In this document: positions 1 through 64,000 of the stretch, one piece after another
Layout of the letters: each line of letters begins with the position of its first letter
Position numbering within the stretch: position 1 is the first letter of the stretch
Source: Ephemerocybe angulata
Taxonomy: Eukaryota > Basidiomycota > Agaricomycetes > Agaricales > Psathyrellaceae
Assembly: GCA_013368325.1 (NCBI GenBank)
Contig: JAACJK010000168.1
Coordinates: forward strand, 248,001-312,000
Direction of reading: 5' to 3'
DNA: 64,000 nucleotides
Position numbers and translations under genes: made by a program
Notes under the pieces: generated by a model
The model's database searches: none
Told to the model about the DNA's origin: nothing
The model's input: the letters and a program-made list of their open reading frames with translations, nothing else

Positions 1-79
1 ATCTGACATTCCTATCGAGAACCTGCGCGAAAAGGCGAATAAAGTGAGTCATCAACCCAAGTTTCCTCACCCCCACCTT

Positions 80-482
80 GAAACTGCACGAAGTTGATCT
101 CATGAGCACGAGCATGATAATAATATGGACGATAAGCTCTGTGTTGGGTTTCGTGGACGTGGCTTGCTTAGGGCGGCGACGGGATCCTGCCATTTGGAGG
201 TCGCGGAACAAGAATATCGTAGAGATAGTACTCTGCAGGTCGTTTATTGCGCTCTTCTGTCGGCTCGAACAGGTACAGTCGAGCTTCTAGAAGCTCCAGA
301 TCGTCAAGAGCGAGGCAAGTCCTCCTTTTCTCCCAACTCCAGCAATACGCCATCACCTTGCAGAGACCTCGAAGCTGAAATGGCTCTGCGTTGTGTGTAT
401 AGATCTCCCAGAGTAAGTCCCCGTCGTAGTTATGTGTCGTTGCTCACTCCTTGAATCTTGATCTGCATACCCTAACCTAACG
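80..482 (+). repeat. Dispersed repeat, left copy (partner at 23235-23813)
   Basis: This stretch matches 23235-23813 in the same orientation. Both contain GACGATAAGCTCTGTGTTGG followed by a recognisably similar 300-base tract, and both end in CCCTAACCTAACGCC. The right copy has about 190 extra bases near its start. Translations of the two copies resemble each other, but no known domain is visible and the open frames look incidental. The copies flank the kexin locus on both sides. I see nothing in bases 1-79. Confidence 0.6.
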
Positions 483-490
483 CCTAGGCT

Positions 491-2662
491 CTAGCTAGTA
501 GCAGTATCAGAACCTTTGACTGCAGAAGCGGTCACAGGCTGAGCAGTCCTCGGCGGGAGCCCATCGTCATCCCTATACCTCGCGCCTCCCACAACCCCAG
601 CCATCGGTCCAGCAGTCAACGGATCATCGTCGGCCAGGAACCCAGAGTGAAACCCAACCCCGCCCGTCGAGCGTCCAGGTGCATTCCCAGTCCTCTGAGC
701 CGCAGACGACGCGGGAGGCCCACGCGCAGCCAGCGCACCGTCCGAGCCCTCCTCTTCCTCGACGACATCATACAGCCTCCGCCCCGTGCCCTGGCCCTCG
801 CGCCGCCCCCCAGTGATGTTCGCCATGGGCATTGTCTCGCCCCCAGGGAGGGCGGTGTACGTCGCCGCGGGGTCGTCGCTCCACAGCCCAAAGTGCTTGC
901 GGCAGTAGTAGATCGCGCCGGCGAAGTTTAGCAGGATGATGACGCCGACAACGCCCATGAGCCAGTTCTTCTTCGCCTTGCTGAGGTCGGAGAGCCACCC
1001 GGGCGGTGGGGGCGTTGTCGAGTCGTGCGGGAGGTTGTCTGTGGGCTTGCCGTGCAGCGTTGTGTGGGTCTCGGTCGGAGCGGCGTCGCCCTCGTGCGGC
1101 GGGATGACGGGGCGCGCGGGCGTGATGGAGCCGTTGCGGAAGGGCGGGAGGAGGTCGTCGTGTTTGTTGATCTCGTAGAGCTTGGCCTTGGAGGGGTCGA
1201 TGCACTCGCCCCAGAGCTGCATGTTCCAGCCTAGGAAGTAGCCCTCTTCGGATTCGAGCTCTTGGTCGGAGACGTGGATGCTCCAGTTGCCTACCGGACT
1301 TTCGCCCCTGTGAAGTTATTGGTGGTTTGTTTGGGGGATACTGGATGGGTAGTAGGGATCGTACCAATGCTTGAGAGACATGAACTCCCATCCGGGGAAC
1401 CCAGTCTTCGCGGTATCCCTCTCTCTCGGCAAGGCGAGTACACTGCGGATGCCATTAGGGCTCTCAAGGTACACGCCGACGTCTCCTCGCCTGGTATGTT
1501 TGATCCACACACGCACGGTGACGTGCTCGAGCTTCTCAAAGTTGTTCTGGGCAAGCATCTCCTTCGTGATCAAAATCGTACTCGACACTCCTCCATCATC
1601 AATGAAGTCGCCACCCTCAAACTCCTTATGCTCGTCCATCGTGCCGTTGCTAATTTGGATGGTGGGTGTCTCGATCCTCGCCTGCGGCTTCACGAGCTTC
1701 CAGTTCTTCGCAGCCTGGACGTAGGCCCACCCGTCAAGCACGCCGAACCCGTATTTGTAGCTGTAGTACTTGCCGCTCGCCATCTTCGACCAGTCGCTGT
1801 CGTGCGGGTTGATCTGGCGCGCGGTCTGGACGCAGAGGTGCTGGACGTCGCGCCAGGTGAGGTCCGGTCGGACGGAGAGTGCAAGTGCGATGACACCAGC
1901 TGCGTTGGGTGCAGCAGCCGATGTACCTCCGTGGTCCGTAGCGCACTTATTCTTGCCCCTGTCGGTAGTGACCTGCATGTAATTTGAACATGCACAAAGA
2001 ATGGAAATGAGGAAGACTACTTACGATGCTATTTTTGCTGCCAGAGCTGTACGCGACGACCATAACAGCAGCGCAAGGCTCCGAGTACTTGGGATGCAAA
2101 CCCTTGTAATCGACCGCGCCGACCGTTACGGAATAGATGCTGTTTGTGTACCCATCGAAATTGCACTGGTCACCGTGGTGTGCGCCGTTTCCGCTAGCGA
2201 ACACGAACACAGACCCCTTGCCTCCCCTCCCCTTGTTGATACCATTCAGCACGGCCTTCCTGATAATGTACGAAGGACCCTGCATCTTGGTGCCGTCATC
2301 TCGGGGGCCCCAGCTGCAGCTGTAGAGCTGAACGTCCTGGAAGCCGTAATTGAGGGCGATCGCCTCGTCCGCAGTGGTGATACGGCCTGCGAGGATACGG
2401 ATTCCTGAGACCTTGGATTCGTAGGCGATGCCAATACTACAGGCCTTGTTCTTGACTGCGGCGATCTGGCCTGCGCATCGCGTGCCGTGATGATCCCGCT
2501 CCTTCTTCGGTGTGGGGAGGGGTTCGTGGTCATTGAAGTCGTAGGAGTTCTTCGCATCCTGGGAGACTGTATAAGCAATGCAGTCATTCTATCAGGTGAA
2601 AGGTGACGTACGAAGTTGGCTGCCAAGTCTTCACTCGTATAGTCGAGGCCATCATCGATGAG
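491..2662 (-). pseudogene. KEX2: Kexin-type proprotein convertase, 3' part (separated from its 5' part by the KDZ transposon)
   Basis: This is the C-terminal two thirds of a Kex2-like, calcium-dependent subtilisin, which cleaves secreted precursors after dibasic sites in the late Golgi. Exons run 2662-2612, 2558-2025, 1972-1365 and 1307-491, with GT/AG introns of 46-66 nt. Visible motifs are the catalytic Asp block (LIDDGLDYTSED), the His block (RDHHGTRCAGQ), the oxyanion Asn block (FASGNG) and the catalytic Ser block (HGGTSAAAP). These are followed by a P-domain, a membrane helix (NWLMGVVGVIILLNFAGAIYY) near 880-960, and an acidic cytosolic tail. It has no start codon of its own; the coding region simply begins at the transposon junction. 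The 5' part lies at 21917-22518. Intact splice sites and catalytic residues suggest a recent break. Type and family are near certain; loss of function is inferred. Confidence 0.93.
2656..2662. repeat. Target-site duplication of the KDZ element, left copy
   Basis: CGATGAG here is repeated exactly at 21917-21923. It lies within kexin codons. Keeping one copy and deleting 2663-21916 joins the two kexin halves in a single frame (GVLSGL+IDDGLDY), which fixes the element ends precisely. Confidence 0.85.
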
Positions 2663-3650
2663 CACCAAATGCTGCCTCCTTTTTATATAAATCTCTGCCG
2701 CAACTGTCCTATCTGTTTGTATAATCTCCTATGCCATTAACCCCTCCCATATCACCCATACTGTAGCACGGGCCCTGCGCACCTGTGGATATTATATAAA
2801 ATATCCACTTCCTAATACGTGACCCAGGGCCCAGGCGCCCAGGGAGATTATATATAATTTGCGCTTCACATTCCTGCCGCCCACGTGCGGTTTACCGCCC
2901 GTTTATATAAAAACTGCTCTACCGCTCGGTTTAGAAACGACGCGCTTGGGTCCGGGCCCGCCTGCCGCGGCTCTACCGACTGACCGCTGGTTCCAAATTG
3001 GGGCCGAGCGGCCGCTGGGTTGGGCGGGTGCTACCGGGGGCGGGATACCCTCAGGCTGGTTCGATGCCATGCCCACAGGCTGTAATACACTACTGCTTGA
3101 CTAGGAGCGCGCACTCCCACTTGATACTATGCGATATCTACGCCGTGCCACCGTGCCACAATGAGCGAGCCCGCCGCTTGCCCGCCGCCGCCGCCAGCGC
3201 CGTGCGCTCGCTCTCACATGACATATACATTGCCCAATATATGATGGTACCCTCAGGGTATGTATATAAAATGTACAGAATCAGTCGTGGATGTGCTGCC
3301 GACGGTTATATAAAAGCGGGTGGCTGTAAAGCTCATATTGCTGCCATTATAGTACACTACCGAAGGTTATATAAAAGCAGACAGCCATTGTTCTGAATCA
3401 GCCATGTATTGACTACCGAGGGTTATATAAAAGAAGACGACTATTCTGGGAAATAGCTAGGTCATGACTACCGAGAGTTATATAAAAAGGGCGACCATTG
3501 TCTAAATCAGTTGCGCCTTGACTTGCTGCAGACAGTTATATAAAAAATACGGCCATAGAACTCGCCCCACGCCATTATATAAAATCCTCTACAAGCCGAC
3601 TTGGCCTACATTCATAGGGATCATCAGGGCTGTAGGGCATTATATAAAAG
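2663..3650. repeat. Left terminus and subterminal TTATATAAAA array of the KDZ element
   Basis: Motif copies begin near 2681, 2791, 2847, 2901, 3261, 3304, 3366, 3421, 3477, 3535, 3574 and 3639. From 3304 to 3535 they sit in a loose tandem array with a 53-62 base period. Units there resemble GACTACCGAGGGTTATATAAA with AAG or similar after it. The right end (20757-21916) has the same motif, in places with the same leading CTACACTAC...CGAGGGTT context. These look like transposase-binding subterminal repeats. They also resemble TATA boxes, but no gene starts next to most of them. The stretch 3651-3952 holds no gene. Confidence 0.8.
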
Positions 3651-3952
3651 CTTCGGCGGCGGATAGCTTGTAGATAGCTTGGTGGGATCAATGGTATACC
3701 CTATATCCGTAGCGCAGGAGCGGAAGAATGTACAACTTTGGAAGAGATCCTACCTAATCAGGCGAGACCCTGCACACCGCACGCTACGACCATTCGAGTG
3801 GCACTTGCCTCAGGAAAACCCTTTCAATAACTGGATATATAACGAGAGCTCGACGAAAGGTACACCGGGTTCATCAAGCATAAACGGGTCCAAATAAGGC
3901 CGTGCGTGGGAGCCAACTGCCAGCAGGGCGAAGGGGAGTTCGAACAAACCTC

Positions 3953-6900
3953 TCAACGTCCAACGAACACGTCGAGACACCCAGAGACAGCCTCTACAGC
4001 CTTCTTCCAAGAGACCTCTGGACTTTCTGCTTTCGCCCACCAACGCAAACCAGCAACAACCGCCAGCATCGATCCCGGCCCGGTACCTGGTTTCTTCAAG
4101 CATATCAAGCTATTCTTCGTCTCCGGAGTCATCTCAGTCGCCCATGGATCTCCTGCCCTCTCCTTTGGTTGCAGCTCCTTCCACCACTTGATCCAGCCGG
4201 ATGCGTATTCATTCACATCCTGAAGAGCAGGATCCTGGAGTTTCTTCTTCTTGAACCACGCCTGAATGATTGGAGGACGTTCCGACGACGCGGCGAATCG
4301 ACTGTTACCGGGCCCTCGTTTCACGGCCTTGATCTCGAAGCTGCACCACCGTTCTACGCACACCCTCCATTCTGGATCTTCAATATCAGTCAGAAGGTAA
4401 GTCTTGTACTCCTCTACCCACTCTGGGACTTCTTGGGTGGCCTTCCGCTGTCGCTTTGCCACGCCAGTGCTGACTGTGTCGCTTACAGAACGTTTTCGCC
4501 TCTCCTCGTTGGTTGTCTTGGGCGGTTCGTTAAGCGAGTCTTGTACGGCCTCATCGGAAGGCAATGGGTTATGAACCGGGGGGGTGTTCGGTCTGGATCC
4601 TGTGTCATCGGGCGATTGGGCTGGCGCAACCTGAGGCGGGTTCGGATCAGCTCGTCCCGCGTTGCTGGTGGAAGGACTTGGGGGAGACTGAAATGAGCCT
4701 GGAAGAGTGGAGTTCTGAACGGTAAGGAGCCCGCTCGGGTTGAGTGCACCGTTGTCATTGCTGAACTGCCTCATAGGATGTCTCCACCTCCCGACGCCGA
4801 AGTCATCCTCATTCCCACCACCAAATCCATCATCGTCCGAATGCAGAAGATCCATAAGAGATCCCCTAACCGTCGCCCCCTTGAAGTCATTCCAGTTATT
4901 CGAGCCCCCAGCATTTCCCATGAATTGTCCGTCAGGCTGAGGTTCCTGCTCACCGTGCCCAACGTAAACCCCGCGTTCGAGCTCACCCGGTAGGTATATG
5001 CTGCCATTTCCACCTCCTCCCAGGGACTGACCCGTGCCCATCCAGTTCGAGCCCATCCAAGTCGTGCCCATCCAGTTTCCGCCCTGCCTATCTCCGCTTA
5101 TCAGACTATCGCTGTTTAACTGTCCTCCCACGGCGTCACCCATCCAGTTACCACCACCACCTCCGTTCACGTATGCACCCCCACCCATCATGCCACCCCC
5201 GCCTCCGTACATGATGTCGTCTCCTGCGTTCACCATGTATCCGCCCCCGCCCATCAAGTCTCCTCCACCTTGGTTCATCACAAATCCGCCCCCGCCCATC
5301 AAGCCTCCTCCACTCCGGCCCATCATGCCACCCCCGCCTCTGTTCATCATGTCGTCTCCACCTTGGTTCATCACATATCCGCCCCCACCCATCGAGTCTC
5401 CTCTGCCTGGGTTCGTCATGAATCCGCTCCCGCCCATCAACTCTCCTCCGCCGGGGTTCGTCGCAGATCCGCCCCCGCCCATCAACTCTCCTCCGCCGGG
5501 GTTCGTCGCAGATCCGCCCCCGCCCATCAACTCTCCTCCGCTGGGGTTTGTAATGAGTCCGCCCCCGCCCATCAACTCTCCTCCGCCGGGGTTCGCCACA
5601 GATCCGATTCCGCCTGCCGCCATGTTGGCAGTGCTGGTATTGATGGACTGCCCACCTTCGACACCCGTGTTGCCGGTCGTCGTGTTGGTGTTCTGAGGGG
5701 GAATGAAGGAGGAATCGGGTATGGGTGCTGTTGGCCCGGCTTCATGGGTGTCAATGTTGATCGTCTCGTCAACGTTGATCACCTTGTCAACGGACGGCGT
5801 GGCGGGAGGTGGTACGGCTGCCTTGGGGGGAGAACCTTCCTTCCCCTTCTTCCCCTTCTTCCCCTTCTTGGTCTTGTCCGTTGCGTCACCCCCTTCCGTG
5901 GGCTTTTGGGCGTCGCCCTCACGATTCGCTTTGGACTTGTTACTCGTTTTCTTCCCTTTCTTTTTCGATTTCTCCAGCGCCTCTTGATTGACGACTTCTG
6001 CTTCCTCCTCCTGTCTAGAGAGATCGGTATTCACAAGATCAGGAGGGCGCATCTCATCAGCCATAGCCTGGAATACCGCGGCGTCGGCCTCAATACTAAG
6101 CTCCCCCTTGATGAGTGCCCGTTTAAGTTGTACTTCGAGTGCTGATCAAGCAATAATTAGTGTCGTTACTCTTAGGAATTGACTGAAGCTGCTCACGGTA
6201 GACATCCCTGAGGAACTTCGAGAACGGCACCATCAGAACATCGTGCACCATTGGTGAGTGCTCTGCAAGGTTCAATCCCGCCTGCGTTGTCCCGGAATGG
6301 AAAGTGGCAGTGCTGAAGGCGGCGTCAGGCTTACGTGGATCCGGCCCACCTCCGACTATTGTCCAACACCACCCTGTATTGGGCCCAAGGAAGTCAACGA
6401 CCGACTTAAGAACTTGCCCAAGAACATTCAAGAAGCTATTCGGATAGTTAATGGAGTGTTATGTTGCGAGCTACAAAGGACTCACCGTGCCATTTCTTGA
6501 GGTGAGCGCTCAATCTCTTCTTCGGCCCGCGCATCCTTCTTGAACAACTCTCGTATCTTCGACATATCCTCTGCGCGGCCGGCAAGCTCATCCTCGCGCA
6601 TTTGGCGAATCTCTTCGCGCACGTCCTCTTCCTCGTTGTCATATACTTCCTTCGTAATTTGATTGGTTAAGACTAGCATCCGCTTTCGGTCGACCACTTT
6701 GCTTTCGAGCGCCTTCTCAACACGAGGCTTGATACGTTCCTCGTAGTACTTCTTGGAATAGAGCTGGTACTCTGTGAGGGTGCGGACTGGGGCGCTCGCG
6801 AAGGTAAACTTGCACTGCACGTCCTTCTTTCTGTTTGGATGGTTATTGTAGAACCAGCCTCTGATAGACTGGGATTTATTAGCAAGATTCATGATTGGGA

Positions 6901-7434
6901 TTTGCGCCGTGGGCGTACCTTGGTGCGGGTCTTCCTCCAAGCGGTGTCGTCCATGGTATCTGGCTCGGGTGCTTCACCGCCATCCTCGTCATCGGAATCG
7001 GCGCTCTTCTTCTTGTCGTCGGCGCGCTTTTTCTTCTTCCCTGCGACGATGTCTTCAGCCAATTTCGCTTCGCGATCCCGCCGCTTCTCGTCAAGCTCCT
7101 CTTGGTAACAGGTGTACCATCCAAAATAATTCGCCGTGATCTTGCTGAGGAATAGATGAGGTGTTCCCAGTCTTTGGGCTTCGACGAACTCGGGCATGGC
7201 ATCCTTGAGCTTCACTCGCGCGCTGTTTGGGATCCATGACTTGGGCATACTGGTGTCGATTGAGCCGGGTGCCTGATAGGTTGGCAAGGTAAGGGTGCTG
7301 CGACATGGACCCGACTTTTTCTCATGAAAACCGGGACTTATGTTTATTCTCATCGAAATCTGCGCCATGTCCATCTTTGGCACGATTCCGATCCCGAGTC
7401 GATTTGGAAAGACTCTGGCTAGTAAGATAGTCAC
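3953..7434 (-). CDS. KDZ passenger gene: large protein with conserved N-terminal region and Gly/Met repeat region
   Basis: Proposed exons are 7434-6919, 6868-6486, 6435-6197 and 6141-3953, which sum to 1109 codons in one frame. Introns are 50, 50 and 55 nt with good GT/AG ends; one has a CTAAT-type branch site. A start at 7248 (MPKSWIPNSARV) is equally likely, and it would leave a roomier 280-base promoter shared with the divergent gene at 7531. The N-terminal third contains Trp-rich blocks (RGWFYNNHP, GWCWTIVGGGPDP) of a kind that recurs in agaric hypothetical proteins. A Lys-rich segment follows. Then comes a Gly/Met-rich tract built on repeats of about 15 residues (GGGELMGGGGSATNP, encoded at about 5400-5640), and finally a Trp-containing C-terminus. 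I cannot assign a function. Its place inside the element suggests a transposition accessory role. Confidence 0.72.
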
Positions 7435-7530
7435 CGGACATTAACCGGACCCACACATAAGCAGCTGTGCTTTCTGTTTGACGTCAGAGCCCACCCGCGA
7501 CCCGTTCCCCCCACTTTCTGACTTTCACTC

Positions 7531-8246
7531 ATGGCTGAGCTCGACGCCCCAATCACCCTCTCCCTCGCTCAACTCCTCGAAATGCTTCGGGGCGCCAATA
7601 TTAATGTTGGGGCGCCCTCGTCGAAGTGTACGTCTCCCATCGTCCCTGTTCAAGTTGGTATCTAATGATGTTGCTCAGCGTTGGCACCCACCACCGAGGT
7701 CGATGCCATGGCCAACGCCCTTTCGAACTCGCTCAAAATCAAAGAAGGTTAGTATCGGACATTTCATACTACGCTGTACGCTAACACAACACACCACGTC
7801 AGAGTCTGAGGATGCCACCACTCAGAACCAGTTTCCCAAAGGCCCCATTTCCGTTTTCAAGCCCCTTGGTGCCGACGAGAAAGCCCCTGATGTGCCCACC
7901 GTCGTTTTATCGGACGGTTCGACTTTTACCTGTGCCCATTGCGGCTCCCACAACACTGTCGTTGCCCCGGCCGAAACTTGGTACTGTATCACCTCTGGCC
8001 AGAGGGCAGGGGTGGTGCGCGGCTGGTATGTTCAACGTGCTCTCTCGATACGCATTGACGGTCACTAATGTTATTTCTCTATTTATTTGTAGGCATTTTG
8101 CTGCGCCTTTGGTCACCGGCGTGTCCAAGTCCATCTACTTCAAGTGCTTCTCGAAGGAAGATGCGATTAAGGCCTTTTACGAGGCTTGGGATGGGGGTCT
8201 AGTTGTTGCTCTGCGTGGGTTCATTGGTGTCAACCCTGTGGGCTGA
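7531..8246 (+). CDS. KDZ passenger gene: viroplasmin / RNase HI N-terminal-like domain protein, 180 aa
   Basis: Exons 7531-7627, 7679-7747, 7803-8025 and 8093-8246 give exactly 181 codons including the stop. The C-terminal 60 residues read WYCITSGQRAGVVRGW, then VTGVSKSIYFKCFS, then a helix EDAIKAFYEAW. That is the pattern of the small domain shared by caulimovirus viroplasmin and the N-terminus of eukaryotic RNase HI, which binds RNA/DNA hybrids or duplexes (family knowledge). A CAHCGSH motif precedes it. No RNase H catalytic domain follows, so this would be a binding protein, not a nuclease. It is transcribed divergently from the Gly/Met-repeat gene and shares its upstream region. Domain assignment is by pattern only. 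Confidence 0.72.
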
Positions 8247-8871
8247 TTGGCGTCTCAGCTCTGCTCAGTGCGCCTTGGCCCTCGTACAGATCCGCTTAGT
8301 TACACTTATTCGCCGTTCTCGAGTCAAGTAGTCCCCTTTTTTGCCAGACCCTAGTACGTTGATTGTATATTTCCGGCTTCCCGACACCATATACCATGTG
8401 CCTACGTGCCAATACCATTTTTGCAGTTACTCGCCTTCCGATGCTCCACAAGCCTATGTATATATTGGGTGCTATATCGGTAATGACTCGCGCATACGTA
8501 CACTAAGCGAGGACTCGCTGAAAGAGGAACTCCCGCTGCTCCAAGAGATCGGTGAATTGCTCATCTCCGACCATGGCGTACGTATCAAGGTCCTCTAAGC
8601 AATGTAGAGTACTGCGAATCCTGTCTATCTCTTTCTGAACTTCCCCTAGCTTTGAGCCAACACCACATAGCTGAAGTATCTCGCGGTGAATCTGGCACGC
8701 CGTCTCGAGAAATGAGTTGAATGCGGCGAGGTGCTTCTCCAAGAGATCTCTAGCTGCTTTCCACTCCTCCGGTGGCTGATTGACTCCAGAACCCTCCACC
8801 ATGAATTTGTGACAGATAGTCTGAAGGAAACTGAGCTGCCCGCCGTTTCCCATGTGTCCATCGACGCGACG

Positions 8872-8876
8872 AGAGA
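8872..8876. repeat. Target-site duplication of the Copia element (AGAGA), left copy
   Basis: AGAGA lies directly before the 5' LTR and again directly after the 3' LTR (15074-15078). Five bases is the usual length for Ty1/Copia integration. Confidence 0.93.
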
Positions 8877-9236
8877 TGTTGAACATATGGCATATAGCAC
8901 GCAGACAGGCTGAGACATATGATGTCATTGACTTGAAATTTCCCTCTATATTCAGGCTATTTTACCAGCCTATGACATCATGTCCTTGACGTGCACTGAA
9001 GTGCTTCTAATCACAGACTCGTGCATTATATACTCTCGTCAACCGTTACTTACTTATTAGTATAAGTCACACTTCTGGTCACACTCTCAGACATGTATAA
9101 ATACCCTCTAGTTAGACCTCAATCTAAAATCGACTTCACCAGTCTCTCTCAGTAGTCACTTAGCTCGCCTCTTTAGTTAGTCTCTTGGTAAGTTCAGTAG
9201 CCTTAGCCACTGCGTTGTATTAGTGCTACTTCTATA
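8877..9236 (+). repeat. Copia 5' LTR
   Basis: This is a 360-bp direct repeat matching 14714-15073 base for base by eye. A TATAAATA box lies near 9094-9101, which places the transcription start and R region in the last 120 bases. The likely primer-binding region begins just downstream, around AGTTATGAGCCCCGAG. Confidence 0.95.
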
Positions 9237-9265
9237 AGTTATGAGCCCCGAGAGGCCAAGGGTAT

Positions 9266-9552
9266 GCGCTGTAATGGCTGCTCCCAACTCTCGGTTTGCG
9301 CTGTAATGGCTGCATACCCAATGGCTCTGACTTACCCTTGAGACTGTGCGTCAGAATGTTCAGCGCTGTAATGGCTGCGTTCATTTTGATTGCTATCGAT
9401 AATAATCAGCGCTGTAATGGCTGCGTTTGTTATTGATTTTGATCTGCGCTGTGGTGGCTGCGATCAATATGGTGATTACTAAGCTTTTCACCCAGAGAAT
9501 TGCTTAATAAGCAATTTTCACTCTTGGGGAAAAGAAGCGCTGTTTATGGCTG
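9266..9552 (+). repeat. Six repeats of GCGCTGTAATGGCTGC in the Copia leader
   Basis: Copies start at 9266, 9298, 9363, 9409, 9446 (GTGGTGG variant) and 9537 (TTTATGG variant), with 32-91 base spacing. They fill the untranslated leader between the primer-binding region and the polyprotein start at 9604. A near-palindrome AATTGCTTAATAAGCAATT lies between the last two. The leader is where packaging and dimerisation signals reside in retroelements, so a role in RNA packaging or translation is plausible but inferred. Confidence 0.85.
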
Positions 9553-9603
9553 CATCTTTAATTGGAGATCAATTGCTGATTTGATTCATTTCAGATCTTC
9601 AAT

Positions 9604-12600
9604 ATGTCCAACACCCTTACCACTCTCGTCCCTGTCTTCGACGGCACCAACTACGCAATGTGGTCCGACGTGATGTGGGCATACCTGGAACTCCAAGGAC
9701 TCTCTCTCCATGTTGATGGCACCAACACCAAGCCTACCGAAAACAGCTCTGCTGAGGAGAGAGAAGCCCAAGCCAAATGGGAGATGCAGGACAAGCAAGC
9801 ACGTGGTGCTATCATCCTGAGGTTAACCCCTTCTATCCGAAGTGCGGTCATTCCCAAGAAGACATCGAAAGAAGTCTGGGACCTCTTAAAGGAAACATAT
9901 GGTACTCCTGGAATCACCGTTATCTACGCGGACTTCAAAAAGCTTGTGTCATTCAAGTTCAGTGGCAACGATCCCCGCCCAGAACTGGCCAAGTTCCAGG
10001 AAATTCTGGATAGGCTGACCGCCAACAAAGTCAGCTTCGACAACTTCATCCAGACCATGATGTTGATCAACTCCCTTCCTTCCAAATACGACCATCTCAA
10101 CGCCATCATCCTTCAAAGTCCTAGAGATAAGCTCAACGTCAAGGACATTGGCGACATGGTCATTGCCGAATTCGAACGCACTCAGAACGTCCATACTGCC
10201 AACAAGATGACGGCGATCAAGCGGAAGAACAACGACCCTTCTTTCAACCAACAGCGTCAACAGAAACACCAGAACAAGCCTGCGGATAACTCCTCTGGGA
10301 ATGCCTCTAACCAGGAATCCAAGAATAACTCCCGTGGCAACGCTGGTGGAAAGAAAAAGAAGGAGAAAAAGAAGAACCAAGGCTCCGGCCAAGGTAATTC
10401 TCGTCAACATCATCACCATACCCACGAAGCCCACGATCTCTCCCATATGGCGTCCTCTGCTGTCCTTCTTGGGCAACATGTCGTCAATCTGGCTCCTCAT
10501 GTTCCACAACCCACTGCGGCATCTGTCGTCACCATCGGATCTCAGGGATCTGTCGTCCGAAAGGCACCTGTCAACCTGCCTGCCAAGGCCTTCACACCTG
10601 CGACCGGTGACAAGATCACCTTTGCTGTCACACACTCTGTCTATCCAAGCGTTGCTCAGGCCCAAAAGATCTGCGAAGCACTCGATGTCTCCAAGACTGC
10701 TCGCAACTTGAAGGTTCTTGAGGAGATTCCACTTGCTGATCGACTCAGCTCTCCTCCACCAAGCAAGCGCGCTAGGACTGAGTCTCCACCTCCTACACCT
10801 ATCAAATCTACCATTGTCGATGATGACGATGCTGTCTCACTTGGCGATGAGGATCTTACCGATCAAGATGCGGAAGGATCTCTCTGGGGTGGAGATGAAG
10901 ACGCTGCTATGCAGCTTGACGGGATTAACACAGGGTACAACGATGATGCGAACTCGTACGTCCCATCCTCACACCTGACCAAGCATTTCGCTGACGTCTT
11001 AGCTGATCCACAGTCTCTTCGATTAGACATGTTGGATTTTAGCGACGATGTATATATGGATGCTTGTATTGCACTTAAATCTATTGCTTCTCGAATTGAT
11101 TCTTTGAATCCAGCAATTAATTGTGCTCAGTGTGAGAATCCAGGGCTTCAACTCTGGATATTGGACTCAGGTGCTTCGATACACGTCACTGCGGCGATAT
11201 CAGACTTTCACGATTACCGGATTCTAGACAATGGTCCAAAGATCCGTACTGCTGCTAAAAACAGCATACTCCAAATGCAAGGAGTTGGATCGGTTTTCGT
11301 TGAACACTTTGGGTATAACCCAACAACGGGAAAGCCCGCACCTGTACGATCACGCATCTCTCCAGTATTTCATATCCCCAATCTCGATACAAGACTCCTC
11401 TCTATGGGGGAGCTCTTACAAAGACCTGGATCATACGTGAAAGGCAACAAGGATGCAATAGGAATTTACACTGCCTCGCATCATCAACTGGTTATCTGCC
11501 GCCCGCAGTTCCCTGACGATAATATCTATTGGTTTCGCACCAAAATCGTTCAGCAGAACAAACTTGCGGATACTGTGTCGACGCTTTACAGCATTGATTA
11601 CGAAACCATGCATAAACGCTTTGGGCATCCCTCCAAAGAAGTGCTCGAAAGGGCCAGGGGGAGCACAGAGAAATTCCCAGAAATCTCGATTCCTAAGAAA
11701 ATTCCGATCTGTCGCGGATGCGCAGAAGGGAAGATGCCATCAAAGTCTTACCCCATTTCGGAAACTCGTGCGGAACAGCCTTTTGAAAAGATTCATTCAG
11801 ATCTTAAGAGCTTTCCTATCGAGTCGTACCATCGTTACACATGGTATGTGTCATTCGTTGATGACTACTCAGGTCATGCCTGGATTACTCTTTTGAGGAA
11901 AAAGGATGACACCCTCCAAGCCGTTCGCAATTTCCTAGCAATGGTAGAAAACACTTATGGCTCCAGTGTTAAGCAATGGATGTCAGATGGAGGGGGAGAA
12001 TACAAGTCGCACGAATTTGACAATCTCCTCAAAGAGAAAGGAATCAAGATTCTTCAAAGTGTTCCACACGTGCCTCAACAAAATGGAAGGGCAGAACGCT
12101 TCAACAGGACGATTATGGATAAGGCCCAGGCCATGCGACTGGATGCCTGTATTCCTCAGTCTTGGTGGGAATTTGCTGTGCTACATGCGGTGCACCTCTA
12201 TAACAGGACACCCATGAAGCGTCTCAAATGGAAAACTCCCTATGAGTTAGTACATAAAAAGAAACCGGATGTATCCCACTTCCGTGTTTTTGGCTGTGGC
12301 GCCTACGTCTATCTTCCACCTGATGTACGAGTTAATAAACTGGCTCCGAAATCAGAGATGATGATCTTCTTAGGTTATCCGGAAGGAATGAAGGGTTATC
12401 TCTTCATGCGCCAACCCAACAATGTCCTCTTCAAGTCGACAACAGCCACCTTTGATGAGACGTACTTTCCCAAGTGTAAAGATGTGGTACCACGCGGTAC
12501 AACCAGAGAAGGCGAACCTTCAGGATCGCAAGATCAGAATAACATTCCTCCCGAGGAAGATGGAGATAATGACGATAATGATTTTCTGCCTCGTCCTCCA

Positions 12601-14670
12601 TCACCCCCTATACCTAAAAGGGATAATGGCCCCAATCATGACGATGATCAAGGCCCGCATCCGCCGCAACCTCTGCCTCCGGTGAATGAGGAACCTCAAC
12701 AGCGTGGTAGACAACGTGCTCCACGAGGTGATCCTCCGGCGCCTACTAGAGCGTCAAGCAGACTGCGGAAAGTTCCAACCAAGCCTGGCAACTCATACGG
12801 GGAGCGGAACCCTGTTGAATCTGAGAAAATTGGTCAAAAGGAGTGGAAAAAACTTGTAGGCGACACCGAGACTAGGCCATCCGGTAGTTCGCAACAGAAA
12901 GGAAAGGAAAAGGTTCCCGGACCAATTCCTGCACCAACACCACCTCCTCCAGAAGTTGAAGCATCGTCTTCTGATGAAAGTGACTCTGATGAATCATCAT
13001 CTGACCAAGCAGATGCCATGTGGAATGACTACGGTACCTATATTGCAAAATTGGTCCGTGAAGGGGGAGTAGAGTTTATGGAACATTTGCTGTCAAAGGC
13101 AATTCCTGCAGACTTACCTCAAAAAGCACCACGCGAGTGGACATTCCGCGATATCATGCGCTTACCAAAGCCTGAAAGGGAAGAATGGCTTAAGGCCTGC
13201 AATGAGGAGATAGAGGCTCTCTTCAAACGCGGAGTTCTTTCGCTGACTGATCTACCTGCTGGCCGAAAGGCTATAGCAAACAGATGGGTTTTCGACATCA
13301 AATCAGATGGTCGGAAACGTGCCCGATTAGTTGCCAAAGGTTTCTCACAAGTTGAGGGCATAGACTTCAACGAGATCTTCTCACCCGTCGTACGATATGA
13401 ATCTGTTCGTCTCCTTTTGGCACTAGCTGCATTGGAGGGCTGGGATATTACAGCCGTCGACGTGAAAACTGCCTTTCTATATGGCAAGTTAGAAGAGGAG
13501 ATTTACATGCTCCAACCTGAAGGCTTCATTATCAAAGGGCAGGCGCGTAAAGTCTATCGACTACATCGTGCCATATACGGTCTAAAGCAAGCCTCCAACG
13601 CATGGTACAAGGAGCTTGTAGGGTCAATGAAGCTCTTAGGGTTTCAGCGACTATCGACCGACACTGGGATTTTCATGTTCCAGGACTCTCACGGTGAATT
13701 TGTCATCGTGGTCGCTTATGTCGACGATCTTCTATTCATGGGACCAAAACCCAACCTCGTTGTGTCCAAGAAGAATCTCTTTATGGACAAATGGGAATGT
13801 AGGGACTTAGGCGAACCATCTGAATTCCTCCGGATGCGCATTCAACGCAAGGATGGCAAGATCTTACTCGATCAAACCAACTATCTCAAAGCTGTCCTTG
13901 AGCGCTTCGGAATGATGGACTGCCGAGTTGCTCCCACACCCATGGTTGAAGGCTATCGCCCTCTACCCAACGAAGGTCCCGTTGATCCACAACTGCGACA
14001 CCGCTTCCAGTCTGTGATCGGATCATTGCTGTACCTCATGCTAGGCACACGCCCTGATATTGCATATGCTGTTACCAAGCTGTCGCAATTTGCAGCAAAT
14101 CCGACACAAGAGCATCTCAACCGAGCGCTCTATATCTGCAAATACCTCCGAGGCACCATGGACTATTCATTGGTTCTTGATGGACGTTCCGGCAAGGGAC
14201 TTATTGCCTATTCAGATTCTGATCACGCCGCTGATCTCATCAAGCGTCGATCTGTGACTGGATATGTGGTGAAGATGGCTAACGCCGCTGTCAGTTGGAC
14301 GTCACACGCTCAGAAGACTGTTGCTCTCTCCTCAACTGAAGCAGAATACATGGCACTGTCAGATTGCAGTCGTCAGGTTATGTGGATGAAGCATATGTTT
14401 AAAGAGCTTAGAATGACCGTTGGCAAAGTTCCAATCTGTTCCGACAACAATGGAGCTATCTTCATTGGTTCCAACCCCATTCAGGAAAGGCGCATCAAAC
14501 ACATCGATGTTCGCTATCATTATATCCGTGAATGTGTGGAAGATGGCAACGTGGAAATACTTAGAGTTGACACCTCTGAGAACACAGCCGATACTATGAC
14601 AAAGCCACTTGGTCGCGTCAAGTTTGTCGAGTTCAGGGAACAACTAGGACTAGAGTTTTACTCACCTTAG
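9604..14670 (+). CDS. Copia Gag-Pol polyprotein, 1688 aa
   Basis: A single open frame encodes all functions in Copia order. First is a gag region of the UBN2/DUF4219 type (about residues 1-200). The aspartic protease follows, with LDSGAS near residue 521. Next are a GAG-pre-integrase segment (about 640-720) and the integrase core (HSDL near 731, VDDYSG, QQNGRAERFNRT near 825). Reverse transcriptase of the RVT_2 type spans about 1210-1460 with YVDDLL near 1371, and RNase H carries YSDSDHAAD near 1536. I see no CCHC zinc knuckle in gag; a His-rich run near residue 280 sits roughly where one might be expected. No stops or shifts are present. Gag must be made by proteolysis or partial translation, as in other one-frame Copia elements. 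Confidence 0.96.
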   Translation: MSNTLTTLVPVFDGTNYAMWSDVMWAYLELQGLSLHVDGTNTKPTENSSAEEREAQAKWEMQDKQARGAIILRLTPSIRSAVIPKKTSKEVWDLLKETYGTPGITVIYADFKKLVSFKFSGNDPRPELAKFQEILDRLTANKVSFDNFIQTMMLINSLPSKYDHLNAIILQSPRDKLNVKDIGDMVIAEFERTQNVHTANKMTAIKRKNNDPSFNQQRQQKHQNKPADNSSGNASNQESKNNSRGNAGGKKKKEKKKNQGSGQGNSRQHHHHTHEAHDLSHMASSAVLLGQHVVNLAPHVPQPTAASVVTIGSQGSVVRKAPVNLPAKAFTPATGDKITFAVTHSVYPSVAQAQKICEALDVSKTARNLKVLEEIPLADRLSSPPPSKRARTESPPPTPIKSTIVDDDDAVSLGDEDLTDQDAEGSLWGGDEDAAMQLDGINTGYNDDANSYVPSSHLTKHFADVLADPQSLRLDMLDFSDDVYMDACIALKSIASRIDSLNPAINCAQCENPGLQLWILDSGASIHVTAAISDFHDYRILDNGPKIRTAAKNSILQMQGVGSVFVEHFGYNPTTGKPAPVRSRISPVFHIPNLDTRLLSMGELLQRPGSYVKGNKDAIGIYTASHHQLVICRPQFPDDNIYWFRTKIVQQNKLADTVSTLYSIDYETMHKRFGHPSKEVLERARGSTEKFPEISIPKKIPICRGCAEGKMPSKSYPISETRAEQPFEKIHSDLKSFPIESYHRYTWYVSFVDDYSGHAWITLLRKKDDTLQAVRNFLAMVENTYGSSVKQWMSDGGGEYKSHEFDNLLKEKGIKILQSVPHVPQQNGRAERFNRTIMDKAQAMRLDACIPQSWWEFAVLHAVHLYNRTPMKRLKWKTPYELVHKKKPDVSHFRVFGCGAYVYLPPDVRVNKLAPKSEMMIFLGYPEGMKGYLFMRQPNNVLFKSTTATFDETYFPKCKDVVPRGTTREGEPSGSQDQNNIPPEEDGDNDDNDFLPRPPSPPIPKRDNGPNHDDDQGPHPPQPLPPVNEEPQQRGRQRAPRGDPPAPTRASSRLRKVPTKPGNSYGERNPVESEKIGQKEWKKLVGDTETRPSGSSQQKGKEKVPGPIPAPTPPPPEVEASSSDESDSDESSSDQADAMWNDYGTYIAKLVREGGVEFMEHLLSKAIPADLPQKAPREWTFRDIMRLPKPEREEWLKACNEEIEALFKRGVLSLTDLPAGRKAIANRWVFDIKSDGRKRARLVAKGFSQVEGIDFNEIFSPVVRYESVRLLLALAALEGWDITAVDVKTAFLYGKLEEEIYMLQPEGFIIKGQARKVYRLHRAIYGLKQASNAWYKELVGSMKLLGFQRLSTDTGIFMFQDSHGEFVIVVAYVDDLLFMGPKPNLVVSKKNLFMDKWECRDLGEPSEFLRMRIQRKDGKILLDQTNYLKAVLERFGMMDCRVAPTPMVEGYRPLPNEGPVDPQLRHRFQSVIGSLLYLMLGTRPDIAYAVTKLSQFAANPTQEHLNRALYICKYLRGTMDYSLVLDGRSGKGLIAYSDSDHAADLIKRRSVTGYVVKMANAAVSWTSHAQKTVALSSTEAEYMALSDCSRQVMWMKHMFKELRMTVGKVPICSDNNGAIFIGSNPIQERRIKHIDVRYHYIRECVEDGNVEILRVDTSENTADTMTKPLGRVKFVEFREQLGLEFYSP

Positions 14671-14713
14671 GTCCGCTCAGCGATCTCTGACAGATGCACT
14701 TAGCGAGGGGGAG

Positions 14714-15073
14714 TGTTGAACATATGGCATATAGCACGCAGACAGGCTGAGACATATGATGTCATTGACTTGAAATTTCCCTCTATATTCAGGCTATTTT
14801 ACCAGCCTATGACATCATGTCCTTGACGTGCACTGAAGTGCTTCTAATCACAGACTCGTGCATTATATACTCTCGTCAACCGTTACTTACTTATTAGTAT
14901 AAGTCACACTTCTGGTCACACTCTCAGACATGTATAAATACCCTCTAGTTAGACCTCAATCTAAAATCGACTTCACCAGTCTCTCTCAGTAGTCACTTAG
15001 CTCGCCTCTTTAGTTAGTCTCTTGGTAAGTTCAGTAGCCTTAGCCACTGCGTTGTATTAGTGCTACTTCTATA
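14714..15073 (+). repeat. Copia 3' LTR
   Basis: Second copy of the 360-bp LTR. It follows a GAGGGGGAG polypurine tract ending at 14713 and is followed by the duplicated AGAGA (15074-15078) and the resumed passenger-gene exon. Confidence 0.95.
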
Positions 15074-15832
15074 AGAGAATCCATGCAGCCGTTGGAGTGC
15101 TGCCTTGGTTGGATCCATCTGTTTGATCTTTGAAGTCGACGGACTGAGTACCATGTTCCTGCTGTTAGTCGCAATCTAATAGATATATGAGGAAATAGAC
15201 AATACCTTTCAGAACTTTTGTCTTTGCTAGATTCCTTCGAAGGATCGGCTTCCTTCAGCTTTCGATACGCCCGTTTCCTCTTCCGACTGATGGTCGCCTT
15301 ATTTCTACGAGCGAAGTATCGATTATTTATCTATACAACTGGTAAATGACAATCAATACACACTTTTCATAGTATTTCTGACTGTTTCGACATGCTGCAG
15401 CCTTCTTGTCTTCTTCAGTGATATGCTTCCGCGGACGTGCCATGGAAGTCGTGGTTAACCCAGCTTTATAGTCGAAATCAAAGTGACTTCATGTGTCATT
15501 TGTGCACTTTGTCTCATTTTTACTCCCAAACACCCTACACATTGTATAATGTATACCAGTTGAAACCTATTGATTCCCTGACCCCAAATATATACTTTAT
15601 GTGTTAATACGAGCCTAAGAACGCCCATAATCGAGGAAAGAAAGAATCTGGCCTCTGCCATTCCTCGTCCAATGACTATATTAGGCTCGATATGCCCACG
15701 CCACGATGCCTTTGCCAATCCGGCCCAAGATACAGAAACCTTCGATAATTTCTGGGACTTCTTCTTGCAGTGTTGGCGCACTAACCACCTTGAGCTTGGG
15801 GCGTGGATAAGGGATACATTGCTGTCATAACT

Positions 15833-18800
15833 CTAATGTAATTCTAGTAGCGTAAATACTGTGTTCGGGGGGACAAGCTTGTCAATAATGCTCTCTCGCC
15901 TCGTCTGCGCATGGTCAGCCATTTGTCCTCGTATCTCTGCCTGTCGGTATGCATAGGCGGCCTTGCCTCGTTGAAGGATTCTCCGGTCCTCGCGTTCAAT
16001 CCTGTCCATAATGGACTCTTCGGGGTCTGCTGCTGCCGCCGCCTCTGCCTCTATCTCCGCCCTCACATCCTCAGCCCGCTTAAGCCATTGTGCCTGCTCC
16101 CATCGGAAAAAGTCTACTGTCCGCCGCATTTCTTCTCCAAGGAGGTGACATTCCTCCTGCCACCGGTGTGCCCGGGCTCGGGTTTTACACCACTCGATTC
16201 TCAGAACTGTGGATTTTATAAAATCATTAGGATCGCACCGTACCGCATATTGAAGTCCATTTTAGACTTACCCGATTCACTCGCATCGTCAATGCTCTCA
16301 CCTATTTCCCCCGTCCGCCAGATCCAGGACACCGCTCTTTTCCCATGTCCGAGGACCTTCTCTCTGTCCTTGGCCTTTGACTTCGTCCCATATACCCCCG
16401 CCTGCTCATCGTGCTCGCTAGTCATTCCCCGAATATCGTCCTTCTCCAATGGGAGGAAGAGAGCCTCCCAATCCTTGTTCTGCAGGTGCGCTCCCAATAC
16501 AACAAGGCACTTACGCACATGGTTGTAATGCGCAGCATCCCCACGGATCTTTTTCTCCACCTCTTGGAGTAGCCCATGGCTTCGCGTAATTGCATGGGTG
16601 CCGTGTGTGAATATCTTTTTGGAATGATACATCTGGGAACGTAGAATGAGGTGAGCGCGTAGATCGGTTAGTGCAGAGTCCGCCTGGGCGAGCCGGAACC
16701 GGAACTCATATTGAACGAGTCGTCGTTGGACTGGAATGGTCGTGATGATAGCTGATGGGAGGTATAATGGCCAGGTTTGTACAGGTTCGTCAGATCCTTC
16801 TCCTTGCTCGATCTGGGACTTCCGGTGTGGAGCGACACTGGGCATGTATAAGTCCTGAAGCGAAGACCAAGCGGAGAATTTCCGTCTGATGAGATTTCCG
16901 CGCTCAAGTACACGAGCACGCTGCAGGTCAGTAGAATGCGGACCAAGGTCTTTGGCATCAATATCAAGGAGACGCCTATGATTAAACCGTTGTCAGAATC
17001 ACCGGAAAGACAAGGAACAGGTGACTTACTGAGAATCTTCGATCTCGAGGCCCTGGAAGATGAACATGCTTGGGGTGATGTCGTCATGAACAGCGACATC
17101 TTCTCCCTTTCCCAGGGCTACCTTGTCCTCCTCAGCAAGGGCAAGTCGAACAGCGCCGTAGGATAGTTCTGGAGAATACATGTGAGGATTGATATAGCCG
17201 TAATTGGACACGACGTACGAGATGTGTTTGTAGATTGGTAAGGATTCTGGCATCGTGGATTCGCCTCCCACCGCTGGACCATGCCTGTCCACGCCGTGGT
17301 CCATTTGGTTGGAAGGGCGGAGTCAAATTCCCGGAATGCAAGGACTTGGGCCGCCCGTTGAGTGATAGCCTCAACGCCCTTTTCATGCAAAGCGTCCGCT
17401 GGGAGGGGCTGTAAGCACGCCAGTATCAACTCTGAAGGAAAAACCTTACCAAGACGTGTCACTTTTACCCAATTGTGATCTCCAAAGCAGTCATCGAGAG
17501 TGTCCCGCCGCGATCCAGGACCCATTTCTCGAGTACTATACGCGAGGTCGTTTGATGCTGCCCATCCGCGCTCGGGCGCTTCTCCATCGGTCCGGCCTAC
17601 GCCCGGTGTGTAATTGAAGGAGTATTTCACCCGACAGGCATCAACGTGAGCCGGCAGATGAAACTTGGGGACCAAGAACTTGATTTCAGGCGGGGAGGCG
17701 GATGTCATGACATTGGGATCGTACTCCTGGCATCGTTCCATCAGCTTGATGTGCCATTGGCATGCGATATCGTACGAGACAATGAGCTTCCGGAGGAGAT
17801 CGTGCTGAATGGTCTCTAAGAAAAACCGGTCCATATTGATGTACCTGAGCATCCACAGCGTCAAACGTTGAGCTCCAGAAAAGTAAAGAATGCAATACGT
17901 ACCGTTCTCCCTTTTGAAGGTCGCCCATTCCCGTCGGGCGTTTCATATCGTGGCGGCTACACTGGGCGATTCCCATACCGCTCGCTGCTAAGCCCTTTCC
18001 ACCTCGGAGGCTCGAGGACTTGATTGCGTCGTGGTCGTTGCAGGTACTCTTATCTTGAATGATCTTCTCCGTATACTTCAGCAGGTACTCGCGAAAAGGA
18101 CTATCCTCCAGGATATAGCAGAACCCTTGGATCATTCCGGGATCGAGGAGGTCGTTTGAGACGTTTTTCCGTTTCAGACGGAAGTTGGCATCGAGGGCGA
18201 CGAACAGCCAGTACAGGAATCTGATCCATTATTAGAATAGCACTATACAGGACTGAACAGGCGGCTTACGATTCTTTCTGCCGGATCTCCATCCAATTCG
18301 CTGGAAGGTTAATGTTCGGGTGGGGACATGCTGGGCATATCACAGCACACGCCCCTGACGCAGTCGCTCTCCATCCCGCAGGGTCGTATCCCCGAGCAAA
18401 GCGCTTCATCAACCGGGTCTGTCTCCAAACCCGGAGCATGCGAAGCACCGCACGGTAGCGGTCCTGCCGCATCGTCAGCATTATTTCATAGCTTGTTCAA
18501 ATCACGAAAGCGGCAACTTACGGGGAAGGATTCTGTACCAGTATTCCCTGTCAATCGGTCCATAGCGTTCGTATATTCTTGGCATGAGATCTTCGCCGTG
18601 AAGGTAAGCATTTGGAGGAGTTTTAGAGCATTGAACGTGGCCGCTGTTCTGGGCCTCTTCACAGTGGCTGGAAAGAGACGAGCTCTCAGGAGCTGGACGA
18701 CGTGGTCGGGAGATCCTGGGCAGTTGCAAAAGTCGAGACCGATCTCATGGATTCCATTTGGAGCTACAACAACAAAGGAATCGTTGAATGCCTGCTGAGG

Positions 18801-19555
18801 ATGGGGGCACCTGTTGCTGCCAATGTGACAGAGCTGTACGCGTAGACCAAGGTGCTTGAGGGCGACGCGAGAGAAATGTGTTCCAGTCCAGACCTCTGGT
18901 CGATCGAAGGGGCGAAACCGATGTTGCTTCACAATACAGGCCTTGCAAACAAAGGAAGCGGTAGGCGCACAGTCCGTACACCGGTACATTTTACCCGAGA
19001 CAATGGGGTTACTACAGCCTTCGTAGGAGCACTGTGAGCTGTCTACGCAAAAGCCTGGACCTTCGAGACGTAGGAGCTCAGCCACAATATCGTCAATTCG
19101 ATCCATGAAGGCCAATAGAGGGAAGTCCTAGAGGTGTATCAGTTGGCGCCGGTTGTTCATCCCGAACAAATTGGGCGTACCTTCTTCTTTCTCCGCTTCT
19201 TCTTCCCCGTTCCATTTTCTCCTCCGTCTGACCCACTATCATCGTCAATCTGCTCCTTATCCGTATCATCGCTCTCCAACTCCTCCGACTCGCCGTCTTG
19301 AGGTCCAGGTGAGTGACTTTCGAGCATCGAGATGTCGGGTAGTTGAACTTGAGGCGGATCTCTTGGCATCTCAGAAGATCCTTCTTGAGGATGGAGATGC
19401 GAAGTGGGGAGAGCGATAGAGGTCTGCGTTGCTGTGAGCTTCCCACTGCGGTCGTCGAAGACTGTGAGGCTGTGCTGGTTGGCAGCTAAGGCGGTGCGAG
19501 GCAGCTTGGGTGGAAGATCGCGCATTTGGAACGCATCTTTTCTCTTCGGAGCCAT
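15833..19555 (-). CDS. KDZ (Kyakuja-Dileera-Zisupton) transposase with CxC2-like cysteine cluster, 1111 aa
   Basis: Exons 19555-19181, 19127-18522, 18463-18270, 18220-17903, 17844-17219, 17168-17030, 16975-16272 and 16206-15833 total exactly 1112 codons. The N-terminus is polar and basic (KKKRRKKK). The second exon carries the CxC2 cluster (CSNPIVSGKMYRCTDC, FVCKACIVKQH, then FCNCPGSPDH). The catalytic region shows LDANFRLKRK, YDIACQWH and GRTDGEAPERGWA, which fit the D/D/E positions of the RNase H-fold transposase. A long helical C-terminus follows. Length, motif order and domain content match agaric KDZ proteins. There are no internal stops, so the gene looks functional. It presumably cuts at the element ends 2663 and 21916. 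The TATATAAA arrays there are natural candidates for its binding sites, though that is inference. Confidence 0.93.
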
Positions 19556-19758
19556 GCTCTAGGGAGGGGGTGTTGTTGGAGGACGTCGTGGAAGTGGGTG
19601 GTTAAGAGTGGGAAATCGTGGTTGGACGGCGGCAGTTCACCGGCAACCATCACGGTCTCCGCTGATTTCGGAACAGCAACTCCATGCTCAGATCTTAGAC
19701 GCCGCTTCGGAATCGGGGTGTATATCTGCTGTCACATATATACACAATAATGGCATAG

Positions 19759-20539
19759 CTACGTAGTGGGATACATGGAGAATCGAGTAGAATATCGAGA
19801 CTGATCGTGATACGACAATCCGCCAAATGATGCCGCCCGTCGTCGGAGTGTGGGCTTGGGGTTGTCTGAACCCGAGTCCAACTTCCGGGGACGCCTCTTG
19901 GTGCAAAGACGATGAAACTCAATACGTACAAGGAGAACAGCCTTTAAATAGATGGTCATCAGTATGGGTAGGATAATACTAGCATTAACGTCAACTGACC
20001 AGGCCGTTCCTCCGCGTCTGTGGGTCTGCCTTCAAAAGAGGATCCCAGGCGAAGTATTCCGTTTGAACATCGGCAGCCCGGTCATATCGCCAATTGATGT
20101 CATGAATGATTTCCTAGGAGTACAAGGTAAACTCGTTAGCATTTCGAATAGGTGCACAGATGATAAGAGCCTTGCTACTCACGGCGGAAATCTTCAGGAG
20201 GTGTCGGAAGAGGTCCAGAGCGTCGCCTTTCCAATTCTTAATGGGCCACTGTCGGAACCATTGAACGAGGGCTTCATAGAAGAACTCGACAATGCAGTTG
20301 TTGAACCGGTCGGCAATGATGCACAGAGCCCCGCAGTCCTTGATAAACTCTTGCTGCTCTGGAGTTCCATACCATGTACGCCGGGGCGTCCAGCGAAATT
20401 CGTCCGACTAGGCGTGTGATGAGCTCGGTGGTTCACGTTACTTAGTAGGCGATGCTTGGGCAATGCTTACCGAAACAATCGCTGCGATCTTCCAGAGCCA
20501 CGCGTTTAGTATATCGTTGCAGAGAAAATGAGGTAGCAT
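19759..20539 (-). CDS. KDZ passenger gene: 196-aa protein of unknown function
   Basis: Exons 20539-20471, 20407-20183, 20113-20000 and 19941-19759 give exactly 197 codons including the stop, with GT/AG introns of 58-69 nt. The product starts MLPHFLCNDILNAWLWKIAA. It has an aromatic-rich middle (GALCIIADRFNNCIVEFFYE, WFRQWPIKNWKGDALDLFRHL) and a basic C-terminus (TKRRPRK, TLRRRAASF). I recognise no family. It lies 203 bases upstream of the transposase on the same strand. Its consistent exon arithmetic argues that it is real. Confidence 0.65.
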
Positions 20540-20756
20540 TGTGAAGCGTGAGGAGTGGAAGTGGAGATGGGAGGGAAAGGAAGTGTGAGGGCCAACCGTG
20601 ATTGGGGGAGGGAAAGAAAGGATGGACGTGGTAAGCTCGTGAAAGTCCGCTTTCCTGCATATAAGGTCAACCAGGAATGGAATGTGCTTGATGGCACGGG
20701 TCACTATGCAAGCATTTTACAAAATCGTCAGCAGCAAGCGCCAGCTTGAAGACATC

Positions 20757-21916
20757 ATTTTATATAACGGCGGTAGGTGTCATGGTGGGTGTCAGTGAGC
20801 AGTGATAGACTTCTAAGGTTGATTGTCGTGTGATGTGGTAAGTGAGAGTAGGCTTCAATGTCAGGCTGCAGCCTGAATCGGGGAAGGTATGGCTATGAAA
20901 TCCTCCCAACGTGGGGGGTAGTAAAGAGACGATGTGCGCTGCCTGAGAGGGAGGTGCCATCGTAAGGGGTGTGCCACCGTATATAAAATTAACTACAGCT
21001 AAATTGTGCCATGTGGGACGCTCCGGAAGCATGTTTATCGCAATTATATATAATCACGTATTGGCTACACTACATATTTCAGGGTTTTATATAATGCCCG
21101 ACAGACCTTGTCTTGTATTTGCATCCCGTGTGAGACGTCGGCCCACAATTATATATAATTCACTGCAGTCTCTACACTACACTCCCCGAGGGTTTTGTAT
21201 AATCCTTGACTCACGCCGATCTCGCTCCCACCCTCGTGGGTGCGCCCTGGGGAAATGCGATGGCGCGCCATTGTGACATTGTCGCCGGGTCCATTAGCTG
21301 AGGGCGATATGTACCCCGAGAAGCGCTGGTCCATCCCGTTCACCAGTTGCATCCAGGTAAACACTAGGCAGGTACCTGGTATTTTTGGGAAGTGGAGGCG
21401 GGGCGTCGCGCGTCAAAAGAAGCGCCGAGAACACCGCCATCAAGTGGAGCATGTGCCTCGTTGGTTTGGCCAGGCGCTCGCGCAAATTATATAAAATCTG
21501 CTCTATGACAGGTCCATAACCAATTGGTGGCCTACCTATCACAATTATATATAACACCCTACAAGAACGCGCGGTACCGTGGCACGGCGGGAACACACGC
21601 CGCTTCATCACGTGGAGTTCGCCTCGACAGGCGCCCACGCAAATTATATAAAAGTCGACGCGGGAACAATCCGTAATCGATGTGTGGGGAACTGGGGCTC
21701 TTTATATATAATCTTCTGCAGCGCGCGGTGTACCTTGTGTGTTTATAAAATTCTGCTGAAGATCAATACCTGTTGTTTTTATATAATCTGCGCTTATCAA
21801 GCGCTTACTCCTGCCTGAATTCTTGCCTGGCATATGTACGTGACCTGGCGAGGTTTTTATAAACGTATAGCCCTTTTAGTAGCACGCTTTATATAAAAAT
21901 ATGGCGACCACACCTG
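20757..21916. repeat. Right terminus and subterminal TATATAA array of the KDZ element
   Basis: Motifs of the TTATATAAAA / TTATATATAAT type begin near 20758, 20979, 21043, 21085, 21148, 21485, 21543, 21642, 21701, 21778 and 21888, with weaker ones (GTATAATCC, TTTATAAAATT) between. The extreme end, read on the minus strand, starts CAGGTGTGGTCGCCATA followed by TTTTTATATAAA, mirroring the left end. No gene is seen here; the preceding 20540-20756 is the upstream region of the 196-aa gene. Confidence 0.8.
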
Positions 21917-22518
21917 CGATGAGGCCTGAGAGGACCCCTTTACCCGTAATCCCCTCCGCCCAAAGCCCAGTCACATTCATCATATTCTCAGGGTACTCGT
22001 CGTTTGCAAGATGCCACTGCCTAGGGAAATACGGATCCTCGATGTTAAACCGCTTCACGATGGGCCATGGCGGCCGACTTTGGCGGGGGCTTTATCGGGG
22101 GAGGCGCGCGTTTCGCTCTGAGCTCCAGCTCCTGGCGCTCGAGGAAGGCTATCGAGTTGTAGAGGCGTTTCGAGAATTCGACGTCCTGCCCTGATCGTGC
22201 TCCCAAGCTGTCCCCCGAGAGCGCCGCGACTCGTAGCGAGTGGTATGCATCGAGCACGGGGTCGAAGCCCCTCACCTCTAGGTCCCCACTGAGCTTCGGT
22301 GTCCGCACGACCCAGTGGTCGTCGAGCTCTCCGAGGGGCTCTACAACCTCGACCCCAAGCGTTTTGGCTATGTCGTGTATTGAAGCGCTCGGCTGGACAT
22401 CGTGCTCGACGATGTAGTAGTTGTGGGTGTCGTATTCCCTCGCTGCTGGTCGCCGCGGGGTGTTTTGAGCGCGCACGACTAACGCAGCCAGCGCAATCGG
22501 CTTCCAGAGGAGATGCAT
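21917..22518 (-). pseudogene. KEX2: Kexin-type proprotein convertase, 5' part (signal peptide, prodomain, start of catalytic domain)
   Basis: The reading starts MHLLWKPIALAALVVRAQ, a clear signal peptide. It continues with a prodomain (REYDTHNYYIVEHD, DDHWVVRTPKLSG) and enters the catalytic domain at VKRFNIEDPYFPRQWHL and NVTGLWAEGITGKGV. KR before FNIED is the likely autoprocessing site. The frame changes by one base near 22062-22064 (GGG on the plus strand), between PPPKSAAMA and VKRFNIED. No plausible intron bridges it, and dropping one base there makes the whole rejoined gene exactly 868 codons. The coding sequence stops at the transposon junction, after ...GVLSGLI. This half alone cannot make an active protease. 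Confidence 0.9.
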
Positions 22519-23234
22519 CTTCCAGAGATGTGATGGGGAGAGGAGAGTTCGGTAAGAATTGTCAGGCTAACCGCTGTTCTTAGCGGTGGATGCGGACATC
22601 CACAAGCTGTAAATTATAGATACCTTTTTGTACTTATAACAGCCTTCCAGAACCCCCGGCTTTCAGTAATTGGACCGCGTCCGGCTAATATCACCTACTA
22701 TAGCTATCACCTATCACATTCGCTGATTGATGCCAATTTCGAAGAGAAGGAACCTAATGAAACAGGACACAGCTAAGACTCGCCCCGTATACAGCCGCAT
22801 CAGAAGGATGGTCGTTTCCGCGACCCATTTACACTTTGCACTTTGAAGCATTCAGTGTGTATCAGAGGTATTCCAGATGTGTAGCGGCGTATTGCTTTTG
22901 CTACTAGATGAAGTGATCCTGCATGGTACCAACATGTTAGCTCTATGTTGAGTTATCAGCCAATTATCAGCATCAGGCGGAATATCTGGCTCACCGGGGG
23001 GGTGATGGATACGGCATGGGCCCTGGATCTAATCTCAAACCCTTGAGGGATTATGTACAAGCCCTCCCACACGTACGTGAACGGCTCCCACCAAACCGGA
23101 TGTAAGCTTACCGTGGCGTGGCCGCGTTGTGACTTTAAATTGGAGGGTCTCCTATGATCTGCCAATGTTGAATGAGGTGCCTACTCTGACCATTGTACTG
23201 TTGATTCTGAGGAGCAGCGACCGCACGCATTTTC
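22519..23234. other. Upstream region of the kexin gene; no gene seen
   Basis: These 716 bases contain no coding stretch I can support. They should include the kexin promoter. CT-rich stretches are weak and no confident TATA box is adjacent to the start. Confidence 0.4.
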
Positions 23235-23813
23235 AAACTGCATGAAGTTGAACGCTGCATTTCCATCGTGCAGATTAGATTAGATTAGATGTCAGTGGTG
23301 ATGGGATCAGATCCCGGTTCAAGCTCAATTTGAAATTCAATTTGCAACGAAGCTCACTTTGTCTCCTCCCATGTGCTAAAACTGTCGAAAGCTAGGGCTA
23401 TAATGCAGGTATATGGATGGGCGGGCAAGCCTCCGGGTCACTGGCTGGAGTGGACTAAGCGCTGTCTTGACGATAAGCTCTGTGTTGGGTGTCTTGGACG
23501 TGGCTTGCTTAGGGTGACGCCGGGATCCGTCATCCTGGAGGTCGCGGAGCAAGGTTACATCGTTCATTGTGGTCTTCTGTCGAATCGATACATTCGAGCT
23601 TCCGGAGGCTCCAGATCATCAAAAGCGAGGCAAGTCCTCACTTCCTCAGGCGAACCCAACTCCAGCGATATGCCATCATCTCCCAGATACCTCGAAGCCG
23701 AGGGGACTCTGTGTTGTGTGTATAGGTCTTCCAGGGTAAGTCCAAACCGTCGTAGTTATGTGTCGTTGCTCACCGAATTTCTACCCTAACCTAACGCCTA
23801 ACCATCCTCATCG
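23235..23813 (+). repeat. Dispersed repeat, right copy (partner at 80-482)
   Basis: It starts with CAAACTGCATGAAGTTGA and ends with CCCTAACCTAACGCC, as does the left copy. An insertion near its beginning carries ATTAGATTAGAT...GATGGGATCA, a signature also found near 36780 and 45155. It contains no recognisable protein. The copies are clearly diverged, so this is an old repeat. Confidence 0.6.
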
Positions 23814-23906
23814 ACTACGGCGACATTGTTACTCCCATCCCAACTCTCGATCCGCCCCACCGTCTCACCTTCTCCTTTGTATCATCTATTGAACCCTCAC
23901 TCCCTC

Positions 23907-24337
23907 CAAGGGTGGTCCGGTCTTTAAAAAAAAGACCTGGGGTCGGAAAATCTGAAATGAGCCTTGAGGGTCCAACCAACCACCCACGTAAGCGCCAAGA
24001 CCTTCCAAATTGGGTAATTTCCATCAATTTTGGTTCCCGGCGCCGAATTTCGGCAAAATCCGAGTCACCGGTGATCGAATTCCCGTTTGGGCACATTGCC
24101 GGTTGGTGTCTCTACAGCCAATATACAACCCACAAACTCACTTACTGACCTCTTCTGAGCATGTAAGTAATACATTAAGTGGTTTAAATAATTTACACCC
24201 TCAGAAGAACCAGAAACCTCGTCCCAGGGCCCTATTTTAGGGTTTTGAGGAGGGGGTCCAACAATTTTTTTTCGAGCCTGGCGGCTCGACCAACCACCCA
24301 CCGTCCGGTCGGCTATTTAAAGACCGGACCACCCTTG
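23907..24337. mobile_element. hAT-like MITE, 431 bp, with 8-bp target duplication
   Basis: The ends are a perfect 22-bp inverted repeat (CAAGGGTGGTCCGGTCTTTA plus AA, and its complement), starting CA and ending TG. Both sides are flanked by ACTCCCTC (23899-23906 and 24338-24345), an exact 8-bp duplication. Eight bases and CA...TG ends are typical of hAT elements. No coding capacity is visible, so it must depend on a transposase elsewhere. Confidence 0.88.
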
Positions 24338-24345
24338 ACTCCCTC

Positions 24346-26058
24346 TCCCGCCGCCCCCATTCTTCACATCCTTCATCTCCCCGTGGATCGACCGTCGCGC
24401 TCATGGTTCCTCGTGAATCATCTCTACCAAAGACGACTCGCCTTCGCCGCACGCCTTTCTCCATCGGAACTCAGTTCTATCACAGAACTTGCTGCGTGAG
24501 CTGTCTGCAGTCTGGAGTGCATCGAACTCAAGACTCCTTGACTCGAAGGTCTCATGCGTTAGTCGAAGCGTCCAAACTTCGCTGTGATGCACCAGTCATT
24601 CTCGCCACCCTAGCGTACCCGCACGCACACCCTCAAAGACTACGAAGACACCGCATCGTTCGATCTTTCTTTTCCTTCGGGTGCTACTCTCCCCTCTTGG
24701 GAGGACCCGCCTCGCTTGCTCCGGCTCGTTTCGACGCGTCCCCGTGCCCTTTGCTTCTCGCGTTAATAAGGTCACCGTATGCGTGGAGGGTCACTCCTTT
24801 TCTTTCGTCTCTTGTCCGTCCCTCTTTGCCAGCGGCTCCGGTCCCGCCCCTTCGCTATCGTGGGTATCTGGTGTTCGGCTGCGTCGAGTTGGGATTTTAG
24901 TTGGATAGCTGGATGGCTTGTTGGGCGTGTGGCCCGTTACGTTGCGTTGTGCGAGGATAAAGGGGGGATGGGAACTGTGCGCGTGCGGGTACGAGTGTGG
25001 GCATATCCGCACGGAGTTGGAGTAGAACTGTGGGTCGTGCGGCGTGGATCGAGCGCGTTCGATCTGTTGAGTGGGGCCTGGGCGTGCTCTTTGGGTGTAG
25101 TGGCGCCTCTGACCGATGTCGATCGAGCGCGCATTGTTCGGTCGGGCGTCGAGACGTTGGAGGTATGGTTCGCTTTCGGTTCCGTTATGCTGGGGCGATT
25201 CTTGGTCATCTTGATCGATCTTTGCGGCAGCTTGGAGCTCTGTTGTTGACTGTCGATCGAGAATCGCGTGTGGGCGTTTGACTCGTCGCCCTTTACGCTC
25301 GCTACATCGCGCCTCTCGAGCTTCGCCCCCTCTGCACAGATACTGCTACCCCGACGGCATCGACGAGAATGGAGGGCAGTGCGCGTTTGAAGCAGTATTG
25401 GCGCGGTTTCAGTTTTGGTTGGGTTTTGGTTGGTTTTTCATGGCGGCTGTCTGGATTTTAGGTCGGGGACGGGAGAGAGGGAAAGGAGAGTATGAGCTGG
25501 GCTGTGATACGAGCGGGTGGTCGAGTTCGACATGCGGGGGGCGCGGAGATGTGGAAGTTGGGCGGTCTCGGATGTGGAGATGGTGGCTGAGATTGTTTGC
25601 AGCCGGAGGGACTCGTAGTGTGCGATCGCTGGTGTACGGTACGTCGGAGTGCATTGCTGTCGATGTAGGTTAATTCTTGGTTGCTGAACTCAAAGCCGCG
25701 AGCGCTGCGGAAGGATAGAATCTTCTATCCTGCTCAAACTCAGACAGAGAGCGAAAAGTTCCTAGCACGTTGATCGAATAGAAGAGTTCATCACAGTCCT
25801 CCAGCTCATTGACACTTTGATGCACAGGCTTGCCTCCGACATGAGCTGCATGACAAGTACCGGTCGAGGCAGAAGCGCCAATTCCTCGACAGAAGTTGAT
25901 CCGGACCGCTACCGAGTACCCTATGCAAACCCTAAGTATGCGGTGCCGAATGCTGGATTCGATGTTCTGCGGCTTTCACAGATGCCCGAGAATGACCGAG
26001 AAGGCGAAGTTGCTGACTGACCTCGCTTCCTTCCGTTCTATCACCGTCTCTCTGTGCC
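24346..26058. other. Long region without a supportable gene
   Basis: Open frames exist on both strands, but they are Ser/Arg/Val-rich, lack recognisable motifs and conflict with each other. The part 24850-25650 is G-rich on the plus strand. The last few hundred bases should contain the promoter of the TPR-CHAT gene. Confidence 0.4.
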
Positions 26059-29000
26059 ATGGAGTCGGTCCAGGTGCGTTCGTCCCGCTTGGTACGGTTT
26101 TACAACCCAACGCCTGACTCACTTATCTGCAGATTCACGTTGCGGGCTTGAACCCAGCGCTCGATGATATATATGGACAATATCGCACGGAAGTACAAGG
26201 GTGTAGGTCGTTGCTTGATCATGCTTCAATCGAAGATAGGATAAGCCGCCTGCGTAAGCTTTTGAAGAAGGATGCCACCACGGAGCGGAGCGAGCGTCAG
26301 TTTGAGTTGCTGTCACTGCTGCTAGGAAGATTCACGTTGTTTGGGTGGATGGATGACGTCGAGGAATCCGCTTCGCTGGTGGGAGAAGTTGTAAAGGATA
26401 TCGAGGTAAGTAATCTGATCATCTTCACGACCTTCGCTATACTCATACTTCAAGGGGTTACAGAGTAGAAGTGAGGGGCTCGAACACGCTCATCCTACCG
26501 TCTCACCCATCGGCACCCCTATTGACGCGGCAATTATCGGTGGAATCATCGAAGGTTACAATGACCATCTAAGCACCCATCCGTCTATCCCAGCCAGGAA
26601 TTCCGCTTATGCACGGTACCTCCTTCTCACGACGCAATGCATGCTCGTCTCTTCCTCATCGACTACAGATCAGTCATCCCAGTCGTCGTCTGAAAACCCC
26701 CCAAACGCCATAGATCTCACCGCATCACTCAACGCTCTCGAAGAATCTGTCGCCCTGTTTACGCCTGGAGATCCATTCCGCTTTGCCGCACTTATCACAA
26801 TTGCAGTGGCCCACTGGCTGACGGCGCTGCATGGACCGACCAAAACCGATTCCTGGTTATCGCTCTGGGAGATAAAGCGGGGGCTCTGGAGGTACGAGGA
26901 GGCGGCGAAAGAGGATAAGGATGGAAGGGAGATGCAGGAAACGGCGGCCGGGATGCTTGACCATGCGAAGGAGGAGATTCACATTAAAGCGGATGGTGGG
27001 TCTGGGAATTCTCCGAAGGGGGAGGAGGGCGATGACAGTGATTGGGAGGATGAAAGTGTTTCGGACGATGAAGCCGATGAAGACAAGGGCGACAACTGGA
27101 CGATTCGCCTTGGATTGGACGTCATCGTCGATATGCTGTCTCTGGCAGCGAAGGCAAATCGCCCCGCGCCCCACCCGTATCGCGCAGACACACTCGCGCT
27201 TCTCGTCCGTGCCCTTACAGTTCGCGCTGAGTTGGACGAAGGATGTTCCGTCTATGTGCATGAGAATGCGCAGGACCTTGACAAGGCGATCGAGGTTGGG
27301 CGAGAGGCGTTGTCTCTAAGACCCCCACCTCATTCTGAGAGGAGGTGGATTCTGCACGACCTGGGAGTCGCGCTGAACGACAGGTTTGAGAGGGCGAGGG
27401 AAATGTATGACTTGGAATTGAGTATTGAATGTTTCACGGAGCTTCTGGGTTTCGAAGATGGGTTGGCTAAGGAAGATGCGGGTGTGGGAGACGAGGAAGT
27501 CGAGGGCAGTACCGGAAGCGACGGAGATGACAAGGGAGACGAAGGCGAAGATCCAGTCCAGGATGCGAAGGATGATCGTTCCTATATCCTCGCTTTCCTC
27601 ACTCCACTTCTCTGGGAACGATTCGAAATGACGGGGGCCTCTGATAGCCTGGAGGAAGCCATCGAGTACGGGACCGAGGCCGTGCTGCTCAGGGAGCACC
27701 CCCATCCGGACAGGGCACTATCCTTGAACGACCTCGCGACGTGCTTGTTGACACGGCTCGAGTGGGCGAGCTCGACCAGACGCACATCCGGTTCAAGGTT
27801 GCGTGAAATCGATGAAGTTGTTCAGATGTACGAAGAGGTCCTCGGCTTGCTCGAAGATTCTGCCGATGGCGACGTACCCCAGACTTGGAGCGATGAGACT
27901 AACAACTCCGCCGCAAGCCCGACGACTGGACTGGCCAACGCCCTTTTGCTCAAGTATCAGTATACCCGTGACGGGCGTGACCTTGTGACAGCTATCGCGC
28001 GGGCGAGGGAAGGTCTTGCTATGCGCTCCGAGTCGGGACGAGGGAGAGTACATTCCCTTACGACGCTCGGGAAGGCTCTGTTCTCATTGAGTAAAGAAGG
28101 GAATATGGGGTTGATAGTCGAGGAGGGGCAACCCGACGATCCTCTCGGTGAAGCGCTCGAGCTGTTTCATGAAGCGCTGAGGCTGACCCCGGATACGGAT
28201 AGGGTTGGAAAGGCACTGGCGCTGGAGAACATGGCTGCGATCTTTGAGTATCGATACGATGTGTATGGGGATGTCGAGGACGTAAACAAGGCAGTCAAAG
28301 CGGGCATCGAAGCATTGGAGATGCGAGGGGTTGGAACTCGAGTGGAAGGCGAAGATGGTGCGTTGGACGGCGTAACGATCATGGCGAAACTCAACATCGC
28401 CAACGCGAGATTCACAACTAATCTTGCGAACGCGCTCATGTCCCGCTACGGACTTCTAGCCGCGAATAAGGGGGATTTGGCGAGCGCGATTGGGCTATAT
28501 GAAGCCGCCGTTGGAACTTGGTGGGAAGACGAAGTGGATGGAGGAGAAGTGACCGGGGATTGGTACGCTATGTGCTTGAGCAACCTTGCCGGTGCCTTGC
28601 TGGAGCGCGCTCGAGGTGATCAGAACGGTGAAACGGATGCCGGTGCCCAGGATTCCGAGAAGTCAGTGAAGCTGTATAGACGGTCATTGGCCCTTCGACC
28701 GGGGACGCACGCCGAGCGTGCTTCGGCGCTCGTCAACCTCTCATCTGCGCTTTTGGAGCGATGTAGTATTTCTCTGAGAGGGGGTGAGGGGCACAGTACG
28801 ACTGTCGTCCAAACCGTTCAAGAAGTGATTCACATGCTCAGCGAAAACGCTGTGAATCTTGCGCCGTCGCCACACCCGTTGCGGGTGCGAATATACCATC
28901 AACTCGCTCAAGCTTATGAACTCAAGTACACAATCTCCCACGAAGTCGGCGACCTCGACCAGTCATTTATCTTCGTACGCGAGGCCGCGACATACAACAT

Positions 29001-31039
29001 CGAGCTTGCGTTCGGCGGCAGGTCAGCTCACCACCGCCTCATTTCTTGTCAGCTCTGGGCTCGGAAAGCACGCTTCTACGAGCGAATGAAGACGGAGGGG
29101 ATGTCGGCCTACCGTACTGCTATGAAGCTCTTGCCCCCACTCGCGTCTGTTGAAATGGGTTTATCGGCTAGGCGGAGAGTGTTGAGCCATGTGGAGGGTC
29201 TGCCAGCTGCGGCTGCGCGAATGGCGATTGAGGTGGGAGAGGTCGACGAGGCGGTTGCATTCCTTACAACCATGTCTTCGACTTTTTGGGAGCAGGAATT
29301 CCAGATTAGAGATGGGAGCGGGATTGTCGGCGGAGAGGAAGATTTGAAACGGCTGAAGGCTATCGATGGGGAACTAGCAGGTCGCTTTGAGTCCGTCTCG
29401 AAGGAGTTGAAAGTGCAAAACTGGAAGGTCATACAATCAGCTGAACTCAGCACAAGTGTCTACGTGAACCCAGAGGCTGAGGAGACGTCGATGCTTGGTG
29501 CGTCCCGGTGGTGCCACATCATAGCGAATGAGCGAGAGTTGCTGCTACAGAAAATTCGCTCCTTGGAGGGGTTCGGTGACTTTCTTCTTCCTCCGTCAAT
29601 CGACAAGCTGAAAAGGGCGGCAAGAAAGGGTCCGTTGGTATTCCTAACGGGTCACGACGAATATGGGTGTGATGCTCTAATCCTTACTACCTCGGGCGTC
29701 AAGCATATCCCGCTCGTTGATCTGACCTTCAAAGCGTGTTTAAATCTTATACGCGCCATTTATTTGCTTACGACCAAGCAAACGATGGTATTTGTCGATC
29801 GAGAAGGGAGGGAGGGGTTGGGCCAAGCGAGCAGATCCTGCGCTAAGGAAGTCGGGGGGAAGGTGGGAGTTGACGACCATCCTGAGAGAACCCCAGGAAG
29901 TTGGGATGACTATCTCCGGGGGATGAGAAACGCACCACTCAAGGGACGACCACGCGAGTTTGAGGAGGTACTGAAGGCCCTATGGGTGACAACAGTCAAG
30001 CCTGTGATTCAAAATTAGGTCTCAACAAGGTACGCCTGCAATGTGCCTTCGCCGGGGAGGCACTTATTAAGTTGGCGCAGGTCGAAGATTCGCCATCGAA
30101 GCAGCGGATCTGGTGGTACCCCACTGGGCCATTTACACTACTCCCTATACACGCTGCTGGGGTATACAGTCGGTCAAGCTCAGAAAACGAGGAATGCGTG
30201 ATGGACTACGCCATATCCTCCTACTGCTCGACCATGCACGGGCTTCTCCATGACTGCGATGACTCCATACCTTCCGTTTCCTCACATCTACCAGATAGCA
30301 ACTCAAAGGTACTCGCTGTGATCCAACAGGATATCCCCGACCGGCCTGATCTCACTTTACGACACACTGTGGCCGAGCTCGAGACGATCAAGAAACATGT
30401 GAAGAATCTCGAGGTCCACCTTGGTTGCGATGCGCCGCTGTCAATAACAACTCCTGAACAGGTACTTAAGTCGATGCCTGCTGCATCGATTGTCCACTTC
30501 GGATGCCATGGAAAGCAAGACCTTCGGAATCCATTGAATAGCTACTTGTTGCTAAGTGGGGGAAAGCTCACCATGGGGGATCTTATTCGTGGGTCTGCAT
30601 CGAATGTTAAGGGGTTGAATGGTCGGAGTGCGTATAACCGAAGCGGGAGGTTGGCATATCTTAGCGCATGCGAAACGGCCAAGGTCGATCTCAAGCGGCT
30701 TGACCAAGCCCTCCACCTCACCGGCTCACTCGCGTTTGCAGGGTTCTCTAGTACTATTGGAACACTTTGGTAAATATGTACTGATACCTATGACGGTTCT
30801 GTAATGCTGATATCCTTCGTAGGAGTATCGCGGACGAAGATGGCCCCATCGTTGCAGATGTCGTTTATGGACATCTATTCAAAAAGCGTGAGCATTTGTC
30901 CAATCTTGGCCCCGAGAGTGCGGGTGATGGGCTCGACGTCACACAATCCGCATATGCCCTTCATCTCGCGGTGTCCGAGCTTCGGCGCCTTGGGAGGGCA
31001 TTTGAGAAGTGGGTTCCATTCGTTCATTTTGGGATTTAA
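26059..31039 (+). CDS. TPR-CHAT protein (caspase-like peptidase fold), about 1586 aa, with one apparent frameshift
   Basis: Proposed exons are 26059-26073, 26133-26405, 26464-30029, 30081-30769 and 30823-31039. They total 4760 bases, one short of 1587 codons. The missing base is in the AAAA run at 30011-30014: adding one restores IQKLGLN and joins the two long frames. The first 1000 residues are helical tetratricopeptide-like repeats (for example SLNDLATCLLTRLE, ALALENMAAIFEYRY, ASALVNLSSALLERC), with acidic linkers near residues 215-240 and 360-385. The C-terminal CHAT domain shows GPFTLLPIHAAG, the catalytic His block VHFGCHG and the catalytic Cys block LSACETA, ending IGTLWSIADEDG. CHAT domains belong to the caspase clan; the TPRs probably sense a partner. 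Similar genes are multiplied in Agaricomycetes, but substrates are unknown. The frameshift may be real or a base-calling error. Confidence 0.88.
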
Positions 31040-32204
31040 TTGGACGTTGCTAAGATCTGAATACCACTGTTTAAACACCATTGGTGATTTTTTTCGTCCT
31101 TCAATGTGCATTCTATGTTTTTCCGGTACCTCGTTTCAAAATTTCATCACAAATTGCTAAGTCCTACATGCAACGTTGTTAGTAGATATTATACAGTGAA
31201 GGCAGCTAGGAAAACGAGTAATAGGTAATCCTACGCAATTGCGTTGATGGTATTCCAGTTGTTCGGAAAGTATTCTACGTAGCACCCTCGGCCATGACGC
31301 ATAAATGTCACTCTGGCTATATAGGTTACCTTTGAGTGGGCTGCGCCGATCGCTCGCTATGAAAAATACACGTCTCATGGTCTTCACTGTAGACTAATCC
31401 GAAGTCTGCGCTCTTCCTCTGTAACGGGATTGACGAGCTTGTGGATCGGAGGGCAGTCTTCATCGCATAAAGGCGATTGACCCCTCGCACACACCGGATT
31501 TCATTTGTGATAATCCGATTCTCTACATTCACTTTTACCTTGAACACAAAGCATTAGCCCCAATCCTCGCAAAATTCGTCTACGATATAACGGTCATTTT
31601 CCCAGGACCGGAGCGGAGAAAGCCTTGCTCCTTGCTCAGCAAGGGGCCGAATGAAGGAAAGAAGACTCGTAAGACGTAGAAAGGTTGAAATTGCCCTTGG
31701 AAATAGTTCTCTCAAACATATGTAGTGTATGTTACCTTATATTTCACTCCGCAAAGTTCGTCTTGATTACAATGGCATAATCTCGAAATACGAATCACCA
31801 ACTCTCACTTCCTGAATACTTCTGCTGAGGGACGAGCACTACCGGATCTAAAATCATTGTTGGCTACGGCCGACTAGTAGGGCATGCTGAGAGGCTGGTG
31901 TTAGCGGCGACTGTTCCCCAGCAATCTCGTTCCCCTGCCCCCAAGACAAGTTAGTCAACGGCTGCTCTGTCTGACCGTTGACGCTGATTGGGTTGTTTCT
32001 GATTGGGACCGCTGAACCTTTACCTACCTACCTATCCCAACTGAAAGATCCCGCCTCCCGAGAGATGCTGATTATTCCCAGATACATAGACTTTCTAGGG
32101 TAGGGCGCTTCGTTGCTGAAAGGCATTGCGGGCTTTCTCGAGGGCTGTTCCCTGTTTGACACCTTGAGAGGCTAGGGTTTTTTGCTCTTCGTACTGAGGT
32201 TATT
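31040..32204. other. Intergenic region; nothing recognised
   Basis: AT-richer sequence downstream of the CHAT gene. No long or motif-bearing frame, repeat or structured RNA was recognised. Confidence 0.4.
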
Positions 32205-33068
32205 TTCGGAGGCATGTTGAAGAACAGGTTTGTAGAATACAGGAGAACTTGGGGAGCAAATTTGGGGCAAACCGAGAGTTCTACGTGGCCCGCCTATGGT
32301 TGGTCGGGCTTGTTAGCAGACGACTACCCCGAATGGTTAATCTCCGCCTCTGTTACACCCAATCCCGACTCAATAGCACTCTGCCGTAATTGTATCGTGA
32401 CCCTTCCTAATCAACTCGCTAATTTTGAAGTGATCCGGAAACCTGGCCAACTGACCCCCACCCTTTCCAATGTACAAGGTGTGGATCTTTTTGCTACGAT
32501 CCCACCGGCCGTCTTGCGCGATGGCGACTCTGACTTTGGCAGACGTGTCTTCACTGTCGAACCATTTATAGAACTGTTTTCCGCCCCCTATGACATTCAA
32601 GGATACGGTTTCTCTTGCTTCGAGCTCGTTTGAATCGTCCAGAGATAACGCGCGTTGGCTGTAGACGGTTGCAGCATCCTCGAGGAAGGCACGGAGTGAG
32701 GGGTGGAAGGGTACGTCGATAGTGCTGCGCGCAGCAAACCCGAGGTCGCGCTCTGAGTGGTAGTCGATGCCGGAGCGAACGTCTAGGTCATCGTAGTCCT
32801 AAGGGTAAGACCATGTCAATGGGACACGCATCATATCAAGCTGACTCGGGGCACAATGTGGTGAGTACTCACGCCATATGCGTATGCGGATGTTAGTAGA
32901 TATGAACTCGCAATGACGACGCCGAATAGACTTGCGATGTTAAGCTTCATATTGAACAGGGAGTGATGGCGTATGACTGTGAGCGCAATAAGGATAGCTC
33001 AGTGCCTTATATATATCTACGTAGAATCCTAAACTCCTTGGGGACGTTAAGCGCCGGATGCATAATAA
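32205..33068. repeat. Segmental duplication, copy 1 (partner 42313-43260)
   Basis: From TTTCGGAGGCATGTTGAAGA through the secreted-protein gene to GCGCCGGATGCATAATAA, this segment matches 42313-43260 closely, including both flanks and the intron. The second copy has an extra block near 42470-42540. So the duplication covers a whole gene with its promoter and terminator regions. Confidence 0.88.
32370..32950 (-). CDS. Small secreted protein, 168 aa (paralogue 1)
   Basis: Exons 32950-32873 and 32798-32370 add up to 169 codons including the stop. The first exon is almost exactly the signal peptide (MKLNIASLFGVVIASSYLL...AYAYG). The mature part begins DYDDLDVRSG and contains FHPSLRAFLEDAATVY and NELEARETVSLNV, which recur in the genes at 42546 and 43944. 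A second half with KWFDSEDTSAKVRVAIAQDG is followed by a basic C-terminus. Only one or two cysteines occur, so it is not a disulfide-rich toxin-like peptide. Family and role are unknown; secreted, duplicated and lineage-specific genes are often effectors or mating/cell-wall proteins, but nothing here decides. Confidence 0.82.
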
Positions 33069-33112
33069 TTGTGTGATGGGGATGGGGTGATGCTCTTTGC
33101 CGATGGGAAGAT

Positions 33113-33509
33113 ACTGGATGACTTTCCGCAGGCCTCTGACACAAAACAAACCGCTCAACAAAACAGATTTCTGAGGAAGCCGTGATGGCCGAGTACGAGG
33201 AAGGAAGGTGGAGTGATATGGCCGCGCTTAAGGCCAACACAAACTTCGATGTTTGTAGAGGCCTCCAGAGGCCTCTACAAACAAATTCTCCTCGAACAAA
33301 CCGTGCCATCACCTCCGACCTTCCTTACAAAGGTGTAAATCCGACGGCTATCTGCCTTCCCGCTTATGTGAGCTGATTGCTCGGTCTACTTTTGGGAGTT
33401 CGTTCGAGACCCGCCAGACAGCACCCGAGCATTCGGCAAGCCCTCCATCAGTTGAAATTTGTTCAGGAGGAATCTGTTTGTTGGAGACATCCTGCGGAAA
33501 GTCATCCAC
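33113..33509. mobile_element. Inverted-repeat element (397 bp) with a central perfect palindrome
   Basis: TGGATGACTTTCCGCAGG (33113-33130) recurs inverted at 33492-33509, with weaker similarity continuing inward (AACAAA, CAGATT). Inside, 33251-33282 is a perfect palindrome with 15-base arms GTTTGTAGAGGCCTC around CA. No target duplication is evident. It resembles a MITE or foldback element, with no coding capacity. The following 33510-34105 shows no gene I can support. Confidence 0.6.
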
Positions 33510-34105
33510 TGGCGGAAAAGGTGGCAACGATGTCGCCTCTTCTCCGACCACGAGTCTTGAAATAGCTTGAAATCAAATTTTCGGGCTTCCACGATCTATT
33601 CTTGGTGCTCTGTATCATCTTGTATCAGACCTAAGTACTTACCCTGACATACCTCACCCGCTCTCGAGTCCACACCTCATCTACCGCGCGCCATGCACTG
33701 CCATGCACCAAGCGCGGCCCGCCAGGCACGATCTCCGACACTTTACATACTCATTACGAGCCACTGCTACTATGGCAACGTTACAGAACGCCACACGCTG
33801 TTACACGCTGTTACACGGCCGATTTGAGTGGAGGCGAGTAAGTTTGAGGACCATCGCTGATCCGGGTCGAGGTCTCGAGAGTCGACGGACGTCGATGTTG
33901 ATGGAAAGGTACAGTGACAATGATGCGCAAGGTGCCACAGTCTGCTACTGGGTACAGCTGGATACCACGTCATGAACTCCATTAATGCTCCCAGAAATAC
34001 TAAAATCCAGACGTGCATAGAGTACAGGAGCCGGAGACATGATAGGTAGTACAGCCCCGAGACTCTATAACGCTGTGCGCGCCATGACCCGCCATCCTCG
34101 GCGTG

Positions 34106-35877
34106 TTAATCAACAATTGGGTTCGCCCCAGCACCAGCTTCCTCATCCCGCCCAGCTCTCCCTCCTTCGCCAGCCCTTCTACGACCCAACCCGTGGAACT
34201 GCACCATCTCCCGAGGGACCTGATTAATCTCAGGCTCGTAGTCACTATCTTCGGTATTCTCGCTGGGACTGGGAGGGTCGAATAGGATTGATGAGATGGC
34301 GGTGCGTACGGCGGGATCTTCTGTCTTGCGAATTTCGACGAGGAGGCGACATGCGAGGACGGGGATCGCGGTTTGGAACATGCTAGGTGGGGATGAGTGA
34401 CCAGGTACCATGCAATTTGAGTCCGGTACGTACATGCTGAAAGCACTGTGGAGGCGAGTATGAGTCGTTTTTAGTGGGGTTCTGGGAGCAGGACTGCACT
34501 TACTATCCGGGGAGGTTTAGATCGTTTTCCTGAGAGATAAGCGTAAAATTGTGCTATTGGCTTAGATTGAACGTTGCTCACTGTTCTAAGGGTCACGGCC
34601 AGAGCAGTTCCAAGTCGCAGCGCTGATAATTCTCAATTAAAACGACGTCGGCTGGGATATTGGGGAGACATACCGACAAATGATAGAATATATATACCAC
34701 TATCCCGACGCACGGTTTCGAACAAGGTACCGGTCTGCTTTCTGTATCGCACCGAAAAGATATACAGTGCTAAGACAGATAAAACTGATTTGGAGTCGCG
34801 TGAATAGGCTATCAGCTCTCGAGTACTTCAAGTGAGAGGACGCACAGGGTACCCCGAAATGCGGTACTCACAGATAGCCTTTGCTAAGGCGACGTAGCCT
34901 GCCTTCTTGTTTGCCAGAACAATATCTGGTGATGATATCCCCGCCCAGGTGCACGAGTATCCCAGTTCTCTTTCGACTTGAGAAAGGGGCAGTGCTGGTG
35001 ACCAGAGATTCAGATGAACGAAAACGCAGATAGTTCGCGGACTGCAACGTACCGCGCGAAAGGTATTCACCATACCGCAAGCTGGGTATCGAGTCCCCCA
35101 GAGTCATGGCCTACTCATGTGAGAATGCCGACAAAATGATTTGAATGCATTTACCGTATAGACCGCGACTAATAGCCCGACGTATAAGCGGCGTGCGTTT
35201 AGAAGTGCAAAGAGGCAGATTAGGAGAGCCACTACAACAGAGATTGCGGACTTTTTCAGAGGCTGGACAGTTACGAGGTAAACATGCGGATATCTCACCT
35301 TCGGATGCGAGAATGCTAGTGAACGAGGTGGCTGAAGTCGTTACAGTCAGGGTCTGGTCGTTTTGATGATATTAGTACTTACTTGTCTGGAAGGCCAGCC
35401 ACAAATTCGTGCAGACCTAAAGAGAGTTAGATCAGTTCCCCAGTGATGCGATATGATGGAAGTGCTTTACCTTTGGGGTCAGATTTATGTATACTCTCGT
35501 ATTAACTGCACAGAAGAGATCAGTCTAGTTCATACAAGTATGGACGCGATATTAGGGCTCACTCACCGAGTACTGTAGCCATGAAGAACAGAGGCACGTA
35601 TCGAATGAAAACATACAAAATCTTGCCCGCCCGCCACTTTTGTGGCCACATTATGTTGACCTGCGCAGAAAGACTATCCATCAATTGTGCGGCCCATTGA
35701 CACAGGAAGATGTCACTGTACCTCCTCCGACAATGTAGTGGTGTAGTAGTAGACCTGATAATATCAAGAAACATTAAGGTGAAGTCCGAAGTGATACGAT
35801 GGCCAACTTACATAGATCGTGTGCAAGGCGACTATCCATTTACGATCAGCGCCACGGTCGACCTTGGTATTCGTCAT
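34106..35877 (-). CDS. DUF6533-type multi-pass membrane protein
   Basis: The 5' exons chain cleanly: 35877-35812, 35754-35722, 35660-35567, 35505-35471, 35416-35383, 35331-35299 and 35231-35154. They read MTNTKVDRGADRKWIVALH..., then VYYYTTTLSEEVNIMWPQKW, RAGKILYVFIRYVPLFFMATV, NLWLAFQT and VALLICLFALLNARRLYVGL. The TLSEEVNIMWPQKWRAGKILY block is the hallmark of DUF6533, a seven-helix-like family amplified in Agaricomycetes. Exons between 35107 and 34435 were not resolved. The last exon (MFQTAIPVLACRLLVEIRKT... to the stop at 34106) has the expected family C-terminus with an acidic tail. A second possible start, MSLTPAQIARLTQ at 36019, cannot be spliced in frame and was not used. Function of the family is unknown. 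Confidence 0.75.
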
Positions 35878-36019
35878 GGATCAACATACGATCTGTGTAC
35901 TACAGCAGCGCGTCAGCATTGTTTCAGGATCCGACGCAGACTAGGGAACCCACCTCTAATTTCAATGATGCTGAAGCAACCTGAGTCAGTCTTGCGATTT
36001 GTGCCGGTGTCAAGCTCAT

Positions 36020-39000
36020 AATGCTTGCTGCGTGTCTCAAGAAAACGAGGGTAGAACGGAAGTAGAACGAAGACGGGCTCTTACTGGGAGCATATCTTTA
36101 GAACTATATACTGATTGGTACCCAGATAGTACGGGCACAATATGGAGATTTTCATCGATCCCAGCACTTCCAAGCACAGGATTTCCGTACATTAGCTGTT
36201 GGTTACGGCACCCCGGTAGAATCCTGGAACGAAGATCAAAACGAGAGGCGATCCACCCCTTATCCCCACCGCTATGCTGTGATCGCCCATGGTCTATGTC
36301 CGTGTATGAGGATTCAGGGATTTGGTCTGAGGGTATATTCATTGTCCGATGCCCGGATATCGATGCGAGTGCATTCTTCGGTGATGGTACAAGACGGCCC
36401 AAGGAGTGATTCGCGCACTCAGTGCGCTCTGAGCAGCTCTGTGCGTTTCTGAGTCCTTTGACAAGACCCTTCAGTCACATATTGCGGAGAACATCCGAAG
36501 AGTCAGGGCAGTCTTGATCATTATCATAATAATAACGTACCCGGGGCTTCTCTAGTATGTTACAGCCTGTAAGTCCAGGATCCCCGCTGTGTGCGTCGGC
36601 TCCGATCAAAGAATCGTATAAGAGCTTCGATTGTCTTTTGTGCGCGCCTAAAGGGGGGTTGCTTTCCCCGTGCGCCTAAAAGCAGGCTGCGATCCTAGCG
36701 GGGCTTGGCGCTTAGAGAACTCTCAAGATAGGGATACAGAATTGGATACATCTACGCGCCAAGGGAGGCGAACGGAGAGATTAGATTAGATGGCGGGAAG
36801 TGATGGGATCATCATCACATCGCGCCAGCGAGGGGAGGGAATTTGAACTGGAACCTTTGCCTTCGACGCTCAACCCACCATGGATCCTGTCTCTAATGGG
36901 TGAAGCTGACCACTGGCGAAACTATGTCAACCGCAGCCACCACTCGTTCGAAAGAGGGCGCTTGCGGGACGCTCAAGGGAGAAAGGGCGGTGGATTGAAA
37001 GGAGGACGTCCTGAAACTTCCAAGTGAGCATTCTTCAATATCTACGCTGCTCTACCAAGTGTTGAGAACCTTTAGTCGCGTACCAGGTTATGCCAGCACC
37101 GAATACATCTCTGCCGTTTATCCGAAGCGACCTGCACGATCTTGACGCAAGTCGAGACGTACCTCGGATTCTCCGTCCGAAGCGCCCAGCGTATCTGCAT
37201 CCGCGACTGTGTTACTCGCCTGCCCCCGGCCCACTCGTGGTGCGACAAGTGAAGCCATGCAAGTTTGAAGAGTGTGTTTGAGGAGTGTTTGGATGGGCGA
37301 TATCATATGACGGCCGAATGGATCGAAGAGTGGCACAGGTGAGGCAACGCTTTATCTACTTGGCCATTCACCTCCCCGCCGCTTTGGTGCGTTCCTACGT
37401 TCGTCTCCAGGCCACCTCCACAACAACCGCTCAAACCTTCCATACCGTCCCGCCCGACGCTCCAATGCTGGCCCTCAACGTCTACCACCACCCCTCGGAC
37501 CTCTAGCATTCTCTCTCGCGCATCTTTCGATAAAGTGCCTACAGACTTCCCCAACATGAGGATGTCGCGCGCCGCTGAAGGTCGTGATGCTGACTGGGCG
37601 CGCCTCTGTCCACCTTCCCTACTTCTAGCCTTTGGTTTGTGTCGTCGCTTGCTCTCTATCTCGGTGAAGTTCCGGAGGATCTTTGTGCGAAAGCTGGCTC
37701 GTGTTTGGATAGCACTCGCTCGGGAGCTTAGGGCGAATCGAAGTCGCCCGTTACCCATCCCTACGTTCTCCCCTACGTTCTCCCGCCGCTCAAGGTCTCA
37801 CCCATGGGGGTCACGTAGCCGAGATTGACCGGCCATCGATCGTAGTCCCGCCTTTCTGATTGGCGTCCCCTTGCCCATTCGCTCGCCCGACGCTTCATAC
37901 CACATTGAGCGTCACCGCCTCTACTACGACCGTCCTGCTTACCTGCCGCCCGAAGACTCATTCTGAGTGGTTGGGCACAGGCTCACGCACGTTCAAATCA
38001 TGGCATCTCGCCTTCCCCCCTTTCGTTGCCGTTTCACGAATCGCCTGGGCGTGAAGCTTGATTATCGATATGTGAAGGTTAGAGAGCGAGGGGGCCTTCC
38101 AGTCTGAGGTGCCGAGCGAGGAACCTGGGTATCCAAGTGTGTATTTGCGGCCCCAATTTACTGTGAACTCGGAGCTAACATGAGCGTAGACTAACCCATA
38201 CTCCATGTATATCATACCCCTAGTTCAATGAATGGCGGCGTACACCGTATTCCCCGCCCAACTCCCGCGTATTTCTAGCCCCGACCCTTCACCCCAGAGC
38301 CCTTCAAGAGCAGGTTCAGGCGCATAGTGACTCCGGAAGAACACGTACACAATGCGGAAGCGGCTCGACACACTGACTGTCCCCGGTCGTAAACCACAGT
38401 GAAGACGAGCATTTCGAAACTGGATTAGGGGCAGAAGGATCATTTACAGGTGCGGATACTATAGCGGCTCTCTATGCAGTATTAAGCATACTAGCCGCTA
38501 CTACTTAGATGATGGATGGTGACTACAGCCTACGTCAACCATAAACGTCGACCTTTGCTCGCTCCATGGTTTTTCAGAACCTAGTTTGATGAGAAAGGAT
38601 GGGCCAGTGGGACGAGTGCGATTACCTTCAGCGCTTCGTTCGCCGTTACGCTCTGCCGCACAGCAAGTTGACCACAGGCTGGGACTGGCGTGCCCACGGT
38701 GGGTGCGACAGCGAAAGGGACTCGATGATTTAGGTGCGCCTTTCACGTTCTCTCTCCTGCGCCGTAACCTCTCCTGCGCCGAACCTGTAGTAATTCGAGA
38801 GCAGGATGACTGACCTCTCGAGATGTATATGGTCGTTACACGGATACCACTTCATTGATCTTCCGACACGCCCTGTCGTGAGTTTCGCCCTACTTGCTGA
38901 ATGAAATCTAGCGTGAACTGGCGTGCTGAAATTCTCTCCACCGCTCACGGCGCGGTTTTGCGTCTCTCATCTACGGGTGTCGCATAGCTCAACCTTGCCA

Positions 39001-40251
39001 GCAATCGCGGTCGCGCTTTTCTATCTGGTGTCCCCAGATCCCACTCGCTCGCCCGACGCTTCATCCTACTGCTTCGCTTCTGTTGCCCAGAGCCCTCTGC
39101 CCTCCTTTTCGTCTCTGAACCTCTTCCTTCAGCTCTTGCATTCAAACGCTAATTGCTGTTCCCCCCGCGTGTGCTCTCTGCATCGCTGGTTTTCACTCCC
39201 CTTCACGAACGCATCGATCCGGGTTGAGTTTGAAGGGCGGAGGTCTGGCGGTTGGCAGCATGCAGGTTTTGCGCGTTCGGTTCGGGCGTTTGGGTGCGGT
39301 GAGGATGGAGGACGGGTGACAGGCTTGGTGTTTGAGGAGGTAATTGGAAATGCTAGCGAAGGTTTTTTCGGTGAATATGCCTGCTACCGATGCAACGAAC
39401 GGGTCGATAAGTGTGAGTTGTGGGGAAGGGGAGAGTCTGAAAGGTATCAGTTGTTGATGGGATCTTATCTTATCTTAGCATGGTCTGTCCCTTCGTTTGA
39501 TACTCCTTGTTCTCAACTTCCACCAAGTATACCAAACATGAGCCCAGATTTGTCCACACTGTCCGAATATTCTCAAGTCTCAAGGTATGCCGTTGAATTT
39601 GATTTGATACCCTTGGACCGCAGTATTGAATTGGGACAATTGGTATTCAGAGCGCAGGTCTGGGGCTTGCAGCTTGACGACTACAACTCTCAATATGGCC
39701 GCCCTCGACCTCAGCGGTCATTTAGCCAAGTTCTCATTTCACTCAGGCTTTCTATCCGGTTAAGTAGTCTGCATGTCACAAACACAATGATGTTGATGGT
39801 TACCGTTCTTCTAGTTGCGTCACCACACCATACAGAAGCAGACATATGAGCACATATATGAGGACACATGGACTCAAAAGTATCCGACCATCGAAATCCA
39901 GGTATAGCGCCCAACGCTGGACACCCTCCTCCTCCTCATCCAAGTTATCCCTTCCCACTCCATATCCCTTCCTAAGCACTCCATATCCCTTCCTAAGCAC
40001 TCCATATCCCTTCCCAAGTACACCACATCCTTTCCCACTCCATCAGGCGAAGTCAAGAAGGCTTTGCTTTGATCACCCAACGGCATCCCTTGACCGTATA
40101 TAACACCTATCCAGCCTTTGGATCACCCCTGCCTCGAGTTGCGCCAGAAAAGGGATACCACTGCACAGCCAACCCCATCTAAACAGTCATAAGACTTTCC
40201 TAGTCCGGGAACTATCCACAGGTTCGACGTTCCCCACCTCGAATTACCACC
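36020..40251. other. 4.2-kb region without a convincing gene
   Basis: A 308-codon open frame at 38923-39849 has no motif and biased composition and is probably chance. Two stretches (about 37800-37905 and 38965-39065) share GCTCGCCCGACGCTTCAT and similar context, suggesting an old dispersed repeat. ATTAGATTAGAT...GATGGGATCA occurs near 36782. No RNA gene was recognised. Confidence 0.4.
39950..40045 (+). repeat. Minisatellite, unit about ACTCCATATCCCTTCCTAAGC
   Basis: Roughly four to five tandem copies of a 21-base unit (CTTCC(C/T)A(A/C)...CTCCATATCC), with the last copies diverged. It lies about 200 bases upstream of the gene at 40252. Confidence 0.75.
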
Positions 40252-41631
40252 ATGGATACTACGACACGGAGCACGAGCACCACGACGGCGGACCCAAATG
40301 GCGCGACCTCCAGTCCCGCAACCGCTACGAACACGACTGCCACCCCCGCGCTCGTACCCGAGGCGGCCCCTCGCTTCGACACGAGCTCGGCCAATGCGAC
40401 CTACGCAAACATTACCATCGATTCCTTCTCCCCGCTCATCGTCTACGATCCTCCCATGGCCGTCGGCACAGGCGCGTGGCACACCCCTATCACAGACTCG
40501 AGACTCTCCGAAATCGGTCCCCTCTCCCAGCGCAATTGGCACCTCGGGACATACATGCGGAGCGAGATGCCTAACGCCACGATCTGGATCTGGTTTGAGG
40601 GCTCCGAGCTGTACCTGTATGGTGACCGGGGGCCATCGTATGGTGCGTTCTCGGTTCAGGTTGACAGTGACACGGCGACGCAGGAGTTGCGCAGCGCGTA
40701 TACACCGGCGCAGTCTATGGGTGGATCGTCGCTGCTTGATGTTGTTAGGGGCTTATCGGAAGGTCGACATGAGGTTGGGGTGACGATTGAAGGGCCGAGG
40801 ACGGGGCCGGTGGAAGGAACTGGCTTTTTGTTGGATTATGTCGTCGTGAGACAGAGGGTTGGGACGGGGCAGCCTAAGATATCGGATGTGCGGGGTGCAG
40901 ATTTGGAGAAGTTGAGTTCCTGGAAGGCATGGACGAAGGACGAGGTGACGGTGCAGCAAGGGCAAAATGTGACCCAGACCAAGACAATCGTTTCATCGAG
41001 TGCTAAGGGCGAAAGTTTGACGTATTCGTTTAGCAATGGTATGTACATTATTCCTTCTTACTCGCCCTAGAGTACTAACATTTCTATCTGATTCATAGCT
41101 ACGGCGGTCCAGGTATACGGTACACGAAACGCTACGCATGGCACCTACAGTGTCTCACTCACCTCCTCCTCACCCTCCGTCGTCGGGAGCACGACCTTCT
41201 ACAACGGAAGCTTCCCTTGCGACCTCCCCAGCCGGACTAACAATCTTACAAGCTGCGAATGGCGCGGAAGTGTCCTCAAACATGCGGCTGCGAACCTCGA
41301 TCCGGCAGCAAACTACACGCTGAAGCTGGAGAACACGGATGTCAGCGGTGGAGGGCGAATTTTCGATGTGGATCTCATCAGGACGTTCGGCGGGAATGGG
41401 GTTGTCTTGGAACCTGGCTCGCTTGCACCAGGAGGATCAGGGCTGAATGTAGGTAGTGGGTCCGGTGGTGGTACGGTGGATGGTGGAGGCAGTGGATCCA
41501 ATGGTGGTGCGTCCGGTGGTGGCACACAGAACGGGGCGCTTAGAGCAGATGCAATGGGTTCGAGCTTCGCGTTGGTGGTTTTGGTGTGGTGTCTTCTGTT
41601 CAGGGACGCTTTTGGGCTCGGGAGTCTGTAG
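40252..41631 (+). CDS. Probable cell-surface beta-sandwich protein with Gly-rich stalk and hydrophobic C-terminus, 439 aa
   Basis: Exons 40252-41038 and 41099-41631 (intron 60 nt) give exactly 440 codons. After a Thr/Ser/Ala-rich N-terminus, two similar modules follow. Each has the pattern of agaric galactose-binding-like jelly rolls: DSFSPLIVYDPP...W, then IWIWFEGSELYLYGDRGPSYG and FLLDYVVVR in the first, and AVQVYGTRNATHGTYSVSL and FYNGSFPC...YTLKLENTD in the second. A Gly/Ser stalk (residues about 395-415) leads to a hydrophobic C-terminus (SFALVVLVWCLLF), as in a GPI signal or membrane anchor. No signal peptide is visible at this start, so an upstream exon may be missing. Ligand unknown. 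Confidence 0.75.
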
Positions 41632-42312
41632 CCTTGAGTAATTTAACCAACTATGTGGAAATCCGATTGTTTCGAGCTTGTTGAGGAGGTAATTCAGCAC
41701 TGAAGCGCCCGGCCCGGAACCGAGAAGCGCTGGCCTAGTCGGCCGCCGGTGGTCCCACGGGTCCATAATAGTCACCGTCCCGGTTGTGCTGTGAGCTTCG
41801 ATCATTCCGCCTCTCTTTCGTACACTCATCTCAGCTTGCCGGCACTCCTTCCTCACTCCTGTTGAGCTACCTAGGACTGGGCTCTACGACATTGCACACT
41901 GCCAGCCAATGGAAAACTACCAGCCCGCCAAGGAACCGTCATATGGATACCTTTCCTAACGGACTCGTTACCCTTTCAACGATTTTCACTTGAGGCCTAC
42001 ACGAAACGATACACGTGGCGAGGCTGAAGCAGTCGATATTTGAATATGCTCTGGGAGATTAGACATATCGCAGTATCCCAGAGCCACATGAAGCCCTCAG
42101 CGGGCCAGTCAGGTACCCCTGGTATGCACCAAGCCTCGCTAAAGTTCTTGACGCGCGTCGCAGCTTGGTCGCAGCTGAATTTCTGAACTTAGCAGTGGCA
42201 AGCTACGAAGTTAGCAGAGTGATCATTAGTATGCCGCTACAGCATGTGGTTCTTACGGTTTTGGATACCTTGGTGAGCTTTCTATCCGCATTACACTTGG
42301 GTTAAGAATAGT
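41632..42312. other. Intergenic region; nothing recognised
   Basis: No coding, repeat or RNA feature could be supported between the anchored protein gene and the duplicated segment. Confidence 0.4.
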
Positions 42313-43260
42313 TTCGGAGGCATGTTGAAGAACAGGTTTGTAACATACAGGAAAATTTGGGGAAAATTTGGGGGCAAACTGAGAGTTCTACGTGGCCCGC
42401 CTATGGTTGGGCGGGGTTGTTAGCGGACGACCACCCCGAATGGTTACATCTCCGCCTCTGTCACACCCAATCCCGACCCAGTGGTCATCGCAAAACCAAA
42501 TGGTTATGTCACACCCACCACCCCATAGTTATAATTAACGCGTTGTCAGCACTCTGCCTTAATTGTATCGTGACCCTTCCTAATCAACTCGCTAATTTTG
42601 AAGTGATCCGGAAACCTGGCCAACTGACCCCCACCCTTTCCCATGTACAAGGTGTGGATCTTTTTGCTACGATCCCACCGGCCGTCTTGCGCGATGGCGA
42701 CTCTGACTTTGGCAGACGTGTCTTCACTGTCGAACCATTTATAGAACTGTTTTCCGCCCCCAATGACATTCAAGGATACGGTTTCTCTTGCTTCGAGCTC
42801 GTTTGAATCGTCCAGAGATAACGCGCGTTGGGTGTAGACGGTTGCAGCATTCTCGAGGAAGGCACGGAGTGAGGGGTGGAACGGTACGTCGATAGTGCTG
42901 CGCGCAGCAAACCCGAGGTCGCGCTTTGAGTGGTAGTCGACGCCGGAGCGAACGTCTAGGTCATCGTAGTCCTATGGGCCAGAGAATGTCAATGGGACAC
43001 GCATCATATCAACCTGACTCGAGGCACAATCTGGAGAGTACTCACGGCATATGCGTATGCGAATGTTAGTAGGTATGAACTCCCCATGAGGACGCCGAAT
43101 AGACTTGCGATGTTAAGCTTCATATTGAACAGGGAGCGATTGCGGATGACTGTGACGAAATAGAGAGCAATAAGGATAGTTCAGTGCCTTATATATGTCC
43201 ATATTCCATCGGAGAATCCTAAGCTCCTTGGGGTCGTTTAAGCGCCGGATGCATAATAAA
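42313..43260. repeat. Segmental duplication, copy 2 (partner 32205-33068)
   Basis: Same order and orientation as copy 1, about 10.1 kb away. It differs by scattered substitutions and by an extra block of about 70 bases near 42470-42540, beyond the gene's stop codon. Confidence 0.88.
42546..43123 (-). CDS. Small secreted protein, 167 aa (paralogue 2)
   Basis: Exons 43123-43046 and 42971-42546 total 168 codons including the stop. It is nearly identical to the gene at 32370-32950 except for a handful of substitutions. Examples are FGVLMGSSYLLTFAYAYA in the signal peptide, a Glu-to-Lys change near YHSKRD, and a C-terminus one residue shorter (IKAEC). Both copies keep start, splice sites and stop, so both are probably expressed proteins. 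Most changes are conservative. Confidence 0.82.
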
Positions 43261-43943
43261 CTGGCGTGTGTGCGCATGGTTATGAGAACCCAATAGGTCT
43301 GTGCTACCTATCTATGTACATAGGTAAGCTGTATTCCAGTCATATGTGATTGACAGATCGCCGTCGTGGAACTTGGTGAAAGTTAATTGAGCAGGGAAAG
43401 GGCCGATGCCATGCGAACACGAAACTTCACGGATCGGAGGTGTATCCGGTCCCCACACCGGATCGCCTCTCTTTGCGGTTGCGAGGCAGAACTTGGTGCG
43501 TGCTCAAGCGCAGCTACGCACTCCCCGCTGGGCGCATTTAGCTCTCGTAAGCCACGCTATTTCATAGAAGTCCATGGAATAAATTGCAGACTGTATCGAA
43601 AAACTGCTCCCTAAATACTCTCCTAATCGCTCCTTGTGAGCTAAGTACAGAGGCGCCCATGCTGAAGCTTTATAGTGCGCACCCAGAGATTGAGACGACT
43701 GCATCTGAGGCTATCACTCGGTTGCGACATCCTATCGCGGCATGTAGTCGTTTATAGACATTCTTCCGAACTCAGTTGGCTTGTTCATCAGTCCGTTTAC
43801 GACGTGAGTAGCCATTCCCCGCACCAACGGCTATATCAAGTGTCCGGGAAAGTCTCACGAACGTATAAAGGGACGTCTCACAAAGGCTCCAGGACCAGAA
43901 CCACACACACCAGCACCCCAAATCCTCATCTAGAAAGAAGAGC
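43261..43943. other. Intergenic region between divergent paralogues
   Basis: About 820 bases separate the divergent starts of paralogues 2 and 3. I see no gene, so it probably holds both promoters. Confidence 0.4.
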
Positions 43944-44528
43944 ATGAAGTTCGCTTTCGCCCCAATCTTAGGCCTTCTCCTATGCGTCAGCACCGCGACG
44001 GCCTTCGTAGTGAGTCCCACCGACCCTTTTGCTCTGAAATCTCTCTGACGAGGCAAACTGCTTCAGGACTACGAGGAAGTCGACGGACGTTCCCTCGTTG
44101 ACAACCTCACTGTCCGGGGCGAGGCTGTCTCCATCCCATTCCAGCCATCCCTCCGCGCTTTCCTTGAAGAGGCTGTGACTGTCCACCGGAGGGCCATCGA
44201 AAGCACCAACGAGCTGGAAGCAAGGGATAGCGTTAGCCTAATGGTTGCCGTGAGATACGGAGCAGCGGCAGCGAAGATCCCCGCCCCAACGGACGAGTCG
44301 CAGTTCAGGAGGACAACAGTGCTTACCGAGGTCGTGAAGCACTTCACCGGTCGTCTTGGATTGGACCGCAGGAATGCTCCGTTCAAGCTGCTCCACGGTT
44401 TCACGGAGGTTGATTTGAGTAAGAGGCTGAACCAGGTGGAGGGACCGCAGACTGAGAAGACGACATTCTGTATTTACCCTGCGAAGGTGGACTGGAACAA
44501 GTTTTGCTACGTGCCAATTAAACAGTGA
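43944..44528 (+). CDS. Small secreted protein, 175 aa (divergent paralogue 3)
   Basis: Exons 43944-44009 and 44067-44528 total 176 codons including the stop. The signal peptide is MKFAFAPILGLLLCVSTATA. The mature start DYEEVDGRSLVD aligns with DYDDLDVRSGID of the other two. FQPSLRAFLEEAVTVHRRA and NELEARDSVSLMV match their central block. The single intron falls at the same place, right after the signal peptide. The C-terminal half has diverged fully (KRLNQVEGPQTEKTTFCIYP). So this is an older member of the family, transcribed away from paralogue 2. Confidence 0.82.
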
Positions 44529-44679
44529 TGTATTGAGATAGAGCTTCCCCATTTCATTGACCCTGTGTACCTTTATATCTACACTCTCCAAAAGATCAGA
44601 CAAGCCGCTGGAATCAACTTGAAGGCTATCCAGGATTGGGTCGTGCAGCCCTCTCAGGCTCGATCCATCGCTGCCTGCC

Positions 44680-45035
44680 AGGACCCCGGTTTATACAGCG
44701 ACACGGGCAGGTGCCAATCCGGACAAAATTCGCCGCCGTAGGCGGCGGAGCCTGGGTGCCAATCCGGACAAAATGGCGGCCAAACGCGCAAAATGCTGGG
44801 TGCTAATCCGGACAAACGGAGCCTGATTTTGGCAACCTGAGCGGAATTTTGGCGCGCCTTCGGCGCGCCGACGAAAAATAGGGCGAAAATTGCCTTTTTA
44901 GGCAATATTTCGACCTTTCGAGGGCGCTAGGCTGGGAGCGAATCCGGACAAAATCGAGCGTTTTGAGATTTCAAAATCCGGACATTGGAGGCCCTCAGCC
45001 GGATCTGGCCTTGTCGCAGTATAAACCGGGGTCCT
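44680..45035. mobile_element. MITE, 356 bp, with 8-bp target duplication and internal repeats
   Basis: The ends AGGACCCCGGTTTATAC(A/T)GCGACA are inverted copies with one mismatch. TGCCTGCC flanks both sides (44672-44679 and 45036-45043). Inside, (G)GTGCCAATCCGGACAAAAT or close variants occur at about 44710, 44755, 44799 and 44931. Short perfect hairpins also occur (GCCGCC-GTA-GGCGGC, GGCGCGCC-TTC-GGCGCGCC). No coding capacity. The 8-bp duplication is compatible with hAT. Confidence 0.88.
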
Positions 45036-45043
45036 TGCCTGCC

Positions 45044-47014
45044 CCACCGGAATGGGAATAATCTGGGATACAAATGTCAACCTCCGGGTAAGCAACTTAT
45101 CATTGGACAGTCCGCTGATAAGTTGAACGTGAGGTCAGAAAGGCGGGCAAGCCAGAGATCAGATTAGATCCTTTGATGGGATCATATCGAGGTCGCCAGG
45201 GAAATGCAATTTGCAATTCCTGCTTCCTCCCACCACCTCCTGAGTCCTCAAAGACACTTCCTCAGCAAGATCATTCTCCCACAGGCTTCGTCTGTATGAG
45301 TTGAAAGAAGAATAGGGAAGCCAATAGGACGCGCCGAGACATTGTTCAGGCTTTGGTGAGTTATACCGTATGCTGCGATGCCCTTCGCTACCCATTGTCG
45401 CTCTGCATCTCCCTCGACTCACCGCTCTGCGGTTATGCCTGGCTTCGCATCCAACACACCCGCTCCTTATCGTTCCGTCCACAGATGTGAGCCCTCCTCT
45501 GCGCTGTGAAGCGCTTGGTCTTCTCCTGTTAACTATGCGAAGAGGGACTTTCTAAAGTCTGTGTGGCGGGGCCTGGACGATTATCGGGAAGATTCATGCT
45601 CTGAGCGCCTCGTCCTCAACACAAGCGCATCTGTTCGACTCGACTGGGCCCACCCACCCCTCCGCTTCCGTCTGCCCGGTCATCCCTCACTCCTCATACA
45701 CCGCCTCCCACCGCAGGTGCGAAACCAGGATCTCCATGCGACTCTCTTTCACTATGGACATCTAGCAACGGCATTCCTCAAATCCGCACTATACCCCCTA
45801 AGTCGCGAACCGCGATCGTCTCACCATTGTCAGGTCGTTCTAGGATGACTGAGGGATGTGTCGCGATATCCGTCTGCGTCCTTGCTCTTCCGTTGCGTCG
45901 CCAACAATATTCCTCTGCACCAGGCTTCCTTGTGATGCCGTGCCTGGCCTTGCACGCGCGCATAGTGCTAGGACCGACCGACATCCATTTGTACACGTAT
46001 ACATCTATTGGTCGCCGTGCACTCCCACCTCCCTCCCCGAGGCTTTACCTCGGTTTGAACGCGTTTTCGTTCCTGTCTCAGCCACCCACACTTCGCTTGT
46101 CAGCACTTCTGCGGCTTCTGCGTTGCGCCTTGTCAGCACAGCCCTCCTTCATTCTCGGACGTTCACCACTCCTCTCATCCGCTATTTACCGTTCAGCTCT
46201 CGGCGCGCCGTTTCCCGCAACCGGTACGTGGGTGGGTTGGTGAGGGGTAGACGTACATCGGAGTCACATGTCTCTGGCGGAGGAGCGGGTGAGGCATACT
46301 TCGCGCTGCGCGGGCCTAAGGGATAATTAGATCCAACGTGCACTTTCTCTCCTAACGCTCATCATTCAGTTGAAAAGATCTCACTGTCAGCCTTGAGTAT
46401 GAAACTTTGAAGCATCGCCCTATGCTAAGTACATACTTGTCCTTCGTCGAGTTGAGGCAGGATACGAATCAAGCGGTTCCTGTACCCCTGTCTGCGCGGC
46501 ATCTCTCATTGTGACAGGAGCTTGGTACTCAATTTCCCCTTGCTCTCGGGCAGAACCCTCCTTTTTCCGAAAGAGGTACGACTGCCGAAGGACTATCCCT
46601 TCGACGTTCCAACTCCTCAGCTCCAGCAGCTTTTCTAGATCATTCTGTGTACCCTGAGCAAGAGATCGTGTAGTGCTGTTGGGATGGTGCGTTGGGCGGG
46701 TGCAGAAGGGACGGTTAACATGTTCGACTCAGCTTGGAGACCCAAGGTGACTTCGAACCATTTCTCTAGCTACTATACGCTCCAGCCCTGAGTCATGCAC
46801 AGACAAGTAAGTCAATTCTGGGCCACGTATATGAGAACTGCTCGATGCCAAGGGGCTACTAGTACAAGGAAGTGCAAGAATAAAACTAAGTCGGCCATGA
46901 TGCGGGTAGTTAACATATTTACAGAAAGGTGAGGTATACATACACAATCGGGTCCATCCTGAGAAGCAGGTAGAGAGATACTGTCACGGTGACGATGACC
47001 AGTGCCTACGGCCT
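45044..47014. other. Long region without a supportable gene
   Basis: Near 45155 lies the ATTAGAT...GATGGGATCA signature seen at two other places. Overlapping plus-strand frames at 45827-46326 have Ser/Leu/Arg-rich composition and no motifs. No RNA genes seen. Confidence 0.4.
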
Positions 47015-47729
47015 TCAGGCAAATTCGACTGTAGCACCATTGTTGGATGTACTGATGACATCGCTGAAATATGCCCACTCATGGCAGCGACAATATCAGT
47101 GGAAAGCTATGATCGATAGAAATTTTACATACATTGAGGAAGCCCCCATCTCCGCCACGTTCAAACTTACCGGAAGTAAACCAGTAAATGTCATACCTAG
47201 GGATATGGTTGATAAGCTAAGTTGATCATTCTTGGCATATCTCGTGAACGAAGACACGAACCTGATGGTACCTCCAATGATAAGGTCGTACTCGTGGTGA
47301 AGATGACCCCATTCGACACCCTCAGTGCCGTCGAACTTTGTGGTATGCTTCGGGTGGCAAATAACCCAGTTATACTCTGGCCAGGTCTTTTGACCCTCCT
47401 GCACAGTCTGCTGTGTGAACTTGCGGCGGCCCTGTGAGGTTTCGATTAGAACTCGGCTTGTTCGGGATCTCTGAGTAATTGCTGACCTCGTCGTCCTTGG
47501 TAAGATTGTGCATAATCGCCAGTACCGCGTTGGCTAAGGCCAACACGATTACCGCTGCTTGACGAGATTCGAGTACCTGAATCTCGCCGGGGGCGCGAGC
47601 TTGAAGCCCAGTAACTTGTGTGAGACTGGCATCGCCGTCCATACGCTCGCCCTTGAACGGGCCCGCAAACTCTGGGAGGGAGGTCTGCAGGATGAAGAGG
47701 AAGCAGAGATAAATCCCAGTAAGCTTCAT
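47015..47729 (-). CDS. Small secreted protein, 179 aa, unknown family
   Basis: Exons 47729-47487, 47431-47262, 47196-47133 and 47077-47015 sum to exactly 180 codons. A signal peptide (MKLTGIYLCFLFILQTS) is followed by a hydrophobic helix (AAVIVLALANAVLAIMHNL). The rest is aromatic-rich and polar: TWPEYNWVICHPKHTTKFDG, HLHHEYDLIIGGTIRYDIYW, then GGFLNWAYFSDVISTSNNGA at the end. The repeated Trp/Tyr and the Gly-rich turn resemble small beta-sandwich secreted proteins, but I cannot name a family. It is unrelated in sequence to the three paralogues above. Confidence 0.68.
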
Positions 47730-48094
47730 CCTATGTGAGATGTGTTGAACTATTGCTGGAAGAGTAGGGATTTGGTTGGAGAACTGAGGAAAGAGTGTCC
47801 TTCATCCAGCCTTTTTAACATGTTTGAAAATGACGTAACAGTGTGTGACGTCCGTTCAAGCTCCATAACCTGGCTGCGGGTATGGGCTTCCGACTTATCC
47901 ATCCACGAGACCGTTATGGTGAACTGCTGCCCTAAGTCGGCAATGCGATACCTATCATATCACCCCCGGCAGAACACGAGTGCATGACCTAAAGAATCTA
48001 TGTTTGCCATTGAAGTTGAGAAGACGAAGGTGAAAGATCATCACCTCCTTCTCACTTGCTTCTCCCGTACGTCTTGGTGATTAAAAGGCACGCG
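47730..48094. other. Intergenic region; nothing recognised
   Basis: Contains the upstream region of the secreted-protein gene and the downstream flank of the disrupted gene that ends at 48095. Confidence 0.4.
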
Positions 48095-48400
48095 CTACGT
48101 AACAAGAGCTTCACCAGCGGGAGGCTGCACATATTCCGCTTGTGGAGAGAAATACTCAAGGACAATCTCCTTGGGAAAATCATACCTTGCGGGTGAATGA
48201 ACGGTATTGCCATTCTCATTTTCCAACTGTTTGCTCGCCCAGTAGTCACACGACAAGGAAAGAAGCTTGGACAAATCATATCCCGATGTCTTCTAACTGT
48301 TCTGATTTAAACTTCTGACACTCAAGAAGGAGGAAAGGAGATCCTTACACCCAACCTACTGACTGGTAAATTGATTCCCACTCAATCTCTTCCGGCGAGT

Positions 48401-48405
48401 ATGTC
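48401..48405. repeat. Target-site duplication of the Gypsy element (ATGTC), left copy
   Basis: ATGTC directly precedes the 5' LTR and directly follows the 3' LTR at 55189-55193. Five bases is the normal Ty3/Gypsy length. Confidence 0.93.
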
Positions 48406-48955
48406 TGTCGTGAACACCGGTCAGCCTACCTATTTTCTCTTCTTTTCCTTTCATTTCTTCCTTTACTATTCATTCGTGCACATTCCTGCACACTCTTGCA
48501 CACCTTTGCACACCCTTGCACACCTTCACACTGCCTTCGCTCTTCTGAGCCTTCCCCTCACTTCATGCACAGCACGTTCATGCTTCTTATTCTCGTGCAC
48601 AGCACGTTCACACCTTGTTCGCACCTTTGTTCTCAGGGGCACTGCCCGCACGCTGCCTTTTAGTCATATCGACTCATATGGACTCTATTGTTCTTTGGAT
48701 CATTCTATTGTTCTATTTTCGTTCGAGATCATCTGGACATATATATACTCATAGCTACTCGTTCATTATTCCCCACTTGATCTCTTTGACTATACAGGTA
48801 CATAGTCGCTTTGCTCCTACTTCCTGTATCTTATTTACCTTTGACTATACAGCTCTTGTATCTGCATCGCTGCTCGTCGCTCGTCCGACCTCTGCTCCTC
48901 TGCTCTCTGCTCTCTGCTCGTCGCTCGTCCGACATCAGCCGGCGTCTTCGCCACA
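48406..48955 (+). repeat. Gypsy 5' LTR
   Basis: 550 bp, TGTCGTGAACACC...CTTCGCCACA. It carries a small array of CTTGCACACC-like units (about 48477-48530) and two copies of GTGCACAGCACGTTCA. The leader 48956-49403 follows, with the primer-binding site presumably at its start. Confidence 0.95.
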
Positions 48956-49403
48956 TTAGATCAAGTCCTCCCAACTGCGCCGACGTCCATCGTCCTCGCA
49001 GCCCCTGCTAGCCGGCACCATCGCGCCCACCCGTTCCCCCTCACCTGCAACCTCTGACGGCTCTGAACCGGACAGCTGTGCACCGTACCTTCACGGCCTA
49101 CAGATCGACTCCGCCTACCTCCGATCCACCACTGATCCAGTCTGGTCCTCAGTCTACTGGTACATCGACCGGGACGGCGCAACTGTCTACACCGACTGCG
49201 CAGAACAGCCCTGCCCCCACGCTAAGGAAACCCAGGATTCTATCCCAGGCTTCTACCTCTCTGGCCTTCGTGGAGAACTAGTCCTACCACTAGTCCCACA
49301 GTACCTGCACCCTACCAGCCCGCCTAGTCGCGTCCCACCCCCATCATCACCACCGCCGCCGTACTCTCCAAAGCTCCCTGACTACCCAAGTCCACCTCCT
49401 ACC

Positions 49404-50687
49404 ATGTCTGACAACGCGCGTCTCGAAGCCCTCTTCACGAGGCTCATAGAAGCCCAGACGAAGACCAACGAGCAGCTGACCGAACTGGCCGCAGCTCAAA
49501 CCCAAGCAACCCAGACTGCCCCTGCACCTGCGCCTCCTCCTGTCCACTCCACCACCCAGGTTGGGGCTGTCAACGTGTCCACCGGTTCCAGTATGGCTCG
49601 CCCGGAGCCTTTCAAGGGAGGTTCCGCCGACGCCCGGCGATTCCTCCAGTACTACACCATGTGGGCCCGATCGAAGGAAGCTCCCCTCAACAAGCTCAAC
49701 ACTACCACCGGCTTCCACGAGATCGCTCCCGAGCAGTGGATCATCCATGCCCTCTCGCTCCTGCAGGGGGAAGCCGCGATATGGGCCGTCCGCTACCTCC
49801 AAGACATCGAGGCCCATGCCACCACCCAAGCCGCCGCTGCAGCCGCTACCGCAGCCAGCCAGACCGCTGTCCCCGTCACCCCTTTCCCCTTCGGCGGATC
49901 GTGGGACGAGTTCGTCAAGGCCTTCAAGGCCCGCTTCATGGCCTCGGACGACAACGCCGAAGCCCAGAGGGAACTCGAGTCCATCACCCAGGGCAACAAG
50001 ACGGTTGCGCAGTACGCAGCGCGCTTCCAGGAGGTCTCCGGACGCACGGACTACTCCGAGTCGGACCTTGGCCATCGCTTCAAGCAGGGCCTCTCCAAGG
50101 ACGCCCGTGCCTGGTTGACCATGGCCTCCTTCGCCAAAGCACCCGCCACCTTCGAGGAGCTGGTCCAGCTCGCCGTCAAGGTTGACTTCCACATGCGTGA
50201 CAGCATGGCAGAAGGCCCTCGTACCAAGGGTTCCACTGCCTACTCCCCTCCCACTGCCGCTCGCGACCCCTACGCCATGGATGTCGACGCTAGTCGAAGC
50301 TCGACGGCTCGCACCCGTGAAGACTTCACCAAGCTCATGCGAGGTCGCTGCTACGGGTGTGGCTCCAAGGCCCACCTGAAGTCGGCAGGAGGACACGAGG
50401 CCACCAAGTGTGGATACTGCGCCCGCATCGGGCACATCGAGGCCGTCTGCCAGGACAAGTACCTAGGCAACGAGAAAGGCCGAGGAGCCCGACGCTCCCA
50501 GAAGGCAGCTGCCACGACCAGCGACACCCCCTTCACCCTCTTCCCAGGCGAGACCTCTGCCCCCAACGTCTCATCCCCTGCCCCTTCGACGACGCCCGAG
50601 GACCCTAGGTTTGCACGCCTAGAGGCTGCCCTCGCCGAGCAGAACCGTCTCTTTGGGCTCCTCGCCAACGACAAGCCGGGTTTTTGA
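49404..50687 (+). CDS. Gypsy Gag polyprotein, 427 aa
   Basis: Structural protein of the retrotransposon particle. An N-terminal coiled coil (LEALFTRLIEAQTKTNEQL) precedes the retrotransposon gag core (RPEPFKGGSADARRFLQYY, QWIIHALSLLQGEAAIWAV, YAARFQEVSGRTDY). Toward the C-terminus lie Cys/His clusters CYGCGSKAHLKSAGGHEATK and CGYCARIGHIEAVC, which look like a degenerate and a near-standard zinc knuckle. The stop codon TGA at 50685-50687 overlaps the first pol codon and follows GGGTTTT directly. Confidence 0.92.
   Translation: MSDNARLEALFTRLIEAQTKTNEQLTELAAAQTQATQTAPAPAPPPVHSTTQVGAVNVSTGSSMARPEPFKGGSADARRFLQYYTMWARSKEAPLNKLNTTTGFHEIAPEQWIIHALSLLQGEAAIWAVRYLQDIEAHATTQAAAAAATAASQTAVPVTPFPFGGSWDEFVKAFKARFMASDDNAEAQRELESITQGNKTVAQYAARFQEVSGRTDYSESDLGHRFKQGLSKDARAWLTMASFAKAPATFEELVQLAVKVDFHMRDSMAEGPRTKGSTAYSPPTAARDPYAMDVDASRSSTARTREDFTKLMRGRCYGCGSKAHLKSAGGHEATKCGYCARIGHIEAVCQDKYLGNEKGRGARRSQKAAATTSDTPFTLFPGETSAPNVSSPAPSTTPEDPRFARLEAALAEQNRLFGLLANDKPGF
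50676..50687 (+). promoter_or_regulatory. Probable -1 ribosomal frameshift site between gag and pol
   Basis: In the gag frame the sequence reads G GGT TTT followed by the TGA stop. This is an X XXY YYZ slippery heptamer. Slipping back one base continues as TTG AAG CGG into pol, whose frame is -1 to gag and begins exactly there. No separate ATG for pol lies near. The downstream GCGGGTGC...GCACGCGT could form a stimulating stem, but that is unverified. Confidence 0.7.
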
Positions 50688-53600
50688 AGCGGGTGCCCGT
50701 CCGTGCTGCCGCACGCGTACCCATCGCTATGTGTTCCACCTCCTCCTACGACTCCATCTCATCATGTACTATTAGTTCTATTCGTGAAATCGATCCCACT
50801 TCAGACCATTTCCGAGTACGAACGACATTGAGAGGTCGCAACAGGAGCACTAGCTCAGCAGCCATGATAGATTGTGGGGCGACCGCCCTCTTTCTTGACC
50901 ACCCCTTTGTCCTAAAGCATCACATCACAACCTTCCCGCTCCATCACCCCATCCTCCTTCGCAACATTGATGGCTCCCCTAACACCGCCGGGGACATCAC
51001 TCACTTCGCACGTCTTCACCTCACGGTTGGACCCCACAACCGCTGGACGGACTTTCTTGTCACCGACCTAGGAGGCGAGAATATCATCCTGGGACTCCCC
51101 TGGCTTCGCCAGGTTAACCCAGAGATTGACTGGACAAAGGGTATTGTGCGCATCAACCCCCGAGCCACCATCGAGGACGTTCCTGAGGACCCGAACCCGA
51201 GCTACGCTCTGGGGGAACCGTCCAACGGATCTGTCCTGGAAGAGATCTATGCCTCGAGCGCACCCCTGGACCCCATCGCATCCGTTCCAGAGCTCCTATC
51301 CTCACGCCGTCATCCCCGCGCCTCGGTAGAGGAGGTGCCGGAGGAAAGACATCCGTGTTTGGACTTAGGGGAACCCTCTGACGGAGCGATTCTGGAAGAG
51401 ATCTACGCCTCTTGGCCCACACTCCCCAGCTCTCCAACTCCTGAACCTGCCCCACCGTCGTCGCCCTCTCCTGTGGAAGAGAAGCCCGAAACCCCCTTCT
51501 GCCGAATCCGTGCTAACCGAACTACTCGACGCCGCTGGCTTCGAGCCGGTATCATCGAGCGCACGGATGAGGAACTGTGGTGTTCAGCTGGCTTCACGTA
51601 CTCCCAGAAGATCGCTGAGGACGCGAAGAAAGGTAAACCGGAGAGAACCCTCGATGAGATCATCCCCGCCCACTACCGAGAACACGCCGCCGTCTTTTCT
51701 GAACAAGAGTCTACTCGCCTGCCAAGCCACAAGGACTGGGATCACGCCATCGAGCTCACACCTGGTGCCCCAGCCAACATCCGCACCAAGATCTACCCCA
51801 TGTCCCTAGACGAACAGGCCGTACTCGATACGTTCCTCCAGGAGAATCTTGCCAAAGGATACATCCAGCCCTCTAAGTCGCCCATCTCCTCCCCGGTCTT
51901 CTTCATCAAGAAGAAGGACGGAACACTCCGCTTCATCCAGGACTATCGCCGTCTCAATGAGTACACCATCAAGAACCGCTACCCGCTCCCTCTCGTTGCC
52001 GATATCATCAGCCGTCTCCGAGGTGCCAAGTACTTCACCAAGTTTGACGTCCGCTGGGGATACAACAACGTCCGCATAAAGGAGGGAGATGAATGGAAAG
52101 CTGCGTTCGCCACCAGTCGAGGCCTCTTTGAACCCAAAGTCATGTTTTTCGGTCTAACCAACTCACCTGCCACGTTCCAGGGCCTCATGAACTCGATCTT
52201 CTCAGATCTGGTCGCCTCTGGCAAAGTGGCGGTCTACCTCGACGACATCCTCATCTTTACCATGGACCTGGAAGAACACCGCCGCATCACCCACGAAGTC
52301 CTTCGTCGCTTGCGACAGCACGACCTCTACCTGCGTCCTGAGAAGTGTGAGTTCGAGAAGGAGGAGATCGAGTATCTGGGCATGGTTATCCGAGAGGGAG
52401 AGGTGAGCATGGACCCTGCCAAGGTCCAAGCCGTCCGTGGCTGGCCCGTACCGCGCAACGTCCGTGAAGTCCGAGGATTCCTGGGCTTTGCCAACTTCTA
52501 CCGCTGCTTCATCAAGGACTTCTCCAAGGTCGCCCGCCCCCTCCATGACCTCACCAAGAAGAACACCCTGTTCGAATGGACTGACGAGCGTCAGCAAGCT
52601 TTCGAAACCCTCCGTGACGCCTTCATCTCGGCCCCTGTCCTCGCCCTCTGGGATCCTGACCGCCCTACTCGCATCGAAGTCGACGCCTCTGGCTTTGCCA
52701 CCGGAGGTGCCCTTCTTCAGCAAGCCGCTGATGGCGCCTGGCATCCTGTCGCCTTCCGATCAGCGTCTATGGACCCAGCTCAGCGAAACTACGAGATCTA
52801 TGACCGGGAGATGCTAGCCATCATCGAAGCCCTCAAAGATTGGCGCCCGTTCCTGGAAGGTCTCCCTGACACCTTCGGGATCGTAACCGATCATGCTAAC
52901 CTGAAGTACTGGCGCACTGCCCAAGATCTGGCACGACGACAGGCGAGATGGGCGCTGTACCTCTCGCGCTTCGACTTCCGTCTCGAACACCGCCCAGGTG
53001 CCGCTAACACCCAAGCTGACCCCCTCTCGCGCATGCCCCACCATCACGTCTCAGACTCTGACGACAACACCCAGCGCACTGTCCTCCGCCCTGAACACTT
53101 CGCCAAACTCGCAGCTGCTTCCCAGTTCACCAACCCCCTAGAAGACCGAATTCGTCGTGCGAGTGCACGCGAATCTGTGGTCTTGGGAGGGCTAGAGAAG
53201 CTGCGCAAGTTTGGACCCCAGAAACTCGTCAACGGGTTGACAGAGTGGACAGAGGAGAACGGGTTAGTACGGTTCAGAGGCAAGGTATACGTCCCAGCAG
53301 ACGATGAGCTCCGGCGAGAGGTGGTGAAGCAGTGCCACGATGACCCCACTTCAGGCCATCCCGGGAACCATGCAACCCTCGAACGGGTCGAGCGGTTGTA
53401 CTGGTGGCCCACGATGCGCGCTTTTGTGAAGAAGTACGTCGAAGGCTGTGATCTCTGTGCTCGACGCAAGCATGCCCAACACCCTCGTGCCCTCACCCAG
53501 CCCATGGACGTCCCTGAAGGCCCTTGGGAGGCTGTTGGAGTTGACCTCATCACACAGCTACCACCTGCCCACGGTTTCGACGCAGTCATCGTCTTCACCG

Positions 53601-54604
53601 ACTTCTTCACCAAGCAGATCCATGCACTCCCCTGTTCCTCCACCATCTCGACTGAAGGAGTCGTCGACATCTACTACCGAGAGATCTTCCGCCTCCATGG
53701 TTTGCCCCTTCGTTTCATCAGCGACCGAGGGCCCCAGTTCGCCTCCAACGTCATGCGCACCCTCCTCCAACGTCTCGGGATTGGATCCAACCTCACAACA
53801 GCATACCACCCTCAGGCCAATGGCCAGACCGAGCGTGCAAACCAGGAGGTCGAGAAGCACCTTCGCTTCTACGTCAGTCGACGACAAGACGATTGGGACC
53901 AACACCTCCCCATGGCCGAGTTCGTCATCAACTCACGCATTCACTCTGCTCACAATCGCTCCCCCTTCGAGGTCATCTACGGCTACTCCCCTCACTTCAA
54001 CATTCCCATCGGCGCTACCACTGGCGTCCGTGGTGTCGATGAGCGCATTCAGGACCTCCTAGACACCCGAAAGGATGTTGAAGCAGCCTTACGAATGGAG
54101 AAAGCCCGCCAGAAGACGACCTTTGAAGCTGGGAAACGGACAGCACACACCTTCGCCGTGGACGACTACGTCTGGCTCAGCGCCAAAAACATCAACATCA
54201 AGGTGCCCACTCGAAAGCTTGGGGACTTCCAGCTCGGCCCCTACAAGGTCATTGAGAAGATCGGCGACCTTGACTACCGTCTCGCACTCCCTCAGTCTCT
54301 ATCCCGCCTCCATCCTGTCTTCCACGTCGACAAGCTTAGTCCCTGGAAAGGGAACGACACCAACGGCATCCTACCTCTCCCACCAGAGCCTGTTGAACTC
54401 GAGGACGGGACAGAGTTTGAAGTTCAGGATGTGCTGGACAGTAGGGAGGTAAAGCGTGGACGAAAGCGCTGGGTTGAATACCTCATTAGCTGGAAGGGCT
54501 ACAACGACAGCGAGAACTCTTGGGAACCCCTTGCCAACCTTGGGAATGCAGCTGAAGCCGTCGCGGAGTTCCACCTTCGACACCCCACGGCACCCCGACC
54601 ATAG
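50684..54604 (+). CDS. Gypsy Pol polyprotein with C-terminal chromodomain, about 1306 aa
   Basis: Domains in order: aspartic protease (MIDCGATALFLD near residue 61; note Cys where DSG or DTG is usual); reverse transcriptase (FIQDYRRLNEYTIKNRYPLP, YLDDILIF near 517); RNase H (IEVDASGFATGGALLQ near 664). Then come the integrase zinc finger (HPGNH...CDLCARRKH, about 890-925) and integrase core (VGVDLITQLP near 952, FISDRGPQF near 1010). A chromodomain closes the protein (FEVQDVLDSREVKRGRKRW, YLISWKGYNDSENSWEP, about 1242-1302). The chromodomain should target integration to modified chromatin. No stops interrupt it. Expression depends on the frameshift at its start. Confidence 0.95.
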   Translation: MKRVPVRAAARVPIAMCSTSSYDSISSCTISSIREIDPTSDHFRVRTTLRGRNRSTSSAAMIDCGATALFLDHPFVLKHHITTFPLHHPILLRNIDGSPNTAGDITHFARLHLTVGPHNRWTDFLVTDLGGENIILGLPWLRQVNPEIDWTKGIVRINPRATIEDVPEDPNPSYALGEPSNGSVLEEIYASSAPLDPIASVPELLSSRRHPRASVEEVPEERHPCLDLGEPSDGAILEEIYASWPTLPSSPTPEPAPPSSPSPVEEKPETPFCRIRANRTTRRRWLRAGIIERTDEELWCSAGFTYSQKIAEDAKKGKPERTLDEIIPAHYREHAAVFSEQESTRLPSHKDWDHAIELTPGAPANIRTKIYPMSLDEQAVLDTFLQENLAKGYIQPSKSPISSPVFFIKKKDGTLRFIQDYRRLNEYTIKNRYPLPLVADIISRLRGAKYFTKFDVRWGYNNVRIKEGDEWKAAFATSRGLFEPKVMFFGLTNSPATFQGLMNSIFSDLVASGKVAVYLDDILIFTMDLEEHRRITHEVLRRLRQHDLYLRPEKCEFEKEEIEYLGMVIREGEVSMDPAKVQAVRGWPVPRNVREVRGFLGFANFYRCFIKDFSKVARPLHDLTKKNTLFEWTDERQQAFETLRDAFISAPVLALWDPDRPTRIEVDASGFATGGALLQQAADGAWHPVAFRSASMDPAQRNYEIYDREMLAIIEALKDWRPFLEGLPDTFGIVTDHANLKYWRTAQDLARRQARWALYLSRFDFRLEHRPGAANTQADPLSRMPHHHVSDSDDNTQRTVLRPEHFAKLAAASQFTNPLEDRIRRASARESVVLGGLEKLRKFGPQKLVNGLTEWTEENGLVRFRGKVYVPADDELRREVVKQCHDDPTSGHPGNHATLERVERLYWWPTMRAFVKKYVEGCDLCARRKHAQHPRALTQPMDVPEGPWEAVGVDLITQLPPAHGFDAVIVFTDFFTKQIHALPCSSTISTEGVVDIYYREIFRLHGLPLRFISDRGPQFASNVMRTLLQRLGIGSNLTTAYHPQANGQTERANQEVEKHLRFYVSRRQDDWDQHLPMAEFVINSRIHSAHNRSPFEVIYGYSPHFNIPIGATTGVRGVDERIQDLLDTRKDVEAALRMEKARQKTTFEAGKRTAHTFAVDDYVWLSAKNINIKVPTRKLGDFQLGPYKVIEKIGDLDYRLALPQSLSRLHPVFHVDKLSPWKGNDTNGILPLPPEPVELEDGTEFEVQDVLDSREVKRGRKRWVEYLISWKGYNDSENSWEPLANLGNAAEAVAEFHLRHPTAPRP

Positions 54605-54638
54605 TCATCGAGGACGATGAGTTCTAGGAGGGGGGTAA

Positions 54639-55188
54639 TGTCGTGAACACCGGTCAGCCTACCTATTTTCTCTTCTTTTCCTTTCATTTCTTCCTTTACT
54701 ATTCATTCGTGCACATTCCTGCACACTCTTGCACACCTTTGCACACCCTTGCACACCTTCACACTGCCTTCGCTCTTCTGAGCCTTCCCCTCACTTCATG
54801 CACAGCACGTTCATGCTTCTTATTCTCGTGCACAGCACGTTCACACCTTGTTCGCACCTTTGTTCTCAGGGGCACTGCCCGCACGCTGCCTTTTAGTCAT
54901 ATCGACTCATATGGACTCTATTGTTCTTTGGATCATTCTATTGTTCTATTTTCGTTCGAGATCATCTGGACATATATATACTCATAGCTACTCGTTCATT
55001 ATTCCCCACTTGATCTCTTTGACTATACAGGTACATAGTCGCTTTGCTCCTACTTCCTGTATCTTATTTACCTTTGACTATACAGCTCTTGTATCTGCAT
55101 CGCTGCTCGTCGCTCGTCCGACCTCTGCTCCTCTGCTCTCTGCTCTCTGCTCGTCGCTCGTCCGACATCAGCCGGCGTCTTCGCCACA
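54639..55188 (+). repeat. Gypsy 3' LTR
   Basis: Second 550-bp LTR, matching the 5' copy by eye, followed by ATGTC and the resumed coding strand of the disrupted gene. Confidence 0.95.
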
Positions 55189-55964
55189 ATGTCGAGTACC
55201 GGGGTGTGGGTTGGGGCAAACGTGCCACAGAAGTCCCATGTTGAATCATGAGGCCAACGGGAACTACTCTTTCGGCATGTGTCTCATTCGTTCGATCGCA
55301 AGTTCTTTCTGTTCGCGTATTTTCTGATGTTCGCAGGTTCTTTGTTCATGCTCGAGGTGGTGGTCATCTGTACTCCTTTCAGAGATACAATAGAGTATGC
55401 AATCTCCTGAGACACCCGATGTCGCTGGAGAGAATCCTGGGCGCACTTAATCTTTCAAACCCTATCCAAACTACAGATATTTATCGCTGAACGTTCGATG
55501 TCAAATGTGATGCTCCAGACTCCAGCGTAGGGGGGCAATAGATTCCAAGGTGTGAAATGTACTATCCGAACACGCTCTCCTCCCACCACCTTCGGGGAAT
55601 ACTGACCTACGTCAGGGTGGTTTTATGAGAGTACAGCGGGACTCAACAAAGTCACTTCTTGTTACTTTCTCGGATGTTGGGATACATATTGGTGAGTGAG
55701 ATTGTGCAGGGTGGAGAGCTTTCAGAGTGACGGACGAGTTGTTTCTCCAAATGGTGCGAGACACGTTGAGGTGGGTCTGCAGCCTGCAGCGCCTTTCCGG
55801 GCTACTCATATTTCTCCGTGTCATTCACCAAACGTAACTCCGAGCTCCGTCTTTGCAACTGCATGATCTACGCGCATTCGCCAGAATGCCGAATGGGAAC
55901 GGGATGGCTCTCGATGATATTCATCCTTCCAAGAGCTACACTACGTACTGGAGAGGTGTGGCTT

Positions 55965-56632
55965 CTAGGACCAGTAAAAGGTCGGGAAGAGAATAACGAG
56001 CACAAAGCAGACGAAGTTGTCATAGAGGATCTTGTGCAACAGCTCACTGTCCATCTCACCCCCTTTGACTTCCTATCCCTCTTGACGCACAGAACATGCA
56101 CATTAACTGGTCTTCCGTCTGCCAACTTCCCATTCGCATAGGGGTACAACCTTTCCTTTTCTCCATGGTTCCCCCCAGCACACACCCACTGAAAGTCCCG
56201 GAACAATAAATCTCCAATGGGCATCAGGAGAGGCGAGGTCCAGTTGAACACGTCGGGGTGGCGGTCCTTCACCCTTTTTTGGATCCATAAGCTAGACCCG
56301 TGGCTTTTGAAGAAGTTGGGTGCTCTCCAGGCCCCATGTTTATGGTGTCCGAGAGGAATTTCTACTGTCGCTTTTGGATCGCGGATACCTCCTCGGAGTG
56401 TGATTCTTGATGCGGTGACCAAGCCCTCTGTATATCCCGGGTGGATACTTGCGCTCCGCTCGTTCGCTGACGCGCCAGGTTTGATTTGGGGTATTATGTG
56501 CATTGCTAGGAAGTCTGGCACTCCTTGGGCCTGGAAGACGAGCCGTCCGTGGATCATCGGGTTGGGCGCGCCTTTGTTGGGAATGAATTTGCAGACTGGG
56601 TCCCGTGAGTTAGATGATTGAGAGGAGCCCAT
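55965..56632 (-). CDS. Unidentified protein, about 222 aa, with one apparent frameshift and a C-terminal membrane helix
   Basis: The start MGSSQSSNSRDPVCKFIPNK at 56632 was preferred over an upstream ATG at 56689. The protein is polar (HGRLVFQAQGVPDFLAMHII, TASRITLRGGIRDPKATVEI, WICAGG-like VCAGGNHGEKERLYPYANGK). Near the CCCCC run at 56059-56063 (plus strand) the frame seems to slip. With one more base the reading continues GGEMDSELLHKILYDNFVC and then a hydrophobic stretch VLVILFPTFYW before a stop at 55965, making exactly 223 codons. Without it, the frame runs to 55868 with unlikely sequence. N-terminal MGSS could be myristoylated. No family recognised. Confidence 0.55.
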
Positions 56633-58644
56633 GGTTTCTTTCGTTTTCTTTCTTCCCTTGGGATATGCTGGCGGGATATGCATCAGCAAGCTGCAAAATT
56701 GTCAGATCCTTACATGATACATACTCTCTGGGTCCTGGAAGGCACACATCATCTACGGGGGGACCCAGAAAGGGAGTCAGAGGTACGGAGGTTGACTTGA
56801 AGGTACCGAAAGGTACGGACGGTGGATTGAAGGTACGGCTCGTGTACAGAGGCAGCCTCGTCGGCAGGGAACTTGGCGAAACAGTCGCAAACACGGAGTC
56901 GCCGCGGGGCACTCGGAAAATGCCGAAGCAGCGTCCCCCCTGCCCGCTGCTTCTTATATGGCACAAATCGCGCTGTCCTTTCACTGCTCGATGACTCAGT
57001 GGTTAGAGTGCTCTCTCCGTAGTGTTTGCAATTCGCACTTGGGTTCAATTCCCCTCTGATGCGAGAGGGGGCGTCGACCGACCAGCAGGAGGTGTTGGAG
57101 ACCTTGGGCGCTTGCTAGACATTTTGAGCTCGATCCGTACCTTTCAGACACCGCCGTACATTCGGGTACCTGAGGTACATTGGACTACCTACGGTATATA
57201 CACCTAACTACCATACAAGCTTCTAAAACCTTTTATGGCCTGCCTTGCAGGTAAACGATACATGGTAGGTAGGGTATTATACCTCAGGTACGAGCTTTAC
57301 ATGTCTATATACCTAACCGGGTTTTTTGCTGATGTGGTAGTGGTGGAGGAGTGATGAAGACTTCGGTGGAGCGTGCGTCCAGCGCAAGCTGTAGGAGTAT
57401 GGGCTTGGTTGTACTGTATGGCATCTCGATAGACGCGCCTTTATGTCTTCCTTGCGTTCTTGTTGGAACTTAGAATGGAGCCAACAAATCTCTTTTTGTG
57501 TCTAGCTTCCAGGCTCTCAAAAGCGGTTGCCACATTGTACACTACCTAATATACTTGTACAGATCTTTCACCTCGGTGAAGCGACGTGACACCAATTTAA
57601 AATAGGTGGTAGAAAGTCGGATTTGAGAAGACTTAGGCCTCCCAAACCTGTAATATACGCACCAAGCGAGGTGAAGCACTGTCTTGGTTTCGATGTCCAT
57701 AGGTGGTCCGTGCGATGTGGTCTGTGCAATGCAAGTGCGATGTTGTTGTTGTCTGTGACAACCTCAGTGAGGCCAATGGTCCTATAAATCCAGCCCAGAA
57801 CAATAACACATGTGCTTTTGTTCTCCCCAACTTCGTTTCTGTGGGCTCTGGCCACCGAGCCATCTGTAGCTACCATCTTTCCAGGGCTTACATCTTCGTC
57901 TCGTGCCTGCAGAATGAGTCCGATGCCGGGAGGTCTCCCAGTGTCCAGGCAAAGGCCACACCCTGACTATTGAGCACCAACTGTTAGACAGCGGCACATC
58001 TCTAGATGGCGGGTCGGCATAAGTATACTTCTTCGAGATGGTAACCTCGTATCGTCTACTACATCCAAGGTACAGATGTCATAGTTCTGGCAGTCGAAGA
58101 CTGTCATGCCATTATCGCGGATGCTGTTTGGCGACGGAAGGTCGTCTATCCCCTATGAAGGCTGATAACAATCGCTATCTCAAATCAGCCCAGTCTACTT
58201 AATTAACTCTTCAAAGCCCCTGGAAACAGCCTGACTTAGTAACATAGACACTCATCCCCTTAAATGATCCCACTATGGCCCAGTTCATCTCAGACTTTTG
58301 GCTCCTGGCCCCAAACATCTTCACACTCAATCTTGTCGACCACAGTAACATGGATCGACTATACTACGGAGACACGTACCCGATCGACTATGTCATTGCA
58401 GCTGGAATCTGCATCACCTCTCTCGGTGCGCTAGTCCAGATCACCATTACCTCAAATAGTGGATTAACCTGAGCCAGGTATACAGGGGTGTGCGCTCTTT
58501 ACGATAGGGGTGTGGTGGAGGTCTCGCGCTAGGAGCACTGGCCATCGACGTTGCCCCAAACCGAGTCCGAAGGAGATTGTACTTTACTCCGCAAACAGCA
58601 TCCTCGCTTTACTCTTCGTATCTACCATGGCGCTATACGCTGTA

Positions 58645-58647
<3 letters not shown>
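56633..58647. other. 2-kb region without a convincing gene
   Basis: Contains GAAGGTAC(C/G)G-type short repeats (56775-56850), a tRNA-like stretch (56985-57060), and low-complexity GGTAC/CCTAC tracts (57160-57310). Minus-strand frames at 57568-57997 and a 65-codon plus frame at 58275 (MAQFISDFWLLAPNIF...) show no recognisable domain. The last may be the beginning of something cut off by the LINE. Confidence 0.4.
56985..57060 (+). other. tRNA-like or tRNA-derived (SINE-type) sequence
   Basis: GACTCAGTGGTTAGAGTG matches a tRNA D-arm and A box, with a 4-bp ACTC/GAGT stem. GGGTTCAATTCC, about 45 bases later, matches a B box. The acceptor stem and a proper 5-bp T stem do not pair well, so this is not a good functional tRNA. 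A pseudogene or SINE head fits better. Confidence 0.4.
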
Positions 58648-58675
<28 letters not shown>

Positions 58676-58763
58676 GGTGGAGCCTCAGGTAGCGGCGGAC
58701 AATGTCGTACAGTCGCCTCCGCCGCTGGCTAGGTAAGGATGAGGGGTGTGCGGGAACAGGAAA

Positions 58764-58853
58764 GTGTCATCGCCAGGGGCGATGACACCCACCTTGGAGG
58801 AAATCCAGTGATGGACCGTCCCCAGGAGGAGGGCGCCAGAGGCGCCCTCCTCC
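58764..58853 (-). other. Two perfect hairpins in the LINE 3' untranslated region
   Basis: GTGTCATCGCC-AGG-GGCGATGACAC (58764-58788) and GGAGGAGGGCGCC-AGA-GGCGCCCTCCTCC (58825-58853) are perfect 11- and 13-bp stems with 3-base loops. They lie between the last coding remnant (58873) and the poly(A) tail. LINE reverse transcriptases can recognise 3' stem-loops, so these are candidate recognition structures. Confidence 0.75.
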
Positions 58854-58872
58854 CAGGAGTGTGGGCTTCGGC

Positions 58873-61510
58873 TCAGCGGTTACGCCCCGGGGGGTGCCTC
58901 ACCGCATCGCCCCTACCCACTAAAACCCCCAAATTCCTGTGACACACTAGGGACTTCTTGAATAAATCGTTATCATCAACTACACTCCCCCATGTGCTGA
59001 CGACCAGCGGGACAGCAACCGCCTTCTCCTCGTAGTGTTTTGCATCCGAGGCTAAGATATCGAAATTTAGGCGCTCGCCTATCATCTTCCACCACTTGTT
59101 ACGCACTTCCGGTAACGTAGGCTTCTTGTCCTGGGCGGATTCATCATCGATCACCCATTTGCACCTCGAAGTCCAGATCAGCCAAGCCGTACTCGAAAGG
59201 ACGATCGTGCGCAGGCATTCCTGTCCCGGCTCAAGCAGTTTTGCATGCGGGAGCCCGCATATCAGGATATCACCCAGTGTCTGCGGGGTATCGAAGGGGA
59301 CCCCTTGTCGCCGGAGCAGGGTTTTAGCTAGAGACCACATCTCGGCAGGCTGTCCGACCGTGTTACAGTCGATAAGGATATGGAGAGACAACTCCGTCTC
59401 ATCACAGTCTCTACAAATCGCTCAGTCAGCGTACAAAGGGTTGTTGTTCCAGATCCGCCTGCACGGCAGGGCCCCGTGGGCTAGCTTCCACAAGAAAGCC
59501 TTTATCTTTTTCTGGGTAATGTTCGGGCCACGCAACGACTTCCAGATCACTTGCAGATCACCTCCGTGCTCGGGGAGGAACCAAGCAGGGCTAGGGACGA
59601 GGCCTTGGTCACTGTTATATTTTCGGCTGTCGCACGTCTTTGTGTGACTGAGCGGCTATGCCAGTCAAGGATCAGGCGGTAGAAGGATGACTGAGTTTGT
59701 GTGGACAGGTTTGCACCTGACACGAGTTCGTAAGGCCTAGCAGCCACTCGAGAGATTGGTTCGTTTAGGGGACGTTGGAAAACCTGGAAAACCGTGGACC
59801 GCGCAAGGTCTCCAGCTCTCCTGCGCAGCGGCGCATGCGAGTCCGCAGTGTAGCGGGAAAGGACGGTGAGGGAGGTGCGGAGGCGTAGACGCCCAACGAT
59901 CTGGCGCATAATCCCCTTACATTCGTGGCCTAACCATGCAGCATCTTCATTCCATCGCAAACGGGTTGTGAGATCATCAACCAAGGAGCCCGCTGGGAGG
60001 GAGACCCTGGCATGCTCGTCGGCAGGGAGGTGGGTGAGTTTCATGCAGCACCGTCCCGAAATCACGCCCCGGAGCACCGTCAAAGGCAATGCCGTAGCCG
60101 GTAAGGGTTGGTTCACCCGACCGGCGCACGAAATGAACGTCCAAGTATATCCTCGTCGGAGCATAGAGTACTGGGCGCACTGGGCGCATCGGCAGTGGGG
60201 TGTCCTCCCACTCCCTCCGGACCGGTTCAAAAATGCGACAACCCGTCGTCAGGGTAGCGTATTCACCCAGAATTGGGTCAAAGAGAGCTTCCCCCTGGGT
60301 GAGATGCACTCTCTCCTTTGCCGAGGCAAAGCTGTCCATCAAGTCCTCAAGTGGTACACCCTCAAGCGGGTGCCACTTCACATCGAAGAGCGAACGTTCG
60401 TGTACAGCACGGGCACAGCAGACCTCCAGGCCCGGGCAGCCAGCACCCTCCAGCGCTAAACAAGACTCACAGGCGCACACCGCGAGCGCGTTTTGCCGGT
60501 CCTGCTCCGGTTCGGCCAAGGTTATAGGGTGAGGGAAGTTCTCCGCAAGGTCAGCAAGGTCACCCACGGTGAATACATGATGGACGTCTCGCAGGCACTG
60601 GGGGATGGGGCCGTTCTCTTTAGCGTTCATCAGTTCTCGTTTCCCAGGGTGATACCAGGCCGGGAGGGAACATTGTAAATCCCGCGTGAGGATGGGTGGC
60701 GCGAAGCGCAGGTGGTATTTCTCAGCCACTTTGAGCATACGGAAGATGGAATCGGGGAGGGTGCCGGCAGCCCGCTGCTTGCGGGGGTGCCAAGTCTGGA
60801 GGAACATACACATCGTTGCATCGAGGTCGTCGACCTTCTGGCTATCCGGTATGTCTTCCTCTATCAGCTGGTCAGCTACATATGCCCAGATAGGGTGCAG
60901 AGGCGGGGGCAGGAGCCAGCGCAAGACCTTGACGAGCAATATAGCCTCGTTCTGTTTACTGATATCGAGCACTTTATGCCCACCTTGTTTGTATGGGAGG
61001 GAGGAGGTGTCCTTGTTCACACCAACCACAGATCCTCCCCACATGATATCCTTCATGATACCAATCACGTCTTTTTCAATCTCAGGCGGCATGCCCTGAA
61101 CCATCGTTTTAAACTGGCTACGGCTTCCAGGCTCTAGCTTAGTAATATAGCTCCTGCCCTCTATAGAGGGATTCGACTTCAGCCAAAAGGCGACTTTCTT
61201 CTTAACAGTGTCGACGATCGGTCGCCAGATCGCAAGTTGGTCGACATTGTTGCCAACGTGTGCACCCAGGACACGGACTGGGGTACCGTCGGGGGTGATA
61301 TGGATAGTTGGAGGGATGCCTGAGTCCCCGTTGTCTGCACGTGTGCGCTTAGTGGTTAGTACCGAGCGGCAGAAATCTTGTGTCCCCACTGGAACGACGT
61401 CTGTCTTGTCCACATTAAACTTGGCACCCGACGCAGTGCACCAGCGTTCCAGTATGACTTCCAGATCACGGAAGTTGTCGAACTGGGAAAGGTAAACGGT
61501 TGTGTCATCC
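58873..61510 (-). pseudogene. LINE ORF2 C-terminal part (after the reverse transcriptase core)
   Basis: The reading LFADDTTVYLSQFDNFRDLE marks the catalytic DD of the reverse transcriptase. It is followed by the thumb and a long C-terminal domain (KVNFN-like KFNVDKTDVVPVG, GAHVGNNVDQLAIWRPIVD, MWGGSVVG, RRKQRAAGTLPD). RIYLDVHFVRRSGEPTLTGYG near 60150 may be a remnant RNase H-like domain. A frame change around 59980-60060 leads to the final segment with AFLWKLAHGALPCRRIWNN and the zinc-binding motif CRDCDETELSLHILIDCN. The segment ends at 58873. Confidence 0.85.
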
Positions 61511-62800
61511 GCAAACAGCGGGTGGACTTACGTAGGAGTTCGCCAAAGATTCAATGGCAATATTAAACAAGAGGCATGAGAGGGGATCTCCCAGTCTAAC
61601 ACCCCGAATGACTCTGAAGGGGGTGCTAATCTCCCCGTTTATGATCACAACAGTCTCAGCGCGCTCGTAGAGGGAGCGCACAATGCTTCGGAATCGCTCT
61701 GGGAAATTCATCTTCTCAAGGGAGGCCTGGAGGAAGTCATGCGTAATGCGGTCGTACGCCTTTTCCTGGTCCAGGAAAACTAGTAGGCCATTCTCCTCCT
61801 TCGTTTCACACCATCGGATCATGAGCTGCACTAATTCAGTGTGGTCATTGATCCTGCGGCCCTTCATAAAACCGGCCTGGTCTGGGTGAATGAGCTTAAG
61901 CGCCGTGGGCGCCAGTTTAATTGTAAGGGCTTTTGTAAATGCCTTGTAGTCGGCATTCAGAACCGTGATAGGACGATAATTCGCAATATTCATTCGGTCA
62001 TTTTTCTTATACAGCGGGCACATCCAGCCCTCCGTGAAGCAGGAGGAGGCGTTGACGCTGTTGAGCTCGATATCATTGAAAACTCGGCGTAGCAAGGAGA
62101 CGATGATTATAGTTTTATCGGCACCGGTCTTTGCTCTCTTCTCATTCCTTTCTATGAGGAACTTCCACAAGTCGGCTGGGACACCATCTGGCCCCGAAGC
62201 CTTGTTGTTCGGCATCGACATGACTGCCTGGCGCACCAGGTCATTGTTTATCAGCTCATCCAGGGCACTTGCGTCCTCGTCAGACATACGAGCATCAAGC
62301 TCATTCAAAACTGAAATCGTCGCTGCAGCCCTCTCCTCTGGGGATCTCTCGACATCTGACTAGATCGACTCGTGGTAGTCCCGCGCTATGCGCGCCATTT
62401 CATCCGATCGCCGAGCAGGAGGTGCAGCAGGGTCGGACGGGTCGCGGAGAAGGGGGATCGTGTCCCTGGGGACGGTCTCCCTGTTGGATCGAATCCAGGT
62501 CTTCCCAATCGTCTCGGTTTCGAGAGCAAACTTCGTCGCAGTGTCGTCTCGCTTCCTCTCTAACTGGTCCCGCTCGATGGCTTTAATCTCTTTTGCCAGA
62601 GCGTCCACCTTGGTGGCTCGGTCATCCGAATCGAGCGACTCATCGCTTACTGCAGTCGCATACTGGGTCTTGAGCTCGGCCAGCTTCTTCTTGGCCTTGG
62701 GCACACCGGTACGCACTATCTCTTTCGCTTTAGTCACCATCTGGGCTTTCAGCCGTGTGAGCGCTCCCATCGGTGTAAGGTCTTCAGCGAGGCACGCCAT
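61505..62800 (-). pseudogene. LINE ORF2 linker and reverse transcriptase fingers/palm
   Basis: A charged linker (MACLAEDLTPMGALTRLKAQ...) leads to an in-frame TAG at about 62358-62360. The frame then continues to NKASGPDGVPADLWKFLI, FTEGWMCPLYKKND, NYRPITVLNADYKAFTKAL, HPDQAGFMKGRRINDH and FLDQEKAYDRITHDFL, all standard reverse transcriptase motifs. After GVRLGDPLSCLLFNIAIESL the sequence jumps to LFADD in another frame. About 20 family-typical residues are missing, which indicates an internal deletion near 61520. Confidence 0.88.
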
Positions 62801-63013
62801 AGGATCCTAAATCAGCTGCAGGGTGTCAGTGCACATTTTTTCAACCGCTGGAGTGGGGTGACCCACTCCAGAGACGAGAGAGAGGAGGAGAGAAGCCAGA
62901 GTAGATTAGACGCGCAGAGTTGGCGCGGGTCGGTGTTTGGCGGTGTTCTGCTGTAGCTTTGTAGATTAGTCAGCTTTGGCTTTTGGCGACGCGTCGCGTC
63001 TGTTGTTTCTTAA

Positions 63014-63419
63014 CCCAATACCACCGTGTTGTTCTTGCTCTTCGTCGTCGTCGCATCGCAGCTTCCGTCTCTTGTCATCTGCGCATCTCTCAGCATCTGA
63101 CCGTCCCATTCTGGTGACAACAGTGGGATCCCACCACGCATTCAAGTGGTGGGGTCATCGAGCTTCAGCCACATCGTCGCATCATCGCATATCAACATCG
63201 TCGAAGAATCAGTCGCAGCAACGGCAGTGGTGGAAGCTCAGCGAATCCTTTCGGTCGAATCGGTCGCACCATCAGCTCAGCATCAGCTCGCATTGGCAAA
63301 AACGGAGGAAAATACAAAAGTTCCCCCAATACCACCGTGTTGTTCTTGCTCTTCGTCGTCGTCGCATCGCAGCTTCCGTCTCTTGTCATCTGCGCATCTC
63401 TCAGCATCTGACCGTCCCA
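63014..63419. repeat. Two identical 95-bp direct repeats within a segment inserted in the LINE
   Basis: CCCAATACCACCGTGTTGTT...CATCTGACCGTCCCA occurs at 63014-63108 and again at 63325-63419. The 216 bases between are rich in CATC/GTCG. The pair lies where the endonuclease (ending about 63420) should pass directly into the linker (starting about 62800). Direct repeats around a short non-coding core could be a TRIM-like or solo-LTR-type insertion, or a local duplication. The flanking 62801-63013 is also not LINE coding sequence. Confidence 0.7.
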
Positions 63420-64000
63420 CCGCCTCCAGGTATTTGTCATTCCTCAGAAGGAAAGCGGGGATCTCCCAGCGGCCTTTCCCTATATGTGGAGCACCGAGAT
63501 CATACAGCATAGCTACCACGAGCTCGTGGTCCGTTACCAGTGGCTGATCCACCAAAATATTCCAATCACGTGTGGCATGGTATAGATCTTCCTTGACATA
63601 GATACAGTCAAGTCGCGAATGCGCGGCTACTGCAGCACCAGGCGCAGCCTTCCAGGTGTACTCTCTCCTCTGTGGGTATTCACGTCTCCACCCGTCTATC
63701 AGTCGACGGCCCTCGAGGAACGCGCCAAGCGCCAAAACCGCATTTCGCGCATCCTCTCTCGAAGGCTCTCTGTCCCTGCAGGACTCAACCAAGTTAAAAT
63801 CGCCCGCCAGGAAGTCGGGGGAGGGGCGGGATTATTTCGCGCATCATACCGCGTCTTCAGCGTCGTCCAGAAATTCACATTCAGGATGGCGTCGTTAGGA
63901 GCATAGACGCCCAGAACAGTCACTCGGCGCTCATCACCGAAGGAGACCGAGAGCGCTCGTCCCGGGACGATCTCATGCATGGCGACTTGGTCTCTGGTGC
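63420..64000 (-). pseudogene. LINE endonuclease domain (APE type), partial
   Basis: The reading VTVLGVYAPNDAILNVNFW is followed, after a one-base frame change in a C-rich run near 63815-63825, by FLAGDFNLVESCRDREPSRE, LIDGWRREYPQRREYTW, SRLDCIYV, VTDHELVVAML and GKGRWEIPAFLL. These are the conserved blocks of AP-endonuclease-like LINE nucleases. The N-terminal part lies beyond the window. Confidence 0.87.

Follow-up and report, generated by a model that had tools for sequence, protein, structure and literature searches.

A KDZ element of Kyakuja type by its ends, itself invaded by a copia retrotransposon, interrupts a member of a kexin gene family

The DNA studied here, hereafter the window, is a 64-kb stretch (C218:248001-312000) of a 58.7-Mb assembly. 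A kexin-like gene on its minus strand is split into two parts by a KDZ element, which carries genes of its own and a nested retrotransposon. The features are as follows, in window coordinates.

491..2662, minus: interrupted kexin-like gene, 3′ part, with the rest of exon 1 and exons 2-4 (homology to the copy on C151 ends at 494)
2656..2662, no strand: left copy of the target-site duplication CGATGAG (sequence match)
2663..21916, minus: KDZ element, Kyakuja-type by its ends, 19,254 bp with the nested copia and 13,052 bp without it
2663..3842, no strand (sites counted on plus): left terminal region, a CA-N15-TTTTTATATAAA end and 13 TATATAA (motif count)
3953..7374, minus: passenger gene g4, four exons, open for ~1,090 codons, no family assigned
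7445..8246, plus: passenger gene g3, open apart from a single intron at 8027-8092; start codon uncertain
8503..8876, minus: probable 3′ part of passenger gene g2, on the far side of the copia
8877..15073, plus: nested Ty1/copia retrotransposon, 6,197 bp (LTRs, target-site duplication, Pfam domains)
15074..15443, minus: 5′ part of g2, beginning MARPRKH, split off by the copia
15836..19127, minus: KDZ transposase gene, CxC2 followed by the KDZ domain (Pfam); tiled by open frames, splice sites partly worked out
20761..21916, no strand (sites counted on plus): right terminal region, 11 TATATAA and the inverted CA-N15-TTTTTATATAAA end (motif count)
21917..21923, no strand: right copy of the target-site duplication CGATGAG (sequence match)
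21917..22518, minus: kexin-like gene, 5′ part, with the start codon (22518), the propeptide and the start of the catalytic domain up to the catalytic aspartate codon (alignment to the C151 copy)
22064..22070, minus: 7-bp frameshifting insertion, absent from the copies C151, C114a and C114b (alignment)

The 3′ part of the interrupted gene matches Peptidase_S8 (PF00082, E 1.6e-21) and, with E 7.5e-70, the solved kexin 1ot5. The top-ranking solved structures for this gene are kexin chains, as they are for exon 1 of the C151 copy; its subtilase domain is thus nearest to kexin. Identity to the C151 copy is 91.6% in the 3′ part and 91.8% in the 5′ part. The sequence-only reading had described the two halves as colinear on the minus strand, and this was borne out. 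The element cuts exon 1 within the catalytic aspartate codon: the insertion site corresponds to codons for Leu-Ile-Asp and, in alignment with the solved kexin, the DDG motif opens with this Asp, which we take to be the catalytic residue.

The gene was said to be interrupted with an exact 7-bp duplication, and we observed CGATGAG on both sides of the element. In a comparison of 500 × 500 bp around the breakpoints this was the sole 7-bp match accompanied by CA..TG ends; no 8-bp match with such ends was present, and one 6-bp pair was found elsewhere in the same comparison. By arithmetic, two fixed breakpoints would share 7 bp by chance once in 16,384. We also used the two kexin flanks as separate BLAST queries against the four other kexin-like loci of the genome. 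In the C151 copy and in both C114 copies, which are uninterrupted and contain the insertion site once each, one flank matches up to 2662 and the other from 21917 onwards, and the two matches overlap in the target by exactly 7 bp; in the fourth locus, C120, the flank alignments were too weak and diverged to reach the site. These three relatives are independent evidence that proves the insertion and its 7-bp duplication. Insertion of the KDZ element into the kexin-like gene is confirmed, and its ends and the length of its duplication are fixed, as had been claimed.

It had further been proposed that deletion of 2663-21916, leaving one CGATGAG, restores the reading frame. The frame is indeed restored across the breakpoint, but only locally, because an independent 7-bp insertion at 22064-22070 shifts it; the deletion therefore yields no open gene, and the first kexin frame ends in KSAAMAHREAV. 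This second lesion, which the alignment could equally place a few bases to one side, is unique to the window copy among the four copies aligned and lies 147 bp from the insertion point of the KDZ element.

One could speculate that the second lesion is an excision footprint, left when a KDZ element, or another element duplicating about 7 bp, departed by a hAT-like hairpin route, and that the element now in the gene inserted 147 bp from that spot, perhaps after hopping locally. The net gain is exactly 7 bp, the join contains the palindrome GCCATGGC, and the sequence can be produced from a 7-bp duplication with the loss of at most 2 or 3 nt per side and the addition of 4 P-nucleotides. If up to 3 nt may be lost per side, the insertion seen belongs to a set of 343 modelled products, about 0.14% of the 7-bp insertions possible in a 20-bp stretch; if the limit is 2 nt, the set shrinks to 167 and still includes it. 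Palindromic P-nucleotides are known from Ac/Ds footprints, which in Candida consist of short deletions or palindromic insertions, according to the part of that report drawn on here (PMC5873905). On the other hand, this is a single case, seen before the footprint model was written, and with 0 or 1 nt lost per side the model does not yield the observed sequence. The counts given above cover a 7-bp duplication only and not other duplication lengths, a simple 7-bp duplication would explain the sequence at the cost of two mismatches, and a hairpin step for KDZ elements was not met in the literature examined. We consider a footprint unlikely. The general statement, that KDZ elements excise through hairpins in the manner of hAT and RAG and reinsert close by, with the 7-bp insertion marking a previous stay of a KDZ element in this gene, appears to us quite improbable; if true, it would be the first hint of how the KDZ superfamily excises. 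The lesion close to the insertion point is a clue to KDZ excision that can be put to the test.

The sequence-only reading spoke of a 19-kb KDZ transposon. The KDZ element with its exact ends stands, but its own length is 13,052 bp, and the remainder of the 19,254-bp insert is the 6,197-bp copia with its 5-bp duplication. The copia has LTRs at 8877-9236 and 14714-15073, identical across 360 bp, and is flanked by AGAGA at 8872-8876 and 15074-15078. Its internal open frame of 1,696 aa contains Pfam gag, integrase and reverse transcriptase domains in that order, so that the LTR pair, the 5-bp duplication and the domain order are all those of Ty1/copia. It cuts g2 of the KDZ element, and its insertion is later than that of the KDZ element; because the LTRs are identical, we infer that it is also young. 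One could regard the whole 19 kb as KDZ element and cargo, and as the sole cause of inactivation of an otherwise intact kexin gene; in favour of this, both flanks show almost 92% identity to an uninterrupted copy, and the reading frame continues across the breakpoint. With a copia splitting g2 between an LTR pair and a 5-bp duplication of its own, and with a second, frameshifting 7-bp insertion in this kexin copy that three relatives lack, such an explanation is very unlikely.

That the element encodes a KDZ transposase, as had been read from the sequence, is clear from matches above the cut-off to the KDZ transposase domain PF18758 on two exons (E 3.8e-39 and 9.4e-19), adjoined by CxC2 (E 1.6e-36); a transposase of this family beside a CxC cysteine cluster is characteristic of the KDZ superfamily. 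The passenger genes that had also been announced are there: at least three (g4, g3 and g2) besides the transposase.

Two of the g4 introns, each 50 bp long, are clear and the third is uncertain: one of 55 bp at 6196 gives 1,088 codons, while one of 28 bp gives 1,097 codons but is improbably short. Searched against the genome, a 163-aa stretch of g4 matched six further loci at 26-35% identity. At five of them a KDZ transposase match is found 5-8 kb away from the g4 relative; for the sixth, C152:1007271, no KDZ match is listed nearby. In a large protein set no g4 homologue at E 1e-3 was found among the best 7,989 and 7,994 candidates scored for two queries, the second of which was built with the 28-bp third intron, too short to be likely. 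For g3 there is a weak match to the Cauli_VI / RNase H1 N-terminal domain, and as its E-value of 0.059 does not pass the cut-off, we do not claim g3 as a Cauli_VI protein. The 3′ part of g2 gave no Pfam match over the cut-off. In all three of the relatives of the element examined (of five loci) the set of g4, g3, g2 and transposase is present, with g2 matches that are weak (E 7e-6 to 9e-5). Since the transposase of the window is inverted with respect to g4 in comparison with these three relatives, the gene order appears to have changed within the layout of the element. The transposase motif DGEAPE occurs in three of the three relatives and YDI.CQ in two, whereas the pattern LDANFRL is found in the window transposase and in none of them.

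Both ends of the element read CA-N15-TTTTTATATAAA, the right one inverted. This pattern is all that the two terminal sequences, CACCAAATGC and ACCACACCTG, have in common, and no long terminal inverted repeats are present at the element ends. The ends sit in arrays of a short repeat. On the plus strand of the window, TATATAA occurs 13 times in 2663-3950, 11 times in 20500-21916, not at all in the rest of the element and once outside; the minus-strand counts for the same four zones are 11, 10, 2 and 2. The two terminal zones thus hold 24 of 25 plus-strand and 21 of 25 minus-strand sites, the motif being nearly palindromic, so that both strands mostly count the same places. Subterminal arrays in KDZ elements were not met in the literature examined and may nonetheless be published. 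In hAT elements such as Ac/Ds, subterminal repeat arrays and short target duplications occur together. The likeness to hAT thus covers the arrays, the short duplication and the footprint-like 7-bp insertion nearby; the transposase family differs.

Other repeats were seen near both ends in two of the three distant relatives, counted without a shuffled control. In the C16 relative the 9-mer TTGTGGACA occurs nine times (three near one end, four near the other and two inside), and in the C152 relative ATATCCCGC occurs five times (two near one end and three near the other); in the C202 relative no subterminal 9-mer common to both ends passed the filter. Such repeats would suggest that the transposase and its putative binding sites change together. 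The ends of the C16 and C152 relatives are not fixed: the former has no 7-bp CA..TG pair, and the latter has two against 0.7 estimated by chance.

Further copies with the same ends, for which a search had been proposed, were not found in the genome. A DNA search of the assembly, by a method that passes over very frequent words, returned only the element itself for both its left 1,288 bp and its right 1,417 bp, and the CA-N15-TTTTTATATAAA pattern occurs at the two element ends and at two other sites in the genome, the reversed control occurring at four. Thus, the ends lack confirmation by alignment to a second copy, which counts against our preferred account. The KDZ domain has at least 170 matches in the genome, which are exons and not elements (150 of 175 candidates scored); identities of 41-63% were seen among the other transposase matches, taken to a limit of E 1e-33, and near-identical KDZ copies on C13, C11 and C114 reached no end in the pieces compared. 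In the protein set we found 799 relatives of the transposase, and the 120 listed include proteins from Tricholoma, Phlegmacium, Candolleomyces, Mycena, Pleurotus and Arthromyces, all of which we take to be agaricomycetes; the host is therefore probably an agaricomycete as well.

Kyakuja elements have 7-bp duplications and CA..TG ends without inverted repeats (Kojima 2025, PMC12730594, in the part of the paper used here), and the same duplication length and termini were observed in the window. The element would therefore be of Kyakuja type, the subgroup being named from the ends alone and not from a transposase tree. With Kyakuja as described in that part of PMC12730594 it shares the KDZ transposase, the 7-bp duplication, the 5′-CA..TG-3′ termini, the absence of inverted repeats and the presence of passenger genes; it differs in its TATATAA arrays, in CA-N15-TTTTTATATAAA at both ends and in the nested copia. 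The TET/JBP dioxygenase of the TET+ Kyakuja elements gave no Pfam match in the main frames scanned, which short or spliced exons could escape. Zisupton, with 8-bp duplications and terminal inverted repeats, was rejected, as the element has 7 bp and no long inverted repeat.

The element is a clear example of a type already known, not a new kind. The statement that ends of complete passenger-bearing KDZ elements can rarely be fixed was too strong, as complete KDZ elements with ends and duplications are described in the portions of PMC12730594 and PMC12810828 considered. In the latter, three complete elements of Cryptococcus neoformans (KDZ1-KDZ3) were caught in a gene. They resemble ours in being complete, about 9-11 kb long, flanked by target duplications in a gene and provided with a CxC-type domain; unlike it, they have inverted repeats of 139-241 bp, duplications of 8 bp (KDZ1) or 4-8 bp, and CxC1 rather than CxC2. 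A transposon-like insertion in MSH4 of Pleurotus ostreatus, as far as the excerpt of PMC7641404 goes, is similar in that a mobile fragment interrupts a mushroom gene with a copia nearby, but that fragment has CxC5/CxC6 and no KDZ transposase within the expected distance. Intact KDZ genes in the P. ostreatus genome are, according to the same excerpt, preceded by CxC2, like that of the window.

The account that we prefer, and hold to be very probable as a whole, can be put as follows. A Kyakuja-type KDZ element with at least three passenger genes entered exon 1 of one member of the kexin family, presumably by cut-and-paste, given the type of its transposase, and duplicated 7 bp; its transposase presumably recognises the CA-N15-TTTTTATATAAA ends together with the adjoining TATATAA arrays. 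A copia later entered passenger gene g2, and the loss of this kexin copy may be tolerated through the rest of the family. From this locus one can read the exact ends, the duplication and the genes of a complete KDZ element with passengers, for which no second copy was found in the genome.

The genome contains five kexin-like loci matching a 213-aa piece, the interrupted one included; the others are C151 (92%), a pair on C114 separated by 10 kb (each 85%) and C120 (73%). That the C151 copy, 91.6-91.8% identical over the gene, is an allele from the other nucleus of a dikaryon is hardly credible: beyond the gene and a stretch upstream of it (72% identical) no match of at least 100 bp (E 1e-10) was found between 94 kb of C218 and 70 kb of C151, the right flank (25700-31700) has only five partial matches elsewhere, of at most about 120 bp, and no second full copy, and the RPB2 family numbers three loci, which is what a haploid assembly should show. 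The empty kexin allele for which a search had been proposed was thus not seen in the genome, and the C151 copy is a paralogue.

Among the explanations offered earlier for tolerance of the interruption, further gene copies are the likely answer, while a second nucleus is not required and no sign of one was seen. With other kexin-like genes still in the genome, among them the KEX2-like C120, the host probably tolerates the loss; that the protease gene is one of a family would be a simple reason. The C120 frames end in an acidic tail, which we take to be a trait of KEX2-like proteins, and the one TAG within the matched stretch of C120 is placed by the frames just before an open exon, likely at an intron end. 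C114b is apparently cut short.

The interrupted copy was under selection through most of its history, as is indicated by the lack of stop codons in its exon pieces and by a dN/dS of 0.21 (30 nonsynonymous and 42 synonymous changes on the window branch). The comparison covered 664 codons, with exon 4 in part and gapped codons dropped, and used as outgroup C114a, only about 75% identical; 22 changes were left unplaced, and the C151 branch has 13 nonsynonymous and 32 synonymous changes, with a dN/dS of 0.12.

The kexin-like gene that carries the KDZ element is flanked on either side by a direct repeat (75%; 128-486 and 23469-23800), one copy of which stops shortly before the 3′-end of the gene; this repeat may mark the route by which the kexin copy arrived. 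On another contig of the same genome we observed two kexin-like genes with 10 kb between them (L017 and L018, C114:432113-444432), one of which has apparently been cut short.

Within the KDZ element, the passenger gene g4 contains 45-bp tandem repeats (5151-5603) encoding a Gly-rich GGGELMGGG stretch, and the transposase gene (15836-19127) is inverted in orientation in comparison with three distant relatives that share this layout and are located elsewhere in the genome.

The window also contains the following features:

48406-55188, complete Ty3-type LTR retrotransposon with chromodomain
61508-62359, minus strand, reverse-transcriptase fragment

The retrotransposon has two LTRs (550 bp each, identical, TG..CA), a duplication (ATGTC) and long gag and pol frames. 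The reverse-transcriptase fragment is adjoined by a 516-aa open frame (59980-61527). Finally, a segment is duplicated within the window (32201-33068 and 42309-43259, ∼91-93% identical).
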